NCBI RefSeq assembly: GCF_001874145.1
Contig: NZ_MPCX01000009.1
Span: 62,001-126,000, forward strand
Source: Lacinutrix sp. MedPE-SW
Lineage (GTDB): Bacteria; Bacteroidota; Bacteroidia; Flavobacteriales; Flavobacteriaceae
Length of the DNA: 64,000 nucleotides
Direction of reading: 5' to 3'
In this document: positions 1 to 64,000 of the stretch, piece by piece
How positions within the stretch are numbered: the stretch's first letter is position 1
How the letters are laid out: each line of letters begins with the position of its first letter
Notes under the pieces: model-generated
Databases searched by the model: none
What the model was told of the DNA's origin: nothing
The model's input: only the letters and a program-made list of their open reading frames with translations
Position numbers and translations under genes: made by a program

Positions 1-582
1 GAATATGATGGTTCACCAGGTTATATTGGAGAAGAGCGTATTAAAGATTTAAATTTAGACCCAACAGCTTTTCCTGCTATAGAGAATTTTCAGGATGATG
101 CTAATTTAGGTCGTTTAAAAGCTATGATTTCTGAAGGTGATACAGATAACGATGGCGATTACGATGTGTTATATTCTTATGGAGCACGTTCTTTTACAAT
201 TTGGAATGGAAATGGAGCTAAGGTTTACGATAGTGGTAATAGTATAGCAACAGAAACACTAGCAGCAACACCAGCTAATTTTAATGATGGTGATGGTAGA
301 AGTGATGATAAAGGAGCAGAACCAGAAAGTGTAGAGGTTTTAAACTTGGGTAACCAACGTTATATTCTTTTTGTAGGCTTAGAAAGAACAGATCAAATTA
401 TGGTTTACGATATTACAAATCCTGCTGCTCCAGCATTTTTAACTATCTTATCTCATAGTGGAGATGAAGCACCAGAAGGATTATTAGTTGTGCCAGCAAT
501 AAACAGTCCAAATGAGAGAGACTTGCTAATAGTCTCAAATGAAGATAGTGGTACTGTAACTATTTACGAAAACCAACAGTAA
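1..582 (+). CDS. Choice-of-anchor-I-like secreted protein, 3' end only
   Basis: The reading frame is open from base 1 with no start, so this is the last 193 residues of a longer protein whose beginning lies outside the window. The visible part has an acidic Asp/Asn/Gly-rich stretch (GDTDNDGDYD) typical of calcium-binding loops, then a beta-propeller-like segment ending in VSNEDSGTVTIYENQQ. This resembles the C-terminal part of the choice-of-anchor I family, extracellular proteins related to alkaline-phosphatase or esterase-like phytase propellers. No T9SS tail follows the last strand. An ATG at 124 is internal and should not be taken as the start. The family call is from recognition of the sequence style; the substrate is unknown. 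Confidence 0.6.
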   Translation, partial: EYDGSPGYIGEERIKDLNLDPTAFPAIENFQDDANLGRLKAMISEGDTDNDGDYDVLYSYGARSFTIWNGNGAKVYDSGNSIATETLAATPANFNDGDGRSDDKGAEPESVEVLNLGNQRYILFVGLERTDQIMVYDITNPAAPAFLTILSHSGDEAPEGLLVVPAINSPNERDLLIVSNEDSGTVTIYENQQ

Positions 583-602
583 AATTAGTAATCAAAATAA
601 TA

Positions 603-640
603 AAATGCTTTGTCTTAAATATTTAGGCAAAGCATTTTTT
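603..640 (+). terminator. Rho-independent terminator after the first gene
   Basis: The 10-bp stem AAATGCTTTG (603-612) pairs with CAAAGCATTT (628-637), with a 15-nt AT-rich loop and a run of T through 640. It lies 20 nt after the stop codon and separates this gene from der. Confidence 0.8.
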
Positions 641-695
641 GATTTAAATACTTATAAAGATTAAAAAAATGTGTATTTTATCTTAAACTAAACAT

Positions 696-703
696 TACCT
701 TTG
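696..703 (+). promoter_or_regulatory. Promoter -7 box upstream of der
   Basis: TACCTTTG matches the Bacteroidota -7 consensus TAnnTTTG exactly. It sits about 44 nt before the der start. No clear -33 TTG is visible at the expected spacing, so the call rests on the -7 box and its position. Confidence 0.55.
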
Positions 704-746
704 CAGCCGCTTACAGGATATGTAATGCAGACTAAAACATAAATTT

Positions 747-2054
747 ATGAGTAATATAGTAGCTATTGTAGGAAGACCAAATGTTGGAAAATCAACATTC
801 TTTAACCGTTTAATACAACGTCGTGAGGCGATTGTAGATGCCGTTAGTGGAGTGACTAGAGATCGCCATTATGGTAAAAGTGATTGGAATGGAAAAGAAT
901 TCTCCTTAATAGATACTGGAGGTTATGTTAAAGGAAGTGACGATATTTTTGAAGCTGAAATAGATAAACAAGTAGAGTTAGCTATTGAAGAAGCAGATGC
1001 TATAATTTTTATGGTAGATGTAGAAGCTGGAGTTACAGGAATGGATGAAGATGTTGCCAGACTATTACGAAAAGTAACAAAACCAGTTTTTTTAGTTGTA
1101 AATAAAGTCGATAACGGAAAAAGAGCAGAAGATGCAGTAGAGTTTTATAGCCTTGGTTTAGGAGATTATTTTACAATAGCAAGTATAAACGGAAGCGGTA
1201 CAGGAGATTTACTAGATGCATTAGTTGAAGCTTTACCAGAACAGGAAGAAGAAGAAGAAAAAGACGAGTTACCACGATTTGCTGTAGTTGGTCGTCCTAA
1301 CGCAGGTAAATCATCATTTATTAATGCTTTAATAGGTGAAGATAGGTATATTGTTACAGATATTGCAGGAACCACTCGTGATGCTATAGATACAAAGTAT
1401 AATCGCTTTGGTTTCGATTTTAATTTAGTTGATACTGCAGGAATTAGAAAAAAATCTAAAGTAAAAGAAGATCTAGAATTTTACTCTGTTATGCGTAGTG
1501 TTAGAGCTATAGAACATAGTGATGTATGCTTATTAGTTGTAGATGCAAATAGAGGTTTCGATGGGCAAGTACAAAACATTTTTTGGTTAGCCGAAAGAAA
1601 TAGAAAAGGTATTGTAATACTCGTTAACAAATGGGATTTAGTAGAAAAAGACAATAAAACTACTAACGAATTTGAAAAATATATTCGTTCTCAAATCGAA
1701 CCATTTACAGATGTGCCAATTGTATTTATCTCTGCGCTTACAAAGCAACGTATTTATAAAGCAATAGAAACAGCTGTTGAGGTTTATAAAAACCGAAGTA
1801 AAAAAATTAAAACAAGTGTTTTAAATGATACTTTACTACCAATAATAGAAAATTATCCACCACCAGCATATAAAGGTAAGTTTGTAAAAATTAAATACAT
1901 AATGCAATTGCCAACACCACAACCACAATTTGCATTTTTCTGTAATTTACCACAATACGTTAGAGAACCTTATAAGCGTTTTTTAGAAAATAAATTACGA
2001 GATTTGTTTGATTTTGAAGGTGTTCCGGTAAGTGTTTATATGCGTAAAAAGTAA
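747..2054 (+). CDS. der: Ribosome biogenesis GTPase Der
   Basis: Der (EngA) is a cytoplasmic GTPase needed for 50S ribosome maturation. The 435-residue protein has the diagnostic pair of tandem G domains. G domain 1 has P-loop GRPNVGKS at 9-16, DTGG at 56-59 and NKVD at 119-122. G domain 2 has GRPNAGKS at 182-189, DTAG at 229-232 and NKWD near 295. They are separated by an acidic linker (about 166-174). The C-terminal ~110 residues form the usual KH-like domain. The length is normal for the family. It is monocistronic, with its own TAnnTTTG promoter upstream and a gap before the next gene. Confidence 0.97.
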
Positions 2055-2175
2055 ATAAAAGGTGTAGTGTTTAGTAAAGGCTTGTAATGCATGCATTTAT
2101 TTATAAGTAACAAAAGAATTAAAACACTAACAAGTTATACTTTAAAAAGCGAAAACTTGTTTACTTTTACATTTC

Positions 2176-4614
2176 ATGTCATTTAAAATAAAAAATAAAG
2201 CATTATTAATAACTGCATTAGCATTATTTACAATTTGTGCGTCATGGTCTCAAAATAATCCGCCAGAAATTATAGCTGCGGGAAATATAAATTATTGTCC
2301 AGGATCAAATGTACCTATAGTTTCTAATGTGTCTATAACCGATCCAGACGCCGGAGATACAACTTTAGATGTAGTCGTTATCCAAATTTCTCAAGGTTAC
2401 AGTCAAGGAGAAGATGTTTTAATGTTAAGTAGCTTACAACCAAATATTATAGCAACTTGGTCTGCTATTCAAGGAGAGCTTACACTATCAGGAACCGCAT
2501 CATTTTCAGAATACGAGACAGCAATTTCAGCTGTGGTTTTTCAAACCTCTCAAACCAGTTTTAATGAAGATAAAACCATATCTATTAACTTAGGTAACGC
2601 TAATTATTTACCTTCAACTGGCCATTATTATTTTTATGTTTCTAGTTTAGGAATTCGTTGGGACGATGCTAAAACTGCTGCCGAAAATCAAACGTTTTTC
2701 GGTTTACAAGGGTATTTAGCAACAATAACAACTGCTGAAGAATCTCAACTTGCAGGAGAGCAAAGTCCAGGTACAGGTTGGATAGGTGCTAACGATGTAG
2801 ATAATGAAGGCGAATGGAAATGGGTTACTGGTCCAGAAGCTGGTACTGTGTTTTGGATTGGTAATTTTAATGGTTCTGCACAAAACAATGCGTTTAGTTT
2901 TTGGAATAATGGAGAACCTAACAATTTTGGAGGTAACGAGCATTACGCACATATTACAGATCCCAGTATTGGTAATCCTGGCTCTTGGAACGATTTGCCA
3001 ATAGCAGGTGATGCCGTTGGAAGCCCTTATCATCCGCAAGGATATTTAGTAGAATTTGGTGGTATGCCAGGCGATGCACAAGTAAATTTATCTGCAAGTA
3101 CAACTATTGTTACGCCTAAAATACTTGGAATTAGTACTCTTGATTTTTGTGAAAACTCTCCAGTTTCTATAACACTACAAACTAATACAGATACAGTTTT
3201 ATGGTTTGATTCTGCAACATCTACAACTCCTATTTTTAATGGTTTTACATTTAATCCATCAATTGCTGCAACAACAAACTATTGGGTTACTCCAGTGTTT
3301 TCTGGTTGTAATGCAGGAGCAAAAACTCAAATTACAGCAACAATAAATCAACAACCAATTGCAAACTCAATAACAATTTTAGAATGTGATGATAATGTAG
3401 TGGCTACTGGCAATGCAACTTTTGTATTAAATAATAGTGCAAATGATATTTCTGGAGCTTTACCTAATAGAATTGTTGAGTTTTTTCAAGATTCAAATTT
3501 AAGTAATAATATTAGTGGAGAAGCCTATATAAATACTACAAATCCGCAAACTATATACGCTAGAGTAACAAATACAAATACCGGATGTAGTCGCGAAACA
3601 ACAATTATTTTAGAGGTTGGAACAGATGCTTTAAATAATGCTACACTTATTAGTTGCGAAGATTTAGGTAGCGATGGAATAACAACATTTAACCTTTTAG
3701 ATGCAAGTGCACAATTAGTACAAGGTCTACCACCTGGAATTAATTTGGAGTTTTATGAGACACTACAAGATGTGGAGTTGCAAACAAATGCTTTAAATAC
3801 AACATACACTAATACGGTTCCATTTTCACAAACACTTTATGTTATAGGGAATGAGAACGGAAATTGTTACGGTGTTTCAGAACTTAGTTTACAAATTGAA
3901 AGTTTACCAGAAACAATTGGAGACTCTCAAAAATATTATTGTTTGAATAATTATCCAGGAACTATAAATCTTTCAAGCGGTGTTGTTTTAGATAATTCAA
4001 ATTATACCTACAGTTGGTCAACAGGAGAAACACAAGAAACCATTCAAATAAATGAAATAGGAATTTATAGTGTAACTATTACAAACTCACAAACACAATG
4101 TGAAACTACAAGAACTATAGACGTGTTGCCATCTAATATTGCAACTTTTGTAGACGTAAATGTTGAAGATATAGTTGAGAATAATTCCATTATTGTTTTA
4201 GTATCTGGAGAAGGCGAATATGAATTTGCTTTAGATAACAGTTTGGGTCCATATCAGGTTTCTAATAACTTTATAGACGTAAGTCCAGGAAACCATACTG
4301 TTTATGTAAAAGATGTTTTAAATAATTGTGGTACTGTTTCTACTAATGTCAATGTTATTGGTTATCCTTACTTTTTTACACCTAATGGAGACAATAAAAA
4401 TGAAACTTGGAGTATAGATGGCTTAAATACTAACGAAATCTTTCAGGTTTTAATTTTTAATCGTTTTGGTAAACATCTACAAACATTAAACAATCTTAAT
4501 CCTAAATGGGATGGAAGATACAAGGGAACTTTGCTTCCAACTTCAGATTATTGGTTTTCTGCCACTTTACAAAACGGGAAAAATTTTACAGGCCACTTTA
4601 CGCTTAAGCGATAA
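2176..4614 (+). CDS. T9SS type B sorted protein with C-type-lectin-like domain
   Basis: This is an 812-residue secreted protein. It begins with a signal peptide (hydrophobic segment about 9-25). A C-type-lectin-like domain spans about 145-295; visible marks are ATITTAEE, WIGANDVDNEGEWKWV, the EPN motif and a late WND. Several Ig/PKD-like repeats with Cys pairs follow. The last ~85 residues, beginning YFFTPNGDNKNETW and ending in a short basic tail, match the gliding-motility-associated (type B) C-terminal domain that directs export by the type IX system. A surface carbohydrate-binding or adhesive role is inferred from the lectin domain. A near-consensus box TACTTTTA at 2162-2169 lies only 6 nt before the ATG, so the leader would be very short or absent. 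Confidence 0.85.
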   Translation: MSFKIKNKALLITALALFTICASWSQNNPPEIIAAGNINYCPGSNVPIVSNVSITDPDAGDTTLDVVVIQISQGYSQGEDVLMLSSLQPNIIATWSAIQGELTLSGTASFSEYETAISAVVFQTSQTSFNEDKTISINLGNANYLPSTGHYYFYVSSLGIRWDDAKTAAENQTFFGLQGYLATITTAEESQLAGEQSPGTGWIGANDVDNEGEWKWVTGPEAGTVFWIGNFNGSAQNNAFSFWNNGEPNNFGGNEHYAHITDPSIGNPGSWNDLPIAGDAVGSPYHPQGYLVEFGGMPGDAQVNLSASTTIVTPKILGISTLDFCENSPVSITLQTNTDTVLWFDSATSTTPIFNGFTFNPSIAATTNYWVTPVFSGCNAGAKTQITATINQQPIANSITILECDDNVVATGNATFVLNNSANDISGALPNRIVEFFQDSNLSNNISGEAYINTTNPQTIYARVTNTNTGCSRETTIILEVGTDALNNATLISCEDLGSDGITTFNLLDASAQLVQGLPPGINLEFYETLQDVELQTNALNTTYTNTVPFSQTLYVIGNENGNCYGVSELSLQIESLPETIGDSQKYYCLNNYPGTINLSSGVVLDNSNYTYSWSTGETQETIQINEIGIYSVTITNSQTQCETTRTIDVLPSNIATFVDVNVEDIVENNSIIVLVSGEGEYEFALDNSLGPYQVSNNFIDVSPGNHTVYVKDVLNNCGTVSTNVNVIGYPYFFTPNGDNKNETWSIDGLNTNEIFQVLIFNRFGKHLQTLNNLNPKWDGRYKGTLLPTSDYWFSATLQNGKNFTGHFTLKR

Positions 4615-4741
4615 ATTCTAAAAAAAAGTCTATTTAAGTAAATTTTATAATTCCTTTAAGAAAATCATAACATTACTGTGGTATTTTCGTTCTTGATATT
4701 ACGCTATAAATATCATTAATCAAAAAACCAATCAAAAAAAT

Positions 4742-7525
4742 ATGCGAAAGCTACTTCTAATTGTTTCAATTTTATTTGTCTCAATTTCATTCTCACAAAC
4801 AAAAGATTTTTTAGTAACAGGAAAATTAATTGGCTCAGACGACCAGTTACCACTTGAGGCAGCCACAGTTTACTTGCAAAGAGTAAAAGACAGCTCTTTA
4901 GTTGCTTATACTATTTCCGACAGAAACGGAAACTTTAAATTAGAAGATGAAACAGGAGATAGTAACCTAAATTTATTCATTTCTTATGTAGGTTATAAAA
5001 CCTATTTTAAAGAGCTAAAAATGGATAAAAAAGAATTTAATTTAGGAACAGTTTCTCTAGAAATAAGTTCTAATGCTTTAGATGAAGTTGTAATAAAATC
5101 TGTCGCTCCGGTAACCATTAAAAAAGATACTTTAGAGTTTAACGTAAAATCTTTCAAAACTAAAAAAGACGCTAACGTAGAGGACTTGCTGAAACAATTA
5201 CCAGGAGTTGAGGTAGATGAAGAAGGAAAAATAAAAGTAAACGGAAAAGAAGTAAATAAAATTCTTGTAAACGGAAAACCGTTTTTTGGTGACGACCCAA
5301 CCATTACAACTAAAAACTTAACAAAAGATATTATAGAGAAAATTCAAATTGTAGATACCAAAACAAAATCTGAAGCCTTTACAGGAGAAGCTGGAGATAA
5401 AGAGAATAAAACCATTAATTTAACCATAAAAGAAGAAAACAATAAAGGTGTATTTGGGCGTGTTTCTGCTGGTGGAGGAACAGATGAAAGGTATGAACTT
5501 GCCGGTATGGTTAATGTGTTTGATAATGATAGAAGAATAAGCGTTTTAGCAGGTGGTAATAATACTAATTCACCAGGTTTTAGCTTTGGTGAAATTTCTA
5601 AAATGTTTGGTCGTGGCGGTGGCATGACATTTAATAGTAATGGTTCTTTTTCTATTGGAGGAAGATCTTTTGGTGGTGGACAAGGTATTACAACCTCGCA
5701 AAATGTAGGTGCTAATTACGCAGATAAAATTGGTGAGAAAATTGAAGCTAATGGCGATTATTTTTATGCATCTAGTAGTTCTTTTAATGAGAGTTCTTCG
5801 CAAAGAGAAACCATTCTATCAGACTCTCGATTTTTTACAAATTCAAATTCTAGATCAGATAATGACACAGACAGTCACACTGTAAATCTAGAATTTGAAA
5901 TAGAAACAGATTCAACATTTCAAATTAATATAGAGCCTTCATTTTCTTATTCAAAAAACAATACAAGATACAGTAACAATGACGAGACGTTAAATAATGA
6001 CCGTGTTTTAACCAACCAATCTTCAACAAACTCTAACGTAGAAAGTTTTGCAAAACAATTTAAAAACGATTTAAGTGTAACTAAACGTTTAGGAGGTAAA
6101 GGCGCTTTTTTAAAGTTTGAATTAGAAAATACTATAGGAAGAAACGAAAGCGACGATTTCTTAAATTCTAATACCGAAATATTTGGTAGTAACCCAGAAA
6201 CAATAGTTAGAAACCAATACACAAGAGGTGATAATGAAAGTAACGGTGTAACTGGAGAATTTACTTATAGATTACCATTAATTGCTAAAAAATTATTTTT
6301 AAATTTTGAGTACGAATACTCTCGAGATAGAGATGAAAACACACAAAGTACTTTTGATTTTGATGAAGTAAGCCAGACTTATTCAGAATTTAATACAGAT
6401 TTAAGTACAGATTTTAATTATACAGATTCTAGAAGTATTCCAGGAATAGGAATAACCTATAGAGGTGAAAAATGGTCTACAAGATTTAATGCCAGTTATA
6501 ACTTTAGAACACTTAAAAATGAAGATCTTCTACGTCCACAATTTAATGTAGAAAGAAAATTTAAAAATTTAGAATTAAGTTACAGTACAGATTATAGATT
6601 TAGTGAAAAAGCATCATTGTATTTTAATTATAGATTACGAAATAATCCACCACAATTAAGACAATTACAAGCATTTACAGATGTGTCAAACCCATTAAAT
6701 ACCATAATAGGTAATCCAAATTTAGGACCTGCAAATAATCATAATTTCTATTTAGGTTTTAATAACTACGATTGGCAAAAACGTACAGGACTGTATTTTA
6801 ACTTAAACGGAAGCATAGACAATAACCAAGTCGTATCAAAAACAATTGTAGATCCAGAAAGTTTAGAGCGTGTAACAACATACGAAAACGTAGATGGTAA
6901 TTATAATTTTGGAGCCTCTGGAAGTTATAGTAAACGCATAAAAATAGATTCGGTTAAAAGTGTAAGATTACGTGGTGGCGCTTGGGCTAATTTTAATAGA
7001 AATATTAATTTTAATAATGATGTAAAATACTCAAGTAACGTAAGTAGTATTACACCAAATTTTGGTGTAGATTTTGTTTGGACTAAAGTATTAGAGTTTA
7101 AACCATACTACCGTATAACTTTTACAAATAATGCTTACGATATTCAAGCTTTTGAAGATAGAGAGTTTACAAGGCATTCTGCAGGATTAAGAACAGCAAC
7201 ATTTTTACCAAAAAAATTAGAATGGCGTAACGATATAAGTTATAATTATAATCCAGATGTGGCAGACGGTTTTCAAAAAAGTGCTTGGTTCTGGAATTCT
7301 ACTTTAGCATATTCTATTTTAAAAGATAAAGCAGCAATAACTTTAAAGGTTTACGATTTGCTTAACCAAAACACCAACGCTAGGCGTACAGCAACTCAAG
7401 ATTATATAGAAGATTCACAAAGTACAGTCTTACAGCAATTTTTTATGGTAAGCTTTAGTTGGAAGTTTAATAGTTTAGGACCAAAAGGAAAAACAGGAGG
7501 AAATGATGTGTTTTTCTTCGATTAA
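4742..7525 (+). CDS. TonB-dependent-receptor-like outer membrane beta-barrel protein
   Basis: This 927-residue protein has a Sec signal peptide (about 1-19, ending FSQ). A carboxypeptidase-regulatory-like beta-sandwich follows (about 25-105; EAATVYLQRVKDSS, ISYVGYKTY). A plug-like region comes next (about 110-230; LLKQLPGVEVDEEGKIKVNG, GKPFFGDDP), and then a long barrel of alternating aromatic strands to the C-terminus. This is the arrangement of the Bacteroidota outer membrane beta-barrel family related to TonB receptors. A Gly-rich segment (about 285-315) lies at the plug/barrel boundary. No SusD partner is adjacent, so a SusCD nutrient pair is not supported; the substrate is unknown. Its stop codon overlaps the convergent TPM gene by 4 nt. 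Confidence 0.85.
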   Translation: MRKLLLIVSILFVSISFSQTKDFLVTGKLIGSDDQLPLEAATVYLQRVKDSSLVAYTISDRNGNFKLEDETGDSNLNLFISYVGYKTYFKELKMDKKEFNLGTVSLEISSNALDEVVIKSVAPVTIKKDTLEFNVKSFKTKKDANVEDLLKQLPGVEVDEEGKIKVNGKEVNKILVNGKPFFGDDPTITTKNLTKDIIEKIQIVDTKTKSEAFTGEAGDKENKTINLTIKEENNKGVFGRVSAGGGTDERYELAGMVNVFDNDRRISVLAGGNNTNSPGFSFGEISKMFGRGGGMTFNSNGSFSIGGRSFGGGQGITTSQNVGANYADKIGEKIEANGDYFYASSSSFNESSSQRETILSDSRFFTNSNSRSDNDTDSHTVNLEFEIETDSTFQINIEPSFSYSKNNTRYSNNDETLNNDRVLTNQSSTNSNVESFAKQFKNDLSVTKRLGGKGAFLKFELENTIGRNESDDFLNSNTEIFGSNPETIVRNQYTRGDNESNGVTGEFTYRLPLIAKKLFLNFEYEYSRDRDENTQSTFDFDEVSQTYSEFNTDLSTDFNYTDSRSIPGIGITYRGEKWSTRFNASYNFRTLKNEDLLRPQFNVERKFKNLELSYSTDYRFSEKASLYFNYRLRNNPPQLRQLQAFTDVSNPLNTIIGNPNLGPANNHNFYLGFNNYDWQKRTGLYFNLNGSIDNNQVVSKTIVDPESLERVTTYENVDGNYNFGASGSYSKRIKIDSVKSVRLRGGAWANFNRNINFNNDVKYSSNVSSITPNFGVDFVWTKVLEFKPYYRITFTNNAYDIQAFEDREFTRHSAGLRTATFLPKKLEWRNDISYNYNPDVADGFQKSAWFWNSTLAYSILKDKAAITLKVYDLLNQNTNARRTATQDYIEDSQSTVLQQFFMVSFSWKFNSLGPKGKTGGNDVFFFD

Positions 7526-7995
7526 TTCCATTTAACAAAAATAGAATCTAATGCTATTGAAACACCTTTATAAAATTCCTGGTTTTTAAAATTAGGTACA
7601 ATTGTATTTTCAATAATTGTATAAGCAACTGTATCTGTAATTTTTTTCTCTGTTCCCGTACCTGTAGCAATCGCAATGGCTCGATCGTATCTAGAAATTA
7701 ATAATAAAAGACCATTATTTTTTTCTTTTAATCCAACACCAAGTTGTGTGGCAAGTAACGTAGCATGATTTAATGCAGTTACATTTTTAGGTAAAGAGTC
7801 TATAGTATAAATACAAATTTGATTACTGGTTTTAAATTGGTAGTTTTTAATTTTTTCTAAAAGAAATTTCGCTTCGGTGTTAGAAAATAAATTGGTGTAA
7901 TCTTGAATAAAATTTTGATTTTTTTCAGGATTAAAAACGTCTTGTTTACAAGAAATTGTAAATATGAAATATAAAAACAGTATGAAGTTTTTCAT
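7522..7995 (-). CDS. TPM-domain lipoprotein
   Basis: This is a 157-residue protein with an N-terminal lipoprotein signal: hydrophobic residues 3-15, then TISC, so Cys is the likely lipidated residue. The rest is a TPM (YgcG/TPM_phosphatase) domain; visible marks are the tract NGLLLLISRYDRAIAIATGTG and the final helical part. TPM domains occur in thylakoid TLP18.3-type proteins and bacterial membrane proteins, and their biochemical role is poorly defined. It is the last and smallest of three consecutive TPM genes in one minus-strand operon that starts at the M23 peptidase, and it may have arisen by duplication of the neighbour at 8035. Confidence 0.8.
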   Translation of the reverse strand: MKNFILFLYFIFTISCKQDVFNPEKNQNFIQDYTNLFSNTEAKFLLEKIKNYQFKTSNQICIYTIDSLPKNVTALNHATLLATQLGVGLKEKNNGLLLLISRYDRAIAIATGTGTEKKITDTVAYTIIENTIVPNFKNQEFYKGVSIALDSIFVKWN

Positions 7996-8034
7996 ATTAT
8001 AATTTCTGTTTTAAAAGTTAATTGTAATACTAAT

Positions 8035-8901
8035 TTACCAACCACCAGAAGCGCCACCACCGCCAAAACCGCCGCCGCCAAAGCCACCGCCAAAGCCACC
8101 ACCAGAGCTACCTCCAAATCCGCCGCCAAAACCACCAGAACCACTTCTATAGCCACCACGACCAGAATTACTAAGTATAATAGCTTCAAGTATGTCTCGT
8201 GTTGTGTTTCGGCTATCGTAACCACTGCCATTGTTACCGCCACCATTTCTGTTTTTTACAATTGAAATAATTAGAATAATAAATACAATAAGTAAAAAGA
8301 AAGCAACTCCAGCCGGAAAAGTACCACTATCATTTTGTCTTGTACCTTGGTATTCACCATTCATAACTTCAAAAATGGCATCGGCTCCACGATTTAAACC
8401 TCCATAATAATCGTTACGTTTAAAGTATGGAATAATGTCTCGCTCTATTATACGGCGCGACATAGCATCTGTCATTAAATGCTCTGTGCCATATCCTGTG
8501 CTAATGCCTATTTTTCTGTCATCACGAGCTAATAAAATAAAGATACCATTATCTTTTTCTTGATCTCCAATTCCCCATTTTTGTGCCCATTGCGTGCCAA
8601 GATAGTTTATATATTCTCCTTGAGTTGAAGAGATAATTGCTACAACAATTTGCGTTGAAGTTGTATCAGAATATTTAACAAGTTTATGCTCTAAGTTGGT
8701 TTTTTGTCCAGGTTGCAATAAGTCTATATAATCATAAACACTGGTTTGGCCACCATTTTTTTTTGATGGTTTAGGTGGAATTTCAAATTGGGCAAAAGCA
8801 ATTTGGCCTATAAAAAATAGAGACATTACTAAAATTACTTTTTTTAGTATGCTTTTTTTTAAACTTGTTTTATAAACGAGATGCTGCTTTGTTCTTTTCA
8901 T
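8035..8901 (-). CDS. TPM-domain membrane protein with Gly-rich tail (YgcG-like)
   Basis: This is a 288-residue protein with a signal-like hydrophobic segment (about 20-37, ending AFAQ), a TPM domain (about 50-190; NGIFILLARDDRKIGISTGYG), one transmembrane helix (about 203-222; FFLLIVFIILIISIV) and a C-terminal Gly/Phe/Ser-rich tail of about 40 residues. This is the usual YgcG-family plan. The tail often marks membrane or cell-surface attachment, but its purpose is unknown. The start at 8901 overlaps the preceding TPM stop by 4 nt (ATGA), which points to translational coupling and favours this start over later Met codons. Confidence 0.85.
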   Translation of the reverse strand: MKRTKQHLVYKTSLKKSILKKVILVMSLFFIGQIAFAQFEIPPKPSKKNGGQTSVYDYIDLLQPGQKTNLEHKLVKYSDTTSTQIVVAIISSTQGEYINYLGTQWAQKWGIGDQEKDNGIFILLARDDRKIGISTGYGTEHLMTDAMSRRIIERDIIPYFKRNDYYGGLNRGADAIFEVMNGEYQGTRQNDSGTFPAGVAFFLLIVFIILIISIVKNRNGGGNNGSGYDSRNTTRDILEAIILSNSGRGGYRSGSGGFGGGFGGSSGGGFGGGFGGGGFGGGGASGGW

Positions 8902-9338
8902 CCTTTAGAAATAGTGTTGCTTAACTCGTTTGTGTCATTTTCTAATTTTGGGAAATAAGATTTTAACTGGTTTCCAGCTAAAAGAATACCATCTACCAAG
9001 CCTTGTTTGTAATTTCCGTTTTTAAAATGGGTTTGTATTGTGTTTTTAGTATCGTCCCAAAATGTTTTTGATACAACACTATTAATACCTTTATCTCCAT
9101 AAATAGCAAAAGCCTTATCGTTTACAGCAACATAAATTAATACACCATTATGTAGCGCTGTGTTTTGCATTTTTAAAATTGAAAATACTTCAAGAGCGCG
9201 AGCTTCAATATGTCCTTTTGCAGAGGTTTCAATATGTACGCGTATTTCGCCAGAGGTCTGTAATTCTGCCTCACGAATTGCTGCAACAATTTCTTGTTCT
9301 TCAATGGTGGTTAAAAAGGCTTCAACAGGATTTTGCAT
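8898..9338 (-). CDS. TPM-domain protein without signal peptide
   Basis: This is a 146-residue protein made almost entirely of a TPM domain (ETSGEIRVHIE near 26-38, GVLIYVAVNDKAFAIYGDKG near 84-103). Unlike its two neighbours it has no N-terminal signal or transmembrane helix, so it should be cytoplasmic or held by a partner. It lies between LemA (8 nt gap) and the second TPM gene (4 nt overlap). LemA-TPM gene pairs are a recurrent arrangement in Bacteroidota. Confidence 0.85.
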   Translation of the reverse strand: MQNPVEAFLTTIEEQEIVAAIREAELQTSGEIRVHIETSAKGHIEARALEVFSILKMQNTALHNGVLIYVAVNDKAFAIYGDKGINSVVSKTFWDDTKNTIQTHFKNGNYKQGLVDGILLAGNQLKSYFPKLENDTNELSNTISKG

Positions 9339-9346
9339 GAAAAAAA

Positions 9347-9946
9347 TTAATCGAAATTAAATTCTACATCTGGAACTTTTTCAGAACCTGGATCTGCTTT
9401 ATATCTAGCCATTTCTTTAAAGCCAAACATACCTGCAAGTATTTTATTTGGAAATTTTGTAGTATAAATATCGTATTTATTTACAGCATCATTATATCTG
9501 TCTCTTGCAACATTAATACGGTTTTCTGTTCCTTCTTGTTGCGAAATAAATTCTTTAAACTGTTCTGTTGTTCTTAATTCTGGATAACGCTCAAATGATG
9601 CAATAAGTCTGCTAAACGAACCGCTTAACTGGCTTTGCGCTTGTTGAAATTTAGCTACATTTTCTGGTGTTAAATTATTAGCATCAATATTTACAGAGGT
9701 AGCTTTAGATCTTGCTTCTATAACTTCGTTTAAAGTTTTTCTTTCAAAATCTGCCGACCCTTGTACTGTTTTTATAACACTACTATATAAATCGCTTCTT
9801 CTTTGGTAGCTGCTTTCTACATTAGACCATGCTGTTTTTGCATTGGCTTCAAGCTCTACTGCTGTATTATTTATGCCAACTCCCCAAGAGTAAATAGCAA
9901 AAATAATAAGGCCAATAACTATAAGTGGTATAAGAAATTTTTTCAT
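9347..9946 (-). CDS. LemA family membrane protein
   Basis: LemA proteins have one N-terminal transmembrane helix followed by a long helical bundle. Here the helix is FLIPLIVIGLIIFAIYSWGV, followed by a conserved region containing WSNVESSYQRRSDL and the late FKEMARYKADPGSEKVPDVEF. I chose the internal Met directly before the hydrophobic segment. The longer frame (starting 9994) would add 16 polar residues ahead of the helix and overlap merR by 11 nt; the shorter start leaves an ordinary gap. Its function is unknown, and the genomic link to TPM proteins suggests a shared envelope role. Confidence 0.85.
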   Translation of the reverse strand: MKKFLIPLIVIGLIIFAIYSWGVGINNTAVELEANAKTAWSNVESSYQRRSDLYSSVIKTVQGSADFERKTLNEVIEARSKATSVNIDANNLTPENVAKFQQAQSQLSGSFSRLIASFERYPELRTTEQFKEFISQQEGTENRINVARDRYNDAVNKYDIYTTKFPNKILAGMFGFKEMARYKADPGSEKVPDVEFNFD

Positions 9947-9983
9947 GGTGTTTGGTTTTTTAGTTGAGTTTTCTGGTAGTGCT

Positions 9984-10313
9984 TTATAATTCATTTTTTA
10001 ATTTTATTAGCTGTGCCTTGATTCCTTCTAATTTACTAATAATTTCAAAATTAGTTAGGCTTTTTTGTTTTTCTTCTTTTAAATGCGTTTTTGCACCTTC
10101 TAAAGTAAAACCTCGCTCTTTAACTAGGTGATATATAAATTTAAGATTCTTTATATCTTCTGGCGTAAATTTACGATTGCCTTTAGCTGTTTTTTTAGGT
10201 TTTAATAAATCGAATTCTTTTTCCCAAAATCTAATTAAAGACGTGTTGACGTTAAAAGCTTTAGCAACTTCACCAATAGAATAATAACGTTTTTCTGGAA
10301 GGTTAATTTGCAT
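9984..10313 (-). CDS. MerR family transcriptional regulator
   Basis: This is a 109-residue protein with a MerR-type winged helix-turn-helix near the N-terminus (about 10-75; YYSIGEVAKAFNVNTSLIRF, then KPKKTAKGNRKFTPEDI) and a short coiled C-terminal helix. There are no effector-domain Cys residues of the metal-sensing kind, so it resembles the short MerR proteins common in Bacteroidota. The M23 stop and this start share 1 nt, so the two are almost certainly co-transcribed. Its targets cannot be read from the sequence. Confidence 0.88.
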   Translation of the reverse strand: MQINLPEKRYYSIGEVAKAFNVNTSLIRFWEKEFDLLKPKKTAKGNRKFTPEDIKNLKFIYHLVKERGFTLEGAKTHLKEEKQKSLTNFEIISKLEGIKAQLIKLKNEL

Positions 10314-11284
10314 TAATCTAAAGATTGATTTTCTAATGATGCACGCTCTAGTAACTTACTAAACTCTTCGGCTGTTAAGCTACCATAGTAAAAGTTTATT
10401 GGGTTTATGCGTTGGTCGTCTTTAAAAATTTCGTAGTGTAAGTGCGGTGCTTCACTTCGGCCTGTACTTCCCACAAAACCTATTAAATCTCCACGTTTTA
10501 CTTTTTGGTTTTTACCTACGTTATATTTGTATAAATGTGCATATAGCGATACATAACCATAGCCATGATCTATACGTATATGCTTACCGTAACCAGAAGA
10601 GTTACTATCTGCTCTTGTTACAATACCATCGCCAGAAGCATATACTGGTGTGCCACGAGGCGCTGTAAAATCCATTCCCCAATGCATTTTTCGGGCTTTT
10701 GTAAATGGGTCTGTTCGCATACCAAAACCAGATGCCATTCGGGTTAAATCTTCATTGTTTACCGGTTGTATTGCAGGAATAGTTGCTAGAAATTTTTCTT
10801 TTTCTTCTGCTAAAATGGCAATTTCGTCTAAAGATTTAGATTGTACAACAATACGTTTTTGTAGTATATCTATACGTTTATTACTTTCTTTTATGAGTTT
10901 AGAGTTGTCAAAGCCTTCAAAAACTTTATACCTGTTAACACCGCCAAAGCCAGCTTTACGTTGTTCTTCTGGTATTGGGTTAGCTTCAAAATACAATCTA
11001 TAAATGTTATTATCTCTATCTTCAATACTTGCTAAAACAGCTTCCGCTTCATCCATTTTTTTGCTAAGCAATTCAAACTGTAGTTGCATATTGCTTAATT
11101 CACGTTTAAGTGCTTTTTCTTTTGGAGATTCTAAAAATTGGCTCGCAAGAAGCACAGTTAAAATTCCAAATACTGCTGCCGAAAATAAAAACGCTACTGC
11201 ATACTTAAAAGTACGCCTTTTTTTTCGTGTAATTTTACGATACGATAACGTATCTGCATCATAATAATATTTTACCTTACTCAT
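10313..11284 (-). CDS. M23 family membrane-anchored peptidoglycan endopeptidase
   Basis: This is a 323-residue protein with a basic N-terminus and one transmembrane helix (about 27-48; YAVAFLFSAAVFGILTVLLA). A periplasmic coiled-coil segment (about 50-165) follows, then a C-terminal LytM/M23 domain. Zinc-site motifs are visible: HWGMDF for the first His/Asp pair and HLHYEI for the HxH. The family cleaves peptide cross-links of peptidoglycan or acts as an activator of other hydrolases. It is the first gene of the minus-strand group and has a promoter box at 11355-11362. Confidence 0.92.
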   Translation of the reverse strand: MSKVKYYYDADTLSYRKITRKKRRTFKYAVAFLFSAAVFGILTVLLASQFLESPKEKALKRELSNMQLQFELLSKKMDEAEAVLASIEDRDNNIYRLYFEANPIPEEQRKAGFGGVNRYKVFEGFDNSKLIKESNKRIDILQKRIVVQSKSLDEIAILAEEKEKFLATIPAIQPVNNEDLTRMASGFGMRTDPFTKARKMHWGMDFTAPRGTPVYASGDGIVTRADSNSSGYGKHIRIDHGYGYVSLYAHLYKYNVGKNQKVKRGDLIGFVGSTGRSEAPHLHYEIFKDDQRINPINFYYGSLTAEEFSKLLERASLENQSLD

Positions 11285-11298
11285 TATCTAATTTATGC

Positions 11299-11306
11299 TA
11301 TTTTTG
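11299..11306 (+). promoter_or_regulatory. Possible promoter box of alaS
   Basis: TATTTTTG matches TAnnTTTG on the plus strand. It would give alaS a leader of about 195 nt. The two divergent boxes lie 50 nt apart in the 220-nt gap. A small GCTC/GAGC hairpin follows at about 11319-11333. Confidence 0.35.
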
Positions 11307-11354
11307 CACTGAAACTTTGCTCAAAATCGAGCAGCTTTCATAAAAAACGCAAAA

Positions 11355-11362
11355 CAAATATA
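11355..11362 (-). promoter_or_regulatory. Promoter -7 box for the M23-merR-lemA-TPM operon
   Basis: On the minus strand the sequence reads TATATTTG, an exact TAnnTTTG match, about 70 nt upstream of the M23 start. A TTAG that could stand in for the -33 TTG lies about 17 nt further upstream. Confidence 0.5.
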
Positions 11363-11504
11363 TAAATTGTTTTCTAACGTTCGCGATTAGTTAAAGCAAG
11401 ATTATTAACAATACTAATTGAAATAAGCCATTGGCATTAGGTTTTATAAAGCTTAAGCCGTAAAGTGAGTTTCATTTATTAATATAAAAGCAAGAAATAA
11501 ACAG

Positions 11505-14120
11505 ATGAAATCTCAAGATATTCGCTCTACATTTTTAAATTTTTTCGAAAAAAAGAAACACAGTATTGTGCCTTCTGCACCTATGGTTTTAAAGGATGAT
11601 CCAACGTTAATGTTTGTAAATGCTGGAATGGTTCCTTTTAAAGAGTATTTTTTGGGAAATTCTGAACCTAAAAACACACGTTTAACAGATTCTCAAAAAT
11701 GTTTACGTGTTTCTGGTAAACATAACGATTTAGAAGAAGTTGGTTACGATACATACCACCATACCTTATTCGAAATGTTAGGAAACTGGTCTTTTGGAGA
11801 TTACTTTAAAAAAGAAGCTATTGCTTGGGCTTGGGAGTTGTTAACCGAAGTTTATAAAATAGATAAAGATATTTTATATGTAACTGTTTTTGAAGGTAGC
11901 GAAGATAGCGATAAGCTTGAAATGGATACAGAAGCTTATGATATTTGGAAACAATACATTAGTGAAGACCGCATTTTAAAAGGAAATAAAAAAGATAATT
12001 TCTGGGAAATGGGAGAACAAGGACCTTGCGGACCTTGTAGTGAGATACATGTAGATATACGTTCGGCTGAAGAAAAAGCAAAAGTAAGCGGTAAAGATTT
12101 AGTAAATATGGATCACCCACAAGTGGTCGAAATCTGGAACCTTGTATTTATGCAATATAACCGTAAAGCAAATGGTTCGCTTGAAGGTTTACCAAATAAG
12201 CATATAGATACAGGTATGGGATTTGAGCGTTTATGTATGGTGTTGCAAAATGTACAATCTAATTACGATACAGATGTTTTTACACCAATTATTCGTGAAA
12301 TTGAAACCATTACAGATAAAGAATATAATAAAGATGAAAAAACAGATATTGCTATTCGTGTAATATCAGACCACGTACGTGCAGTAGCATTCTCAATTGC
12401 CGATGGACAATTACCTAGTAATACAGGTGCTGGATATGTAATACGTCGCATTTTACGTCGCGCAGTACGTTATGGTTTTACATTTTTAGACAAAAAAGAG
12501 CCTTTTATTTACCGTTTAGTAGATGTTTTAAGTGATAAAATGGGAGAAGCATTCCCAGAATTAAAAACACAAAAACAACTTATTGAAAATGTAATTAAAG
12601 AAGAAGAAACCTCTTTTTTAAGAACATTAGATCAAGGTTTATTATTGCTAGACCGTATTATAGAAACTACAAAAGGAAAAGAAGTTTTAGGCGCTAAGGT
12701 ATTTGAGTTAAAAGATACTTATGGTTTTCCAGAAGATTTAACCGATTTAATTCTACGTGAAAAAGGCTACACATATAATGTAGAAGAATTTAATGCAGAG
12801 CTAGAAAAACAAAAAAGCCGAGGTAGAGAATCATCAGCTTTAAAATCTGATGATTGGACAACGCTAGTTGAAGATGCAGAGCAAGAATTTATTGGTTATG
12901 ATGCTTTAGAAGCTAATGTGAAAATTACACGATATAGAAAAGTAACCTCTAAAAAAGATGGTGAAATGTATCAATTAGTATTTAATTTAACACCGTTTTA
13001 TGCTGAAGGTGGTGGACAAGTTGGTGATAAAGGATATTTAGAAGATGCTCACGGAGATGTTGTTTATATTTTAGATACCAAAAAGGAAAATAATGTAATC
13101 ATTCACTTTGCTAAAAATCTTCCAAAGCATTTAAATGAAACCTTTAAAGCTGTTGTAGATGCAAAACAACGTTATAGAACAGAGTGTAACCATACAGCAA
13201 CACATTTATTGCATCAAGGATTGCGTGAGGTTTTAGGGACACACGTTGAGCAGAAAGGTAGTGCCGTACATTCTAAATACTTACGTTTCGATTTTTCTCA
13301 TTTTTCTAAAGTTACAAACGAACAATTGCAAGAGGTTGAAGATTTTGTAAACCGAAGAATAGAAGGAAAATTACCACTACAAGAAAATAGAAATGTACCA
13401 ATGGACCAAGCGATAGAAGATGGCGCAATGGCATTATTTGGTGAAAAATATGGAGACACTGTAAGAACAATTCGTTTTGGGCAATCTATAGAATTATGTG
13501 GAGGTACGCATGTGAAAAATACTAGTGATATCTGGCATTTTAAAATAGTATCAGAAGGCGCAGTTGCTTCTGGAATAAGAAGAATTGAAGCCATTACTAG
13601 TGATGCTGTTAAAGATTTTTATGCTGAAAACAGCAAGGTGTTTTCTGAAATGAAATCATTGTTAAATAATGCAAAAGATCCTAAAGAAGCTTTAGTGAAA
13701 CTGCAAACTGAAAATAATGACTTAAAAAAGCAAATTGAAAGTTTACTTAAAGACAAAGCCAAAAATTTAAAAGGTGAATTAGCAAATAATTTAGCCGAAA
13801 TTAATGGTGTGCAATTTTTAGCCGAAAAAGTAGATTTAGACGCTTCTGGAATTAAAGATGTAGCTTTCGATTTAGGACAAAAACATAAAAATTTATTTTT
13901 ATTATTTGGATCTGATGCTGGCGGAAAAGCTATGTTAACTTGTTATATTTCTAAAGAACTTGTTGCTGAAAGAGATTTAAATGCAGGAACTGTAGTTAGA
14001 GAATTAGGAAAATTAATTCACGGCGGCGGCGGCGGACAACCGTTTTTTGCAACCGCAGGCGGAAAAAATCCTGAAGGAATTCAAGAGGCTTTAAATGAAG
14101 CAAAAAAATATATTCAATAA
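11505..14120 (+). CDS. alaS: Alanine--tRNA ligase
   Basis: AlaRS charges tRNA-Ala in the cytoplasm. The 871-residue protein shows the class II catalytic core at the N-terminus ([37 protein letters not shown]), then the editing domain with its HTATHLLHQ zinc motif (about 563-571) and the second ligand motif CGGTHVKNT, and the C-terminal DHHA1-type domain ending in a Gly-rich GGGGGQ segment. The length is standard. The GSCFA gene begins 31 nt after the stop and may be co-transcribed. Confidence 0.98.
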
Positions 14121-14151
14121 TGCCGCTTTAATTTTAAAGCTAAGCTTATAA

Positions 14152-15096
14152 ATGAAACTACAAACAAACATAAAACTTAAAAAGCAAGAGCATAATCTTA
14201 TAGATTATAATTCAAAACTCTTGCTTTTAGGTTCTTGTTTTTCAGAGAATATAGGTAGTAAATTAGAGTATTTTAAGTTTCAATCGGTTTCAAATCCTTT
14301 TGGTATATTATTTCATCCTAAAGCTATAGAAACAGTAGTTTTAAAAGCACTTCAGCAAAAACAATATACAGATGGCGATGTCTTTTTTCATAATGAACAA
14401 TGGCATAGCTTTGATGCGCATTCGGTGTTAAGTAATACTTCAAAAGAAAGTTTGCTTAAAAATTTAAATGCACAATTACTTTTACTTGAAAAAAGTATTT
14501 TAGAATCAACACATATCATAATTACCTTAGGTACAGCTTGGGTCTATAATTTAATAGAAGAAAATAGAATTGTAGCTAATTGCCACAAAGTACCTCAAAA
14601 AGCATTTAAAAAAACACTACTGTCTATTGAAAGTATAGAGAAAAGTCTTCAAAATTGTTTAGTAAATATAAAAAAGCTAAATAAACATGCTACAGTAGTT
14701 TTTACAGTGTCTCCAGTAAGGCATATAAAAGATGGCTTTGTAGAAAATATGCAAAGTAAGGCGCATTTAATATCTGCTATACATCAAACTTTAAATAAGG
14801 ATGTACTTTATTTTCCATCTTATGAGATTATGATGGATGAGCTTCGCGATTATCGTTTTTATAAAAGTGATATGTTGCATCCTAATGATACAGCTATAAA
14901 ATATATATGGCATAAATTTCAAGACGTTTGGATGAGTGCGGAAACTCAAAAAATAATAGATGAGATAAATACCGTACAAAAAGGACTTCAACACAAGCCA
15001 TTTAATAGTGAGTCTCAAGCGCACCAAAAGTTTTTAAATAAACTTGATTTTAAAAAAGAACAACTAAAAAATAGATATCCTCATATTAATTTTTAG
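14152..15096 (+). CDS. GSCFA domain protein (SGNH-hydrolase-like)
   Basis: This is a 314-residue cytoplasmic-looking protein. It carries the motif that names the GSCFA family near the N-terminus, here LLGSCFSENIG (about 25-35), followed by family blocks such as ITLGTAWVY, FTVSPVRHIKDG and the late DMLHPND. GSCFA proteins resemble SGNH/GDSL esterases: the Ser in GSCF could be the nucleophile and the D..H of DMLHPND the remaining pair. That catalytic reading is inferred from family similarity. It sits 31 nt behind alaS. Confidence 0.85.
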   Translation: MKLQTNIKLKKQEHNLIDYNSKLLLLGSCFSENIGSKLEYFKFQSVSNPFGILFHPKAIETVVLKALQQKQYTDGDVFFHNEQWHSFDAHSVLSNTSKESLLKNLNAQLLLLEKSILESTHIIITLGTAWVYNLIEENRIVANCHKVPQKAFKKTLLSIESIEKSLQNCLVNIKKLNKHATVVFTVSPVRHIKDGFVENMQSKAHLISAIHQTLNKDVLYFPSYEIMMDELRDYRFYKSDMLHPNDTAIKYIWHKFQDVWMSAETQKIIDEINTVQKGLQHKPFNSESQAHQKFLNKLDFKKEQLKNRYPHINF

Positions 15097-15242
15097 TGTT
15101 TTTTAAATTACGATTTCATTAATTTTTATTGTCTTATTTTATTGATTTAGTGAATAAACAGATATTTTTTGTTTTTATCGAAAAAAAATAGTGTTTATTT
15201 TGAAAATTAACTATATTAGACTTGCTATTAATCAATTCATTT

Positions 15243-15290
15243 AAACATCAGTGTTCCAAATATTTAATTTGAAGACTGGTGTTTTTATTT
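15243..15290 (+). terminator. Probable terminator in the gap before the DUF4230 gene
   Basis: AAACATCAGT (15243-15252) pairs imperfectly with ACTGGTGTTT (15275-15284), supported by an inner CCAAAT/ATTTG pairing, and a T-rich run follows. The rest of the 267-nt gap (15097-15363) is AT-rich, and I see nothing else certain in it. Confidence 0.5.
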
Positions 15291-15363
15291 TGTTTAAATT
15301 TTTATTTAATGTATTAACAGTTTTTAAACTTTTAAAAACTTAAAGTTTAACTATTTTAGAGGT

Positions 15364-15978
15364 ATGAGAAAAATACTTTTTGGAGTAATTATAACTTTAA
15401 TAATACTCTTTAGTTTTAAATACTGTAGTGAAAAGAAAAAAGACAAAATTACGCTTCAGGAACATTCTGCTTTAATTCAAGAATCACTTAAAAATGTTGG
15501 TAAACTTGTGGTTACCGAAGGTCATTTTAGTCAAGTATTTAATTATAATAATTCAAAAGATTTATTTGGAAGTTTAATTTCTGTAGAAAAAAAAGCGTTG
15601 GTAGTTGTAAATGCAGATGTTACTGTGGCTTACGATTTAAGTAAAATTGAATATAAAATTAACGAAGAAACCAAAACACTAACTATTTTAAATATTCCGA
15701 AGGAAGAAATAAAAATTTATCCCGATTTTGAGTACTACGATGTACAAGCAGATTTTTTAAACCCATTTGAGGCAAACGATTATAATGCCATTAAAAAAAC
15801 GGTAAACCAGCAATTAATGAAAAAAATCGAAGCTTCAGATTTAAAATCTAATGCACAAAATAGGTTAATAAGTGAGTTAGCTAAATTTTATATTCTTACT
15901 AATTCTCTAGGTTGGACACTGCAATACAATCAAAATACCATACAAGCAGTAGAAGAATTAAACGGTTTAAAATTATAA
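15364..15978 (+). CDS. DUF4230 domain protein, single-pass membrane
   Basis: This is a 204-residue protein with an N-terminal transmembrane or signal-anchor helix (about 4-20) followed by a polar stretch and the DUF4230 region (KLVVTEGHFSQVFNY; YDLSKIEYKI; FEYYDVQADFLNPF). The domain is widespread in Bacteroidota and Firmicutes and has no known activity. Orientation and topology suggest it is held at the inner membrane with the domain outside. The 3' end overlaps the convergent rhodanese gene by 6 nt. Confidence 0.85.
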   Translation: MRKILFGVIITLIILFSFKYCSEKKKDKITLQEHSALIQESLKNVGKLVVTEGHFSQVFNYNNSKDLFGSLISVEKKALVVVNADVTVAYDLSKIEYKINEETKTLTILNIPKEEIKIYPDFEYYDVQADFLNPFEANDYNAIKKTVNQQLMKKIEASDLKSNAQNRLISELAKFYILTNSLGWTLQYNQNTIQAVEELNGLKL

Positions 15979-16278
15979 TTTCTTTTTTAAACCAATCCAA
16001 CCGCCACCATTTATAGCGCTAATATTATTTAGGTTTAAAAATTTTGCTGCTTTCGCGGAACGTACACCGCTTTCGCAACAAGCTATAATAGGTTTGTTTA
16101 AAGCTTTAACTTCATCAACACGATTGTTTAATTCGTCTATTGGTATGTGTACTGCATTTTCAATATGGCCTTTATCCCATTCGCGTTGACTTCTTACGTC
16201 TAAAATCACTGCGCCATTATTTAAATATGTTTCAACTTGTCGTTTTTTAGCACCAAAAATAAAATCTAAAAATCCCAT
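15973..16278 (-). CDS. Single-domain rhodanese-like sulfurtransferase
   Basis: This is a 101-residue rhodanese domain. The catalytic loop CESGVRSA (about 69-76) has the expected six-residue Cys loop, and the preceding blocks ILDVRSQREWDKGHI and HIPIDEL fit the fold. No signal peptide is evident. It lies 4 nt downstream of the phenylalanine-hydroxylase-like gene on the same strand, so the two are probably transcribed together. No sulfur acceptor can be named from context. Confidence 0.9.
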   Translation of the reverse strand: MGFLDFIFGAKKRQVETYLNNGAVILDVRSQREWDKGHIENAVHIPIDELNNRVDEVKALNKPIIACCESGVRSAKAAKFLNLNNISAINGGGWIGLKKKL

Positions 16279-16282
16279 AATT

Positions 16283-18025
16283 TTAATTTGTTAATTCAAG
16301 ACCATTTGTAATTAGATGAGCAACTTCTGGTCTTTTATGTTTTATATCATCTAAATGTGTTAATAGTAATTCACTTAAATTTTGATCGTTCTTATTTGTA
16401 ATTTCATACAGCTCTAAAAGTAATAGCCAATCCTCTGGATGGTCGCTTTTTAAGCTTTGTACAATTGAAGTTATGCTTTCTTTAGAATATGCTAAACTTC
16501 TTAAATCTCTAACATTTTTATATAAACGTTCTAATGCTAATGTTTTTTTGCTTTTAATATTTTGTTCTGTATTTGTTTCAGAAACATGATACAAATTATT
16601 AAAAGATCTAAAATCTGCTGCACCTGCAAAAGCAGAAACTATAGATGAGCCAACTGCAAGTTTAAAAGTGCCTTGATTTGGAGAAAATAATATTCTGTCT
16701 TTATGTTTAACAGTGCAATCTTCAAATTCAATTAAAATTAATTTACCATAAATATTTCTTATTCCAGTTACGTTTAAGCCTTCTACGGTAATACCGCTAT
16801 CGTATTCTATAAATAAACGTTTGCCATCGTAAAAGTTGTAAGCTTTAAGATCGCGTGGTCCCATATCCTCAATAGCAAGATTGATGCCTTTTAATTTTCC
16901 AATAGGCGAACAAAAACCATTTATATTTTCATGTTGTCCGTGCCCAATTAATTCTTTTTCTCTATTAGCTAAAGCTGTAGGACCTTCTGTTTTAAAAAAT
17001 ACAACATTGTTGTCTTCATCGGTTATCATTTCAGTAAATACGCCAGAAATTTGTAAACCAGTATTAAGTTCAATACTTCCTATTTTTTTAGAATCAATTA
17101 ATTTTTGCATACCTCTAAAACCACCTTTTCTTAAAGCCATAGTACTAGAAAATTCTTCAAGAACTTCCATAAGATAAGCAAAATCTGGAGTAACAAAAAG
17201 TTGAGGCTGTGGTTTTGTAATATCAAATTCTACTTCGGCAGCTTCAATACTATAGGGTTTTTTAATAACAGCATCTGTCATGCACCATTCGCTTTCGCCA
17301 ATGGAAGATAGTAATCCAGCACCATAAATTTTTGGGTTTTTAATAGAGCCTATTAGTCCGTATTCTACAGTCCACCAATGTAAATTTCTAATTTTTGCCA
17401 TTTCAGAAAGTGGTACTTTTTTATTTTGTAAAGTATTTACATGTTCTTCGGCTATGGCAATTTCTTCATTAGTTGATGTTGCAGCTTCTTTTAAAATGGA
17501 TAAAGCACGAACAGCTTCGTACATGTCATTATCATGTGAAGATAAAATAGCTTTCGACCCTATTTCTCCAAAACGTCTTAAGTACTCAGCATAATCTGGG
17601 TTTGCAATAATTGGAGCATGTCCTGCAGCTTCATGTATAATATCTGGAGCAGGCGTATATTCTATATTTTCTAATTGCCTAATATCTGAAGCTATAACTA
17701 AAACTTTATAAGCTTGAAACTCCATAAAAGCATTGGGAGGAATAAAACCATCTACAGCAACAGCAGCCCAACCAATATTTTTTAATATGCGGTTCATGCC
17801 ATACATACTTGGTATGTTTTCTATAGAAATACCTGTTAAATCTAGCCCTTTTAAATAAGAATGGTGAGCAACTTTACTTAAATAAGAAACATTTCTTCTC
17901 ATAATATAACGCCAAACAGCTTGATTAATTGGGCTGTAATCATCATAATTTTGCGGCTTTATAAATTGTTTTAAATGAGGAGGAAGTCTGTCTATAAGTG
18001 GATTTGTCTCAATGTTCTGGTTCAT
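16283..18025 (-). CDS. phhA: Aromatic amino acid (phenylalanine) hydroxylase with long C-terminal extension
   Basis: The N-terminal ~290 residues form a pterin-dependent aromatic amino acid hydroxylase domain. The 2-His-1-Glu iron site is visible as HEAAGH (His131, His136) and WWTVEYG (Glu221). Such enzymes convert phenylalanine to tyrosine using tetrahydropterin and oxygen. At 580 residues it is about twice the usual bacterial length. Residues ~300-580 form an extra region without a motif I recognise (ITVEGLNVTGIRNIYGK; a helical tail with DHPEDWLLLLELYE). It is divergent from the TetR gene of the phenylacetate cluster, with a shared 116-nt gap. Substrate choice between Phe and Trp cannot be settled by eye; Phe is inferred from context. 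Confidence 0.85.
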   Translation of the reverse strand: MNQNIETNPLIDRLPPHLKQFIKPQNYDDYSPINQAVWRYIMRRNVSYLSKVAHHSYLKGLDLTGISIENIPSMYGMNRILKNIGWAAVAVDGFIPPNAFMEFQAYKVLVIASDIRQLENIEYTPAPDIIHEAAGHAPIIANPDYAEYLRRFGEIGSKAILSSHDNDMYEAVRALSILKEAATSTNEEIAIAEEHVNTLQNKKVPLSEMAKIRNLHWWTVEYGLIGSIKNPKIYGAGLLSSIGESEWCMTDAVIKKPYSIEAAEVEFDITKPQPQLFVTPDFAYLMEVLEEFSSTMALRKGGFRGMQKLIDSKKIGSIELNTGLQISGVFTEMITDEDNNVVFFKTEGPTALANREKELIGHGQHENINGFCSPIGKLKGINLAIEDMGPRDLKAYNFYDGKRLFIEYDSGITVEGLNVTGIRNIYGKLILIEFEDCTVKHKDRILFSPNQGTFKLAVGSSIVSAFAGAADFRSFNNLYHVSETNTEQNIKSKKTLALERLYKNVRDLRSLAYSKESITSIVQSLKSDHPEDWLLLLELYEITNKNDQNLSELLLTHLDDIKHKRPEVAHLITNGLELTN

Positions 18026-18059
18026 TCTAAAAATTAAAATAATATAAATTAGAGATTTA

Positions 18060-18067
18060 CAAAGTTA
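18060..18067 (-). promoter_or_regulatory. Promoter -7 box of the hydroxylase gene
   Basis: The minus strand reads TAACTTTG, an exact TAnnTTTG match, 34 nt upstream of the start codon. The same 8-mer is used for the paa promoter at 18728. Confidence 0.55.
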
Positions 18068-18141
18068 TGAATAATAAAACCGCATTTATAAGGTAATTTT
18101 TTTAATCTTTTAATTTCTGTTGAATATGTATATTAGTAGCG

Positions 18142-18711
18142 ATGAAACAAGAAACACGTAAAGAAGAAATAATAAGAGTAGCAGCTAAACTTTTTAAAGA
18201 AAAAGGATACAGTGCGGTTACTATGCGAGATTTGGCTACAGCTATGGGAATAAAAGCAGCTAGTCTTTACAACCATATCAATTCTAAACAAGATATTTTA
18301 AATACTATAATAATTTCAATTGCCGAAGAATTTACACAAGGCATGAAGCTGGTACAAGACTCAAAACTTTCTTGTATAGATAAGCTAAAGCAAATTGTGG
18401 CTTTGCATGTAAAAATAGCAAGTGAAAATATATATGGAATGGCATCCTTAAACAACGATTGGATGCATTTAGAAACACAATTAAACTATTATTTAAGTTT
18501 AAGAGATAATTACGAAAAAGATTTTCTTTCCATCATACAACAAGGTATTGAATCATCAGAACTTAAAAATGTAAATCCAGAAATTGTAATGTTTTCAATG
18601 CTTACCACATTACGTTCACTATACATATGGATACCTAAAAAAGAGGAACTAAACGCAAACGATTTAGCAAATAATTTAAATAAAGTACTCATTCACGGAA
18701 TTAACATTTAG
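18142..18711 (+). CDS. TetR/AcrR family regulator of the paa cluster
   Basis: This is a 189-residue protein with a TetR helix-turn-helix at about 8-52 (KEEIIRVAAKLFKEKGYSAV; AMGIKAASLYNHINSKQDIL) and an all-helical C-terminal ligand domain. It lies 68 nt upstream of paaE in the same direction. A perfect palindrome lies in that gap over the predicted transcription start, so repression of the paa genes, relieved by an aryl-CoA ligand, is the likely role. That is inference from position: PaaR-type TetR repressors respond to phenylacetyl-CoA in other bacteria. No paaX homologue is present. Confidence 0.88.
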   Translation: MKQETRKEEIIRVAAKLFKEKGYSAVTMRDLATAMGIKAASLYNHINSKQDILNTIIISIAEEFTQGMKLVQDSKLSCIDKLKQIVALHVKIASENIYGMASLNNDWMHLETQLNYYLSLRDNYEKDFLSIIQQGIESSELKNVNPEIVMFSMLTTLRSLYIWIPKKEELNANDLANNLNKVLIHGINI

Positions 18712-18727
18712 GTATCAAATTATTTCT

Positions 18728-18735
18728 TAACTTTG
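18728..18735 (+). promoter_or_regulatory. paa operon promoter -7 box
   Basis: TAACTTTG matches TAnnTTTG exactly, 44 nt upstream of paaE. A start of transcription about 5-7 nt downstream would fall at the left edge of the palindrome at 18743. Confidence 0.65.
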
Positions 18736-18742
18736 TATCACT

Positions 18743-18760
18743 AACTAACAAGTGTTAGTT
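18743..18760 (+). promoter_or_regulatory. Probable TetR operator
   Basis: AACTAACA-AG-TGTTAGTT is a perfect inverted repeat of 8-bp arms with a 2-bp centre. It begins 7 nt after the -7 box and ends 19 nt before the paaE start. The size and symmetry fit a TetR dimer site, and the position would block transcription initiation. Confidence 0.65.
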
Positions 18761-18779
18761 TAAGGATTAAGAAATAATA

Positions 18780-19853
18780 ATGGCACAATTCTATAAACTA
18801 AAAATACAAGATATATATAAGGAGACAGACGATACTTCGGTTGTTTCTTTCGCTGTTCCAGATAATTTAAAAAACGAATTCAAATTTCGTCAAGGTCAGC
18901 ATTTAACGCTAAAAGCAGATATTAATGGCGAAGATGTTCGTCGGTCATATTCGCTATGTTCTGGCCCAAACGATAACGAGTGGAAAGTTGCAGTAAAACA
19001 AATTTCCGGAGGTAAGTTTTCAAGCTATATAAATAATAATTTAAAAGCAGGAGACGAGTTAGAGGTTATGGTGCCAAGTGGTACCTTTGGTGTCGAGGTA
19101 CAGCCAGAAGCATCAAAAAATTATCTGTTTTTTGCAGCAGGAAGTGGTATCACGCCAGTGCTTTCAATGTTAAAAGCACATTTATCGGCAGAGCCTAACG
19201 CAACTTGCAAATTGTTTTACGTTAATAAAACAGCAAAATCAATAATCTTTAAAGAAGCCTTAGAGCAACTTCGAAACACATACTTTGGTAGACTAGAAAT
19301 CTATTATTTCTTAACCAAAGAACGTCGCGATATCGAGTTGTTTAACGGACGTTTTGACGATGAAAAGATGCAAGTTTTAACCAAAACGTTTATAGATATT
19401 CCAGACACGAGCGAAGTTTTCCTTTGCGGACCAGAAAAAATGGTACACTTTGTAAGCGACTACTTAATAAACGCAGGTTTACCTAAAGAACTCGTGCATT
19501 TCGAGTTATTCGTAACAGGTTTATCAGACGAAGATATTAAAAGAGCCGAGCGTCTAGCACAACAAAATGTAGAAGGAACAGAAGTAATCATAGTCGATGG
19601 CGGAAAAGAATTCGCCTTCACCATGACCAAAGAGTACGATAACATTCTCGATGCAGCCTTAGGTGCAGGAGCCGATTTGCCATTCGCCTGCAAAGGTGGC
19701 GTTTGTAGCACCTGCAAATGCGAGGTCATAGAAGGAAACGTAGAAATGAAAATAAATTACGCGCTAGACGATAAAGAAGTCGCGCAAAACCTGGTGCTAA
19801 GCTGTCAAGCAGTACCAACAACAGATAAAGTAATCGTCGATTTCGACGTGTAA
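18780..19853 (+). CDS. paaE: Phenylacetyl-CoA epoxidase reductase subunit PaaE
   Basis: PaaE passes electrons from NADPH to the di-iron oxygenase PaaA. Visible domains in the 357 residues are a FAD-binding barrel with RRSYS at 54-58, an NAD(P) domain with GSGITP at 121-126 and a CGPE motif near 216, and a C-terminal plant-type [2Fe-2S] ferredoxin with Cys304, Cys309, Cys312 and Cys342. The domain order and length match the family. Here it is the first structural gene, before paaABC, whereas E. coli has it after paaD. The second half uses noticeably more C-ending codons (GAC, ATC, TTC, GCC) than neighbouring genes. Confidence 0.95.
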   Translation: MAQFYKLKIQDIYKETDDTSVVSFAVPDNLKNEFKFRQGQHLTLKADINGEDVRRSYSLCSGPNDNEWKVAVKQISGGKFSSYINNNLKAGDELEVMVPSGTFGVEVQPEASKNYLFFAAGSGITPVLSMLKAHLSAEPNATCKLFYVNKTAKSIIFKEALEQLRNTYFGRLEIYYFLTKERRDIELFNGRFDDEKMQVLTKTFIDIPDTSEVFLCGPEKMVHFVSDYLINAGLPKELVHFELFVTGLSDEDIKRAERLAQQNVEGTEVIIVDGGKEFAFTMTKEYDNILDAALGAGADLPFACKGGVCSTCKCEVIEGNVEMKINYALDDKEVAQNLVLSCQAVPTTDKVIVDFDV

Positions 19854-19892
19854 AATTTCTTTGAAAAAAGGAATCTTAAAATAATAATTTTA

Positions 19893-19972
19893 GCGTTACC
19901 CAAAAGGGTCAGGCTTTCCACTATATCTTTTTTGAGAAAAACAAAAAAGGATGTCGTTGCAATCCTTAACGC
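19893..19972 (+). repeat. GCGTTA...TAACGC intergenic element, copy A
   Basis: This is an 80-bp element bounded by GCGTTA and TAACGC inverted ends. It contains an AAGGGTC block, GGCTTTCC, TATATCTTTTTT and a matching AAAAAAGGAT, so it can fold into a long hairpin. Related copies lie at 27903-27988 (inverted) and 35620-35701. Confidence 0.8.
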
Positions 19973-20059
19973 GCCAACAGCAAAAGGCCAACAGCCAACA
20001 GCTAATAAAAAAGAAGTTCAACAAGCTAAAAGCCAAAAGCTAGTAGCTAAAAGCTTAAG
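19973..20059 (+). repeat. Degenerate heptanucleotide tandem array before paaA
   Basis: Consecutive 7-nt units read GCCAACA, GCAAAAG, GCCAACA, GCCAACA, GCTAATA. A 17-nt interruption follows, then GCTAAAA, GCCAAAA, GCTAGTA, GCTAAAA, GCTTAAG. The array starts at the end of repeat copy A and stops 3 nt before the paaA ATG. Confidence 0.75.
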
Positions 20060-20062
20060 ATT

Positions 20063-21019
20063 ATGAGTGAAGAACAAGTAAAAAATTTAGAAGAACAATT
20101 CGAAGCACGTATCGCAAGAGACGAGAAAATCGAACCAAAAGATTGGATGCCAGAAAAATATCGTAAAACGCATATTAGGCAAATGTCGCAACACGCACAT
20201 TCCGAAATTGTAGGTATGCTTCCAGAAGGTAACTGGATTACAAGAGCACCATCTTTAAGACGTAAAGTAGCATTGCTTGCAAAAGTGCAAGACGAAGCAG
20301 GACATGGATTATATCTATATTCAGCAACCGAAACTTTAGGTATTTCTAGAGAAGAAATGTACGAGCAGTTGCACACAGGTAAAGCAAAATATTCATCTAT
20401 TTTTAACTATCCAACCATTACTTGGGCAGATATGGGAGCCATTGGCTGGTTAGTTGATGGCGCAGCAATTATCAATCAAGTACCACTGTGTAACACGTCT
20501 TATGGGCCATATGCAAGAGCAATGATTCGTGTGTGTAAAGAAGAAAGTTTCCACCAACGTCAAGGGTATGAAATCATGATAAAATTGGCAAACGGAACAC
20601 CAGAACAAAAAGAAATGGCACAAGATGCTTTAAATCGTTGGTGGTGGCCAAGTTTAATGATGTTAGGCCCAACAGATGCAGAGTCAATTCATACAGCACA
20701 ATCTATGAAATGGAAACTAAAACGTAAGTCTAACGACGATTTACGTCAGCAGTTCATAGACCAAACCGTTCCACAAGCAGAATTAATAGGTTTAACCATT
20801 CCAGATCCAGATTTAAAATGGAATGAAGAACGCCAAAGTTATGACTTTGGAGAAATCGATTGGGACGAGTTTTGGCAAGTTGTAAAAGGTCATGGACCAA
20901 TGAATAAGGAACGCATGAAAGCAAGAGTAAATGCATGGGAAAATGGAGCATGGGTTCGTGACGCAGCAATGGCACATGCCGAAAAGAAACAAGATAGAAA
21001 AGAGAAGAAGGCGGTTTAA
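20063..21019 (+). CDS. paaA: Phenylacetyl-CoA epoxidase catalytic subunit PaaA
   Basis: PaaA is the di-iron monooxygenase subunit that, with PaaB, PaaC and PaaE, converts phenylacetyl-CoA to the ring 1,2-epoxide. The 318-residue protein carries the carboxylate-bridged iron motifs DEAGH (77-81) and EESFH (about 160-164) in a four-helix bundle, plus the typical block [18 protein letters not shown]. The C-terminus is Lys-rich. The start follows a heptanucleotide repeat with no clear ribosome binding site. Confidence 0.97.
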
Positions 21020-21076
21020 TAAAGTTAAATGGTCAATGACTTTTGATTTAAAAATCAGTTAGCAAATAATCACCAT

Positions 21077-21235
21077 GTTGAAATGCAGAATAACAAAATG
21101 AAATCGTTAAGAATTTTTGAAGCCTTGGAAAAAATTTAGATTTCATTTTGAGGTTTTAAAACTCTAAAAGAAGTTTTAAAAATTCCTCATTTCAACTTGA
21201 ACTTTTGGTTCGTTTTGTTTCAAGACAAAATGAAC
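21077..21235 (+). repeat. Multi-hairpin intergenic element, copy 1
   Basis: The outer arms GTTGAAATG (21077-21085) and CATTTCAAC (21188-21196) enclose two hairpins: AAAATGAAATC/GATTTCATTTT (21095-21105 with 21139-21149) and TTTTAAAACT/AGTTTTAAAA (21154-21163 with 21172-21181). A separate 3' hairpin lies at 21208-21235. The overall shape is a three-way junction plus a tail stem-loop. Copies 2 and 3 are at 27048-27206 and 25579-25720. Confidence 0.8.
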
Positions 21236-21270
21236 ATAAAGAAAAAAGAAAATATAAATATAATTAATAA

Positions 21271-21292
21271 GATACCTGTTTTTACAGGCATT
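21271..21292 (+). repeat. Start-proximal hairpin before paaB
   Basis: GATA then stem CCTGT/ACAGG (21275-21279 with 21284-21288), then CATT, ending 7 nt before the paaB ATG. It belongs to a set of five similar hairpins (see paaJ, paaZ, aminotransferase, E1). Confidence 0.75.
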
Positions 21293-21299
21293 AAAAATT

Positions 21300-21587
21300 A
21301 TGTCAACAAAAAATTGGCCCTTATGGGAAGTATTCGTAAGAAGTAAAAACGGATTAGAACATCGTCACTGCGGAAGTTTACACGCAGCAGATGAGGAAAT
21401 GGCATTAGAAAACGCAAGAGATGTCTACACCAGAAGAAGCGAAGGTGTAAGTATTTGGGTGGTAGAATCTAAGCATATTACAGCATCCAATCCTGAGAAT
21501 AATGGTGAAATGTTTGAACCTGCTCAAGATAAAGTATATCGTCATCCAACATTTTACGATTTACCAGACGAAGTAAAGCATATGTGA
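21300..21587 (+). CDS. paaB: Phenylacetyl-CoA epoxidase subunit PaaB
   Basis: This is a 95-residue protein, the small structural subunit of the PaaABCE epoxidase. The opening WPLWEVFVRSKNGLEHRHCG, the following HAADEEMALENARDVYTRR and the end FYDLPDEVKHM are characteristic of the family. The length is normal. It is separated from paaA by a 280-nt gap filled with repeat copy 1 and the start-proximal hairpin, which is unusual because paaA and paaB are normally tightly spaced. Confidence 0.96.
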   Translation: MSTKNWPLWEVFVRSKNGLEHRHCGSLHAADEEMALENARDVYTRRSEGVSIWVVESKHITASNPENNGEMFEPAQDKVYRHPTFYDLPDEVKHM

Positions 21588-21601
21588 TAAATCTTTGATT
21601 T

Positions 21602-21631
21602 GTCATCCTGAACTTGTTTCAGGATCTCATC
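21602..21631 (+). repeat. Short palindromic repeat GTCATCCTGAA type
   Basis: The TCCTGAA/TTCAGGA stem with a short loop is followed by TCTCATC. It lies between paaB and paaC. Near-identical copies precede paaD, paaG and paaH. Confidence 0.75.
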
Positions 21632-21647
21632 AAATGAAACAATTAAA

Positions 21648-22403
21648 ATGAAAAACGAAAACTTATACAAATACATACTTGGTATCGCAGACAATTCACT
21701 TATTCTTGGTCAAAGACTAGGAGAACTTACAGGTCACGGACCAAGCTTAGAAACAGATATTGCCTGTACAAATATTTCACTAGATTTATTTGGTCAAGTA
21801 CGAAGCTATTACCAATATGCAGCAAAAATAGCTGGTGATAATAGAACCGAAGATGATATTGCAATGCTTCGTAAAGAAAGAGAATATGTAAATGTGTTAT
21901 TGGTAGAACAACCAAATACCAATTTTGCATATACTATTGCACGTCAGTTTTTGTTCGATGTGTATCACTTTCTCTTTTTAACTCAATTAGAAAAAAGTAA
22001 GGATTTAACGCTTTCAGCAATTGCAACAAAGTCGCTAAAAGAAGTAAGCTATCATCAACGTTTTTCTACCGATTGGTTAAAACGATTGGGAGATGGAACA
22101 GCTGAAAGTAAAGAAAAAATGCAAGAAGCCATAGATGGTTTATGGACCTACACAGATGAGCTTTTTCATCAAACTGAAGCAGATAAAGCTATGGTTTCAG
22201 AAGGTGTTGGTGTAGATGTAACCAAACTAAAGGAAGCATATTACGAGAAAGTAGAAGCGGTTTTAAAAGAAGCAACTTTAACTGTTCCAGAATCTAAGTG
22301 GTTTCAAAAAGGAGGCAAACAAGGTATTCATACAGAACATTTAGGATATTTATTAAGCGATTTACAATACATGCAGCGTACCTATCCAAATATGGAATGG
22401 TAA
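21648..22403 (+). CDS. paaC: Phenylacetyl-CoA epoxidase subunit PaaC
   Basis: This is a 251-residue ferritin-like helical protein, the structural partner of PaaA in the epoxidase. It is related to PaaA but lacks the full set of iron ligands. Family blocks seen are LILGQRLGELTGHGPSLETD, KEVSYHQRFSTDWLKRLGDG and HTEHLGYLL. The start lies 16 nt after a short palindromic repeat. Confidence 0.96.
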   Translation: MKNENLYKYILGIADNSLILGQRLGELTGHGPSLETDIACTNISLDLFGQVRSYYQYAAKIAGDNRTEDDIAMLRKEREYVNVLLVEQPNTNFAYTIARQFLFDVYHFLFLTQLEKSKDLTLSAIATKSLKEVSYHQRFSTDWLKRLGDGTAESKEKMQEAIDGLWTYTDELFHQTEADKAMVSEGVGVDVTKLKEAYYEKVEAVLKEATLTVPESKWFQKGGKQGIHTEHLGYLLSDLQYMQRTYPNMEW

Positions 22404-22417
22404 CAAATCATTGATTT

Positions 22418-22446
22418 GTCATCCTGAACTTGATTCAGGATCTCAT
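22418..22446 (+). repeat. Short palindromic repeat before paaD
   Basis: The same GTCATCCTGAA...TTCAGGATCTCAT type as at 21602. An in-frame TTG inside it (22430) extends the paaD frame artificially. Confidence 0.75.
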
Positions 22447-22456
22447 AGAAAATAAT

Positions 22457-22957
22457 ATGACAACAACAGAGCAAAACATAGAATCAATATTAATTCCAAT
22501 TCTGGAAAAAGTGTCTGATCCTGAAATTCCAGTATTATCCATAATGGATATGGGAGTTGTACGTTCTGCTGTCATCGAAAATAATAAAGTGAAAGTTCAA
22601 ATCACACCAACCTATAGTGGTTGTCCAGCAATGGACGTGATTGGTGACGATATAAAAGCAGCTTTAAAAACCGCAGGATATGATTCTGAAATAGAATTAA
22701 TCCTTGCACCAGCTTGGACAACCGATTGGATTACACCAAGAGGACGAAAAGCACTAGAAGATTACGGTATTGCAGCACCTTTAAATGCAGAAGCAGATAA
22801 AGACGTGTTGCTAAATGGAAAACGATTGGTAAAATGTACTAATTGTGGTTCCACAAATACAAGATTAGTAAGTCAGTTTGGTTCTACAGCATGTAAAGCA
22901 CAATTTCAGTGCGACGATTGCCAAGAACCATTTGATTATTTTAAATGTCTCAAATGA
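22457..22957 (+). CDS. paaD: PaaD, iron-sulfur/maturation protein of the epoxidase
   Basis: This is a 166-residue protein. The N-terminal part is a DUF59/MIP18-like domain (DPEIPVLSIMDMGVVR; TPTYSGCPAMDVI) and the C-terminal part is a Cys-rich zinc-ribbon-like segment (CTNCGSTNTR, CDDCQEPFDYFKC). PaaD is thought to assist iron or iron-sulfur assembly of the epoxidase. I chose the ATG at 22457: the longer frame starts with TTG inside a palindromic repeat and would add nine residues derived from that repeat. Confidence 0.94.
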   Translation: MTTTEQNIESILIPILEKVSDPEIPVLSIMDMGVVRSAVIENNKVKVQITPTYSGCPAMDVIGDDIKAALKTAGYDSEIELILAPAWTTDWITPRGRKALEDYGIAAPLNAEADKDVLLNGKRLVKCTNCGSTNTRLVSQFGSTACKAQFQCDDCQEPFDYFKCLK

Positions 22958-22966
22958 TAATTTGTA

Positions 22967-22996
22967 GTCATCCTTAACTTGATTCAGGATCTCATC
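22967..22996 (+). repeat. Short palindromic repeat after paaD
   Basis: GTCATCCTTAACTTG then ATTCAGGATCTCATC; one arm has drifted relative to the copies at 21602 and 22418. Confidence 0.65.
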
Positions 22997-23034
22997 AGCA
23001 AAAACAAAAGAGAGATTATTAAATAAAACGATTT

Positions 23035-23061
23035 GTCATTCCGCACTTGATGCAGAATTCA
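23035..23061 (+). repeat. Short GTCATTCCGC-type repeat before paaG
   Basis: An imperfect TTC.GC/GC.GAA hairpin, a decayed relative of the 23911 copy, 13 nt before the paaG start. Confidence 0.55.
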
Positions 23062-23074
23062 AAATAAAAAACAT

Positions 23075-23857
23075 ATGAGTAAAAGCATTCTTTTAAAAAT
23101 AGAAAATAAAATAGCGTACATCACGCTAAACAGACCAGAAGTATTTAATAGTATAAATAGAGAAATGGCATTTTTATTTCAAGATACTTTAGATGCTTGC
23201 GCAGCAAATGCAGAAGTTAGAGCCATTGTAATCACTGGAGCAGGAAAAGCGTTTGGTGCTGGTCAAGATTTAAAAGAAGTTACAGATCCAGACTTAAATC
23301 CTGGTTTTAAAAAAATATTAGACGAGCATTATAATCCAATAATAATAAAAATCCGAGCGATTAAAAAACCAATTATCGCAGCAGTAAATGGTGTTGCAGC
23401 TGGAGCAGCAGCCAACATTGCCTTGGCCTGTGATATTGTTGTAGCACATGAAAAAGTGAATTTTATACAAGCATTTAGTTTAATAGGCTTAATTCCAGAT
23501 AGTGCAGGAACGTATTTTTTACCAAGATTAATCGGTTTTCAAAAAGCGCAAGCTTTAGCCATGTTAGGTGATAAGATTGGAGCTGAAGAAGCAGAAAAAA
23601 TGGGAATGATTTACAAAATGATTCCTTTAGAAAACTTTGAAGAAGACGTTAATAAACTCGCTTTAAAATTAGCAAACATGCCAACCTTAGCTCTAGGTAA
23701 AATTAAAGAAGCATTTAATGAGTCATTAACCAATACTTTAGAAGAGCAATTGGCTTTAGAATCTAAATTACAAATAGAAGCAGCAAGTAGTAATGATTAT
23801 GCCGAAGGTGTTGCTGCATTTATAGAAAAACGTAAACCAAATTTCAAAGGCAATTAA
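23075..23857 (+). CDS. paaG: Ring 1,2-epoxyphenylacetyl-CoA isomerase PaaG
   Basis: This is a 260-residue crotonase-fold enzyme that isomerises the ring epoxide to oxepin-CoA and later shifts a double bond in the beta-oxidation steps. The PaaG marks are GQDLKEV near 63, the oxyanion-loop NGVAAGAAANIALACD, and Asp142 in GLIPDSAGTYFLPR, the Asp used by PaaG in place of the usual Glu pair. It ends KPNFKGN, which is normal. It lies between two short repeats. Confidence 0.92.
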   Translation: MSKSILLKIENKIAYITLNRPEVFNSINREMAFLFQDTLDACAANAEVRAIVITGAGKAFGAGQDLKEVTDPDLNPGFKKILDEHYNPIIIKIRAIKKPIIAAVNGVAAGAAANIALACDIVVAHEKVNFIQAFSLIGLIPDSAGTYFLPRLIGFQKAQALAMLGDKIGAEEAEKMGMIYKMIPLENFEEDVNKLALKLANMPTLALGKIKEAFNESLTNTLEEQLALESKLQIEAASSNDYAEGVAAFIEKRKPNFKGN

Positions 23858-23860
23858 ATT

Positions 23861-23893
23861 GTCTTTATCCTGAACTCATTTCAGGATCTCATC
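23861..23893 (+). repeat. Short palindromic repeat after paaG
   Basis: A TCCTGAA/TTCAGGA stem (ATCCTGAACTCATTTCAGGAT) followed by CTCATC, the same family as at 21602. Confidence 0.7.
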
Positions 23894-23910
23894 TATTAAA
23901 TAACAGTTTT

Positions 23911-23936
23911 GTCATTCCGCACGCGATGCGGAATCC
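23911..23936 (+). repeat. Short GTCATTCCGC palindrome before paaH
   Basis: ATTCCGC/GCGGAAT with a 6-nt loop, 16 nt before the paaH start. It is the best-preserved member of this sub-family in the window. Confidence 0.75.
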
Positions 23937-23951
23937 ATAAAAAAGAAATAA

Positions 23952-25106
23952 ATGAACGTAGGAATAATAGGATCTGGTACAATGGGAAGTGGCATCGCAC
24001 AAGTTGCTGCAACTGCTGGTTGTAAAGTAAAATTATACGATACCAATCAAGCGGCTTTAGATAAAGCTAAAGCGAGTTTGGAGAAAATTTTAAATCGTTT
24101 AATTGAAAAAGGACGAATAAATACAGAAGAAAAAAACAGAATTCAATCTAACATTTCTTACGTAGATAGTCTAAAAGATTTAGCTGATGCCAACTTAACG
24201 ATCGAAGCTATTATTGAAAACTTAGATATCAAGAAAAAAGTGTTTTCAGAATTAGAAAGTTATGTTGCAGACGATTGTATAATCGCTTCAAACACATCTA
24301 GTTTATCTATAGCTTCTATTGCAGCTTCATTACAAAAACCAGAACGTTGCGTCGGAATTCATTTTTTCAATCCAGCACCTTTAATGAAATTGGTTGAGGT
24401 TATTCCAGCAATTCAAACCTCAAAAGAAGTACTTGAAAAATCAATTCAAACAATTAAAGACTGGAAAAAAGTAGTAGCAGTCGCTAAAGACACACCAGGT
24501 TTTATTGTAAATAGAGTCGCAAGACCTTTTTATGGCGAAGCTTTAAGAATTTATGAAGAAGGAATGGCGGATTTTGCAACTATAGATAATGCTTTAAAAA
24601 GCGTTGGTAAATTCAGAATGGGACCATTTGAACTTATGGATTTTATAGGAAACGATGTCAACTACACTGTAACCGAAACAGTATTTACAGCCTTTTATTT
24701 CGATCCAAGATATAAACCAGCATTCACACAAAAACGCTTTGCTGAAGCAGGATATTTAGGACGTAAGTCAGGAAAAGGCTATTATGATTATTCTGAAGGA
24801 GCTATAAAACCAGAACCAACAAAAGATGCAGCATTATCTGAAACTATTTTCAACAGAGTCTTAGTCATGCTAATTAATGAAGCAGCAGACGCACTATTTT
24901 TAAACATCGCATCTGCAGAAGATATAGACAATGCCATGACTAAAGGAGTTAATTATCCAAAAGGGTTATTGGCTTGGGCAGATGAAAAAGGCATCGATTG
25001 GTGTGTTAATAAAATGGATGAATTATATAACGAGTACCACGAAGATAGATACCGTTGCAGTCCATTATTACGTAAAATGAATAGAGAAAACAAAACGTTT
25101 TTTTAA
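23952..25106 (+). CDS. paaH: 3-Hydroxyadipyl-CoA dehydrogenase PaaH
   Basis: This is a 384-residue NAD-dependent 3-hydroxyacyl-CoA dehydrogenase. The dinucleotide motif GSGTMGSGIAQ is at about 7-17. The catalytic His and its surroundings read GIHFFNPAPLMKLVEVI, and the two helical C-terminal domains follow (KFRMGPFELMDFIGNDVN). In this pathway it oxidises 3-hydroxyadipyl-CoA to 3-oxoadipyl-CoA. It is longer than single-domain homologues (about 290) and has the duplicated C-terminal helical region. Its stop is followed immediately by the paaI start. Confidence 0.94.
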   Translation: MNVGIIGSGTMGSGIAQVAATAGCKVKLYDTNQAALDKAKASLEKILNRLIEKGRINTEEKNRIQSNISYVDSLKDLADANLTIEAIIENLDIKKKVFSELESYVADDCIIASNTSSLSIASIAASLQKPERCVGIHFFNPAPLMKLVEVIPAIQTSKEVLEKSIQTIKDWKKVVAVAKDTPGFIVNRVARPFYGEALRIYEEGMADFATIDNALKSVGKFRMGPFELMDFIGNDVNYTVTETVFTAFYFDPRYKPAFTQKRFAEAGYLGRKSGKGYYDYSEGAIKPEPTKDAALSETIFNRVLVMLINEAADALFLNIASAEDIDNAMTKGVNYPKGLLAWADEKGIDWCVNKMDELYNEYHEDRYRCSPLLRKMNRENKTFF

Positions 25107-25514
25107 ATGAAAGGCGAAGCAATTCCACATAAAATGTTAAGGCAGGACGCCTACAGCACGTGGCTAGGAATAGAAATTCTAGAATGCGAAATCGGACGCT
25201 GTAAAGTAGCAATGACTGTAAGAAAAGAAATGCTAAATAGCATGGGTAAAGCACATGGCGGAATCAGTTATTCCTTAGCTGATACAGCATTTGGATTTGC
25301 AGCAAATACACATGGTAAATATGCCGTTTCTATTGAAACAAGTATCAACCACATCGAAGCATTAAATGAAGGCGATTATTTAACAGCAGAATCTGTAATA
25401 GAAAACGTAAAAAATAAATTAGGTTTCAATATTATTGAAGTCAAAAGAGGAGAAGAATTAGTTGCACTTTTTAAAGGTGTTGTTTATCGAACAAATAAAG
25501 ATTGGGAAGAATAG
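25107..25514 (+). CDS. paaI: Phenylacetate-pathway thioesterase PaaI
   Basis: This is a 135-residue hot-dog-fold acyl-CoA thioesterase. PaaI-type enzymes hydrolyse dead-end aryl-CoA intermediates and so free CoA. Visible signs are the MLNSMGKAHGGISYSLADTAFG block (catalytic region with HGG and a following Asp) and SIETSINHIEAL. The ATG directly abuts the paaH stop (0 nt), so the two are translationally linked. The length is normal. Confidence 0.93.
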   Translation: MKGEAIPHKMLRQDAYSTWLGIEILECEIGRCKVAMTVRKEMLNSMGKAHGGISYSLADTAFGFAANTHGKYAVSIETSINHIEALNEGDYLTAESVIENVKNKLGFNIIEVKRGEELVALFKGVVYRTNKDWEE

Positions 25515-25578
25515 TATAGAATTAAAGCACTAACAAAATTAAAAAGTCAAATCCCTATTTCAATTCATAGAATTGAAC

Positions 25579-25720
25579 ATTGAAATGCAGAAATAATGAA
25601 TGAAGGAATGTAGATGCAAAGCGAAGCTTTAAGCACGTAATTCCGAAAGAGAATGTTGCTTTAGCAATTTCCTCATTTCAATATGATTTTTTGGTTCGTT
25701 TTGTATCAAGACAAAATGAA
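25579..25720 (+). repeat. Multi-hairpin intergenic element, copy 3 (diverged)
   Basis: The outer arms are ATTGAAATG (25579-25587) and CATTTCAAT (25674-25682), so the terminal G-C pair of the other copies has become A-T. The inner sequence is unrelated to copies 1 and 2 but still makes two hairpins: GGAAT...ATTCC enclosing AAAGC-GAA-GCTTT, and TTGC-TTTA-GCAA. The 3' stem-loop (25693-25720) is nearly identical. Confidence 0.75.
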
Positions 25721-25749
25721 TAGAAGAAAAAAGAAATAACAATATAAAA

Positions 25750-25770
25750 GCTCCTGTCTAAGCAGGCATT
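25750..25770 (+). repeat. Start-proximal hairpin before paaJ
   Basis: A CCTG/CAGG stem (25753-25756 with 25763-25766) followed by CATT, ending 4 nt before the paaJ ATG. Confidence 0.7.
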
Positions 25771-25774
25771 AATT

Positions 25775-26986
25775 ATGAAAGAAGCATACATAATAGACGG
25801 AATTAGAACACCAATAGGAAACTACAAAGGCACATTATCTGCTGTTCGTACAGACGATTTAGGCGCTTTAGTAATAGAAGAAGTTGTAAAACGTAATCCA
25901 AACATCCCAAAAGAAGCATACGACGATGTTATTATGGGTTGTGCCAACCAAGCAGGAGAAGACAATCGTAATGTTGCACGTATGTCTTCACTCTTAGCAG
26001 GATTGCCATTTACAGTTCCTGGAGAAACCGTTAACCGACTTTGTAGTTCAGGATTGTCAGCAATTATTCATGCAAATCGTGCCATAAAAACAGGCGATGG
26101 AGATGTTTTTATTTCTGGTGGAGTAGAAAACATGACACGTGGTCCATACGTTATGGCAAAACCATCATCAGCATTTGGAGGAGATTCAAAACTATATGAT
26201 TCTACTTTCGGATGGCGATTTGTAAACCCGAAAATGCACGAAATGTATGGCACAGATGGCATGGGAATGACTGCAGAAAACTTAGTAGAAAAATATAATA
26301 TATCTCGCGAAGACCAAGACAAATTCGCACTTTGGAGTCAGCAAAAGGCAACCAAAGCACAAGAAAACGGACGACTAGCAAAAGAAATTGTTACTGTCGA
26401 AATTCCGCAACGTAAAAAAGACCCAATTCAATTTTCAAAAGATGAGTTTGTAAAACCAACAACATCTCTTGAGGTTTTAGGAAAACTAAGAGCAGCCTTT
26501 AAAAAAGAAGGCGGAAGCGTAACCGCAGGAAATTCTTCTGGATTAAACGATGGCGCTGCAGCAACCATTATAGCGAGTGAAGATGCAGTAAAAAAGTATA
26601 ATCTTAAACCATTAGCAAAAATTGTAAGTTCTGCAGTGGTTGGTGTCGAGCCAAGAATCATGGGTATTGGTCCAGTGCAAGCGTCTAATAAAGCATTAGA
26701 AAAAGCAGGTTTAACCATGGACGATATGGATATCATCGAGCTTAACGAAGCCTTTGCAGCACAAGCTTTGGCCTGCATTCGCGCTTGGGGATTAGAAGAT
26801 AACGACCCAAGAATTAATCCAAACGGAGGCGCTATTGCTATCGGTCATCCGCTTGGCGTTACAGGAGCAAGAGTGGCGTATTCTGCGGCTTTAGAGTTGC
26901 AGGAGCAGAATAAGAAATATGCGTTGATTACCATGTGTATAGGCGTTGGACAAGGTTATGCAGCAATTATAGAAAGAGTAGAATAA
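25775..26986 (+). CDS. paaJ: 3-Oxoadipyl-CoA / 3-oxo-5,6-dehydrosuberyl-CoA thiolase PaaJ
   Basis: This is a 403-residue thiolase. The acyl-accepting Cys90 lies in NRLCSSGLSAI. The His motif GGAIAIGHPLGVTGAR and the second Cys in MCIGVGQG lie near the C-terminus. In the phenylacetate pathway it releases acetyl-CoA at two steps and yields succinyl-CoA at the end. The length is typical. The 260-nt gap before it holds the diverged multi-hairpin element and a start-proximal hairpin. Confidence 0.95.
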   Translation: MKEAYIIDGIRTPIGNYKGTLSAVRTDDLGALVIEEVVKRNPNIPKEAYDDVIMGCANQAGEDNRNVARMSSLLAGLPFTVPGETVNRLCSSGLSAIIHANRAIKTGDGDVFISGGVENMTRGPYVMAKPSSAFGGDSKLYDSTFGWRFVNPKMHEMYGTDGMGMTAENLVEKYNISREDQDKFALWSQQKATKAQENGRLAKEIVTVEIPQRKKDPIQFSKDEFVKPTTSLEVLGKLRAAFKKEGGSVTAGNSSGLNDGAAATIIASEDAVKKYNLKPLAKIVSSAVVGVEPRIMGIGPVQASNKALEKAGLTMDDMDIIELNEAFAAQALACIRAWGLEDNDPRINPNGGAIAIGHPLGVTGARVAYSAALELQEQNKKYALITMCIGVGQGYAAIIERVE

Positions 26987-27047
26987 AGAAATTAGAAAAT
27001 TGGCGATTCAGTTATAGGTTTTAGATTCAAAATGGCTGAAAGTCACC

Positions 27048-27206
27048 GTTGAAATGCAGAATAAAAAAATGAAATCGTTAAAAATTTTTGAAACCTTGGA
27101 AAAAATTTAGATTTCATTTTGAGGTTTTAAAACTGTGTAACAAGTTTTGAAAATTCCTCATTTCAACTTGAATTTTTGGTTCGTTTTGTTTCAAGACAAA
27201 ATGAAC
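27048..27206 (+). repeat. Multi-hairpin intergenic element, copy 2
   Basis: About 90 percent like copy 1 by eye. The outer arms GTTGAAATG (27048-27056) and CATTTCAAC (27159-27167) are identical to copy 1, both inner hairpins are retained, and the 3' stem-loop ends at 27206, 16 nt before the next gene. Confidence 0.8.
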
Positions 27207-27222
27207 ATTAAGAAAAAAATAA

Positions 27223-27825
27223 ATGAAAATACTAATTATAGGAGGAAACGGAACCATAGGCAAAAAAGTAACTGAAAGACTTTCAATAAAACATGAAGTT
27301 ATAGTTGCTGGACGAAATTCAGGTGATATAAATGTCGATTTTTCAGAATCTAAATCCATTAAATCTATGTTTGAAACTATTGGTAAACTTGATGCTATTG
27401 TTGCTGTTGCTGGTGATGCAAAGTGGGATAAATTCAACAATTTATCAGAAGAGGATTTTTATATTGGTATAAAAAGCAAACTAATGGGACAGGTAAATAC
27501 GGTTCGTATTGGTAAAGAGTTTTTAAACAAAAATGGTTCAATTACATTGTCAACAGGAATTTTGGCAGATGATCCAGTAGATATGACAACTAGTGCTGCT
27601 ATGGTTAATGGAGGAATTCACAGTTTTGTAAAAGCTGTCGCTTTAGAGTTAGAAAACGGTATTAGAATAAATGCTGTTTCTTCAGATTTAGTAGAAGATG
27701 CTTACGAAAAATACAAAGATTATTTTCCAGGAAATACACCAGTGTCTATGGACAAAATTGTAGATGGTTATGTAAAATCTATCGAAGGAAAAATTACAGG
27801 CAGAATTTTAAGGATTCTCGCTTAA
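27223..27825 (+). CDS. Short-chain dehydrogenase/reductase, atypical
   Basis: This is a 200-residue protein with an N-terminal Rossmann motif GGNGTIGKK (about 7-15) and later SDR landmarks (VAVAGDAKW, a Ser in TLSTGIL). The classical catalytic Tyr-x-x-x-Lys is not seen: the expected place reads NGGIHSFVKAVALEL, so the Lys is kept but the Tyr is missing. This occurs in a short SDR subfamily often annotated only as short-chain dehydrogenase. It lies between paaJ and paaZ, but no step of the known pathway needs it, so its role is open. Confidence 0.8.
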   Translation: MKILIIGGNGTIGKKVTERLSIKHEVIVAGRNSGDINVDFSESKSIKSMFETIGKLDAIVAVAGDAKWDKFNNLSEEDFYIGIKSKLMGQVNTVRIGKEFLNKNGSITLSTGILADDPVDMTTSAAMVNGGIHSFVKAVALELENGIRINAVSSDLVEDAYEKYKDYFPGNTPVSMDKIVDGYVKSIEGKITGRILRILA

Positions 27826-27828
27826 CTA

Positions 27829-27848
27829 ATTCCTGCGTAGGCAGGAAT
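27829..27848 (+). repeat. Perfect hairpin after the SDR gene
   Basis: ATTCCTGC (27829-27836), a GTAG loop and GCAGGAAT (27841-27848), beginning 3 nt after the stop codon. No T run follows, so it is not a standard terminator. It belongs to the same short-palindrome type as the other gaps. Confidence 0.7.
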
Positions 27849-27902
27849 CTCTTAGTAAAAAGGAAATAAATTTTGGCTAAGAAAAGAACATAGCAAGTAA
27901 GT

Positions 27903-27988
27903 GCGTTAGGGATAGAGGCATTTGTTGAAGCTCTTTTTTGTTTTTCACAAAAAAAGCGACTGCCGAAAGCCCGACCTTTAGGTAACGC
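27903..27988 (-). repeat. GCGTTA...TAACGC intergenic element, copy B (inverted)
   Basis: The same element as at 19893 but in the opposite orientation: it reads GCGTTAGGGAT at the left and GGTAACGC at the right, with a Gly-tRNA-unlike A/T-rich central hairpin (CTTTTTTGTTTTT / CAAAAAAAG). Confidence 0.75.
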
Positions 27989-28014
27989 AAAAAAAATAGA
28001 AGTCTAATTTAATA

Positions 28015-28036
28015 GATACCCATTTTCGTGGGCATT
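28015..28036 (+). repeat. Start-proximal hairpin before paaZ
   Basis: GATA, stem CCCA/TGGG (28019-28022 with 28029-28032), CATT, ending 3 nt before the paaZ ATG. A GTG inside it is in frame with paaZ. Confidence 0.75.
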
Positions 28037-28039
28037 AAG

Positions 28040-30577
28040 ATGGAAAAGATAAAACATTACGTTCAAGGTTCTTGGACAACAGGAAAAGAAGAAGGAACAC
28101 CAATTCTAGATGCAGTAACTGGTGAAGCATTTACTAGCGTTGCAATAGAAGGATTAGATGTTCCCGAAATTTTAAACTACGGACGAACAAAAGGAGGAGA
28201 AGTACTTCGTAAAATGACATTTCAAGAGCGTGGAAACATGCTTAAAAAATTAGCATTATATCTTACCAAAAGAAAAGATGCGTTTTACGATTTAAGCTAT
28301 AGAACAGGAGCAACCAAAGTAGATAGTTGGATAGATATTGAAGGTGGTTTTGGTAACCTGTTTGCAAACGCGTCGTTACGAAAATTATTCCCTAATCAAC
28401 CCTATCACGTAGAAGGCGATGCTATCGATTTATCTCGTGGCGGACGTTTTATGGCGCATCATATTATGGTGCCTAAAAAAGGAGTTGCAGTACATATTAA
28501 TGCATTCAACTTCCCAGTTTGGGGCATGTTAGAAAAATGCGCAGTAAACTGGATGGCTGGAGTTCCTGCTGTTGTATTACCTGCACCTTCGTCATCCTAT
28601 TTAGCAGAAGCAGTTGCAAGAACCATTATAGATTCAGGTATTTTACCAGAAGGCGCATTACAAATCATAAACGGAACGGTTAAAAATATTCTAGACACTG
28701 TAGAATCTCAAGATGTGGTTACTTTTACAGGTTCTGCACAAACCGGACGCTTATTAAAAGCGCATCCAAGATTGATTCAAGAATCTGTGCCTTTTACTAT
28801 GGAAGCCGATTCTTTAAATGCGTCTATTTTAGGAGAAGATGCGGTTCCTGGGACACCAGAATTCGACTTGTTTATTAAAGAAGTTAGAAAGGAAATGACG
28901 GTTAAAGCTGGACAAAAATGTACAGCGATTAGACGCATCATTGTTCCTGAGAAATTAGTAGACGATGTGCAAACCGCATTAGCAAAACAGCTAGATAAAG
29001 TAACTATTGGAGACCCAAGATTAAAAGAGGTGAGAATGGGTTCTTTAGTTAGTCATCAACAAGTGCAAGCAGTTCGAGATTCGGTAAACGATTTATCTAA
29101 AGAAGCACAAATTGTATATGGTAATTTAGATGCAATTAAGACCATTGGAGCAGATGCTAAAAATGGCGCTTTTATTAGTCCGATTTTATTACGAGCTGAT
29201 AACCCTTTTCAAAATACTGTCATTCACGAGCGTGAAGCTTTCGGACCAGTAAGTACCATCATGCCTTATAAAAACCTAGACGAAGCTATTACTTTGGCGC
29301 AAATGGGTAAAGGGTCGTTAGTGTCTTCTATTGCCACCAATGATGATAAAATCGCTAAGGATTATGTGATAAATGCAGCATCTCATCATGGTAGAATTTT
29401 AGTCTTAAATAGAGAAAGTGCGAAGCAAAGTACTGGTCATGGTTCGCCATTACCATATTTGGTTCATGGTGGTCCAGGACGTGCTGGTGGAGGCGAAGAA
29501 ATGGGAGGCATGCGTGGTATTAAACATTATTTACAACGTACAGCTATTCAAGGTTCGCCAACAACTATTACCGAAATCACTGGAATTTACCAGCAAAATG
29601 CAAAATATAAGGAAGCAGAACAGCATCCGTTTCAATACCATTGGGAGGATATTCAACCAGGAATGTCATTAAAAACCCATAAGCGTACATTAACTGATAA
29701 TGATATTCAAAATTTTGCCAATTTAACTTGGGATCACTTCTATGCACATACCGATATTACATCTTTAGACGGAAGTATTTTCGAAAAGAGAACAGCGCAT
29801 GGTTATTTTATTATTTCAGCAGCAGCAGGATTATTTGTGTATCCAAATAAAGGACCAGTAGCAGCCAATTATGGCTTAGATAGTATCCGTTTTTTAAGAC
29901 CATTATATCATAACGATACTATTTATGTACGTTTAACCTGTAAAGAAAAAGTAGATAGAGATGTTGCTTCTGCAGAACATCCAAGCGGAATCGTAAAGTG
30001 GCATGTTGAGGTATTTGATGCTAATTTTGAAAACCGTCCAGAAAGTCAGAAAACAGAAAAAGATAGTCCGTTAGTAGCTGTCGCAACCATATTAACGATG
30101 GTGGAGAAAAAGCAAGAAACCTTTGTGGAGATGACTTCGGAAAAAATTGACGAATGTCTTTCTAATTTAAAAGCAGATGCTAAACCTAAATGGGGAATTA
30201 TGACGCCACAACACATGATTGAGCATTTAGAATATACTTATAAAATTGCTTCAGGTGAAATTCAAGATTTTGATGTCAATACACCAGAAAAGATTTTAGA
30301 GAAAGTACATCATAGTTTATATAACTACGATAAATTCCCGAAGAACAGCCAGTTTCCGCAGTTAGAAAAAGACACATTAGATGATTTAAAACATGCTGAT
30401 TTAGAAACAGCAATTGAAAAATTTAAAGAGCAACGCGAAAAATATTTAGAATTTTATAAAGAGAATCCAGATGTTAAATTGAAGAATCTAGTCTTTGGTG
30501 AATTAAATAAATATGAAGCGTATTTATTAGAAAGAAAACATTTGAATCATCATTTTGAGCAATTCGGATTAATTTAA
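28040..30577 (+). CDS. paaZ: Bifunctional PaaZ (ALDH + oxepin-CoA hydrolase) with extra DinB/DUF1569-like domain
   Basis: PaaZ opens oxepin-CoA and oxidises the resulting aldehyde. The ALDH domain (about 1-520) carries Glu255 in FTMEAD and Cys294 in GQKCTA. The hot-dog hydratase domain (about 525-690) carries Asp565 and His570 in WDHFYAH. These positions match E. coli PaaZ closely. Unlike the ~680-residue E. coli enzyme this one has 845 residues. The final ~150 look like a DinB-type four-helix DUF1569 domain, with His725 and His729 in TPQHMIEHL and a late HLNHHFEQFG. The start at 28040 is preferred, since the GTG at 28028 lies inside a hairpin repeat. Confidence 0.94.
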   Translation: MEKIKHYVQGSWTTGKEEGTPILDAVTGEAFTSVAIEGLDVPEILNYGRTKGGEVLRKMTFQERGNMLKKLALYLTKRKDAFYDLSYRTGATKVDSWIDIEGGFGNLFANASLRKLFPNQPYHVEGDAIDLSRGGRFMAHHIMVPKKGVAVHINAFNFPVWGMLEKCAVNWMAGVPAVVLPAPSSSYLAEAVARTIIDSGILPEGALQIINGTVKNILDTVESQDVVTFTGSAQTGRLLKAHPRLIQESVPFTMEADSLNASILGEDAVPGTPEFDLFIKEVRKEMTVKAGQKCTAIRRIIVPEKLVDDVQTALAKQLDKVTIGDPRLKEVRMGSLVSHQQVQAVRDSVNDLSKEAQIVYGNLDAIKTIGADAKNGAFISPILLRADNPFQNTVIHEREAFGPVSTIMPYKNLDEAITLAQMGKGSLVSSIATNDDKIAKDYVINAASHHGRILVLNRESAKQSTGHGSPLPYLVHGGPGRAGGGEEMGGMRGIKHYLQRTAIQGSPTTITEITGIYQQNAKYKEAEQHPFQYHWEDIQPGMSLKTHKRTLTDNDIQNFANLTWDHFYAHTDITSLDGSIFEKRTAHGYFIISAAAGLFVYPNKGPVAANYGLDSIRFLRPLYHNDTIYVRLTCKEKVDRDVASAEHPSGIVKWHVEVFDANFENRPESQKTEKDSPLVAVATILTMVEKKQETFVEMTSEKIDECLSNLKADAKPKWGIMTPQHMIEHLEYTYKIASGEIQDFDVNTPEKILEKVHHSLYNYDKFPKNSQFPQLEKDTLDDLKHADLETAIEKFKEQREKYLEFYKENPDVKLKNLVFGELNKYEAYLLERKHLNHHFEQFGLI

Positions 30578-30589
30578 AAAAAAATAATC

Positions 30590-30654
30590 GTCATTCCGAA
30601 CGTAGTGAAGGAATCTTTTAATGAGATTGCCACGTCCTTCGTCCTCGCAATGAC
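30590..30654 (+). repeat. Compound GTCATTCC...AATGAC repeat before the paaF-like gene
   Basis: A GTCATTCCGAACG...GGAATC half is followed by a GAGATTGCCACG...GCAATGAC half; the outer GTCATT/AATGAC ends are inverted. It carries an open frame that falsely extends the next gene upstream. Confidence 0.75.
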
Positions 30655-30670
30655 AATAAAAAATAAAAAT

Positions 30671-31423
30671 ATGAGTGAACCTTATGTTAAGTTAGAAGTC
30701 AAAAACCAAGTAGGATACATAGAATTTTTTCATCCTGCTCACAATTCTTTGCCAGGTAATATTCTGGCTGAATTAGCACAAACGATAACCGATGCAGGAA
30801 CAAACGATGCAATAAAAGTTATTGTGCTTAAAAGTGGAAAAGACAGAACATTTTGTGCTGGAGCAAGTTTTAAAGAATTAATTAATATTAATGATGCAGC
30901 AACAGGAAAAATTTTCTTTTCAGGCTTTGCTAATGTGATTAACGCCATGCGTAAATGTCCAAAATTTATAATTGGTCGCATACAAGGTAAAACTGTTGGT
31001 GGTGGTGTAGGATTAGCAGCTTCAACCGATTATTGTATGGCTTCAAAATATGCAGCAATAAAATTAAGCGAACTAAATATTGGAATTGGACCATTTGTTG
31101 TTGGACCAGCAATAGAGCGTAAAATTGGTTTAAGCGGTATGTCTCAAATCGCAATAGATGCTAATAGTTTTTATCCTGCAGAATGGGCAAAACAAAAAGG
31201 ATTATTCACACACGTATTTGAAAGTAATGAAGAACTAGATGAGGCAGTTAAAGCAACAGCAGAACATTTATGTACTTATAACCCAGATGCCATGCAAGAA
31301 ATGAAAAAAGTGTTTTGGCAAGGTACAGATCATTGGGATGATTTGTTGGCAGAACGTGCTGCAACTAGTGGAAAACTTGTACTTTCAGAATTTACTAAAG
31401 AAAAACTTAAAGGATTTAAATAA
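30671..31423 (+). CDS. paaF: Enoyl-CoA hydratase/isomerase, PaaF-like
   Basis: This is a 250-residue crotonase-fold protein. Visible are the oxyanion loops (FCAGASFKEL; GKTVGGGVGLAASTDYC) and a Glu in LSELNIGIGPFVVGP at the place of the hydratase acid. PaaF hydrates 2,3-dehydroadipyl-CoA, a step otherwise unassigned in this cluster, so the call rests on family plus context; a second PaaG-like isomerase is the alternative. I chose the ATG at 30671 because the 22-residue upstream extension is encoded by a palindromic repeat. Confidence 0.75.
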   Translation: MSEPYVKLEVKNQVGYIEFFHPAHNSLPGNILAELAQTITDAGTNDAIKVIVLKSGKDRTFCAGASFKELININDAATGKIFFSGFANVINAMRKCPKFIIGRIQGKTVGGGVGLAASTDYCMASKYAAIKLSELNIGIGPFVVGPAIERKIGLSGMSQIAIDANSFYPAEWAKQKGLFTHVFESNEELDEAVKATAEHLCTYNPDAMQEMKKVFWQGTDHWDDLLAERAATSGKLVLSEFTKEKLKGFK

Positions 31424-31431
31424 ACTTTTAA

Positions 31432-31722
31432 TTATTCAATGTAAATAATACTGTGTTTAGGTATAGTGATGCCTTGTTTTAAAACAACAAAGTTAGACGT
31501 TACAGCCCAAATAGTAGTATTTACGCTTATTAATTTATTGGTACTGTCCTTAAAGTAAATTTTTACTTTAGTTTTTAATAAGTTACCTAATTGAGAGGCG
31601 CGCTCTAAATAATGAGATCTAAGTTTTCTCTTTTTTGAACTTAGTAAAGTTTCTGTTTTAGAAAATTTTATTTGAGGTATGTCTTCTTTTTGTATAGTAA
31701 AAGATGATGTTGGGTAATTCAT
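31432..31722 (-). CDS. Small conserved-looking protein of unknown function
   Basis: This is a 96-residue basic protein with no signal peptide or recognised motif. The second half (TKVKIYFKDSTNKLISVNTTIWAVTSNFVVLKQGITIPKH) has alternating hydrophobic residues suggesting a small beta-barrel such as an SH3- or Sm-like fold. It faces the paaF-like gene (8 nt between stops) and is divergent from paaY. It is probably real given its isolated frame and normal codon use. I cannot assign a function. Confidence 0.6.
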   Translation of the reverse strand: MNYPTSSFTIQKEDIPQIKFSKTETLLSSKKRKLRSHYLERASQLGNLLKTKVKIYFKDSTNKLISVNTTIWAVTSNFVVLKQGITIPKHSIIYIE

Positions 31723-31826
31723 AAATTAAATTTTGTTAAGGAATAGTAAGTTTAAATATACAAAACCTTACATTTTATTGTCATTTTTATAAGTATTTAA
31801 CATTTTTTAAAAAATTAAGTATTGTT

Positions 31827-32423
31827 ATGGTTTATAGGTTTAAAGGTTACACACCAGTTGTTCACGAGTCAAGTTTTGTACATCCTTTGGCTGCAGTAAC
31901 AGGAAACGTTATTATAGGCAAAAACTGTTACATTGGTCCAGGAGCAGCTATTCGTGGAGATTGGGGACAAATCATTTTAGAAGATGGAGTAAACGTACAA
32001 GAAAACTGTACAGTGCATATGTTTCCAGGTAAATCTATTACATTAAAAGAAAGTGCTCATGTTGGTCATGGAGCCATAATTCATGGAGCCAATTTGGGTA
32101 GAAATTGTCTAATTGGAATGAACACTGTAATTATGGATGATGCCGAAATTGGTGATGAAAGTATTGTTGGGGCTATGGCATTTGTAAAAGCTGAAACTAT
32201 GATACCTAAACGTAGTTTAGTTGTAGGTAATCCTGCAAAAATAGTAAAGCAAGTAAGCGATGAAATGATTGCATGGAAAACAAAAGGAACAGCGTTGTAC
32301 CAACAATTACCAGCAGATTGTCATGAGACATTACAAGAAGTTGAGCCTTTAAGAGAAGTGCCAGAAAATATGAAAATGCAAGAAGACGTTTATAAAACGC
32401 TTAGAGAAACTTTTAAAAAATAA
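31827..32423 (+). CDS. paaY: Left-handed beta-helix protein PaaY (gamma-carbonic-anhydrase-like)
   Basis: This is a 198-residue hexapeptide-repeat protein. The turns IGKNCYIGPGAAIRGDWGQI, HVGHGAIIHGANLGRNCLIG and MNTVIMDDAEIGDESIVGAM show the gamma-CA fold with the His residues that bind metal. PaaY proteins in phenylacetate clusters act as thioesterases for off-pathway CoA thioesters. The C-terminal helix (LREVPENMKMQEDVYKTL) is typical of PaaY rather than CaiE. Context with the other paa genes supports this over a general transferase. Confidence 0.88.
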   Translation: MVYRFKGYTPVVHESSFVHPLAAVTGNVIIGKNCYIGPGAAIRGDWGQIILEDGVNVQENCTVHMFPGKSITLKESAHVGHGAIIHGANLGRNCLIGMNTVIMDDAEIGDESIVGAMAFVKAETMIPKRSLVVGNPAKIVKQVSDEMIAWKTKGTALYQQLPADCHETLQEVEPLREVPENMKMQEDVYKTLRETFKK

Positions 32424-32449
32424 TATAGAATGTTGTATGTTGATTTAAA

Positions 32450-32926
32450 TTATAAAACGGCACTCAAATCTATTACATTAGTTTCTTTTCCTGTAGAAAG
32501 CGTAATTAAACTTTGTACGTTTCCTAAATAAGGTAATAATGTTAATTTCGAAATAATAAAAGTCTCGTAAGCTTCAATATCTTCAACAACAAGTTTTAAA
32601 AGATAATCAAAATTACCGCTAACTCTGTGGCACTCTACCACTTCAGGAAAATTGTTTATTTCGTTTACAAATTTCTCTAAATAACTTCTGGTATGTCCTT
32701 GCAAAGTGATGCCAATAAAAACTGTAAGTTTTAGTCCTATTTTCTTTTTGTCTAAAACGGCAACATATTTTTTAATATAACCTTCTTTTTCTAATTTTTT
32801 AATACGCTCAAAAATTGGTGATGTAGTCATTCCTAATTCCTTAGCAATGCTTTTTGTTGTTCTATTACTATTCGCTTGTAGAATATTTAAAATTTGAGTG
32901 TCTATTTTATCAAGAGTATTTAACAT
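32450..32926 (-). CDS. Lrp/AsnC family regulator
   Basis: This is a 158-residue protein with an N-terminal helix-turn-helix (LDKIDTQILNILQANSNRTT; GMTTSPIFERIKKLEKEGYI) and a C-terminal RAM/AsnC ligand domain (VECHRVSGNFDYLLKLVVED). It is transcribed away from the 2-oxoacid dehydrogenase E2 gene across a 169-nt gap. Lrp-type regulators such as BkdR control branched-chain oxoacid dehydrogenase genes in other bacteria, so it probably senses an amino acid and controls the dehydrogenase genes. The control is inference. Confidence 0.9.
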   Translation of the reverse strand: MLNTLDKIDTQILNILQANSNRTTKSIAKELGMTTSPIFERIKKLEKEGYIKKYVAVLDKKKIGLKLTVFIGITLQGHTRSYLEKFVNEINNFPEVVECHRVSGNFDYLLKLVVEDIEAYETFIISKLTLLPYLGNVQSLITLSTGKETNVIDLSAVL

Positions 32927-33061
32927 AAGGAAATAATATTTTAAAGACGATTATATTTAGATGTAAAAGTAAATTATTCTTTTATTTTTATATAATTAAG
33001 AATAAAATTCTTTTTAAAATTTATTTTAAAGTTTTTAACAATTGCAGATTCTATTATTTAT

Positions 33062-33069
33062 TATCTTTA
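33062..33069 (+). promoter_or_regulatory. Probable promoter of the E2 gene
   Basis: TATCTTTA differs from TAnnTTTG at the last base. A TTG at 33042-33044 lies 17 nt upstream. The start of transcription would be about 20 nt before the E2 start. Confidence 0.4.
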
Positions 33070-33095
33070 TTTCTTGAAATAAAAAGATATTTAAC

Positions 33096-34400
33096 TTGAA
33101 GAATTTTGAATTAAAAATGCCCAAAATGGGCGAAAGTATAACAGAAGGAACCATCATCAATTGGTTAATTTCTGAAGGAGATAGTTTTGATGAAGGAGAT
33201 ATTATTCTTGAAGTAGCTACAGATAAAGTAGATAACGAAGTACCTGCGCCAGCATCTGGAATATTGGTTAAAACCTTATTTCAAGCAAAAGATGTTGTTC
33301 CTGTTGGAGAAGTAATTGCTGTGTTAGAGGTTTCAGAAGAGGTAAAATCTTCTAATAAAACAAAGGTCTCGTCAAACACTGTCGAGACGTCTCAAAAGAA
33401 ACAAAAGACACCAAAAAGACCAAAACCAGTTCAGCAAGCATCAGCTTCAACTTCATTTTCAACATCAAATTCAAATACATTCTTTTCACCATTAGTACTC
33501 GAAATTGCTAAAGAACATCATATTAGTTTTGAAGAATTAGCCAGAATACCAGCAACAGGTCATGAAGGCAGATTGCGCAAAAGTGATGTGTTTCAATATA
33601 TAGAAGAAGGCAGACCATACAAATTTGCACAACCAGTAGCCGAAAAAGATCCAACAGCATATCGCATTCCACAATTGCAATTCGATAAAGGCAAAGGAAA
33701 AGTGATTGAAATGGACAGAATGCGTCAAATGATTGCAGATCATATGGTGTATTCAAAACACACATCACCGCATGTTACAGCTTATGTTGAGGCAGATTTA
33801 ACCAATATGGTAAATTGGCGAAATGCTAATAAAGTGGCGTTTCAAGAAAAGTATGGTGAGCGTTTAACCTTTACACCATTGTTTGTAGAAGCGGTAGCAA
33901 AAGCAGTAAAAGATTTTCCAAACATTAACGCTTCGGTAGATGGTAATAACATTATAGTAAAAGAAGACATCAATATTGGTATGGCAACCGCATTACCAAG
34001 CGGAAACTTAATAGTACCTGTAGTAAAAAATGCAGACACAAAAGATTTAAAAACCATTGCTAGCAATGTTAATGAACTGGCAGGAAAAGCAAGAGAAAAT
34101 AAATTAGCAGGAGACGATATAAAAGGCAGTACGTTCACAATATCAAATGTTGGAACTTTTGGTAGCGTCATGGGAACACCAATAATAAATCAACCAGAAG
34201 TTGCAATTCTTGCCTTAGGAATTATTAAAAAACGACCAGAAGTTATCGAAACCGAAAACGGAGACGAAATCGCAATACGTAGCATGATGTATCTATCATT
34301 ATCATTCGATCATCGTGTTGTAGATGGTTTCCTTGGTGGAAGCTTCGTAAGACGTGTAGCCGATTATTTCGAGCAATTTGATATCAATAGAGACATTTAA
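33096..34400 (+). CDS. 2-Oxoacid dehydrogenase E2 (dihydrolipoamide acyltransferase)
   Basis: This is a 434-residue E2 core protein. It has an N-terminal lipoyl domain (lipoyl Lys44 in EVATDKVDNE), a Ser/Thr/Lys/Pro-rich linker, a peripheral-subunit-binding domain (SPLVLEIAKEHHISFEELAR) and a C-terminal catalytic domain with DHRVVDGFLGG. I use the TTG start at 33096: the next ATG (33117) would remove the first strand of the lipoyl fold (FELK). The neighbouring fused E1 and aminotransferase point to a branched-chain or aryl oxoacid complex rather than pyruvate dehydrogenase. No E3 is in the window. Confidence 0.9.
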   Translation: MKNFELKMPKMGESITEGTIINWLISEGDSFDEGDIILEVATDKVDNEVPAPASGILVKTLFQAKDVVPVGEVIAVLEVSEEVKSSNKTKVSSNTVETSQKKQKTPKRPKPVQQASASTSFSTSNSNTFFSPLVLEIAKEHHISFEELARIPATGHEGRLRKSDVFQYIEEGRPYKFAQPVAEKDPTAYRIPQLQFDKGKGKVIEMDRMRQMIADHMVYSKHTSPHVTAYVEADLTNMVNWRNANKVAFQEKYGERLTFTPLFVEAVAKAVKDFPNINASVDGNNIIVKEDINIGMATALPSGNLIVPVVKNADTKDLKTIASNVNELAGKARENKLAGDDIKGSTFTISNVGTFGSVMGTPIINQPEVAILALGIIKKRPEVIETENGDEIAIRSMMYLSLSFDHRVVDGFLGGSFVRRVADYFEQFDINRDI

Positions 34401-34458
34401 TTCCTGCGACGTAGCAATCTCTTAGTAAAAGAGAGAGTATATTAATATAAATAGTATT

Positions 34459-34484
34459 GTCATTCCATATTTGATACGGAATCC
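34459..34484 (+). repeat. Short GTCATTCC palindrome before the aminotransferase
   Basis: An ATTCC/GGAAT stem (34462-34466 with 34478-34482) extended inside by TAT/ATA; a decayed sibling of the 23911 copy. Confidence 0.6.
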
Positions 34485-34512
34485 ACAATAAAAAATAAAG
34501 TTTAATTAATGA

Positions 34513-34535
34513 GATACCCACTTTCGTGTGGGCAT
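34513..34535 (+). repeat. Start-proximal hairpin before the aminotransferase
   Basis: GATA, stem CCCAC/GTGGG (34517-34521 with 34528-34532), CAT, ending 6 nt before the ATG. The upstream in-frame start at 34509 reads through this hairpin. Confidence 0.75.
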
Positions 34536-34541
34536 AAAATT

Positions 34542-35609
34542 ATGAAACATAACATTTCAATAACCACAGTAACCGAATCTAAAGTTAAAGGCATAGACTT
34601 TAACAATATTCCTTTAGGTACAACCTTTACAGATCACATGTTTATTTGTGATTATAACAACGGTGTTTGGGAAAATCCAAGAATAGAACCAATGGGAATG
34701 ATTCCTACGCATCCAGCAGCCATGGCATTGCACTACGGTCAAGCCATTTTCGAAGGTATGAAAGCAACAGTAGATGCAGATGGAAACCCAATGTTATTTA
34801 GAGCAGATAAAAATGCAGCACGATTAAATACCAGTGCAGACCGTATGGGAATGCCACATTTCCCAACAGATTTGTTTGTAGAAGGCTTAACAAAATTAGT
34901 AGATTTAGAGCGTAATTGGATTCCACCAACCGATGGTAGCGCACTTTATTTAAGACCATTTATGTACGCAGACGAAGCCTTTATAGGTATGCGTGCAGCA
35001 ACACATTATAAGTTTATAATCATGGCATCGCCGGCAGGACCATTTTTTAGTAAGCGCATTAGGTTGTGGGCCGAAAAACATTATATACGTGCCGTAAATG
35101 GTGGAACAGGAGAAGCAAAAGCAGCCGGAAACTACGCCGCAGCCATTCGTCCAACAGAATTAGCAAAAGCAAAAGGATTCGATCAAGTATTGTGGTTAGA
35201 TGCTATCGAGCACAAATACATTCAAGAAGTTGGAACCATGAATATTTTCTTTAAAATCGACGGAAAATTCATCACACCAAATCGAGACGGTTCTATATTA
35301 GACGGAATCACGCGCATGAGTGTAATCGATATTTTAAGAGATAAAGGTTACCAGGTTACAGAGCGTAAAATAACTATAGACGAGATTCAAGAAGCGGCAA
35401 AAAATAAAACATTAGAAGAAGCTTTTGGTACAGGAACAGCCGTTGGTATTGCTTACATTCAAGACATTGGAGTAGGCGATGAGGTTATACACGTATCCAA
35501 CGAAAGTCCAGTAGGTTTAGACGTTAACAATACTTTAAACGCCATTAAAACTGGTAAAATAGAAGATAAATTTGGTTGGATGCTAAAAGTAGAAAATCAG
35601 TTAGCTTAA
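34542..35609 (+). CDS. ilvE: Branched-chain-type aminotransferase (class IV)
   Basis: This is a 355-residue fold-type IV PLP aminotransferase. Family marks are MALHYGQAIFEGMKA, LYLRPFMYADEAFIG, the region EHKYIQEVGTMNIFF with the PLP site, and LDGITRMSV. It interconverts branched-chain, and often aromatic, amino acids with their 2-oxoacids. It lies between the E2 and the fused E1 of an oxoacid dehydrogenase, so it can supply that complex. The start at 34542 excludes eleven residues encoded by the hairpin repeat. Whether phenylalanine is a substrate cannot be read from the sequence. Confidence 0.9.
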   Translation: MKHNISITTVTESKVKGIDFNNIPLGTTFTDHMFICDYNNGVWENPRIEPMGMIPTHPAAMALHYGQAIFEGMKATVDADGNPMLFRADKNAARLNTSADRMGMPHFPTDLFVEGLTKLVDLERNWIPPTDGSALYLRPFMYADEAFIGMRAATHYKFIIMASPAGPFFSKRIRLWAEKHYIRAVNGGTGEAKAAGNYAAAIRPTELAKAKGFDQVLWLDAIEHKYIQEVGTMNIFFKIDGKFITPNRDGSILDGITRMSVIDILRDKGYQVTERKITIDEIQEAAKNKTLEEAFGTGTAVGIAYIQDIGVGDEVIHVSNESPVGLDVNNTLNAIKTGKIEDKFGWMLKVENQLA

Positions 35610-35619
35610 AATATTTTGG

Positions 35620-35701
35620 GCGTTACCACAAGGGTCGCGCTTTCCGTTATATCTTTTTTGCTTTTAATGGCAAAAAAGGATGCCACATCAATCGCTAACG
35701 C
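35620..35701 (+). repeat. GCGTTA...TAACGC intergenic element, copy C
   Basis: An 82-bp element in the same orientation as copy A: GCGTTACC at the left, AAGGGTC, TATATCTTTTTTG, CAAAAAAGGATG and TAACGC at the right end. Confidence 0.8.
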
Positions 35702-35769
35702 AAACTAACGTTAACAAAAAAATCTTTTATACTAATAAAAAAGATTGATTTTGAGATTATAACAAAATA

Positions 35770-35790
35770 GATACCTGCTTTCGCAGGCAT
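35770..35790 (+). repeat. Start-proximal hairpin before the fused E1
   Basis: GATA, stem CCTGC/GCAGG (35774-35778 with 35783-35787, loop TTTC), CAT. The AT of that CAT is part of the first possible start codon (35789). Confidence 0.75.
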
Positions 35791-35794
35791 GAAT

Positions 35795-37882
35795 ATGAAA
35801 AAAGAAACACTAAAAAAAGGATTTTCAAAACTCTGCACAGCAAAAGCAATGGCAGAATTATACGAAGCTAATTTTAAGCAAGTCTCTAAATACGTACACG
35901 CTACATCAAGAGGTCACGAAGCTATCCAAATAGCTTTAGGTATGCAGTTATTACCACAAGATTATGCGTTTCCATATTATAGAGATGATGCCATGTTATT
36001 ATCATTTGGTTTAGAACCTTACGATTTAATGTTGCAATTATTAGCAAAAAAAGACGATCCATTTTCTGGCGGAAGAACGTACTATTCGCATCCAAGTTTA
36101 AAGGATGACGATAAGCCAAAAATACCACATCAATCCTCAGCAACAGGTATGCAAACCATACCAGCAACAGGTGTGGCTATGGGAATGAAGTATAAAGAAC
36201 TACAAGGATTGGATGATTATAGTTTAGAATCGGATCCTGTCAGTTCGAGCACAGTCGAGAACGCTCTAAATCCAATAACCGTTTGTTCTTTAGGCGATGC
36301 CTCTGTAACCGAAGGTGAAATAGCCGAAGCCTTCCAAATGGCAGCTTTAAAGCAAATGCCAATTTTATATTTAGTACAAGATAACGGTTGGGATATTAGT
36401 GCCAATGCAGCAGAAACAAGAGCGCAAAATGCTTTTGAATATGCTCAAGGTTTTAAAGGCTTAGAAGCCATTTCAATAGATGGTGCTAACTTTACAGAAA
36501 GTTACCAAGCGCTAGAAAAAGTAATAGAAACTATTCGTACAGAACGCAGACCATTTTTAGTACATGCAAAAGTACCATTGTTAAATCATCATACGTCTGG
36601 TGTAAGAATGGAATGGTATCGAGACGATTTAGACGAGGCGCGTTCTCGTGATCCATATCCAGTAATAAAACAACAATTATTAGATGCAGGATTTTCAGAA
36701 CAAGAAGTTGAAGAGGTAGAAAATTCCGCGAAAGCGAAAGTACAATCAGATTTTGAAAAAGCCTTAAAAACCGAAGACCCAAAACCTGAAGATTTATTTA
36801 CAAACGATTTTGTACCAACACCAATTACTGAAGAGCAAGGAACACGTTCACCAGAAGGTGCAGATAAAGTGGTAATGGTAGATTGTGCGTTATTCGCAGT
36901 AGAAGAATTAATGAAAAAGCATAAAGAATGCTTGCTATACGGTCAAGATGTTGGTGGCAGATTGGGTGGAGTTTTTAGAGAAGCAGCAACATTAGCTCAA
37001 AAATTTGGAGACGACCGCGTATTTAATACACCAATACAAGAAGCTTTTATTGTAGGTTCAACCGTTGGTATGAGCGCAGTTGGATTAAAACCAATTGTTG
37101 AGGTTCAGTTTGCCGATTATATTTGGCCAGGATTAAATCAGTTATTTACAGAAGTAAGTAGAAGTTGTTATTTATCTAACGGTAAATGGCCAGTTAGCAT
37201 GATACTTCGTGTACCAATTGGAGCTTATGGTAGTGGTGGACCTTATCATTCATCTTCAGTAGAATCTGTAATAACAAATATTAGAGGTATAAAAATTGCC
37301 TATCCAAGTAATGGTGCCGATTTAAAAGGTTTAATGAAAGCGGCTTACTATGATCCAAATCCAGTGGTTATTTTAGAACACAAAGGTTTGTATTGGTCTA
37401 AAGTACCAGGAACACAAGGAGCAACATCTGTTGAGCCAAGTGAAGATTATGTTTTACCATTTGGAAAAGCTTGGGTTTTACAAGAAATCTGGAAACAAGA
37501 AAATGTAGAAACGTTGACTATTGTTACTTATGGAATGGGCGTACATTGGGCAATGAATGCATCAGAAGAATTAGGCATGCAAGACCAAATAGAAGTTATT
37601 GATTTACGTACCTTATTTCCTTTAGATGAAGACACAATCATGAAATCGGTTAAAAAAACAGGAAAGTGTTTAGTGGTGACTGAAGAGCCTTCAAATAATA
37701 GTTTTGCAAGAGCGTTATCTGGAAAAATTCAAGAAGAATGTTTTAAATATTTAGATGCACCAGTAATGACAATTGGTAGTGAAAACATGCCGGCAATTCC
37801 TCTAAACTCAACTTTAGAGCAAACCATGATTCCTTCAACAGATAAGGTGAAAGCTAAAATTGAACAGCTAATTAATTATTAA
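35795..37882 (+). CDS. 2-Oxoacid dehydrogenase E1, alpha and beta fused
   Basis: This is a thiamine-diphosphate-dependent E1 of about 695 residues with both subunits in one chain. The alpha half (about 1-330) shows SRGHEAIQIALGMQLLP, the TPP motif GDASVTEGEIAEAFQ and NHHTSGVRMEWY. The beta half (about 360-695) shows ECLLYGQDVGGRLGGVF, FNTPIQEAFIVGSTVGMSA and PIGAYGSGGPYHSSS. Such fused proteins serve branched-chain 2-oxoacid complexes in Bacteroidota. The ATG at 35795 is preferred over 35789, which overlaps the hairpin. It is the last gene of the block, followed by a terminator at 37927. Confidence 0.9.
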   Translation: MKKETLKKGFSKLCTAKAMAELYEANFKQVSKYVHATSRGHEAIQIALGMQLLPQDYAFPYYRDDAMLLSFGLEPYDLMLQLLAKKDDPFSGGRTYYSHPSLKDDDKPKIPHQSSATGMQTIPATGVAMGMKYKELQGLDDYSLESDPVSSSTVENALNPITVCSLGDASVTEGEIAEAFQMAALKQMPILYLVQDNGWDISANAAETRAQNAFEYAQGFKGLEAISIDGANFTESYQALEKVIETIRTERRPFLVHAKVPLLNHHTSGVRMEWYRDDLDEARSRDPYPVIKQQLLDAGFSEQEVEEVENSAKAKVQSDFEKALKTEDPKPEDLFTNDFVPTPITEEQGTRSPEGADKVVMVDCALFAVEELMKKHKECLLYGQDVGGRLGGVFREAATLAQKFGDDRVFNTPIQEAFIVGSTVGMSAVGLKPIVEVQFADYIWPGLNQLFTEVSRSCYLSNGKWPVSMILRVPIGAYGSGGPYHSSSVESVITNIRGIKIAYPSNGADLKGLMKAAYYDPNPVVILEHKGLYWSKVPGTQGATSVEPSEDYVLPFGKAWVLQEIWKQENVETLTIVTYGMGVHWAMNASEELGMQDQIEVIDLRTLFPLDEDTIMKSVKKTGKCLVVTEEPSNNSFARALSGKIQEECFKYLDAPVMTIGSENMPAIPLNSTLEQTMIPSTDKVKAKIEQLINY

Positions 37883-37926
37883 TTTTATGTCTGTTTAAAA
37901 ACATATTTTTAATTATAAATAAACTA

Positions 37927-37964
37927 GGGATTAGTAATTGTACACACAATTATTAATCCCTTTT
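37927..37964 (+). terminator. Terminator after the fused E1
   Basis: GGGATTAGTAATTG (37927-37940) pairs with CAATTATTAATCCC (37947-37960), loop TACACA, followed by TTTT. It closes the oxoacid dehydrogenase genes. The 339-nt gap 37883-38221 also holds the thiamine promoter and riboswitch. Confidence 0.8.
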
Positions 37965-38069
37965 ATTTGCTTTATATTTTTGTTTTGATTTTATGGTATA
38001 TAAAATCTTAATTAAAAAAAAGAGCAGAAAAATTACTTAAAAAGCGTTTTAAAGTAATAAATAATCTTC

Positions 38070-38077
38070 TATATTTG
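38070..38077 (+). promoter_or_regulatory. Promoter -7 box of the thiamine operon
   Basis: TATATTTG is an exact TAnnTTTG match ending 7 nt before the first stem of the TPP riboswitch, so transcription would begin right at the aptamer. Confidence 0.65.
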
Positions 38078-38084
38078 AGGTGTA

Positions 38085-38164
38085 AACTTTAGGAGTAGCT
38101 ATTAAATTAGTTTGAGAAACATCCTTAGAACCTGATTTGGTTAATACCAACGTAGGAAAAAGTT
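38085..38164 (+). promoter_or_regulatory. TPP riboswitch (THI box)
   Basis: The conserved THI-box strings are present: TTTGAGA (CTGAGA block), CATCC, AACCTGAT, GGTTAATACCAACG and TAGGAAA. The closing stem is AACTTT (38085-38090) with AAAGTT (38159-38164). The aptamer lies about 57 nt ahead of thiS. No strong terminator is seen between, so control may act on translation initiation. Rising TPP should lower expression of the thi genes. Confidence 0.92.
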
Positions 38165-38221
38165 ATGTTCGATAATATATCGATATACTACCATTCTGGT
38201 TTACAATAATATTTTATAAAT

Positions 38222-38425
38222 ATGATTGCTATAAAAGTAAACCAAAAAGACCACCACATTTTAGAAAATGTAACCTTACAAACATTTGTTGAACAATTAA
38301 AAATTGAAACAAATGGTATTGCTATTGCTATAAATAATACTGTAGTAAAAAAAGCAGATTGGTCTTCAAGATTACTTCAAAATAACGATGATATTTTAAT
38401 TATAAAATCTACTCAAGGAGGATGA
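38222..38425 (+). CDS. thiS: Sulfur carrier protein ThiS
   Basis: This is a 67-residue ubiquitin-like sulfur carrier. The C-terminal TQGG ends in the Gly-Gly that is adenylated and thiocarboxylated. The fold pattern (FVEQLKIETNGIAIAINNTV) fits ThiS. It is the first gene after the TPP riboswitch and 12 nt upstream of thiC. ThiF at the end of the operon is its activating enzyme and ThiG the acceptor. Confidence 0.93.
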   Translation: MIAIKVNQKDHHILENVTLQTFVEQLKIETNGIAIAINNTVVKKADWSSRLLQNNDDILIIKSTQGG

Positions 38426-38437
38426 TTTTAATTTTAA

Positions 38438-40318
<1,881 letters not shown>

Positions 40319-40379
40319 TAAATAATACAATTGGCAATGTGCAATTAACAATAACTCTTAAGTTATAAAATATTGTTCA

Positions 40380-40407
40380 TTGTCAATTATAAATTGTTAA
40401 TTGACAA
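40380..40407 (+). promoter_or_regulatory. Hairpin directly before the ThiE paralogue
   Basis: TTGTCAATT (40380-40388) pairs with AATTGACAA (40399-40407), ending 1 nt before the ATG. A competing pairing CAATTAACAA (40342-40351) with TTGTTAATTG (40394-40403) is also possible. Whether it regulates translation is unknown. Confidence 0.5.
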
Positions 40408-40408
40408 A

Positions 40409-40999
40409 ATGATAGTCTTAATAGCACCAGAAAATGATATAAAAAATGAAATTGAAATACTAAACCAGTTATTTCAAGAAGGTTTGCAATATTATCATTT
40501 AAGAAAACCAAATAAAGATTTTAAACAACATTGCGATTATTTAAACCAAATAGACGAAAAATATCATAATAGAATTGTGGTGCATTATTTTCATGAATTA
40601 ATCAATACATTCAATTTAAAAGGTATTCATTTTCAAGAACAAAAACGAAAAGATCATATAGATAATCCAGGACAGTATTTTAAAAACTTAAACATGTTTG
40701 GAAAGACGATAAGCTCGTCGTTTCACGAACCAAACGAACTTGAAAATTGTTATTTCGAATTCGATTATCATTTACTAAGTCCTGTGTTTTCATCTATTTC
40801 AAAACAAGGCTATAAAGGTCGAGGTTTCAATGTTAACCATATCGATAAAATCATAATTGGTATGGGTGGAGTTACTGCTAGTAACTTAAACGAATTCGAT
40901 AAACTTGGTTATAAAGGCGTTGGTATTTTAGGAGGTATTTGGAATAGTAATCAACCTATGGAAGTTTTTAAAGCAATAAAGAGTCATTTTGAAAAATAA
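40409..40999 (+). CDS. ThiE/TenI-like protein, diverged
   Basis: This is a 196-residue TIM-barrel protein of the thiamine phosphate synthase/TenI family. It keeps the overall pattern (GLQYYHLRKP, LLSPVFSSISKQGYKGRG, IIGMGGVTASNL). It lacks the Asn-Asp pair that true ThiE uses for Mg-pyrophosphate binding: the site reads VVHYFHEL here, versus INDHYKIA in the other copy at 41752. It is therefore more likely a TenI-type thiazole tautomerase or another accessory protein than a second synthase. The ATG at 40409 is chosen; the upstream TTG frame reads through a hairpin. It overlaps thiD by 11 nt. Confidence 0.75.
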   Translation: MIVLIAPENDIKNEIEILNQLFQEGLQYYHLRKPNKDFKQHCDYLNQIDEKYHNRIVVHYFHELINTFNLKGIHFQEQKRKDHIDNPGQYFKNLNMFGKTISSSFHEPNELENCYFEFDYHLLSPVFSSISKQGYKGRGFNVNHIDKIIIGMGGVTASNLNEFDKLGYKGVGILGGIWNSNQPMEVFKAIKSHFEK

Positions 41000-41747
41000 T
41001 CTATACATACTAACCATTGCAGGTCATGATCCTTCAGGTGGAGCAGGATTAACTTCAGATATTAAAACATTTGAAGCTCATGGTTTGTATGGCTTATCTG
41101 TTTGTACTGCTATAACCATTCAAAACGATAGAGATTTTAAAGCATGTATTTGGACAGATGTTGACATTATCATAGCTCAAATTGAAATCTTGTTTAAACG
41201 CTTTAAAATTTCAGTAGTTAAAATTGGCATCATTCAATCTTGGCAGACATTGTCTGTTTTGTTGGACAAGCTTTATTCACTAAACTCAAATATAAAAGTC
41301 ATTTTAGATCCTATTATAAAAGCTAGTGCAGGCTTTAATTTTCATGAAAAAGAAAACCAAGAAATATTAAATTCTGTATTTAAAAAATGCTTCATTATTA
41401 CTCCAAATTATGAAGAAATACAGCTTTTATATCCAAATTTAAATATTCAAAACACTATCGAGCACATAAGTAATTTAACAAATATCTATTTAAAAGGCGG
41501 ACATAAAACCGATAAAAAAGGATGGGATGAGTTGTATTACAGCAAAATAGTACTTGTAAATTTACCTCCAGCAACCCAAAACGTTTCAGAGAAACATGGT
41601 AGCGGTTGTGTTTTATCTTCAGCATTGGCAAGTAATATTTTTATAAAAGATAATTTAGAAGACGCAGCAAGAGAAGCCAAGTATTATACCGAGCAATTTT
41701 TAAGCTCAAACTCTACTTTATTAGGACAACACACGTATAAAAAATAA
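40989..41747 (+). CDS. thiD: Hydroxymethylpyrimidine (phosphate) kinase ThiD
   Basis: This is a 252-residue ribokinase-fold enzyme that phosphorylates HMP and HMP-P. Motifs are TIAGHDPSGGAGLTSDIKTF at the N-terminus, VILDPIIKASAG and the C-terminal anion-hole and catalytic block HGSGCVLSSALAS. The start is a TTG overlapping the previous gene by 11 nt; no ATG occurs between it and the essential AGHDPSGGAG block, so TTG is very likely used and coupled to upstream translation. Confidence 0.93.
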   Translation: MKNNLYILTIAGHDPSGGAGLTSDIKTFEAHGLYGLSVCTAITIQNDRDFKACIWTDVDIIIAQIEILFKRFKISVVKIGIIQSWQTLSVLLDKLYSLNSNIKVILDPIIKASAGFNFHEKENQEILNSVFKKCFIITPNYEEIQLLYPNLNIQNTIEHISNLTNIYLKGGHKTDKKGWDELYYSKIVLVNLPPATQNVSEKHGSGCVLSSALASNIFIKDNLEDAAREAKYYTEQFLSSNSTLLGQHTYKK

Positions 41748-41751
41748 AAAT

Positions 41752-42402
41752 ATGATAATACCTAAACTCCATTATATATCACAAGGCGATTCTCCAAAAG
41801 AACACATAGCCAACATACAAAAAGCATGTACTTCTGGAGCAGAATTAGTACAGTTACGTTTAAAAAACATATCGGAAAAAAAGATTTTAAAACGAGCTGA
41901 AGAAGCCAGAGAAATTACTTCTCACTTTCAAACCAGATTAATAATTAACGATCATTATAAAATTGCAAAAGCTATAAAAGCAGATGGTGTACACTTAGGT
42001 AAAACCGATACTTGTCCTACAATAGCAAGAAAACATTTATATACTTGGCAAATTATTGGAGGTACAGCAAATACGCTAGAAGAATGCGAAACATTAATAA
42101 CTAAAAATGTAGATTATATAGGTTTAGGTCCTTTTAGATTTACAATAACCAAAGATAATTTAAGTCCAGTTTTAGGGCTTGATGGATATAAAGTAATTTT
42201 AGATAAGCTAGAAACAAAAACACCAATAATAGGCATTGGAGGTATTACACTAGAAGATGTTCCTGCTATTTTAGAAACAGGAATTTCGGGTATTGCAGTA
42301 TCTGGAGAGATTACAAAGGACTTTAATAAAATAAGAACATTTAACCAGTTGTTAAATGCCTCTTCTACACTAGAACAGCGCCATACATTTAATAAAAAGT
42401 AG
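41752..42402 (+). CDS. thiE: Thiamine phosphate synthase ThiE
   Basis: This is a 216-residue TIM-barrel enzyme that joins HMP-PP and thiazole phosphate. The synthase residues are present: QLRLKN, INDHYKIA (the Asn-Asp pair), DGVHLGKTD and GLGPFRFT. It starts 4 nt after thiD. Because the paralogue at 40409 lacks the Asn-Asp pair, this copy is the likely functional synthase. Confidence 0.93.
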   Translation: MIIPKLHYISQGDSPKEHIANIQKACTSGAELVQLRLKNISEKKILKRAEEAREITSHFQTRLIINDHYKIAKAIKADGVHLGKTDTCPTIARKHLYTWQIIGGTANTLEECETLITKNVDYIGLGPFRFTITKDNLSPVLGLDGYKVILDKLETKTPIIGIGGITLEDVPAILETGISGIAVSGEITKDFNKIRTFNQLLNASSTLEQRHTFNKK

Positions 42403-42411
42403 AATTTTAAT

Positions 42412-43182
42412 ATGAATGATTTATTAAAAATTGCAGATAAAAAGTTTAGTTCAAGACTATTTACTGGTACTGGGAAATTTAGTTCTAATGCTTTAATGTC
42501 TGAAGCATTAAAAGCCTCAGAAAGTGAATTGATAACGGTAGCATTAAAACGTGTTGAGGTAGATAATGAACAAGATAAAATGTTGCAAAGCATCATGCGT
42601 CCTAAAGTAAATTTACTACCAAATACTTCTGGAGTTAGAGATGCAAAAGAAGCTGTTTTCGCTGCGCAACTAGCTCGAGAAGCTTTAGAAACAAATTGGA
42701 TAAAATTAGAAATTCATCCCGATCCTAAATATTTATTGCCAGACCCAATCGAGACTTTAAAAGCAGCAGAAGAATTGGTTAAACAAGGTTTCGTGGTTAT
42801 GCCATACATACATGCAGATCCAGTTTTATGCAAACGTTTGGAAGATGTAGGTACGCAATGTGTTATGCCATTAGGCGCACCAATTGGTACTAATAAAGGT
42901 ATTAAAACATTAGATTTTTTAGAAATTATTATAGAGCAAAGTAATGTACCTGTAATTGTAGATGCAGGAATTGGCAGTCCATCGCATGCAGCTTTTGCAA
43001 TGGAGTTAGGCGCAGATGCTGTTTTGGTAAACACTGCTATTGCTGTTTCTAAAAACCCAACACAAATGGCTGTTGCTTTTAAAATGGCTGTCGAGGCTGG
43101 CCGAATGGCATTTAATGCCAAATTAGCTTCGGTTAAAAAACATGCAGAAGCTAGTAGTCCGTTAACTTCATTTTTAAACTAG
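42412..43182 (+). CDS. thiG: Thiazole synthase ThiG
   Basis: This is a 256-residue TIM-barrel enzyme that forms the thiazole ring from deoxyxylulose phosphate, dehydroglycine and ThiS thiocarboxylate. The Schiff-base Lys lies in [11 protein letters not shown], and the phosphate-binding block is [20 protein letters not shown]. The end [14 protein letters not shown] is typical. It is 9 nt after thiE and 21 nt before thiH. Confidence 0.96.
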
Positions 43183-43203
43183 AAATTGAATACACCATAA
43201 AAC

Positions 43204-44319
43204 ATGTCTTTTAAAACTACTTTTAATAAATACAATTGGGATACTTTAGAAAAAGAAATTTATGCTTTTACAGCAGAAGATGTTAAGGAAGTTCTTCAAA
43301 AAGAAAAAATAGATTTAGAAGATTTTAAAGCCTTAATATCTCCCGCAGCAAAACCTTTTATTGAGCATATAGCGCAACGTAGTCATGCTATTACTAAAAA
43401 ACGTTTTGGTAACACTATACAAATGTATGTGCCTATGTATTTGTCTAACGAGTGTCAAAACATTTGTACTTATTGTGGTTTTAGTATGACTAATAAAATT
43501 GCACGTAGAACATTAAATGATGCCGAAATTTTAAAAGAAGTAAAATTTTTAAAAGCCAAAGGTTACAACCATATTTTATTGGTAACGGGCGAAGCAAATA
43601 AAACGGTTGGTGTCTCGTATATTAAACATGCTATAAGTTTAATTCGAGAGCATTTTTCTAATATAAGTATTGAGGTACAACCGTTAGATCAAAACGAATA
43701 CGAACAACTAATTGAGGCTGGTTTGTATGCTGTTTTAGTGTATCAAGAAACCTATCATGAAGCGACTTATAAAACACATCACCCAAAAGGGAAAAAATCT
43801 AATTTTAATTATCGATTAGATACGCCAGATCGTTTAGGCAAAGCAGGAGTTCATAAAATAGGACTTGGTGCTTTATTTGGTTTAGAAGATTGGCGTGTAG
43901 ATAGTTTTTACACCGCTTTACATTTAAAATATTTGCAAAAAACCTACTGGAAAACCAAGTATTCTATATCATTTCCTAGACTTAGACCGCATCAAGGTGA
44001 AGTACAACCAAAGGTAGAAATGACAGATTCCGATTTAGTTCAGCTTATTTGCGCGTACCGTTTACTAGATGAAGATGTAGAGCTTTCCATGTCTACCCGC
44101 GAAAGTGAAACCTTTAGAAATAATATTATAAAACTTGGAATAACTTCTATTAGCGCCGAGTCTAAAACAAATCCTGGTGGTTATGCTGTAGCGCCAGAAA
44201 GTTTAGAGCAGTTTGAAATATCTGATGAACGCGAAACTAAAGACATTAAAGAAATGATTGAAAATCAAGGTTACGAAGTGGTTTGGAAAGATTGGGAATG
44301 TTTTGAAGAAACAAAATAA
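43204..44319 (+). CDS. thiH: Tyrosine lyase (2-iminoacetate synthase) ThiH
   Basis: This is a 371-residue radical SAM enzyme that cleaves tyrosine to dehydroglycine and p-cresol. The cluster motif is CQNICTYCGF (CxxxCxxC). Conserved blocks HILLVTGEANKTVGVSYI and SFPRLRPHQGE are present. Use of ThiH rather than ThiO means the operon depends on tyrosine and produces p-cresol. The stop and the next start share one base. Confidence 0.96.
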   Translation: MSFKTTFNKYNWDTLEKEIYAFTAEDVKEVLQKEKIDLEDFKALISPAAKPFIEHIAQRSHAITKKRFGNTIQMYVPMYLSNECQNICTYCGFSMTNKIARRTLNDAEILKEVKFLKAKGYNHILLVTGEANKTVGVSYIKHAISLIREHFSNISIEVQPLDQNEYEQLIEAGLYAVLVYQETYHEATYKTHHPKGKKSNFNYRLDTPDRLGKAGVHKIGLGALFGLEDWRVDSFYTALHLKYLQKTYWKTKYSISFPRLRPHQGEVQPKVEMTDSDLVQLICAYRLLDEDVELSMSTRESETFRNNIIKLGITSISAESKTNPGGYAVAPESLEQFEISDERETKDIKEMIENQGYEVVWKDWECFEETK

Positions 44320-45368
44320 TGAGTCTTAGCGAAAAAGAAAAAAAGCAATATAGCAGACATCTTATTTTAGATAAAATAGGAGAAGCAGGACAATTAAAAC
44401 TAAAACAAGCAAAGGTTTTGGTTATTGGAGCTGGTGGTTTGGGTTGTCCAGTTTTACAATATTTAACAGCAGCTGGAGTAGGCACTATTGGTATTATAGA
44501 TCATGATGTTATAGATCAAAGTAATTTGCAAAGGCAAATTTTATATACAATTAACGATGTTGGTTTGTATAAAGCTAAAACAGCAGCTAAAAGATTATCT
44601 AAATTAAATCCTTTTGTGAATTTTAATATCTATAATACAAAGTTAACACAAGAAAATGCCATTGCGTTATTTAATAATTATGATATTATAGTTGACGGAA
44701 GCGATAATTTTTCTACAAGATATTTAACAAGCGATGCATCAGTAATTACTAATAAACCATTAGTTTATGGCGCTATTTTTAAATTTGAAGGTCAAGTTAG
44801 TGTTTTTAATTATTTAGGTAGCGCAACCTATAGATGTTTATACCCAACACCACCAAGACCTGAAGATGCTCCTAATTGTTCAGAGATTGGAGTTCTAGGT
44901 GTATTGCCTGGAATTATAGGAAGTTTTCAAGCCAATGAAACCATTAAAATCATTTGTGGTTTAGGAGCGGTTTTAAGCAATAAGCTATTATTGTTTAATG
45001 CTTTAAATATGAGTCAACAAATATTAGGTTTTGAAAAAGATGAAAACATAAAAATTACTGATTTAGAAAAAGACTATAACCTTTTTTGTGGCATTAATAA
45101 CGCTGAAGAAATTACCTTAGATGAATTTAATAAAAATAAATCAAGATATAATTTACTAGATGTTAGAGAGCAAAACGAAAGAGAAGAATACCATATTGGT
45201 GGTCAACACATACCTCTAAAAGAAATACCAATTAGGTATATGGAAATAGATACTTCACTACCTGTAATAGTATATTGCAAATCGGGTAAAAGAAGTGCAA
45301 GAGCTATTTCTATATTAAAAACAGAATTAAAAAGCGCTCATTTTTATAGTTTAAAAAACGGATTGTAA
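44319..45368 (+). CDS. thiF: ThiF/MoeB-type adenylyltransferase with C-terminal rhodanese domain
   Basis: This is a 349-residue two-domain protein. The N-terminal E1-like adenylylating domain has VIGAGGLGCPVLQYLTAAGV and the catalytic region DGSDNFSTRYL. The C-terminal ~95 residues form a rhodanese domain with the loop CKSGKRSA. It should adenylate the ThiS Gly-Gly end and may also pass sulfur to it. HesA/MoeB duty toward MoaD cannot be excluded, but its place as last gene of the thi operon, overlapping thiH by 1 nt, supports the thiamine role. Confidence 0.9.
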   Translation: MSLSEKEKKQYSRHLILDKIGEAGQLKLKQAKVLVIGAGGLGCPVLQYLTAAGVGTIGIIDHDVIDQSNLQRQILYTINDVGLYKAKTAAKRLSKLNPFVNFNIYNTKLTQENAIALFNNYDIIVDGSDNFSTRYLTSDASVITNKPLVYGAIFKFEGQVSVFNYLGSATYRCLYPTPPRPEDAPNCSEIGVLGVLPGIIGSFQANETIKIICGLGAVLSNKLLLFNALNMSQQILGFEKDENIKITDLEKDYNLFCGINNAEEITLDEFNKNKSRYNLLDVREQNEREEYHIGGQHIPLKEIPIRYMEIDTSLPVIVYCKSGKRSARAISILKTELKSAHFYSLKNGL

Positions 45369-45453
45369 AACATTAAAATACTGTTTGATTATTTATATTG
45401 AATTGTAATTGTATTATTTTGTATATTGATTTTTAGTCACTTAAAAATAAAAA

Positions 45454-45780
45454 ATGTATAATTATTACGCTAAAATAATAGGAGTTTACGATGGTGATAC
45501 GGTTACAGCAGTTGTAGATTTAGGTTTTTTACATTCGCAAGAAATGAAACTTCGCCTTTATGGCATTGATACTCCAGAATTAAGAGGAGAAGAAAAAGAA
45601 GAAGGAAAAAAAGTTAGAGATATTTTAAGAGAAATGATTCTTGATAAAGAAGTAGAACTAATTACTTATAAAGATAAGCAAGGTAAGTATGGCAGATATT
45701 TAGCAACAATAATGATTGATGGTGTAGATGTAAACCAATGGTTAGTTGCAAACGGTCATGCTAAAGTTTATTTTCCATAA
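45454..45780 (+). CDS. Thermonuclease-like (SNase) protein
   Basis: This is a 108-residue single SNase domain (OB fold). The calcium-site and catalytic marks are visible: GDTVTAVVDLG, the Arg in KLRLYGIDTPE, and the later KYGRYLATI with the second Arg. There is no signal peptide, unlike secreted nucleases, so it would act in the cytoplasm. It is preceded by an 85-nt gap and closed by a shared terminator. Confidence 0.88.
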   Translation: MYNYYAKIIGVYDGDTVTAVVDLGFLHSQEMKLRLYGIDTPELRGEEKEEGKKVRDILREMILDKEVELITYKDKQGKYGRYLATIMIDGVDVNQWLVANGHAKVYFP

Positions 45781-45817
45781 AAAAAAAGCGATTCAGTAAA
45801 TATTGAATCGCTTTTTT
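45781..45817. terminator. Bidirectional terminator
   Basis: GCGATTCA/TGAATCGC (45788-45795 with 45804-45811), flanked by A7 and T6, between the convergent nuclease and lipoprotein genes. The stem is the same as the terminator at 51973. Confidence 0.85.
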
Positions 45818-45821
45818 AATA

Positions 45822-46382
45822 TTATTTATTTGTTTCAGGTGGATATTTGGTCATAATCTTAGCAACAAATTCTTTTATTCTAGCTTCTTTTTTATCAATA
45901 TTAGAAGAGTTTGTTAGGTAACCTTGACCTTTACCTTGCCAAATCAATTCTTTTTTAGAAGCATCTATTAAATCTATATATAAAGAACCTTGAGTAGATG
46001 TGCTAACAGAGGTCCTATTAAAACCATTGTTCCAATACCAAGGGCTCCAACCCCAACCATAACCATATGGTCCAAAACCATTATTGTAAACATAAACTTG
46101 TTCTCTAGATTTTGTAAAAATACTTACTAATAAATCTGGATTTTCAGATTTTGTAAACCCTTTAGCAATCATTTCGGCTTCAATAGCTCTAAGAATTCGG
46201 CGTTTATCTAAGTCGCTTATCTCGGCTTTATCAATTCCAGTTTTAAAGAAGGCAAACGTTTTGTAAGAATCAAAATCTGCATTTTTATCATAATCTGAAG
46301 CTACGCGAACTGAAGTACACGAGCTAACTACTACAAGAAGTAGTAAAATAGGTAGAGTTTTTAATAATTTCATCTTTTTCAA
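45822..46382 (-). CDS. DUF4136 lipoprotein
   Basis: This is a 186-residue lipoprotein. It has a hydrophobic signal with a Cys lipobox (VVVSSC near 22), then a DUF4136-type domain (DYDKNADFDSYKTFAFF; RAIEAEMIAKGFTKSENPDL; YIDLIDASKKELIWQGKG). A Gly/Trp/Tyr-rich insert (NNGFGPYGYGWGWSPWYW) sits at about 98-115. These proteins are probably periplasm-facing outer membrane lipoproteins of unknown function. It is 11 nt downstream of hutU on the same strand. Confidence 0.85.
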   Translation of the reverse strand: MKKMKLLKTLPILLLLVVVSSCTSVRVASDYDKNADFDSYKTFAFFKTGIDKAEISDLDKRRILRAIEAEMIAKGFTKSENPDLLVSIFTKSREQVYVYNNGFGPYGYGWGWSPWYWNNGFNRTSVSTSTQGSLYIDLIDASKKELIWQGKGQGYLTNSSNIDKKEARIKEFVAKIMTKYPPETNK

Positions 46383-46393
46383 TTTTTATAAAG

Positions 46394-48385
46394 TTATAAC
46401 GAGTCTATAATAGCATCATCTACATTATTAGGTAATGTGACTTTTAAATTAGGCTCGCTATCCATTGCACGTTTAATGGCAAAAATAGCACCTTCATTTC
46501 TTGCCCAACTTCGTCTTGAAATTCCGTTGTTTACATCCCAGAATAACATTGATTTTAAGCGAGTTGATGCTTCTTTACTACCATCAAGAACCATACCAAA
46601 ACCACCATTAATAACTTCTCCCCAACCAACGCCACCACCGTTGTGAATACTTACCCAGGTTGCACCACGAAAACTATCTCCTATTACATTTTGTATTGCC
46701 ATATCTGCTGTAAAGCGTGAGCCATCATAAATATTACTGGTTTCGCGATATGGAGAATCTGTACCAGAAACATCATGGTGATCACGGCCTAAAATAACAG
46801 TACCTATTTCTCCTTTTGCAATAGCTTGATTAAAAGCTTCGGCTATTTTTGCTCTACCTTCGGCATCTGCATAAAGTATTCTAGCTTGAGAACCTACTAC
46901 TAATTTATTTTCTTGAGCTCCTTTTATCCATTGAATGTTATCTGCCATTTGTTGTTGGATTTCTTCTGGAGAGTTTTGTTTTATTTCTTCTAAAATAGCA
47001 CAAGCAATAGCATCAGTTTTTGCTAAATCTTCAGGTTTACCTGAAGCACAAACCCAACGAAAAGGACCAAAACCATAATCAAAGCACATTGGTCCCATAA
47101 TATCTTGAACATAGCTTGGATATTTAAAATCTACTCCATTTTCTGCCATAATATCTGCACCAGCACGAGACGCTTCTAATAAAAAAGCATTACCATAATC
47201 GAAAAAATAAGTGCCTTTTGCAGTGTGTTTATTTATTGCTTTAGCATGACGACGTAATGTTTTTTGAACTTCGGCTTTAAAGGCTTCAGGATTATTTGCC
47301 ATCATATCATTTGCTTCTTCAAAAGATAAACCTACTGGGTAATAACCACCAGCCCAAGGATTGTGAAGAGATGTTTGGTCGCTTCCTAAATCTATGTGTA
47401 TGTTCTCTTCGTCAAATTTTTCCCAGACGTCTATAATATTTCCTAAATATGCAATTGATATAGTTTCTTTGTTAGCTTTCGCTTTATTAACACGCGTTAC
47501 TAATTCATCTAAATTGGTTATTTTTTCGTTTATCCAACCTTGATCTAAGCGAACTTGTGTTATTTTTGGGTTTACTTCTGCACAAACTGTAATACAACCA
47601 GCAATATTTCCTGCTTTAGGTTGTGCACCAGACATACCACCTAATCCAGAGGTAACAAATAAATTTCCTTTTGGCTCTTTTTTAATTTTTCTAAAACCGT
47701 TTAAAACAGTAATTGTTGTACCATGAACTATACCTTGTGGGCCAATATACATATAGCTTCCCGCAGTCATTTGTCCATATTGCGTAACACCTAAAGCATT
47801 AAATTTCTCCCAATCGTCTGGTTGAGAATAATTAGGTATCATCATTCCGTTTGTAACAACTACTCTTGGTGCATTGTTGTGAGATGGAAATAAGCCCATT
47901 GGATGTCCAGAATACATAACCAATGTTTGCTCATCATTCATTTCGGCTAAATACTTCATTGTTAATCTGTATTGCGCCCAATTAGAAAATACACCACCAT
48001 TACCGCCATAAGTAATAAGTTCGTGAGGATGTTGAGCAACAGCATAATCTAAATTATTTTGAATCATTAACATGATTGCTGCCGCTTGTTTAGATTTTGC
48101 AGGATACTCTTCTATTGGTCTGGCGTACATTTTATAATCTGGACGCAAACGGTACATATAGATTCTTCCGTAATTATCTAATTCGTTTTTAAACTCTTTT
48201 ATTAATGTTTTATGGTGTTTTTTGTCAAAGTACCTAAGCGCATTTCGTAGTGCAAGTTTTTCTTCTTCTTTAGTAAGAATAGCTTTTCGTTTAGGTGCGT
48301 GGTTTATGTCTTTTTCGTAAGGCTTAAAAGCAGGTAATTGCTCTGGAATACCTTCTAGAATTTGTGTTTTAAAAGTTGAGTTCAT
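46394..48385 (-). CDS. hutU: Urocanate hydratase
   Basis: HutU adds water to urocanate with a tightly bound NAD in histidine breakdown. The 663-residue protein shows the family blocks GGNGGVFSNWAQYRL, TSGLGGMSGAQPKAGN, the active-site segment YGFGPFRWVCASG with its Cys, and HHDVSGTDSPYRETSN. It is longer than the ~555-residue proteobacterial form, as is common in Bacteroidota. No other hut gene is in the window. A 56-residue DUF5522 gene lies 5 nt upstream, so the two are probably one transcript. Confidence 0.95.
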   Translation of the reverse strand: MNSTFKTQILEGIPEQLPAFKPYEKDINHAPKRKAILTKEEEKLALRNALRYFDKKHHKTLIKEFKNELDNYGRIYMYRLRPDYKMYARPIEEYPAKSKQAAAIMLMIQNNLDYAVAQHPHELITYGGNGGVFSNWAQYRLTMKYLAEMNDEQTLVMYSGHPMGLFPSHNNAPRVVVTNGMMIPNYSQPDDWEKFNALGVTQYGQMTAGSYMYIGPQGIVHGTTITVLNGFRKIKKEPKGNLFVTSGLGGMSGAQPKAGNIAGCITVCAEVNPKITQVRLDQGWINEKITNLDELVTRVNKAKANKETISIAYLGNIIDVWEKFDEENIHIDLGSDQTSLHNPWAGGYYPVGLSFEEANDMMANNPEAFKAEVQKTLRRHAKAINKHTAKGTYFFDYGNAFLLEASRAGADIMAENGVDFKYPSYVQDIMGPMCFDYGFGPFRWVCASGKPEDLAKTDAIACAILEEIKQNSPEEIQQQMADNIQWIKGAQENKLVVGSQARILYADAEGRAKIAEAFNQAIAKGEIGTVILGRDHHDVSGTDSPYRETSNIYDGSRFTADMAIQNVIGDSFRGATWVSIHNGGGVGWGEVINGGFGMVLDGSKEASTRLKSMLFWDVNNGISRRSWARNEGAIFAIKRAMDSEPNLKVTLPNNVDDAIIDSL

Positions 48386-48390
48386 TAGTG

Positions 48391-48561
48391 TTAACTCTTT
48401 TTATTATTGGAATTAGTGTTTTTATTATAACCGTATGGGCAATGCCTACAACCGCTTTCACAACAATAGCCTCTTTTTAAATGGTATTGCTCTGTAAAGC
48501 ACCTGTAGCCTTCTGGTGTTAAGTAGTAATCGCCGTCTTCTAATGGAATATATTTCTTCAT
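48391..48561 (-). CDS. DUF5522 small Cys-rich protein
   Basis: This is a 56-residue protein. It contains the DUF5522 core: EGYRCFTEQYHLKRGYCC followed by ESGCRHCPYG. The four Cys in YCCESGCRHCPY suggest a metal or iron-sulfur site. The start is an ATG 7 nt after a perfect promoter box on the minus strand, and the stop lies 5 nt before hutU. The function is unknown. Confidence 0.85.
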   Translation of the reverse strand: MKKYIPLEDGDYYLTPEGYRCFTEQYHLKRGYCCESGCRHCPYGYNKNTNSNNKKS

Positions 48562-48567
48562 TTCTCA

Positions 48568-48575
48568 CAAAGATA
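48568..48575 (-). promoter_or_regulatory. Promoter -7 box for the DUF5522-hutU transcript
   Basis: The minus strand reads TATCTTTG, an exact TAnnTTTG match. Its end lies only 6 nt from the ATG, so the mRNA would be leaderless or nearly so. Confidence 0.5.
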
Positions 48576-48610
48576 ATGTAAATTGGAGTGATTTTTAAAA
48601 CCATTAAATC

Positions 48611-48949
48611 ATGATATTATTTTCTAAATATTTAGTGCCTAAAGGTTATACAGGAATAACAATTTATCCGTTTGTTTTTTTAAGAAGTAAACGCTTTAAA
48701 AATGATGTTGTATTAATTAATCATGAAAAAATACATTTAAAACAGCAACTGGAACTATTGGTACTACCGTTTTATTTAATTTACTTAATAGAGTTTGTTG
48801 TAAGATTTTGCATTTACCAAAATTGGTTTAAAGCTTATAGAAATATCTCTTTTGAAAGAGAAGCATATTATAACCAAACCAATTTAAATTATTTAAAAAC
48901 AAGATCGTTTTGGAGATTTACGCATTATTTTTGTAAGAATGATATTTGA
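48611..48949 (+). CDS. Small membrane protein with HExxH motif
   Basis: This is a 112-residue protein of a kind seen in Flavobacteriaceae but not named. It carries HEKIH (about 38-42) followed by a hydrophobic segment (LLVLPFYLIYLIEFVV, about 50-65). HExxH followed by a membrane segment recalls membrane metalloproteases such as the M56 group, but the protein is much shorter and the third ligand is uncertain (candidate Glu in FEREAYYNQ). It overlaps the next gene by 11 nt. Protease activity is only a suggestion. Confidence 0.65.
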   Translation: MILFSKYLVPKGYTGITIYPFVFLRSKRFKNDVVLINHEKIHLKQQLELLVLPFYLIYLIEFVVRFCIYQNWFKAYRNISFEREAYYNQTNLNYLKTRSFWRFTHYFCKNDI

Positions 48950-49850
48950 TTTAGAAAACGTATTAAATAAAAAAATAATTACTAAAAACGCTTTAAATGT
49001 AGAAGTTCATTTAAAACGTGAAGACACTATACACCCAATTATTTCTGGAAACAAATACAGAAAATTAAAATATAATTTAAAAGAAGCTAAAGAACAAAAT
49101 AAAAATACTGTTGTCACATTTGGTGGAGCCTACTCAAACCATATTGCCGCTGTTGCAGCTGCAGGAAAAGTGTATGGTTTTAAAACAATAGGTGTAATAA
49201 GAGGTGAAGAAATTAAAGATAAATTAGAGCGTAATGCTACTTTAAAGTATGCAAAATCTTGTGGCATGATTTTTAAATTTATTAGTAGATTAGAATTTAG
49301 AAATAAAAATGAATTTTATTTTATAGAAAATTTAAAAAATGAATTTGGAGATTTTTATAATATTCCAGAAGGAGGCACTAACGCTTTAGCTATAAAAGGT
49401 TGTGAAGAGATTTTAACACAAGACGATTTTAAATTTAATTATGTGTGTACACCTGTAGGAACAGGAGGAACAGTTGCAGGAATAATAAATAGTACAAAAC
49501 CTAATCAGCAAGTTTTAGGTTTTTCGGCTTTAAAAGGCGATTTTTTAAGAGAAGATATTAGTAAATTTGCAAAACAAGATAACTGGAAGTTAATTACTAA
49601 TTATCATTTTGGTGGTTATGCCAAAATAAATGAAGAGCTAATAACGTTTATTAATACGTTTAAAGCTATTAATAATATACAGTTAGATCCGGTTTATACA
49701 GGGAAAATGCTTTTTGGAATCCAAGATTTAATTGAAAAAAAATATTTTCCAGAAGGTTCAAAAATTTTAGCAATTCATACTGGAGGTCTACAAGGCATTC
49801 AAGGTATGAATGAAAGACTAAAACAAAAAGGGTTACCAATAATAAAATAA
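48939..49850 (+). CDS. PLP enzyme: ACC deaminase / D-cysteine desulfhydrase family
   Basis: This is a 303-residue fold-type II PLP enzyme. The PLP Lys lies in ISGNKYRKLKYNL (about 36-48), and the following TFGGAYSNHIAAVAAAG and PVGTGGTVAGI (phosphate loop) are family-typical. Members deaminate 1-aminocyclopropane-1-carboxylate or release sulfide from D-cysteine; which applies cannot be told from these motifs. Its start lies within the end of the upstream HExxH gene. Confidence 0.88.
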   Translation: MIFDLENVLNKKIITKNALNVEVHLKREDTIHPIISGNKYRKLKYNLKEAKEQNKNTVVTFGGAYSNHIAAVAAAGKVYGFKTIGVIRGEEIKDKLERNATLKYAKSCGMIFKFISRLEFRNKNEFYFIENLKNEFGDFYNIPEGGTNALAIKGCEEILTQDDFKFNYVCTPVGTGGTVAGIINSTKPNQQVLGFSALKGDFLREDISKFAKQDNWKLITNYHFGGYAKINEELITFINTFKAINNIQLDPVYTGKMLFGIQDLIEKKYFPEGSKILAIHTGGLQGIQGMNERLKQKGLPIIK

Positions 49851-49854
49851 ATTA

Positions 49855-50667
49855 ATGAAAAAAATAATATTACTACTGTGCTTATCACTATTTATAGCAA
49901 GTTGTGGCTCTAAAAAAAGAGTTGTTACAAGTAAATCTAAAACAAAGAAAGAGCGTGTTGTAAAACCACGTAAAAGAAAAGAAGTTAAAGTTACACCAGA
50001 ACCAGCACCTAAGCCTGTAGTAATTGAAGATACACCAGAAATATATAATTCGCCAACCGAAGAGTATATTGCCATTTATAGTGATATAGCAAAAGATGAA
50101 ATGAAAAGCTACGGTATTCCTGCAAGTATAACCTTAGCTCAAGGCATATTAGAATCTGGATCTGGAAAAGGACGTTTATCTACAGAAGCTAATAATCATT
50201 TTGGTATAAAATGTCACTCTGGTTGGACTGGAGGAAAAATTTATCATGATGATGATGCGAGCCAGGAATGTTTTAGAAAATATAAAAATTCAAAATATTC
50301 TTTTAGAGATCATTCTTTATTTTTAAAAGAAAGAAAACGTTATTCAGATTTATTTAACCTTCAAAAAGATGATTATGAAGGTTGGGCAAAAGGATTAAGA
50401 AAAGCAGGTTATGCAACAGATAGAAAATACCCTCAAAAATTAATAAGTCTAATAGAACGTTACCAGTTATATAGATTTGATAATGAGGTTTTAGGGAAAG
50501 ATAATGGTGTAAACGAAAAACATATTGTTGTAGCAGGTGATACACTATATTCACTGGCCAAAAAATATAACCTAACTGTAGAAACATTAAAAAGTTTAAA
50601 TGGGTTAGAAAATAATTCACTTTTTGTTGGCCAGATACTTTATGTAAAACCTTTACCAAAAGATTAA
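49855..50667 (+). CDS. Lipoprotein glucosaminidase with LysM domain
   Basis: This is a 270-residue cell-wall hydrolase. An N-terminal lipobox (LFIASC near 12-17) is followed by a basic linker (about 25-50), a glucosaminidase/mannosyl-glycoprotein domain (about 65-205; LAQGILESGSGKGRLST, NNHFGIKCHSGW) and a C-terminal LysM peptidoglycan-binding domain (about 222-268; VVAGDTLYSLAKKYNLT). The catalytic Glu is probably that in ILESGSGKG. It likely acts in the periplasm on peptidoglycan. It starts 4 nt after the PLP gene and is followed closely by hemL. Confidence 0.92.
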   Translation: MKKIILLLCLSLFIASCGSKKRVVTSKSKTKKERVVKPRKRKEVKVTPEPAPKPVVIEDTPEIYNSPTEEYIAIYSDIAKDEMKSYGIPASITLAQGILESGSGKGRLSTEANNHFGIKCHSGWTGGKIYHDDDASQECFRKYKNSKYSFRDHSLFLKERKRYSDLFNLQKDDYEGWAKGLRKAGYATDRKYPQKLISLIERYQLYRFDNEVLGKDNGVNEKHIVVAGDTLYSLAKKYNLTVETLKSLNGLENNSLFVGQILYVKPLPKD

Positions 50668-50673
50668 AAATTT

Positions 50674-51954
50674 ATGATTTATAAACGAAGTAGTTCACTT
50701 TTTTTAGAAGCAGAAAAAGTGATTCCTGGTGGAGTAAACTCTCCAGTAAGAGCCTTTAAAGCCGTTGGTGGAACACCAATATTTGTAGAAAAAGCAAAAG
50801 GCGCATATTTGTATGATGAAGATGGAAACCAATTAATAGATTATATTAATTCTTGGGGACCAATGATTCTTGGTCATGCTTTTGAGCCAGTAGTAGATGC
50901 TGTAATTGAAAAAGCTAAAAAAGGAACCTCGTTTGGAATGCCAACCGAGATAGAAACAAAAATTGCAGAATTAGCAGTTTCTATGGTTCCAAATATAGAT
51001 AAAATTCGTTTTGTAAATTCTGGTACAGAAGCTTGTATGAGCGCTGTAAGATTAGCAAGAGGTTTTACTAATAAAGACAAAATAATAAAATTTGCCGGTT
51101 GTTATCACGGGCATAGCGATTCATTTTTAATACAAGCAGGAAGTGGAGCTGTAACTTTTGGCTCACCTAACAGTCCAGGCGTTACAAAAGGAACAGCAAA
51201 AGATACTTTATTAGCAAAGTACAACGATTTAGAGAATGTTAAAACATTAATTGAAGCTAATAAAAATGAAATAGCTTGTATAATAATAGAACCAGTTGCA
51301 GGAAATATGGGATGCATTCCACCTAAAAAAGGCTTTTTAGAAGGATTACGTACATTATGCGATGCTAATAATATTTTGCTAATATTTGATGAGGTCATGA
51401 CTGGTTTTCGTTTAGCAAAAGGTGGCGCACAAGAATTATATAATATTAAGGCAGATATTGTTTGCTTTGGTAAAGTAATTGGTGGTGGTTTACCTGTTGG
51501 AGCTTTTGCGGCAAGAAATGAAATAATGAATTATTTAGCACCGCTTGGTCCTGTTTATCAAGCAGGAACATTAAGTGGTAATCCTTTAGCAATGGCAGCA
51601 GGTTTAGCCATGTTAACAACATTAAATACAGATACAGAAGTATTTAATAGATTAGCACAAAAAACCGAATATCTACATAAAGGTATTGCAAAGGTTTTAA
51701 ACAAATTAAATATAACACATACTATTAATAGAGTAGGTTCAATGATTTCTGTACATTTTAGTGAAACCGAAGTTATAGATTTTGATACTGCAGCTAAAGG
51801 AAATAATGATACGTTTAAAAACTTTTTTCACGGTATGCTTAATAATGGTATTTATATAGCACCAAGTGCTTTTGAAACTTGGTTTATAACAGATGCGTTA
51901 ACCTATGAAGATTTAGATAAAACAATTTTAGCTTGCGAAAACGTTTTTAAATAG
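50674..51954 (+). CDS. hemL: Glutamate-1-semialdehyde 2,1-aminomutase
   Basis: HemL converts glutamate-1-semialdehyde to 5-aminolevulinate in haem synthesis. The 426-residue class III PLP protein shows [42 protein letters not shown] and the PLP Lys in [15 protein letters not shown]. The length is normal. It begins 6 nt after the glucosaminidase gene, so it may share its transcript, and it ends at a strong bidirectional terminator. Confidence 0.97.
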
Positions 51955-51972
51955 CAGCTAAACTTTGAACAA

Positions 51973-52010
51973 AAAAAAAGCGATTCAATAATTATTGAAT
52001 CGCTTTTTTT
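51973..52010. terminator. Bidirectional terminator after hemL
   Basis: A perfect 38-bp palindrome whose core is CGATTCAATAA/TTATTGAATCG, flanked by GC and A/T runs. It serves hemL and the convergent gene at 52027. The arm GCGATTCA matches the terminator at 45781. Confidence 0.88.
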
Positions 52011-52026
52011 TATTTGTATACAGATA

Positions 52027-52431
52027 TTATCTCTGTTGTTTTACTTGAGGTGCAGCACTCTTTTTTGCTACTAACTCTTCTTGATCAAATTCTAATTGAT
52101 TTGTTAAAGTTAAATACCTTTGAAAACGATCGTTTCCTAAAGCATTTTTTATATTCTGTTGTAAGTTTTTAGTAGTTTCGTAAGTTGCTTTTTTAAACTC
52201 TGGAGTTCCTTGGTCTACATATTCTTCTATAGAAATCATTTTAGTTTCATATGCTTTGTATGCTAAAAATACTTTCTCCATAGTTGCATCATCAAACTTA
52301 AGTTGAGAACGTAATTCTTTAGCTTTAAGTGTAGCCTTTTCATCAACTTTTACATTGTTTTGCGCAAATATTGTTTGTGTTCCAATTAGCATAGCAAAAG
52401 CGAACAGGCATAAAGTAATTACTTTTTTCAT
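52027..52431 (-). CDS. Secreted helical protein, Spy/CpxP-like in style
   Basis: This is a 134-residue protein with a signal peptide (about 1-23, ending IFAQ) followed by an all-helical charged region (ELRSQLKFDDATMEKVFLAY; QQNIKNALGNDRFQRYLTL). The helical LTxxQ-like pattern (LTLTNQL) recalls periplasmic Spy/CpxP-type proteins, but similarity is only in style. It is next to another such gene at 52543 on the same strand (111-nt gap). Confidence 0.6.
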   Translation of the reverse strand: MKKVITLCLFAFAMLIGTQTIFAQNNVKVDEKATLKAKELRSQLKFDDATMEKVFLAYKAYETKMISIEEYVDQGTPEFKKATYETTKNLQQNIKNALGNDRFQRYLTLTNQLEFDQEELVAKKSAAPQVKQQR

Positions 52432-52542
52432 TGTTATTTTATTATAAGTTATTTACTCAAAGTAAAGCTATTTATATAAAATTAGCAAATAAAAAAGCAC
52501 AGATTAGATAACCTGTACTTTTTTTCTAACTAATAAACATAA

Positions 52543-53022
52543 TTAATCTTTATCATTGTGACGTTTTTCTGCACGATGGCCTTTTCTTCGTTTTAAAGCT
52601 TTTTTACGTTTACCCATTTTATGCCTTTTTTCAGTCATAGTAGTCCACTTTTCGTATTGAGCTTCATTAAGAATACTTTTCATTTCTCTTTTAGTAGCAA
52701 TTTTGTGGTCTAACATCTCGTTTTGTCTCTTTAATCGCTCTTCTTGAGAAGGTTTTTCATTTTTTTCTTTAGCAGCTTCTCTATCTTTACGAGCTTCAAT
52801 ACGTCGTTTTGCATTATCAAGATTTAGTTTAGCTACTTTTTTTTGCTGCGCATCAGATAAATCTAAAGCCAAAACCATTTTTTTAGTTTGTATTTGGGCT
52901 AAATCTTCAGCATTTAATTTACTTAATCTTTCTTTTTTCATCGCTAAGCGATCGTCTCTTTTCTCTTGAGCATTTAAACCAAATGTTACTAAGGCTATTG
53001 CAATAATTATTACTTTCTTCAT
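52543..53022 (-). CDS. Secreted highly charged helical protein
   Basis: This is a 159-residue protein with a signal peptide (about 1-18) and then a long helical region rich in Lys, Arg and Glu (LDLSDAQQKKVAKLNLDNAK; ILNEAQYEKWTTM). The tail from about 135 is strongly basic (KRRKGHRAEKRH). The repeated LxxxQ/QYxKW pattern is like the sensor-type Spy/LTXXQ proteins of Bacteroidota. The basic tail suggests binding to an acidic partner or metal; that is speculative. Confidence 0.65.
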   Translation of the reverse strand: MKKVIIIAIALVTFGLNAQEKRDDRLAMKKERLSKLNAEDLAQIQTKKMVLALDLSDAQQKKVAKLNLDNAKRRIEARKDREAAKEKNEKPSQEERLKRQNEMLDHKIATKREMKSILNEAQYEKWTTMTEKRHKMGKRKKALKRRKGHRAEKRHNDKD

Positions 53023-53133
53023 CGTTTATGTTTTTTAAATTCAACACTATTAGGACACTACAATTTTATAAAGGTTTAATGATATTTATCTTTTTAAGTG
53101 TTTTTTAACAATGAAATGTTTTTTTAAAAAGCT

Positions 53134-53141
53134 TATATTTG
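53134..53141 (+). promoter_or_regulatory. Promoter -7 box of the DPP III-like gene
   Basis: TATATTTG is an exact TAnnTTTG match, 22 nt before the ATG at 53164. Confidence 0.6.
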
Positions 53142-53163
53142 AGTTATAACTAAACTATTTGAG

Positions 53164-54810
53164 ATGAAAAATATCGCCTATTTATTGTTGTTTTTAACAA
53201 CAATTTTTTCTTGTGAAAACGACAAAAAAAAGGAAGTAACAAATGAGGATTCCAATCAAAAAACAGAAATGGAAAGGAATTTAGATAAATATGTAACTGT
53301 AAAATTAACAGCAGATTTAAGTATACTTTCTGCTAAAGAAAAACAAATGCTGCCATTGTTAATTTCTGCAGCTAATAAAATGAACGATTTGTTTTGGTTT
53401 GAAGCTTATGGAGATTGTGATGCGCTTTTAAATAGTATTGAAGATGAGGATACCAAAGCATTTGTTAAAATAAATTATGGACCATGGGATAGATTAGCAA
53501 ATAATAAACCTTTTGTAAAAGGTGTTGGAGAGAAACCAAAAGGAGCAAATTTTTATCCTAAAGACATTACTAAGGAAGAATTTGAAAATGCCAATTTAAA
53601 AAATAAATCTAGTTTATACCATTTTGTTAGGCGTGACGCAGAAGGAAATTTAATAACAATACCATACCACAAACAGTTTCAAGAAGAGGTAAAAGAAGTT
53701 TCAAATTTATTAATAGAAGCTTCAAAGTTAGCTGAAGATACAGGACTCAAACAATATTTAGAGTTAAGAGCAAAAGCTTTATTAGATGATAATTATCAAC
53801 AAAGTGACCTCGCTTGGATGGATATGAAAAACAATACTTTAGATATTGTTATTGGCCCAATAGAAACTTACGAAGATCAATTATATGGAAATAAAGCAGC
53901 ACATGAAGGCTATGTCTTAATTAAAGATCAAGCATGGAGTAAAAAACTAGAAAAGTTTAGCAGTTTTTTACCAGAATTACAAAAAGGTTTACCTGTTGGC
54001 GATAAATATAAAACCGAGCAACCAGGAACAGATAGTGATTTAAATGCTTACGATGTTGTTTTTTATGCTGGTGATTGTAACTCAGGAAGCAAAACGATTG
54101 CAATTAATTTACCTAATGACGAAGAAGTACAATTAAAAAAAGGAACAAGAAGGCTGCAATTAAAAAATGCAATGCAAGCAAAGTTTGATAAAATTTTAAT
54201 GCCAATTTCTAAAATTTTAATAGACGAGAGTCAAAGACAACACATTACATTTGATGCCTTTTTTGAAAATACAATGTTTCATGAAGTAGCTCATGGATTA
54301 GGTATTAAAAATACAATTACGGGTAAAGGAACTGTAAGAACATCTTTAAAAGAATATGCTAGTGCTTTAGAAGAAGGTAAAGCAGATATTTTAGGGCTTT
54401 ACATGGTGCAACAATTACATAGTAAAGGAGAATTAACTAACGATTTAAAAGACAATATGGTTACATTTATGGCAGGAATTTTTAGATCTGTTAGATTTGG
54501 AGCTTCTAGTGCACACGGTAAAGCAAATATGATAAGGTTTAACTTTTTTAAACAAATGGGAGCTTTTTCAAGAAACGAAAATGGAACTTATAAGGTTAAT
54601 TTTTCTAAAATGGAATTTGCAATGCAAACACTTTCTGAGGTTATTTTAAATTATCAAGGTGATGGAGACTATGATGGTGTTTCAAAATTTGTTGCTAATT
54701 ATGGCGATATACAAGATGAATTACAAAAAGATTTAGAGCGCTTAAGCAATGCAAATATTCCTGTTGATGTGGTATTTGAACAAGGAAAAGCCGTTTTAGG
54801 GTTAGAATAA
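53164..54810 (+). CDS. Dipeptidyl-peptidase III-like zinc metallopeptidase lipoprotein
   Basis: This is a 548-residue protein with a lipobox near residue 17 (TIFSC). The zinc site is HEVAH (in MFHEVAHGLG) with a second motif EEGKAD, the arrangement of family M49. The upstream blocks PIETYEDQLYG and YAGDCNSGSKTIAINLP also match bacterial M49-type proteins, which databases often call Zn-dependent hydrolases. Classical DPP III has the longer HExxxH spacing (HELLGH); here it is the five-residue HExxH. The substrate is unknown, presumably periplasmic peptides. Confidence 0.85.
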   Translation: MKNIAYLLLFLTTIFSCENDKKKEVTNEDSNQKTEMERNLDKYVTVKLTADLSILSAKEKQMLPLLISAANKMNDLFWFEAYGDCDALLNSIEDEDTKAFVKINYGPWDRLANNKPFVKGVGEKPKGANFYPKDITKEEFENANLKNKSSLYHFVRRDAEGNLITIPYHKQFQEEVKEVSNLLIEASKLAEDTGLKQYLELRAKALLDDNYQQSDLAWMDMKNNTLDIVIGPIETYEDQLYGNKAAHEGYVLIKDQAWSKKLEKFSSFLPELQKGLPVGDKYKTEQPGTDSDLNAYDVVFYAGDCNSGSKTIAINLPNDEEVQLKKGTRRLQLKNAMQAKFDKILMPISKILIDESQRQHITFDAFFENTMFHEVAHGLGIKNTITGKGTVRTSLKEYASALEEGKADILGLYMVQQLHSKGELTNDLKDNMVTFMAGIFRSVRFGASSAHGKANMIRFNFFKQMGAFSRNENGTYKVNFSKMEFAMQTLSEVILNYQGDGDYDGVSKFVANYGDIQDELQKDLERLSNANIPVDVVFEQGKAVLGLE

Positions 54811-54830
54811 AAATTATATACTACTAAGTG

Positions 54831-55010
54831 ATGAATACAAATGAAGTATTAATAATTTTAGTGTTGCTTCTTGCTATAATATTTATATTAATAAATATAA
54901 AACTAATTATAAAAATTAAGAACTCTAGAGAAGTAGGAGTTAAGTTGTCTCAAAAAAATTGGTATTATAAAATGCTAAGTAAGTTTTTTATTAAAAACCT
55001 GCCGTCTTAA
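54831..55010 (+). CDS. Small single-pass membrane protein
   Basis: This is a 59-residue protein: an N-terminal hydrophobic helix (about 5-28; IILVLLLAIIFILINIKLII) and a short basic tail. It has no recognised family. It lies 20 nt after the metallopeptidase and before a strong terminator, so it is probably the last gene of that transcript. The start is the ATG at 54831 rather than the GTG just before it. Confidence 0.55.
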   Translation: MNTNEVLIILVLLLAIIFILINIKLIIKIKNSREVGVKLSQKNWYYKMLSKFFIKNLPS

Positions 55011-55026
55011 TTTTATATAAGTACAT

Positions 55027-55063
55027 AAAAAAAGCATACATGTAAAATGTATGCTTTTTTTTT
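55027..55063. terminator. Terminator between the small membrane gene and lysS
   Basis: The AGCATACAT/ATGTATGCT stem with A7 on one side and T9 on the other serves both convergent transcripts. Confidence 0.85.
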
Positions 55064-55077
55064 ATTAAAAAGATATT

Positions 55078-56772
55078 TTAAACTATTTCAACAAACAAAC
55101 CATCATCAGTTTTATTTACTTTAGCAACACCAAGTTTAGTTAAACCTTTAATGGTTTTGTCCCATTTTTTATTACTTAATCCAGATTGACTTTTTAATTC
55201 ATTTAAATCAATAGGAGTATTTTTTTTCAAGATTTCGAAAACTGCTTTTTCTTCATCACTCATAGGTATAGCTTTTTTCTCTGGTCTCATTTGTGGGAAA
55301 AATAACACTTCTTGTATAGATTGATTGTTAGTTAAAAACATAATTAATCTATCCATACCAATACCCATTCCAGATGTTGGAGGCATACCATATTCTAATG
55401 CACGTAAAAAATCGTGATCTATAAATTCTGTAGCTTCATCATCTCCTTTTTGAGCTAATTTTAATTGGTGTTCAAAACGTTCGCGTTGGTCTATTGGGTC
55501 GTTAAGCTCAGAATATGCATTAGCAATTTCTTTACCGCAAACCATTAATTCAAAACGTTCTGTAAGTTCTGGGTTATCTCTATGCTCTTTACAAAGTGGG
55601 CTCATTTCTTTTGGGTAATCTGTAATAAATGTAGGTTGTATATAGTTACCTTCACATTTTTCACCAAAAATTTCATCTATAAGTTTTCCTTTACCCATGG
55701 TAGCATCTACCGCTATACCCATATCTTTTGCAGCAGTTCTAATTTCATCTTCGGTTTTTCCTGTAATATCAAAACCAGTAAATTCTTTAATAGAATCTGC
55801 CATTGTAATACGCTTGTATGGCGCTTTAAAGTTTACTTTATGTTCGCCAAATGTAGCTTCGCTGGTTCCGTTTACAGCAATAGCACAATGCTCTAAAAGC
55901 TTTTCGCAAAAATCCATCATCCAGTTGTAGTCTTTATAAGCTACATAAATTTCCATTGCTGTAAATTCAGGATTATGGGTTCTATCCATACCTTCATTTC
56001 TAAAGTTTTTAGAAAATTCATAAACACCATCAAAACCACCAACAATTAATCGTTTTAGGTATAACTCGTTAGCAATACGCATATATAATGGTATGTCTAA
56101 ACTATTATGGTGAGTTATAAAAGGTCTGGCAGCAGCACCACCAGGAATAGGTTGTAAAATAGGAGTTTCAACTTCAAAATATCCAGCATCATTAAAAAAG
56201 CTTCTCATAGCGTTAAATAACTTTGTACGCTTAACAAATACTTCTTTTACATGTGGATTTACAGCTAAATCTGCATAACGTTGTCTGTAACGCATTTCTG
56301 GATCTACAAAGGCATCATGTTGGTTACCATCTGCATCAACTTTTGGTAATGGTAATGGTTTTAAAGCTTTACTTAATAAAGTAAAATCTTTAACTAATAC
56401 TGTTTTTTCTCCAACTTTAGTAGTAAATAATTCACCTTCAATACCAATAAAATCTCCAATATCTAACAATTTTTTATAGACATTGTTATATTTACTTTTA
56501 TCATCACCAGCACAAATTTCGTCTCTATTAAAATAAACTTGTATGCGGCCTTCGCTATCTTGAAGCTCTGCAAAACTAGCATTACCTTGAATACGACGAG
56601 ACATTAAGCGTCCAGCAATAACAACTTGTGTTCCTTCTTTAAATTCCTGTTTAATTTTTTTAGTAGTTATAGATACAGGAAATAAATCGGCTGGATATGG
56701 ATTAATATCCATATTACGTAGCTTGGTTAGCTTTTCTCTTCGTACGAGCTCTTGCTCAGATAATTGTGACAT
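55078..56772 (-). CDS. lysS: Lysine--tRNA ligase (class II)
   Basis: This is a 564-residue class II lysyl-tRNA synthetase. It has an N-terminal OB-fold anticodon-binding domain (MSRRIQGNASFAELQDSEG) and a catalytic core with motif 2 FSKNFRNEGMDRTHNPEFT and motif 3 PPTSGMGIGMDRL. Beyond the usual ~500 residues there is a C-terminal ~65-residue winged-helix-like tail (VFEILKKNTPIDLNELKSQS) common in Bacteroidota. I prefer the ATG at 56772 (MSQLSEQELVRRE) over the longer frame from 56817, which precedes the promoter's expected start. Confidence 0.96.
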   Translation of the reverse strand: MSQLSEQELVRREKLTKLRNMDINPYPADLFPVSITTKKIKQEFKEGTQVVIAGRLMSRRIQGNASFAELQDSEGRIQVYFNRDEICAGDDKSKYNNVYKKLLDIGDFIGIEGELFTTKVGEKTVLVKDFTLLSKALKPLPLPKVDADGNQHDAFVDPEMRYRQRYADLAVNPHVKEVFVKRTKLFNAMRSFFNDAGYFEVETPILQPIPGGAAARPFITHHNSLDIPLYMRIANELYLKRLIVGGFDGVYEFSKNFRNEGMDRTHNPEFTAMEIYVAYKDYNWMMDFCEKLLEHCAIAVNGTSEATFGEHKVNFKAPYKRITMADSIKEFTGFDITGKTEDEIRTAAKDMGIAVDATMGKGKLIDEIFGEKCEGNYIQPTFITDYPKEMSPLCKEHRDNPELTERFELMVCGKEIANAYSELNDPIDQRERFEHQLKLAQKGDDEATEFIDHDFLRALEYGMPPTSGMGIGMDRLIMFLTNNQSIQEVLFFPQMRPEKKAIPMSDEEKAVFEILKKNTPIDLNELKSQSGLSNKKWDKTIKGLTKLGVAKVNKTDDGLFVEIV

Positions 56773-56794
56773 AATATAATAGTGTTTAAGCCTG

Positions 56795-56802
56795 CAAAGA
56801 TA
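56795..56802 (-). promoter_or_regulatory. Promoter -7 box of lysS
   Basis: The minus strand reads TATCTTTG, an exact TAnnTTTG match, 22 nt upstream of the chosen ATG. This supports the shorter lysS start. Confidence 0.6.
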
Positions 56803-56894
56803 ATGGCTTTGTAACAAAACGCAATAGCTTACGTCTTATAAATAAATCATCAATCAATACTGAAACTTTTTCGGTATAAAAATTAAATCAAATT

Positions 56895-57053
56895 ATGAGT
56901 ATTTGGAGAGTAATTCTTTCTGTTATTTGTCCGCCTTTAGCCGTTATAGATAAAGGTTGTGGCTCTATTATTATCACTTTTTTATTATGGCTTTGTGGCT
57001 GGGTTCCAGGCGTTATTGCTGCCTTAGTAATTTTAAATAATCCTGAAAGATAA
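56895..57053 (+). CDS. YqaE/Pmp3 family small membrane protein
   Basis: This is a 52-residue protein with two hydrophobic helices: VILSVICPPLAVIDKG and IIITFLLWLCGWVPGVIAAL. CPPLAV followed by the second helix with the WVPG-type turn are hallmarks of the YqaE/Pmp3 (UPF0057) family of stress-related plasma membrane proteolipids. The length is normal for the family. Confidence 0.9.
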   Translation: MSIWRVILSVICPPLAVIDKGCGSIIITFLLWLCGWVPGVIAALVILNNPER

Positions 57054-57057
57054 ATTG

Positions 57058-57065
57058 TATCTTTG
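57058..57065 (+). promoter_or_regulatory. Promoter -7 box of the 57092 lipoprotein gene
   Basis: TATCTTTG is an exact TAnnTTTG match, 26 nt before the start codon. Confidence 0.6.
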
Positions 57066-57091
57066 CAGTATAACTTAATCGCTTTATTTAT

Positions 57092-57901
57092 ATGAAAAAA
57101 ATTACTTTCCTTTTCGCATGTCTTATGGTTTTATTTTTAACCAGTTGTAATTTTACAGAAGAAATAACTTTTAATGAAGATGGCTCTGGAGAATTTATTA
57201 TGAATTACGACATGTCTCAAGTAATGGAGTCTTTAAAAGAAATGGGCATGGGCGATAATACAAAAAAAGAAGACGATACTAAAAAGGAGAAAAAAGCTAT
57301 TGATAGTGTTTTTTATTTTAAAGACATGTTAGCAGAAAAAGCAGATAGTATTGCAAAGTTATCACCAGAAAAGCAAGAGGAAATTAAAGCAATGAAAGAT
57401 GTTGTAATTAAAATTAAAATGAATGAAGAAGAAGATTTATTTAATTTTGGTTTTGGGTCTACATTTAAAAGCTTAGAAACATTACCTCAAGCTTTAAAAA
57501 ATATAGAAAAAGCTAAGAAATTAAGCAATAAAGAAAATGCACAAGCTAGTAAAATGAGCGAAAGTGCCTTTGCGAAATCTAGCGAGAACATGCTTGAGAA
57601 AGTAGGCTTTACTTACGACGGAAAAACGTTTAAGCGCTTTTTTAAAGAAGAAATAAACGAACCTTCTCAAGAAGAAATAGATGCTTTAAATAATGAAATG
57701 AATGAAATGGGAAGCATGAAAAGTGTATTTGAAGAAATGTCTTATACATTAGTATATAATTTTCCAAAGCAAATAAAATCTGTTTCAAATAAGAATGCTA
57801 AAATAAGTAACAACAAAAAAACAGTTAGTTTAAAAATGAATTTTATGGAGATGATAAAGTCGCCAAAAGAAACTAATTTAACTGTTACATTACAAGATTA
57901 A
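57092..57901 (+). CDS. Lipoprotein of unknown function
   Basis: This is a 269-residue protein with a lipobox (FLTSC, Cys about 19). The segment right after it, EEITFNEDGSGEFIMNYDMS, is typical of a family of Bacteroidota lipoproteins with an N-terminal beta meander. The middle is Lys/Glu-rich and helical (about 45-160), and the C-terminal part (SYTLVYNFPKQIKSV; MNFMEMIKSP) is beta-rich. It shares a transcript with lipB (3-nt gap). The function is unknown. Confidence 0.7.
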   Translation: MKKITFLFACLMVLFLTSCNFTEEITFNEDGSGEFIMNYDMSQVMESLKEMGMGDNTKKEDDTKKEKKAIDSVFYFKDMLAEKADSIAKLSPEKQEEIKAMKDVVIKIKMNEEEDLFNFGFGSTFKSLETLPQALKNIEKAKKLSNKENAQASKMSESAFAKSSENMLEKVGFTYDGKTFKRFFKEEINEPSQEEIDALNNEMNEMGSMKSVFEEMSYTLVYNFPKQIKSVSNKNAKISNNKKTVSLKMNFMEMIKSPKETNLTVTLQD

Positions 57902-57904
57902 ATT

Positions 57905-58609
57905 TTGAATAAAAATATACAATTACAAGATTTAGGTACTAAAGACTTTAAAGAAACTTGGGATTATCAAGAAGTGTTATTTAAAGGTATTTTAGATACA
58001 AAAATTAAAAATAGAAGAGAAGACGCTGGATTAGATACAAACAATTATTTTTTATTTGTAGAGCATCCACATGTCTATACCTTAGGTAAAAGTGGTGATA
58101 TGTCTAACTTGTTGCTTGACGAACAGCAATTAAAAGACAAAGGCGCTACATTTTATAAAATAAATCGTGGTGGTGATATTACGTATCATGGACCAGGACA
58201 AATTGTAGGCTATCCAATTTTAGACTTAGATAATTTTTTTACAGACATACATAAATATTTACGTTTTTTAGAAGAAATGATAATATTAACTCTTGCTGAA
58301 TACGGTTTAAAAGCCGAACGTTCTCCAGGAGAAACAGGTGTTTGGTTAGATGTAGGCACACCATTTGCTCGTAAAATTTGTGCAATGGGAGTTCGCGCTA
58401 GTCGTTGGGTAACTATGCATGGTTTTGCACTTAATGTAAATGCTAACTTAGGCTATTTTGATAATATTATACCGTGTGGTATTCGTGGTAAAGCAGTAAC
58501 ATCACTTAATGTTGAATTAGGAAAAAAAGAAGTTGATGAAGCAGAAGTTAAAGCAAAGCTTTTAAAACATTTTACTACCTTATTTGAAGCCCAAATAGTA
58601 AAAATTTAG
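57905..58609 (+). CDS. lipB: Octanoyl-[acyl-carrier-protein] transferase LipB
   Basis: LipB moves octanoate from ACP to lipoyl domains, including that of the E2 protein in this window. The 234-residue protein has the family blocks HPHVYTLGKSGD, GGDITYHGPGQIVGYP, KICAMGVRASRWVTMHGFAL (catalytic Cys) and NIIPCGIRGKAVTSL. The start is TTG at 57905. The first ATG downstream falls after HVYTLGKSGD, inside conserved sequence, so the TTG is likely used. Confidence 0.94.
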   Translation: MNKNIQLQDLGTKDFKETWDYQEVLFKGILDTKIKNRREDAGLDTNNYFLFVEHPHVYTLGKSGDMSNLLLDEQQLKDKGATFYKINRGGDITYHGPGQIVGYPILDLDNFFTDIHKYLRFLEEMIILTLAEYGLKAERSPGETGVWLDVGTPFARKICAMGVRASRWVTMHGFALNVNANLGYFDNIIPCGIRGKAVTSLNVELGKKEVDEAEVKAKLLKHFTTLFEAQIVKI

Positions 58610-58755
58610 TGTAACCTATTAATTTTTAAAACAAAAGAATAATTATAAATAAATTTTCTGTAATACTTTTCTTAAACTCTAATTTAATACGCTCTTTATC
58701 AATGATTAAATGTCTTTTATCGGTTTTATTTGCGTTTTAATCTTTTAGTAAATCT

Positions 58756-58763
58756 TATTTTTG
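58756..58763 (+). promoter_or_regulatory. Promoter of the 58785 gene
   Basis: TATTTTTG is an exact TAnnTTTG match. A TTG at 58730-58732 lies 23 nt upstream. The start codon follows 21 nt after the box. Confidence 0.6.
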
Positions 58764-58784
58764 TAATCCCCTAAACTTACAAAA

Positions 58785-60254
58785 ATGAACAGAAAAGTAA
58801 CCTTCTTAGCTTTTATTGTATTCTTTTTCTATACAATAAAATCAATATCTCAAGTAGGTATTGGCACAACAACACCAGATACGTCTTCAATTTTAGATAT
58901 TACATCTACAACACAAGGTTTATTAACACCTAGAATGACATCTACAGAAAGGATAAATATTACTACACCAGCAGAAGGACTATTAGTTTACGATATTACA
59001 GAAGCCTCTTTTTATTATTGGGATAGTACAACGTGGGTTAAAGTATTAGCTAATACAGCAACAGCGCAGCCTATTAGAGATAATTATAAAATAGTTAAAA
59101 ATATAACAGACCTAGCAGATGAATTAACTGCTGGTGGTGGCACTAAATATTTATTAAATACAGACTATCTATATGAAATTAACGGGACAGTTACCTTTGA
59201 TTATACTATAGATTTAAACGGTGCTAATTTAATAGGTAGAGATACAGGAGAAGATGTTTTAGTTAATAACTCTGGTGGTGCATTGTTTTCTGGTATGAAT
59301 GGCGGTAGATTAAAAGATTTATTAATTAATGGTGGCGGAAATGATATATTTAATATAACTAGTGACGCTTCTCAATCTATAGTAGGGTACAGTATTATTA
59401 TAACTAATGCATCAAGTTTGGGCACATTAAGTAATTTTTCAGTTGCTTTTTTTGAAGTACTTCAAGTTGTTAATACTAATAATGGTTTTAACTTATCAAA
59501 TATATACTCTTTGTTTATTAATAAGGTATTTTGGACAGAGAGTAATACTGGAACATTTTTAAACCTTAGTGGCACATTTCAAAATTTACAAATAGCAAAT
59601 GGTCGAGCAGCAATAGACACTGGTGAATTTGGTATTGATGTTAGCCTAGACCCAACCATTGGAACATCTGCTTCGTTAACAGGTATTAATTTTACGGGTG
59701 ATGGTGACAGAGTAGTGCCTTATACATCGGGAGCTTATAGTGGATATAATTTTACTAATTCTTGGGATGTAGATTGTCAAGGCATACCTCAAGAGACAGA
59801 CAATAATGCTATTGGTGATTATAACTTGAGTTTTAATACAGGAACAGGAGCAAATACAAATTATTCGGGCTCAGGAATACCAGTGAAAATTTCTGGTAAT
59901 ACATCTACAAATAATTTATTTAGGTTTAGCGAGGATGGAGAGAATAGATTGGTTTACGAGGGAAAAAGAACAAGGTATTTTACAGTAACCGCAAGTATAT
60001 CTTTTAGAGGTGTTGCAAATAACGATGTATTATTATTTTATGTGGCAAAAGGAAATAATGGTGATACTGTTGCTTCTCCGTTATTAGAAACAGCCACTGC
60101 TAGAGAAATTGGTGGTAATTTTGATATTGGTGCTGTAGCTGTAGTTGGTACTGTTGAATTAGCGCCTGGAGATTTTGTAGAAATGTGGACAGAAAGAGAC
60201 TCTGGATCTGGATCTAATGTTTATATAGCGTCTTTAAATATGGTTATTCGCTAG
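58785..60254 (+). CDS. Large secreted protein with tail-fibre-like N-terminal head
   Basis: This is a 489-residue protein with a signal peptide (about 1-22, ending SISQ). The next part, VGIGTTTPDTSSILDITSTT followed by GLLTPRMTSTERINI, is a widespread Bacteroidota exoprotein motif that resembles phage tail-fibre heads. The middle is rich in Asn/Gly/Ser with short hydrophobic strands (about 120-330), compatible with a parallel beta-helix. The C-terminal ~100 residues form a beta-sandwich-like region. No T9SS tail motif is evident. A surface adhesin or structural role is likely, but the family is not assigned. Confidence 0.65.
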   Translation: MNRKVTFLAFIVFFFYTIKSISQVGIGTTTPDTSSILDITSTTQGLLTPRMTSTERINITTPAEGLLVYDITEASFYYWDSTTWVKVLANTATAQPIRDNYKIVKNITDLADELTAGGGTKYLLNTDYLYEINGTVTFDYTIDLNGANLIGRDTGEDVLVNNSGGALFSGMNGGRLKDLLINGGGNDIFNITSDASQSIVGYSIIITNASSLGTLSNFSVAFFEVLQVVNTNNGFNLSNIYSLFINKVFWTESNTGTFLNLSGTFQNLQIANGRAAIDTGEFGIDVSLDPTIGTSASLTGINFTGDGDRVVPYTSGAYSGYNFTNSWDVDCQGIPQETDNNAIGDYNLSFNTGTGANTNYSGSGIPVKISGNTSTNNLFRFSEDGENRLVYEGKRTRYFTVTASISFRGVANNDVLLFYVAKGNNGDTVASPLLETATAREIGGNFDIGAVAVVGTVELAPGDFVEMWTERDSGSGSNVYIASLNMVIR

Positions 60255-60275
60255 GTTTTAAATAATTATGTGTTT

Positions 60276-60320
60276 AAAAAAAAGGCATTAAAAATTTTAT
60301 ATTTTTTAATGCCTTTTTTT
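60276..60320. terminator. Terminator between the 58785 gene and the nucleoid gene
   Basis: GGCATTAAAAA (60284-60294) pairs with TTTTTAATGCC (60303-60313), with A and T runs on the two sides. It is suitable for both converging genes. Confidence 0.85.
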
Positions 60321-60337
60321 GTTAAGCATAGTTTTAA

Positions 60338-61387
60338 TTAACCTTCAGCATTAAAAAATACTTTATAATAATGCATTTTTTTATCTTCGTCATAACCACG
60401 TTCTAAATATTCTTGTGCTGCATCTGGCGCATCAATATCTAGTTTAATTTGTATGTTGGTATCAAGTTTAATATCGGTTTTAATTTTCTTTTTGTCCTTT
60501 TTTACAACAGCTTCAGCTAAATCAAACTGGTTACGTAATAAAACATTTTGTTCACTTTCGTATTCTTTTTTAAAATCTTCAAATAAACGTATGTGCTTTT
60601 CTTCGGTAAAAATTTCTTCTTTAAAGTTTTCTACATTTATTATTTCATTCTCTTTAAAATAATCTATAGTTTTTGCTAAAAAAATGTTGCGTTCTTGCTC
60701 ACCGTAACTGGTTTTTAAAATCTCGGTAGAAAATTCACTACACATATCTAAATAGTTATGTGTGTGATTATTCATGTCGTCTGCGTATTTAATGTTTAAA
60801 AACTTATTTAACCAATATTGAGTATCGTAACTGTTATTATCTACACTTAAAACAATGTTACCTTCCATATCGGTTTGGTTTAAGATTAGGCAACCTTTAT
60901 CTACTTTTTTGCTGGAAATTCCTTTTTGTACTAAAACATCATAACTATTATTTTCTAAATATGTTTGAAAGAAATTAATTTTATTTTCAATTTTAAAAAT
61001 TCCAATAGCATTAGTAGTCATGTCTTTAAACTCTATACCTTCAAAAACAGCTACTAACACATCTCCAGTTTTTATTTGGGCAGAGTCGCTTTGCTCATAT
61101 AAGTGTTTTACTATGTTTTTTGAAGTTTCTACAAAGGCTTCATCATCATTAAATATACTTTTAGCGTAAGCATTAATTTCATTTAACTCCACATTAGCGT
61201 GGTGATTAAATCGGTAGCTTTGTACAACACTACCAAATGGTCTAAGTAAAAATGGTAACATAAGCTCGTAACTTTCTTCGTCGAAATGAACTTCTTGATC
61301 TGAAAAAGCATTTTTAGTATCGTTATGTTTATTGCCTACTTTATGAATTATAAATTTTGAAATGCTTGCGTTTTTACGTGTAATCAT
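60338..61387 (-). CDS. Nucleoid-associated protein (NdpA/YejK-like)
   Basis: This is a 349-residue protein of the 37-kDa nucleoid-associated family. Marks are ISKFIIHKVGNKHND at the N-terminus, the central FKDMTTNAIGIFKIENK, KGCLILNQTDMEG and YDTQYWLNKFLNI. Members bind nucleoid DNA or associated RNA; the exact role is not known. I chose the ATG at 61387: a TTG 9 nt upstream gives a three-residue longer version that is less likely. Confidence 0.85.
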   Translation of the reverse strand: MITRKNASISKFIIHKVGNKHNDTKNAFSDQEVHFDEESYELMLPFLLRPFGSVVQSYRFNHHANVELNEINAYAKSIFNDDEAFVETSKNIVKHLYEQSDSAQIKTGDVLVAVFEGIEFKDMTTNAIGIFKIENKINFFQTYLENNSYDVLVQKGISSKKVDKGCLILNQTDMEGNIVLSVDNNSYDTQYWLNKFLNIKYADDMNNHTHNYLDMCSEFSTEILKTSYGEQERNIFLAKTIDYFKENEIINVENFKEEIFTEEKHIRLFEDFKKEYESEQNVLLRNQFDLAEAVVKKDKKKIKTDIKLDTNIQIKLDIDAPDAAQEYLERGYDEDKKMHYYKVFFNAEG

Positions 61388-61450
61388 CTTAATCAATTGA
61401 AGTTTTTATTCTAAAATACAATAGTAAACATTCTCTTAGAAAAAAGGAAT

Positions 61451-61482
61451 AAAAAAACCGAAGACTTATACCTTCGGTTTTA
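61451..61482 (-). terminator. Terminator of the collagen-like lipoprotein gene
   Basis: AAAACCGAAG (61454-61463) and CTTCGGTTTT (61472-61481) form the stem; on the minus strand a T run follows. It lies 20 nt after the stop codon at 61502. Confidence 0.8.
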
Positions 61483-61501
61483 AAGTTTAGGGCAAAATTG
61501 T

Positions 61502-62116
61502 TTAGTATGCAATACCATAATAATCGCATACAGCGTAATAGTCTTTTATATCTATTCCTGCTTGAGCAAGCTCATTGTAAATTTGTTGTTTTCCATTAGT
61601 GTTTTTTCCTGTTGTTGTACTTGTAGATTCTATAATAACAACTTTAAGACTTTGTAAATCGCCTGCAGAAATAGAGTAAGTAGAATTTGAAGCATCTAGG
61701 TAGTCTAGGTCGAGTCCGCCTTCATAAAGAATTACATGTACAGCAAAATCAAAACCAATAGATTCATAAGGACAAGGTATAGGTACCCAATAATTATCAC
61801 TATCAGTTAAATAACTAATTACTACATCATTTTGTAAAACATCTTGCGTAAGTTGAGGTATGCTTACCGAGCTAAAAGAGCCAGAAAAAGAGCTGGCGTC
61901 AAAAGTTATTGTTTGCACATTTGCATTTCCATCAATACCAGCTATACCTTGTTCACCTTGTGGTCCTTGTTCACCATCTTTTCCATCTTCTGTAGAACAA
62001 GAGAAAGTAAAGGCTACTAATAGTGCTAATAAAAAATATTTAGCTTTTAAAATTGTCGATTTGCTAATGATTTTTGTAATGTAAAAATGTTTGTGAATTG
62101 TTTTTGTAAGTTTCAT
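61502..62116 (-). CDS. Lipoprotein with short collagen-like repeat
   Basis: This is a 204-residue protein. A long basic N-region precedes the hydrophobic segment, and the lipobox is AFTFSC (Cys about 40). A short collagen-like tract GKDGEQGPQGEQGIAGIDG (about 45-63) follows, then a beta-rich region with Cys residues (IPCPYESIGFD; CDYYGIAY at the end). Such proteins are widespread in Bacteroidota as outer membrane lipoproteins. The long N-terminal extension may mean that a later, non-ATG start is used. The function is unknown. Confidence 0.7.
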   Translation of the reverse strand: MKLTKTIHKHFYITKIISKSTILKAKYFLLALLVAFTFSCSTEDGKDGEQGPQGEQGIAGIDGNANVQTITFDASSFSGSFSSVSIPQLTQDVLQNDVVISYLTDSDNYWVPIPCPYESIGFDFAVHVILYEGGLDLDYLDASNSTYSISAGDLQSLKVVIIESTSTTTGKNTNGKQQIYNELAQAGIDIKDYYAVCDYYGIAY

Positions 62117-62202
62117 AATATTAAATTTATAATTGTGATTAATAGTGTGTTTATTGTTTAATGGTAATTTTTTATCTAGGTTGACATCTTGTAAAACTTT
62201 TT

Positions 62203-63027
62203 TTAAAAAAGCTTTTTGTATTGTGAGCTTTCTATGGTTAGGTTCTGTTTTTTTAATGCCTTACATGTCATTGTTATTGTTTTAGGTTTTCTTTTAGAAG
62301 TATCTGTTATGGTCATTTCTAGCATTAAACCATTAATGTTTTTAATCCATTGATTTTTTAATTTTGTTTTTTGTGATGCTAATGCTTTATATAAACTAAC
62401 AGTTACATCATTTGTAATCCATAAAGTACCATACATATCTTTTCCTTTAGTTTCATACTCTATTGCATTGTAGCCTAAAATTGTTTTTGTTTTACCTGTT
62501 GGTTTTATTGTGTATTCTGTATTAGTAGCAGCATCATCTGCCATGGTTTCAAAATCTATATCCATTTTCATAGACATAACTTGTTTAGAACCATTGTTTT
62601 CCATAAACATAAATATGGTTTTTCTTTTTGCATCTAAAACGTTTATTAAGTTACTGTTAGATGCGCCTGGAATTGTTGAACCAGTATAATCACCATGTGT
62701 ATTTAAGTAGTAGATTATTTCTGTAGATTTTTTATCGCTTGTCATTTCTAACACATATTTATGTGAAAAACTATAAGTACGCTCTGGAGTCACACTCATT
62801 CCAGAAGAACTAAAAGGAATACTGCCTTTTTTTCCTTTAGAAGCATTATTAAATGTAGAATCGAAAGCCTTGTCTGTTTCGCGTTCAGCTTTTTCTTCAA
62901 CTTTTTTTTCTAAAGTACGTTCTACAGCTTTTTCTGCTTTTTTGGTTAGTTTTTTCCAAATTTGAGCTTCGGTTGGTGCAGCCAAACTAATTGTGAAAAT
63001 TATTAATAGCGTTTTGTAAAGATTCAT
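62203..63027 (-). CDS. DUF4412-type secreted protein
   Basis: This is a 274-residue protein with a signal peptide (about 1-21). An amphipathic Lys/Glu-rich helix follows (about 25-60; KKAEKAVERTLEKKVEEKAE), then a beta-rich domain (YNAIEYETKGKDMYGTLWITND) that fits the DUF4412 family. The periplasmic location is inferred from the signal. It is divergent from the ECF sigma gene across a 132-nt gap. Such proteins are sometimes part of envelope stress regulons, but no link can be shown here. Confidence 0.7.
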   Translation of the reverse strand: MNLYKTLLIIFTISLAAPTEAQIWKKLTKKAEKAVERTLEKKVEEKAERETDKAFDSTFNNASKGKKGSIPFSSSGMSVTPERTYSFSHKYVLEMTSDKKSTEIIYYLNTHGDYTGSTIPGASNSNLINVLDAKRKTIFMFMENNGSKQVMSMKMDIDFETMADDAATNTEYTIKPTGKTKTILGYNAIEYETKGKDMYGTLWITNDVTVSLYKALASQKTKLKNQWIKNINGLMLEMTITDTSKRKPKTITMTCKALKKQNLTIESSQYKKLF

Positions 63028-63118
63028 GATTGTAAAATTTTTAGTGGTTTACAATCTTAATGGCTTCTATTTTAAAAGGTTAACATATTTTATAAATTTC
63101 ATTTAAAAACACTTAAAT

Positions 63119-63126
63119 TAGCTTTG
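63119..63126 (+). promoter_or_regulatory. Promoter -7 box of the ECF sigma gene
   Basis: TAGCTTTG is an exact TAnnTTTG match, 33 nt before the ATG at 63160. Confidence 0.6.
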
Positions 63127-63159
63127 TAAGTGTTAACTTTTTTTCAATTAATACACTAA

Positions 63160-63723
63160 ATGGTAAAGCAACAAGTAGATATTACTCTTGAAGAACTAAA
63201 AAACGGCTCTCAAAAAGCATTGAGGCAAGTGTATGAAAATAACAGAGATAAGTTTTTAAATTTTGCTAAACGCTATAATTTACCTCAAGATGATGTAATT
63301 GATATTTACCAAGATGCGTATGTTATTTTTTACGATAATATAATGACTGGTAAAGTTGAAAAGTTTACAAGTAGTATTTCTACCTATTTATTTAGTGTTG
63401 GTAAATATTTAATCTTCGATAAAATGAAAAAAAACAACAAAAAAGTAGGTCCCGATTTTGATCTCGCTGTTGTTAGAGCCGAAGATGAAATTATCCAAAC
63501 TATAGAAATTGAAGAAAATACATTAACACGCGAGCAAGAATTGTTATATACACATTTTTCGAGTTTAGGTAAACAATGTCAAGAGTTGTTAAAGTTATTT
63601 TATTACCGAGGTTTTACTATAAAAGATATTTTAGAACTAGGTAATTATAATAGCGAAAATGTGATTAAAAGCACTAAATCACGTTGCATGAAAACCCTAA
63701 AAGAACGAATTAATAGCAAATAA
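63160..63723 (+). CDS. ECF-type RNA polymerase sigma factor
   Basis: This is a 187-residue sigma-70-family protein with region 2 (about 20-85; NLPQDDVIDIYQDAYVIFY) and region 4 (about 135-180; SLGKQCQELLKLFYYRGFTI), joined by a variable linker. It is immediately followed by a gene that looks like its anti-sigma factor, so it probably answers an envelope signal. The region 4 helix-turn-helix (KDILELGNYNSENVIKSTKS) is somewhat unusual but intact. Confidence 0.88.
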   Translation: MVKQQVDITLEELKNGSQKALRQVYENNRDKFLNFAKRYNLPQDDVIDIYQDAYVIFYDNIMTGKVEKFTSSISTYLFSVGKYLIFDKMKKNNKKVGPDFDLAVVRAEDEIIQTIEIEENTLTREQELLYTHFSSLGKQCQELLKLFYYRGFTIKDILELGNYNSENVIKSTKSRCMKTLKERINSK

Positions 63724-63724
63724 A

Positions 63725-64000
63725 ATGACTAACGACGACTTACTATATCGCTATTTCTCTAATAGTTTAAGTAAAACTGAAACAGAGCAGTTTAAAAAAT
63801 TATTAGAAACAGATGCTGAGTTTAAAGCTCAATTTGAATTCGAAAATAATTTAAAACGTGTAATAAAGCACAAAGAAAATAGCGAGTTAAAAGCAAAACT
63901 TCGGGACTTTGAAACCGAAATTGTAACTCGTGATAATAAACAAAAAAGTAAAAGTTTTAATTGGCGTATTGCTGCATCTATAATAATATTATTAGGTGTG
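63725..64000 (+). CDS. Putative anti-sigma factor, 5' end only
   Basis: The frame runs from the ATG at 63725 to the end of the window (92 codons). The first ~75 residues are charged and helical (YRYFSNSLSKTETEQFKKLL), and a hydrophobic segment (IAASIIILLGV) is starting at the edge. A short cytoplasmic helical domain before a transmembrane helix, one base after an ECF sigma gene, is the layout of membrane anti-sigma factors. Truncation prevents a firm call. Confidence 0.65.
   Translation, partial: MTNDDLLYRYFSNSLSKTETEQFKKLLETDAEFKAQFEFENNLKRVIKHKENSELKAKLRDFETEIVTRDNKQKSKSFNWRIAASIIILLGV

Follow-up and report, generated by a model that had tools for sequence, protein, structure and literature searches.

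A paa cluster of Lacinutrix sp. MedPE-SW with a probable phenylpyruvate dehydrogenase complex in place of PaaK

Introduction

The phenylacetate pathway is taken to begin with PaaK. The cluster described here lies in a window of 64,000 nt (the whole stretch of DNA that was analysed) from Lacinutrix sp. MedPE-SW. It shares with the canonical aerobic paa pathway PaaABCDE, PaaG, PaaH, PaaI, PaaJ, PaaZ, and PaaY, as well as a local regulator of TetR type. The canonical pathway also has PaaK, whereas none was found here, and entry through the E1 and E2 components of a 2-oxoacid dehydrogenase complex is proposed instead.

Direct formation of phenylacetyl-CoA from phenylpyruvate has been described elsewhere. 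PglB/PglC of Streptomyces pristinaespiralis is reported to be a pyruvate-dehydrogenase-like complex acting on phenylpyruvate to give phenylacetyl-CoA (PMC7089894). The likeness to the present locus lies in this proposed reaction, which is predicted here from the genes alone. PglB/PglC serves antibiotic (phenylglycine) biosynthesis and its alpha and beta parts are separate genes, whereas in the present degradation cluster E1 is fused and accompanied by an E2 of its own. A direct route from phenylalanine via phenylpyruvate to phenylacetyl-CoA is also reported for Phaeobacter inhibens (PMC7497051). That route and the one proposed here both omit free phenylacetate. In Phaeobacter, however, the enzyme responsible is reportedly of IOR type and no E1/E2 complex. 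Starting from the ligase, a survey published in 2026 and covering 6,536 genomes describes complete pathways as uncommon in Flavobacteriia (PMC13186573).

Results

Gene content of the cluster

The genome is 99.99% complete. PaaE, A, C, D, G, H, I, J, Z, and Y were named according to NCBIfam models, with PaaE, PaaG, PaaH, PaaI, and PaaY below the curated cut-offs. The first gene of the cluster (18142..18711, +) codes for a TetR-family regulator and PaaR candidate, matched by TetR-type models only, all under cut-off; a homologue lies upstream of paaE in most relatives' loci extending that far. It is followed by paaE for the epoxidase reductase (18780..19853, +; TIGR02160, 409.7 bits, cut-off 420.8), paaA (20063..21019, +; TIGR02156, 535.9 bits), paaB (21300..21587, +; PF06243, 154.2 bits), paaC (21648..22403, +; TIGR02158, 281.4 bits), and paaD (22430..22957, +; TIGR02159, 180.8 bits). 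A paaG-like isomerase gene (23075..23857, +) scored 291.6 bits with TIGR02280 (cut-off 345). The product of the paaH-like 3-hydroxyacyl-CoA dehydrogenase gene (23952..25106, +) reached 520.2 bits with PRK08268 (cut-off 508) and 479.5 bits with TIGR02279 (cut-off 669). Next are a paaI-like thioesterase gene (25107..25514, +; TIGR02286, 102.9 bits, cut-off 118.9) and paaJ for 3-oxoadipyl-CoA thiolase (25775..26986, +), above cut-off with both PRK09050 (618.9 bits) and pcaF (607.5 bits). A short-chain dehydrogenase gene (27223..27825, +; PRK07578, 267.5 bits) is found in the clusters of some relatives only. PaaZ (28028..30577, +; TIGR02278, 874.9 bits over residues 9-666 of 849) carries about 180 extra C-terminal residues. 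In the position of paaF there is an enoyl-CoA hydratase/isomerase gene (30605..31423, +; ECH_1, 120.8 bits), for which none of the best 25 NCBIfam matches listed attained its own cut-off, and a paaY-like thioesterase gene follows (31827..32423, +; TIGR02287, 241.4 bits, cut-off 319.6). The canonical set of PaaABCDE, PaaG, PaaZ, PaaJ, and PaaH is thus present, with PaaE, PaaG, and PaaH under the model cut-offs.

Downstream are genes for E2, a dihydrolipoyl acyltransferase (33096..34400, +), a class IV aminotransferase of IlvE type II (34509..35609, +), and a fused alpha-beta E1, the proposed phenylpyruvate dehydrogenase (35789..37882, +). A reading of this DNA from sequence only had listed paaEABCDGHIJZY with a paaF-like gene (the extra crotonase), and E2, aminotransferase, and fused E1 behind them; the observation was confirmed, all these genes lying at the positions given.

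An aromatic amino acid (phenylalanine) hydroxylase gene, PAH, is divergent from the cluster (16283..18025, -; PRK14056, 837.6 bits). Its homologue, likewise divergent, adjoins TetR/paaE in loci L025, L039, L040, L046, and L047, and not in L041. PAH may be a branch competing with the paa route.

No paaK was found genome-wide at the thresholds used, the top score with TIGR02155 being 55.3 bits (cut-off 646.3), so the search for a ligase gene elsewhere, suggested with the original reading, came back empty. PF00501 matched three proteins of the genome. The protein with this top score, of 435 aa (L013:9301-10608), was considered as a hidden PaaK and rejected, having only these 55 bits to TIGR02155 and no Pfam match at 1e-5; because of its length and its neighbours, which by inspection resemble polysaccharide genes, it was judged to be CapK-like.

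Features of E1, E2, and the aminotransferase

E1 is one chain of 697 aa with E1_dh, Transket_pyr, and Transketolase_C domains, and E2 has lipoyl, E3-binding, and catalytic (2-oxoacid_dh) domains, which is the domain set of a 2-oxoacid dehydrogenase complex. In 24 orthologues G169, D170, and N199 of E1 are invariant; we take these to be residues of the ThDP-binding motif, which is accordingly retained in all of them. E1 shares the fold family of the 2-oxoisovalerate/branched-chain dehydrogenase E1 proteins (2bp7, 1qs0, 1um9, 1dtw), with a ThDP-binding alpha half and a beta part, but the N-terminal half of its alpha part is divergent. Alignment to BCKDH alpha (1dtw_A) gave 65.1 bits over residues 160-342 only and 2.2 bits for the N-half, and the full-length match expected of a canonical BCKDH E1 is absent. 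The N-half aligned to 1um9_A at 42.9 bits, with Val36, invariant in the 24 orthologues, opposite Phe66 of 1um9_A. The genome encodes a second, more canonical fused E1 (contig 1), with 160.8 bits to BCKDH alpha over residues 20-307.

Among solved structures, 2-oxoisovalerate dehydrogenases match the E1 beta part best. E2 has its top matches among PDH and OGDH E2 proteins and no special branched-chain likeness. The clustered aminotransferase is of branched-chain type, above the model cut-off (PRK13357, 393.8 bits, cut-off 307).

Co-occurrence within the family

Among 299 family genomes, in counts uncorrected for relatedness, PaaA was found in 106 and the E1 orthologue in at least 101, at least 99 of which also have PaaA. 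PaaA and E1 are on the same contig within 40 kb in 88 of these 99 genomes, and in 86 genomes E1 lies 10.9-22.3 kb downstream of PaaA in the same direction. PaaK was found at E<=1e-60 in only 7/299 genomes, all seven PaaA-positive; a ligase-anchored survey would therefore miss most paa carriers.

E2 adjoins E1 in all 48 family loci with full-length E1, and a class IV aminotransferase is present in 25 and missing from 23 of them. The expectation that E1, E2, and aminotransferase stand beside paa in relatives was thus borne out for the E2-E1 pair in the family, while the aminotransferase is optional.

Seven family genomes have PaaA only. In these assemblies (64-96% complete) E1 was not found elsewhere among the matches listed, where fragments may be missed. 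Their contigs stop less than 10.7 kb past paaA in all seven cases, short of the smallest PaaA-E1 distance in the family (10.9 kb), and one (G210) terminates within E2; they were for this reason rejected as clean counterexamples. Two genomes have E1 only; their completeness is 82 and 87%, and in one of them (G158, locus L058) ECH2 and paaY are still upstream of E2.

Co-occurrence across the class

For the class, 80 PaaA-positive genomes were chosen out of 54 other families and set beside 80 PaaA-negative genomes, the counts again being uncorrected for relatedness. E1 was present in 80/80 of the former, at 56-75% identity, and PaaK in five. The PaaA-negative genomes had E1 in 20/80 cases, or 9/62 in the near-complete subset, and these nine include all three near-complete genomes of one family (f52). 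Six of the 54 families also contain 13 near-complete genomes with neither PaaA nor E1. The association of E1 with PaaA is not absolute. Outside the family E1 is mostly distant from paa and from E2; in 20 such loci paa-type genes were near E1 in seven and E2 adjoined it in one.

Upstream regions

A palindrome ACTAAC-N4-GTTAGT (18744..18759) ends 20 bp upstream of paaE and is exact in 42 of 46 upstream regions of paaE in relatives. With up to two mismatches it occurs upstream of E2 in 36/119 loci, compared with 10/1920 upstream regions of other ORFs taken as control. It is probably the PaaR operator, and the TetR protein would bind it. In the window itself no PaaR-type site was found upstream of E2; divergent from E2 there is a gene for an Lrp/AsnC-type regulator (32450..32926, -; PRK11169, 114.4 bits, below cut-off). 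Of the 119 distinct E2 loci, 23 have a divergent Lrp-type gene, and none combines it with a PaaR-type site.

The intergenic hairpins, pointed out in the earlier reading, were considered as a sign of common control. Related intergenic repeats do precede several window genes, with 4, 3, and 3 matches to three hairpin patterns. Two of the three patterns recur, with one match each, in L015, among six unrelated stretches of about 100 kb in total, and the hairpins were set aside as a marker: being dispersed repeats, they do not show common control. The patterns are denser in the window (10 matches vs 2).

Branched-chain marker and alternative explanations

An MCC-beta-type carboxylase from the same genome, identified by homology only, was used as marker of leucine catabolism. 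It was found in 40/40 E1-positive and 39/40 E1-negative family genomes, and E1 tracking of branched-chain amino acid catabolism was thus not seen with this marker in the 40 + 40 genomes. NF004283, presumably HMG-CoA lyase, matched only 7/299 family genomes at 1e-60, five of them barely at threshold. The result with the MCC-beta-type marker speaks against an E1 restricted to branched-chain oxoacids.

A complex of broad specificity might use branched-chain oxoacids and phenylpyruvate alike and be linked to paa through its production of phenylacetyl-CoA. The likeness of the E1 beta part to 2-oxoisovalerate dehydrogenases, the branched-chain type aminotransferase next to E1 in about half of the family loci, and the near-complete class genomes with E1 and no PaaA are consistent with it. 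It is nevertheless unlikely, as the genome has another fused E1 nearer to BCKDH, and 198/299 family genomes are without an E1 orthologue among the matches listed, with the leucine marker equally common. The complex might also be a branched-chain 2-oxoacid dehydrogenase of the ordinary kind, associated with paa only through shared amino acid catabolism while phenylacetyl-CoA comes from elsewhere. This would fit the homology of the beta part and aminotransferase (though not of E2) to branched-chain enzymes, but is very improbable given the even marker distribution, the tie of E1 to PaaA, the rarity of paaK, and the PaaR-type site at E2.

IOR-type enzymes are able to convert phenylpyruvate to phenylacetyl-CoA. 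Supply by an indolepyruvate-type ferredoxin oxidoreductase, or by an unrecognised ligase or CoA-transferase, with another role of E1/E2 in the regulon, draws on the direct conversion reported for Phaeobacter (PMC7497051), yet is judged very improbable, with three PF00501 proteins in the genome, a top TIGR02155 score of 55 bits, and the following of PaaA by E1/E2 left unexplained.

Discussion

The absence of a PaaK-model match, the gene content and linkage with E2-E1 beside paa, the co-occurrence of E1 with PaaA, and the palindrome shared with E2 in part of the loci support the earlier suggestion that E1/E2 replaces PaaK. We put at about 0.77 the probability that a dedicated phenylpyruvate dehydrogenase complex supplies phenylacetyl-CoA directly and that paaK is an infrequent addition. 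This complex would consist of E2, the fused E1, and a putative E3 encoded elsewhere. Phenylpyruvate would arise from phenylalanine by transamination, for which clusters with the class IV aminotransferase would use that enzyme and the others a different one; on this point the original reading is amended, the clustered enzyme being optional and of branched-chain type. Oxidative decarboxylation of phenylpyruvate by E1/E2 would then give phenylacetyl-CoA, passed directly to PaaABCE, bypassing free phenylacetate and the ATP-dependent ligase. The substrate and product of E1/E2, like the acting aminotransferase, are predicted from the gene evidence. PaaK, where found in such bacteria, would serve for free phenylacetate.

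For Bacteroidia as a whole we lean, with less assurance, towards paa being at root a phenylalanine pathway, with a dedicated PaaR- or Lrp-controlled phenylpyruvate dehydrogenase complex as ancestral entry, this complex forming its own 2-oxoacid dehydrogenase family whose alpha pocket has been remodelled; PaaK would have been acquired later, in rare cases, for the use of free phenylacetate. If the main reading is right, a whole clade of E1 proteins labelled by models as pyruvate or branched-chain dehydrogenases has a different substrate, and many Bacteroidia would break down phenylalanine with no free phenylacetate as intermediate, sparing the ATP that the ligase consumes.

Gene set and ligase search in the source genome

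Model and domain matches bore out what the sequence-only reading had named: the paa set, E2, a class IV aminotransferase and a fused E1. Several paa proteins have model scores under the curated cut-offs. The source genome is 3.04 Mb long in 22 contigs (window on contig 22) and 99.99% complete. The reading had also claimed that paaK is absent, and this held genome-wide: TIGR02155 (E ≤ 0.001) gave only two weak matches, of 55.3 and 18.7 bits, against a cut-off of 646.3. The better of them was rejected as PaaK and is taken for a CapK-like protein from its neighbour genes. Three proteins match PF00501: one in a 636-residue frame, the size of acetyl-CoA synthetase; one of 591 aa, with fatty-acid ligases as top models, every one under cut-off, and adjoining apparent beta-oxidation genes; and one of 356 aa, taken for MenE by its neighbours.

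The E1 of Winogradskyella sediminis shares 98% identity with the window's E1 (35789-37882, +), and those of two further genomes of the same genus share 96-99%, which makes Winogradskyella the most likely genus of the source genome. PaaZ (28028-30577) continues for about 180 C-terminal residues past the end of its family model, and its homologues in loci L049 (837 aa) and L050 (832 aa) are about as long. A 196-nt direct repeat, with copies 90% identical, lies before paaB (21077-21272) and before the short-chain dehydrogenase gene (27048-27243), and one hairpin type has four copies at 21.6-23.9 kb. After the ThDP-dependent E1, a putative ThiS-like small ORF and ThiC (thiamin synthesis) are located at 38222-40318; they are also present in genome G091 of the same genus, with no match in the other relatives' loci mapped.

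Linkage of E1 with paa genes in Flavobacteriaceae

E1 orthologues were called at 71-100% identity, the other matches listed being 32-36% identical. Among 299 family genomes, PaaA was found in 106, E1 in 101 and both in 99, with E1 counted among the matches listed, where small fragments may be missed; on the same basis, two genomes have E1 without PaaA and seven PaaA without E1 (Fisher p 8e-68, relatedness ignored). PaaA is present in 89 of the 249 near-complete genomes, and two of these, G105 and G210, have no E1 among the matches listed. Both genes lie on one contig within 40 kb in 88 of the 99 genomes, and in 86 of the 88 E1 is downstream of PaaA in the same direction; ten of the remaining genomes have them on separate contigs and one (G206) far apart.

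Conservation of E1-E2-aminotransferase next to paa in related genomes was a check named by the sequence-only reading; in the family the E1-E2 pair is kept and the aminotransferase is optional. Among 60 family loci fetched, 48 have a full-length E1; E2 adjoins it in all 48, while the aminotransferase is present in 25 and a divergent Lrp gene in six. An overlapping set, the best 80 among 591 named loci that were confirmed, in which close relatives prevail and some loci are cut short, has at least two paa genes in 65, E2 in 71, the aminotransferase in 49 and Lrp in 18. It covers, among others, Winogradskyella, Lacinutrix, Bizionia, Aquimarina, Kordia, Dokdonia, Psychroflexus, Aequorivita and some Flavobacterium.

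At L110:12083-13186, E1 is followed in the same orientation by a 367-aa gene that Pfam assigns to bestrophin (PF25539). Genes that look like it also come after E1 in L019, L035, L057, L097, L111 and L126, and similar ones of 352-353 aa were seen in L107, L108, L117 and L119. An anion channel of the pathway is a possible role.

Co-occurrence in Bacteroidia

PaaA is encoded by 285 of 395 class genomes, three of them within the family. Eighty of the other 282 were sampled (1-4 per family, 54 families, all near-complete), and E1 is present in all 80 with 56-75% identity, interrupted by stops in G383 and by one stop in G431; PaaK is present in five. Among 80 of about 99 PaaA-negative genomes outside the family, taken in handle order, E1 was found in 20, or in nine of the 62 near-complete ones (p 5e-30 for the latter, uncorrected for relatedness). 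Thirteen further near-complete genomes, from six of the 54 families (f4, f16, f29, f34, f36, f63), have neither gene. Among the near-complete PaaA-negative genomes, the nine with E1 belong to f10, f17, f22, f29, f9 and f24 (one each) and f52 (three); f9, f24 and f52 are not among the 54 families. A crotonase or paaZ homologue is still near E1 in two (L184, L185) of seven fetched loci from E1-positive, PaaA-negative genomes and missing in five, two of which are on 4- and 11-kb contigs. All three near-complete genomes of f52 (G359, G395, G427) have E1 but no PaaA; E1 may have another role there, or the epoxidase may have diverged or been lost.

Gene order is looser outside the family: among 20 chosen loci, paa-type genes are near E1 in seven and E2 adjoins it in one. 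In G621, E1 is followed by a class I/II aminotransferase, with a divergent Lrp-type gene. E1 of L172, from a MAG labelled Rickettsiales, is 73% identical; this is perhaps a mislabelled or mixed bin.

PaaK as a probable addition

At E ≤ 1e-60, PaaK was found in seven of the 299 family genomes (555-599 bits, none over cut-off), all PaaA-positive and six with E1. In G091 (E1 99% identical), paaY and Lrp are separated by four genes: an AraC regulator, aldehyde dehydrogenase, PaaK and GMC oxidoreductase. PaaK of G274 likewise adjoins a GMC oxidoreductase (model match), together with an aldehyde-dehydrogenase-like gene and one resembling the AraC gene of G091 (similarity and visual comparison). Genes of these four kinds occur in two genomes at different places (L048:1409-6745 and L051:4473-9918), and would fit use of PaaK for free phenylacetate from alcohols or aldehydes. 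PaaK stands alone between paaY and Lrp in G093, follows E1 in G102, and is away from paa in G022 and G089.

Putative regulation

In the window, a palindrome (ACTAAC-N4-GTTAGT) has its end 20 bp ahead of paaE, and 42 of 46 relatives' loci have an exact copy upstream of paaE. The TetR protein probably binds it as a putative operator; PaaR of Corynebacterium has a similar half-site. With up to two mismatches, the number of matches per 64 kb was 1-7 in ten randomised windows and two in the real window, so one inexact site says little by itself. At this tolerance 36 of the 119 distinct loci have the palindrome ahead of E2 (37 of 120 with duplicates kept), against 10 of 1920 upstream regions of other ORFs in the same loci. 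Among the 37 sites, 35 have at most one mismatch, and 28 begin 18-25 bp ahead of the start predicted for E2. No such site precedes E2 in any of the 23 Lrp loci, and the window's own E2, of Lrp type, has no site upstream. In 50 of the other 60 loci E2 is at most 125 bp from paaY on the same strand, and co-transcription of the two is therefore likely.

Proposed substrate of the E1/E2 complex

PF02779 was found in seven proteins of the source genome, and further fused E1s are encoded on contig 1 (667 aa) and contig 19 (810 aa); the latter adjoins a protein with AprA-type methyltransferase domains (L014:6358-10497). In the contig 1 protein, residues 20-307 of the alpha part align with the BCKDH alpha chain (2j9f_A) at 160.8 bits. 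The alpha part of the window's E1 matches 1dtw_A with 65.1 bits over 160-342, and its N-half with 2.2 bits. By these alignments, the window's E1 is different from an ordinary E1. Its N-half matches 1um9_A with 42.9 bits, Val36 being aligned opposite Phe66; this Phe would line the substrate pocket in related enzymes. Val36, His37, Ser40, Arg41, Ser116, Ser117 and Thr119 to Gln122 are invariant in 24 orthologues, and Ala118 is kept in 23.

The clustered aminotransferase is of branched-chain type, which speaks against the phenylpyruvate reading and for a rival in which E1/E2 is an ordinary branched-chain 2-oxoacid dehydrogenase and phenylacetyl-CoA comes from another source. Against that rival, an MCC-beta-type carboxylase, whose top solved matches are a PCC-named beta chain, AccD1 and MCC beta chains, with other PCC chains scoring far lower, is encoded by 39 of 40 chosen E1-negative and 40 of 40 chosen E1-positive family genomes. 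This leucine marker is equally common with and without E1, and thus leucine breakdown appears not to depend on the window-type E1.

PglB/C of Streptomyces is described in PMC7089894 as converting phenylpyruvate to phenylacetyl-CoA, the same conversion as proposed for the window's E1/E2, and a direct route is reported for Phaeobacter in PMC7497051. The survey in PMC13186573 is anchored on the ligase. The word phenylpyruvate is absent from the available text of PMC9007349, and that of PMC10199937 and PMC5954211 has nothing on E1/E2 entry; no paper was recognised as describing such entry in Bacteroidota in the literature searched, with subscription journals mostly outside its scope.

This is a paa pathway without a ligase and with its own 2-oxoacid dehydrogenase; gene position links the two in the family, and co-occurrence does so across the class. 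Phenylpyruvate would be the substrate of E1/E2, giving phenylacetyl-CoA directly.
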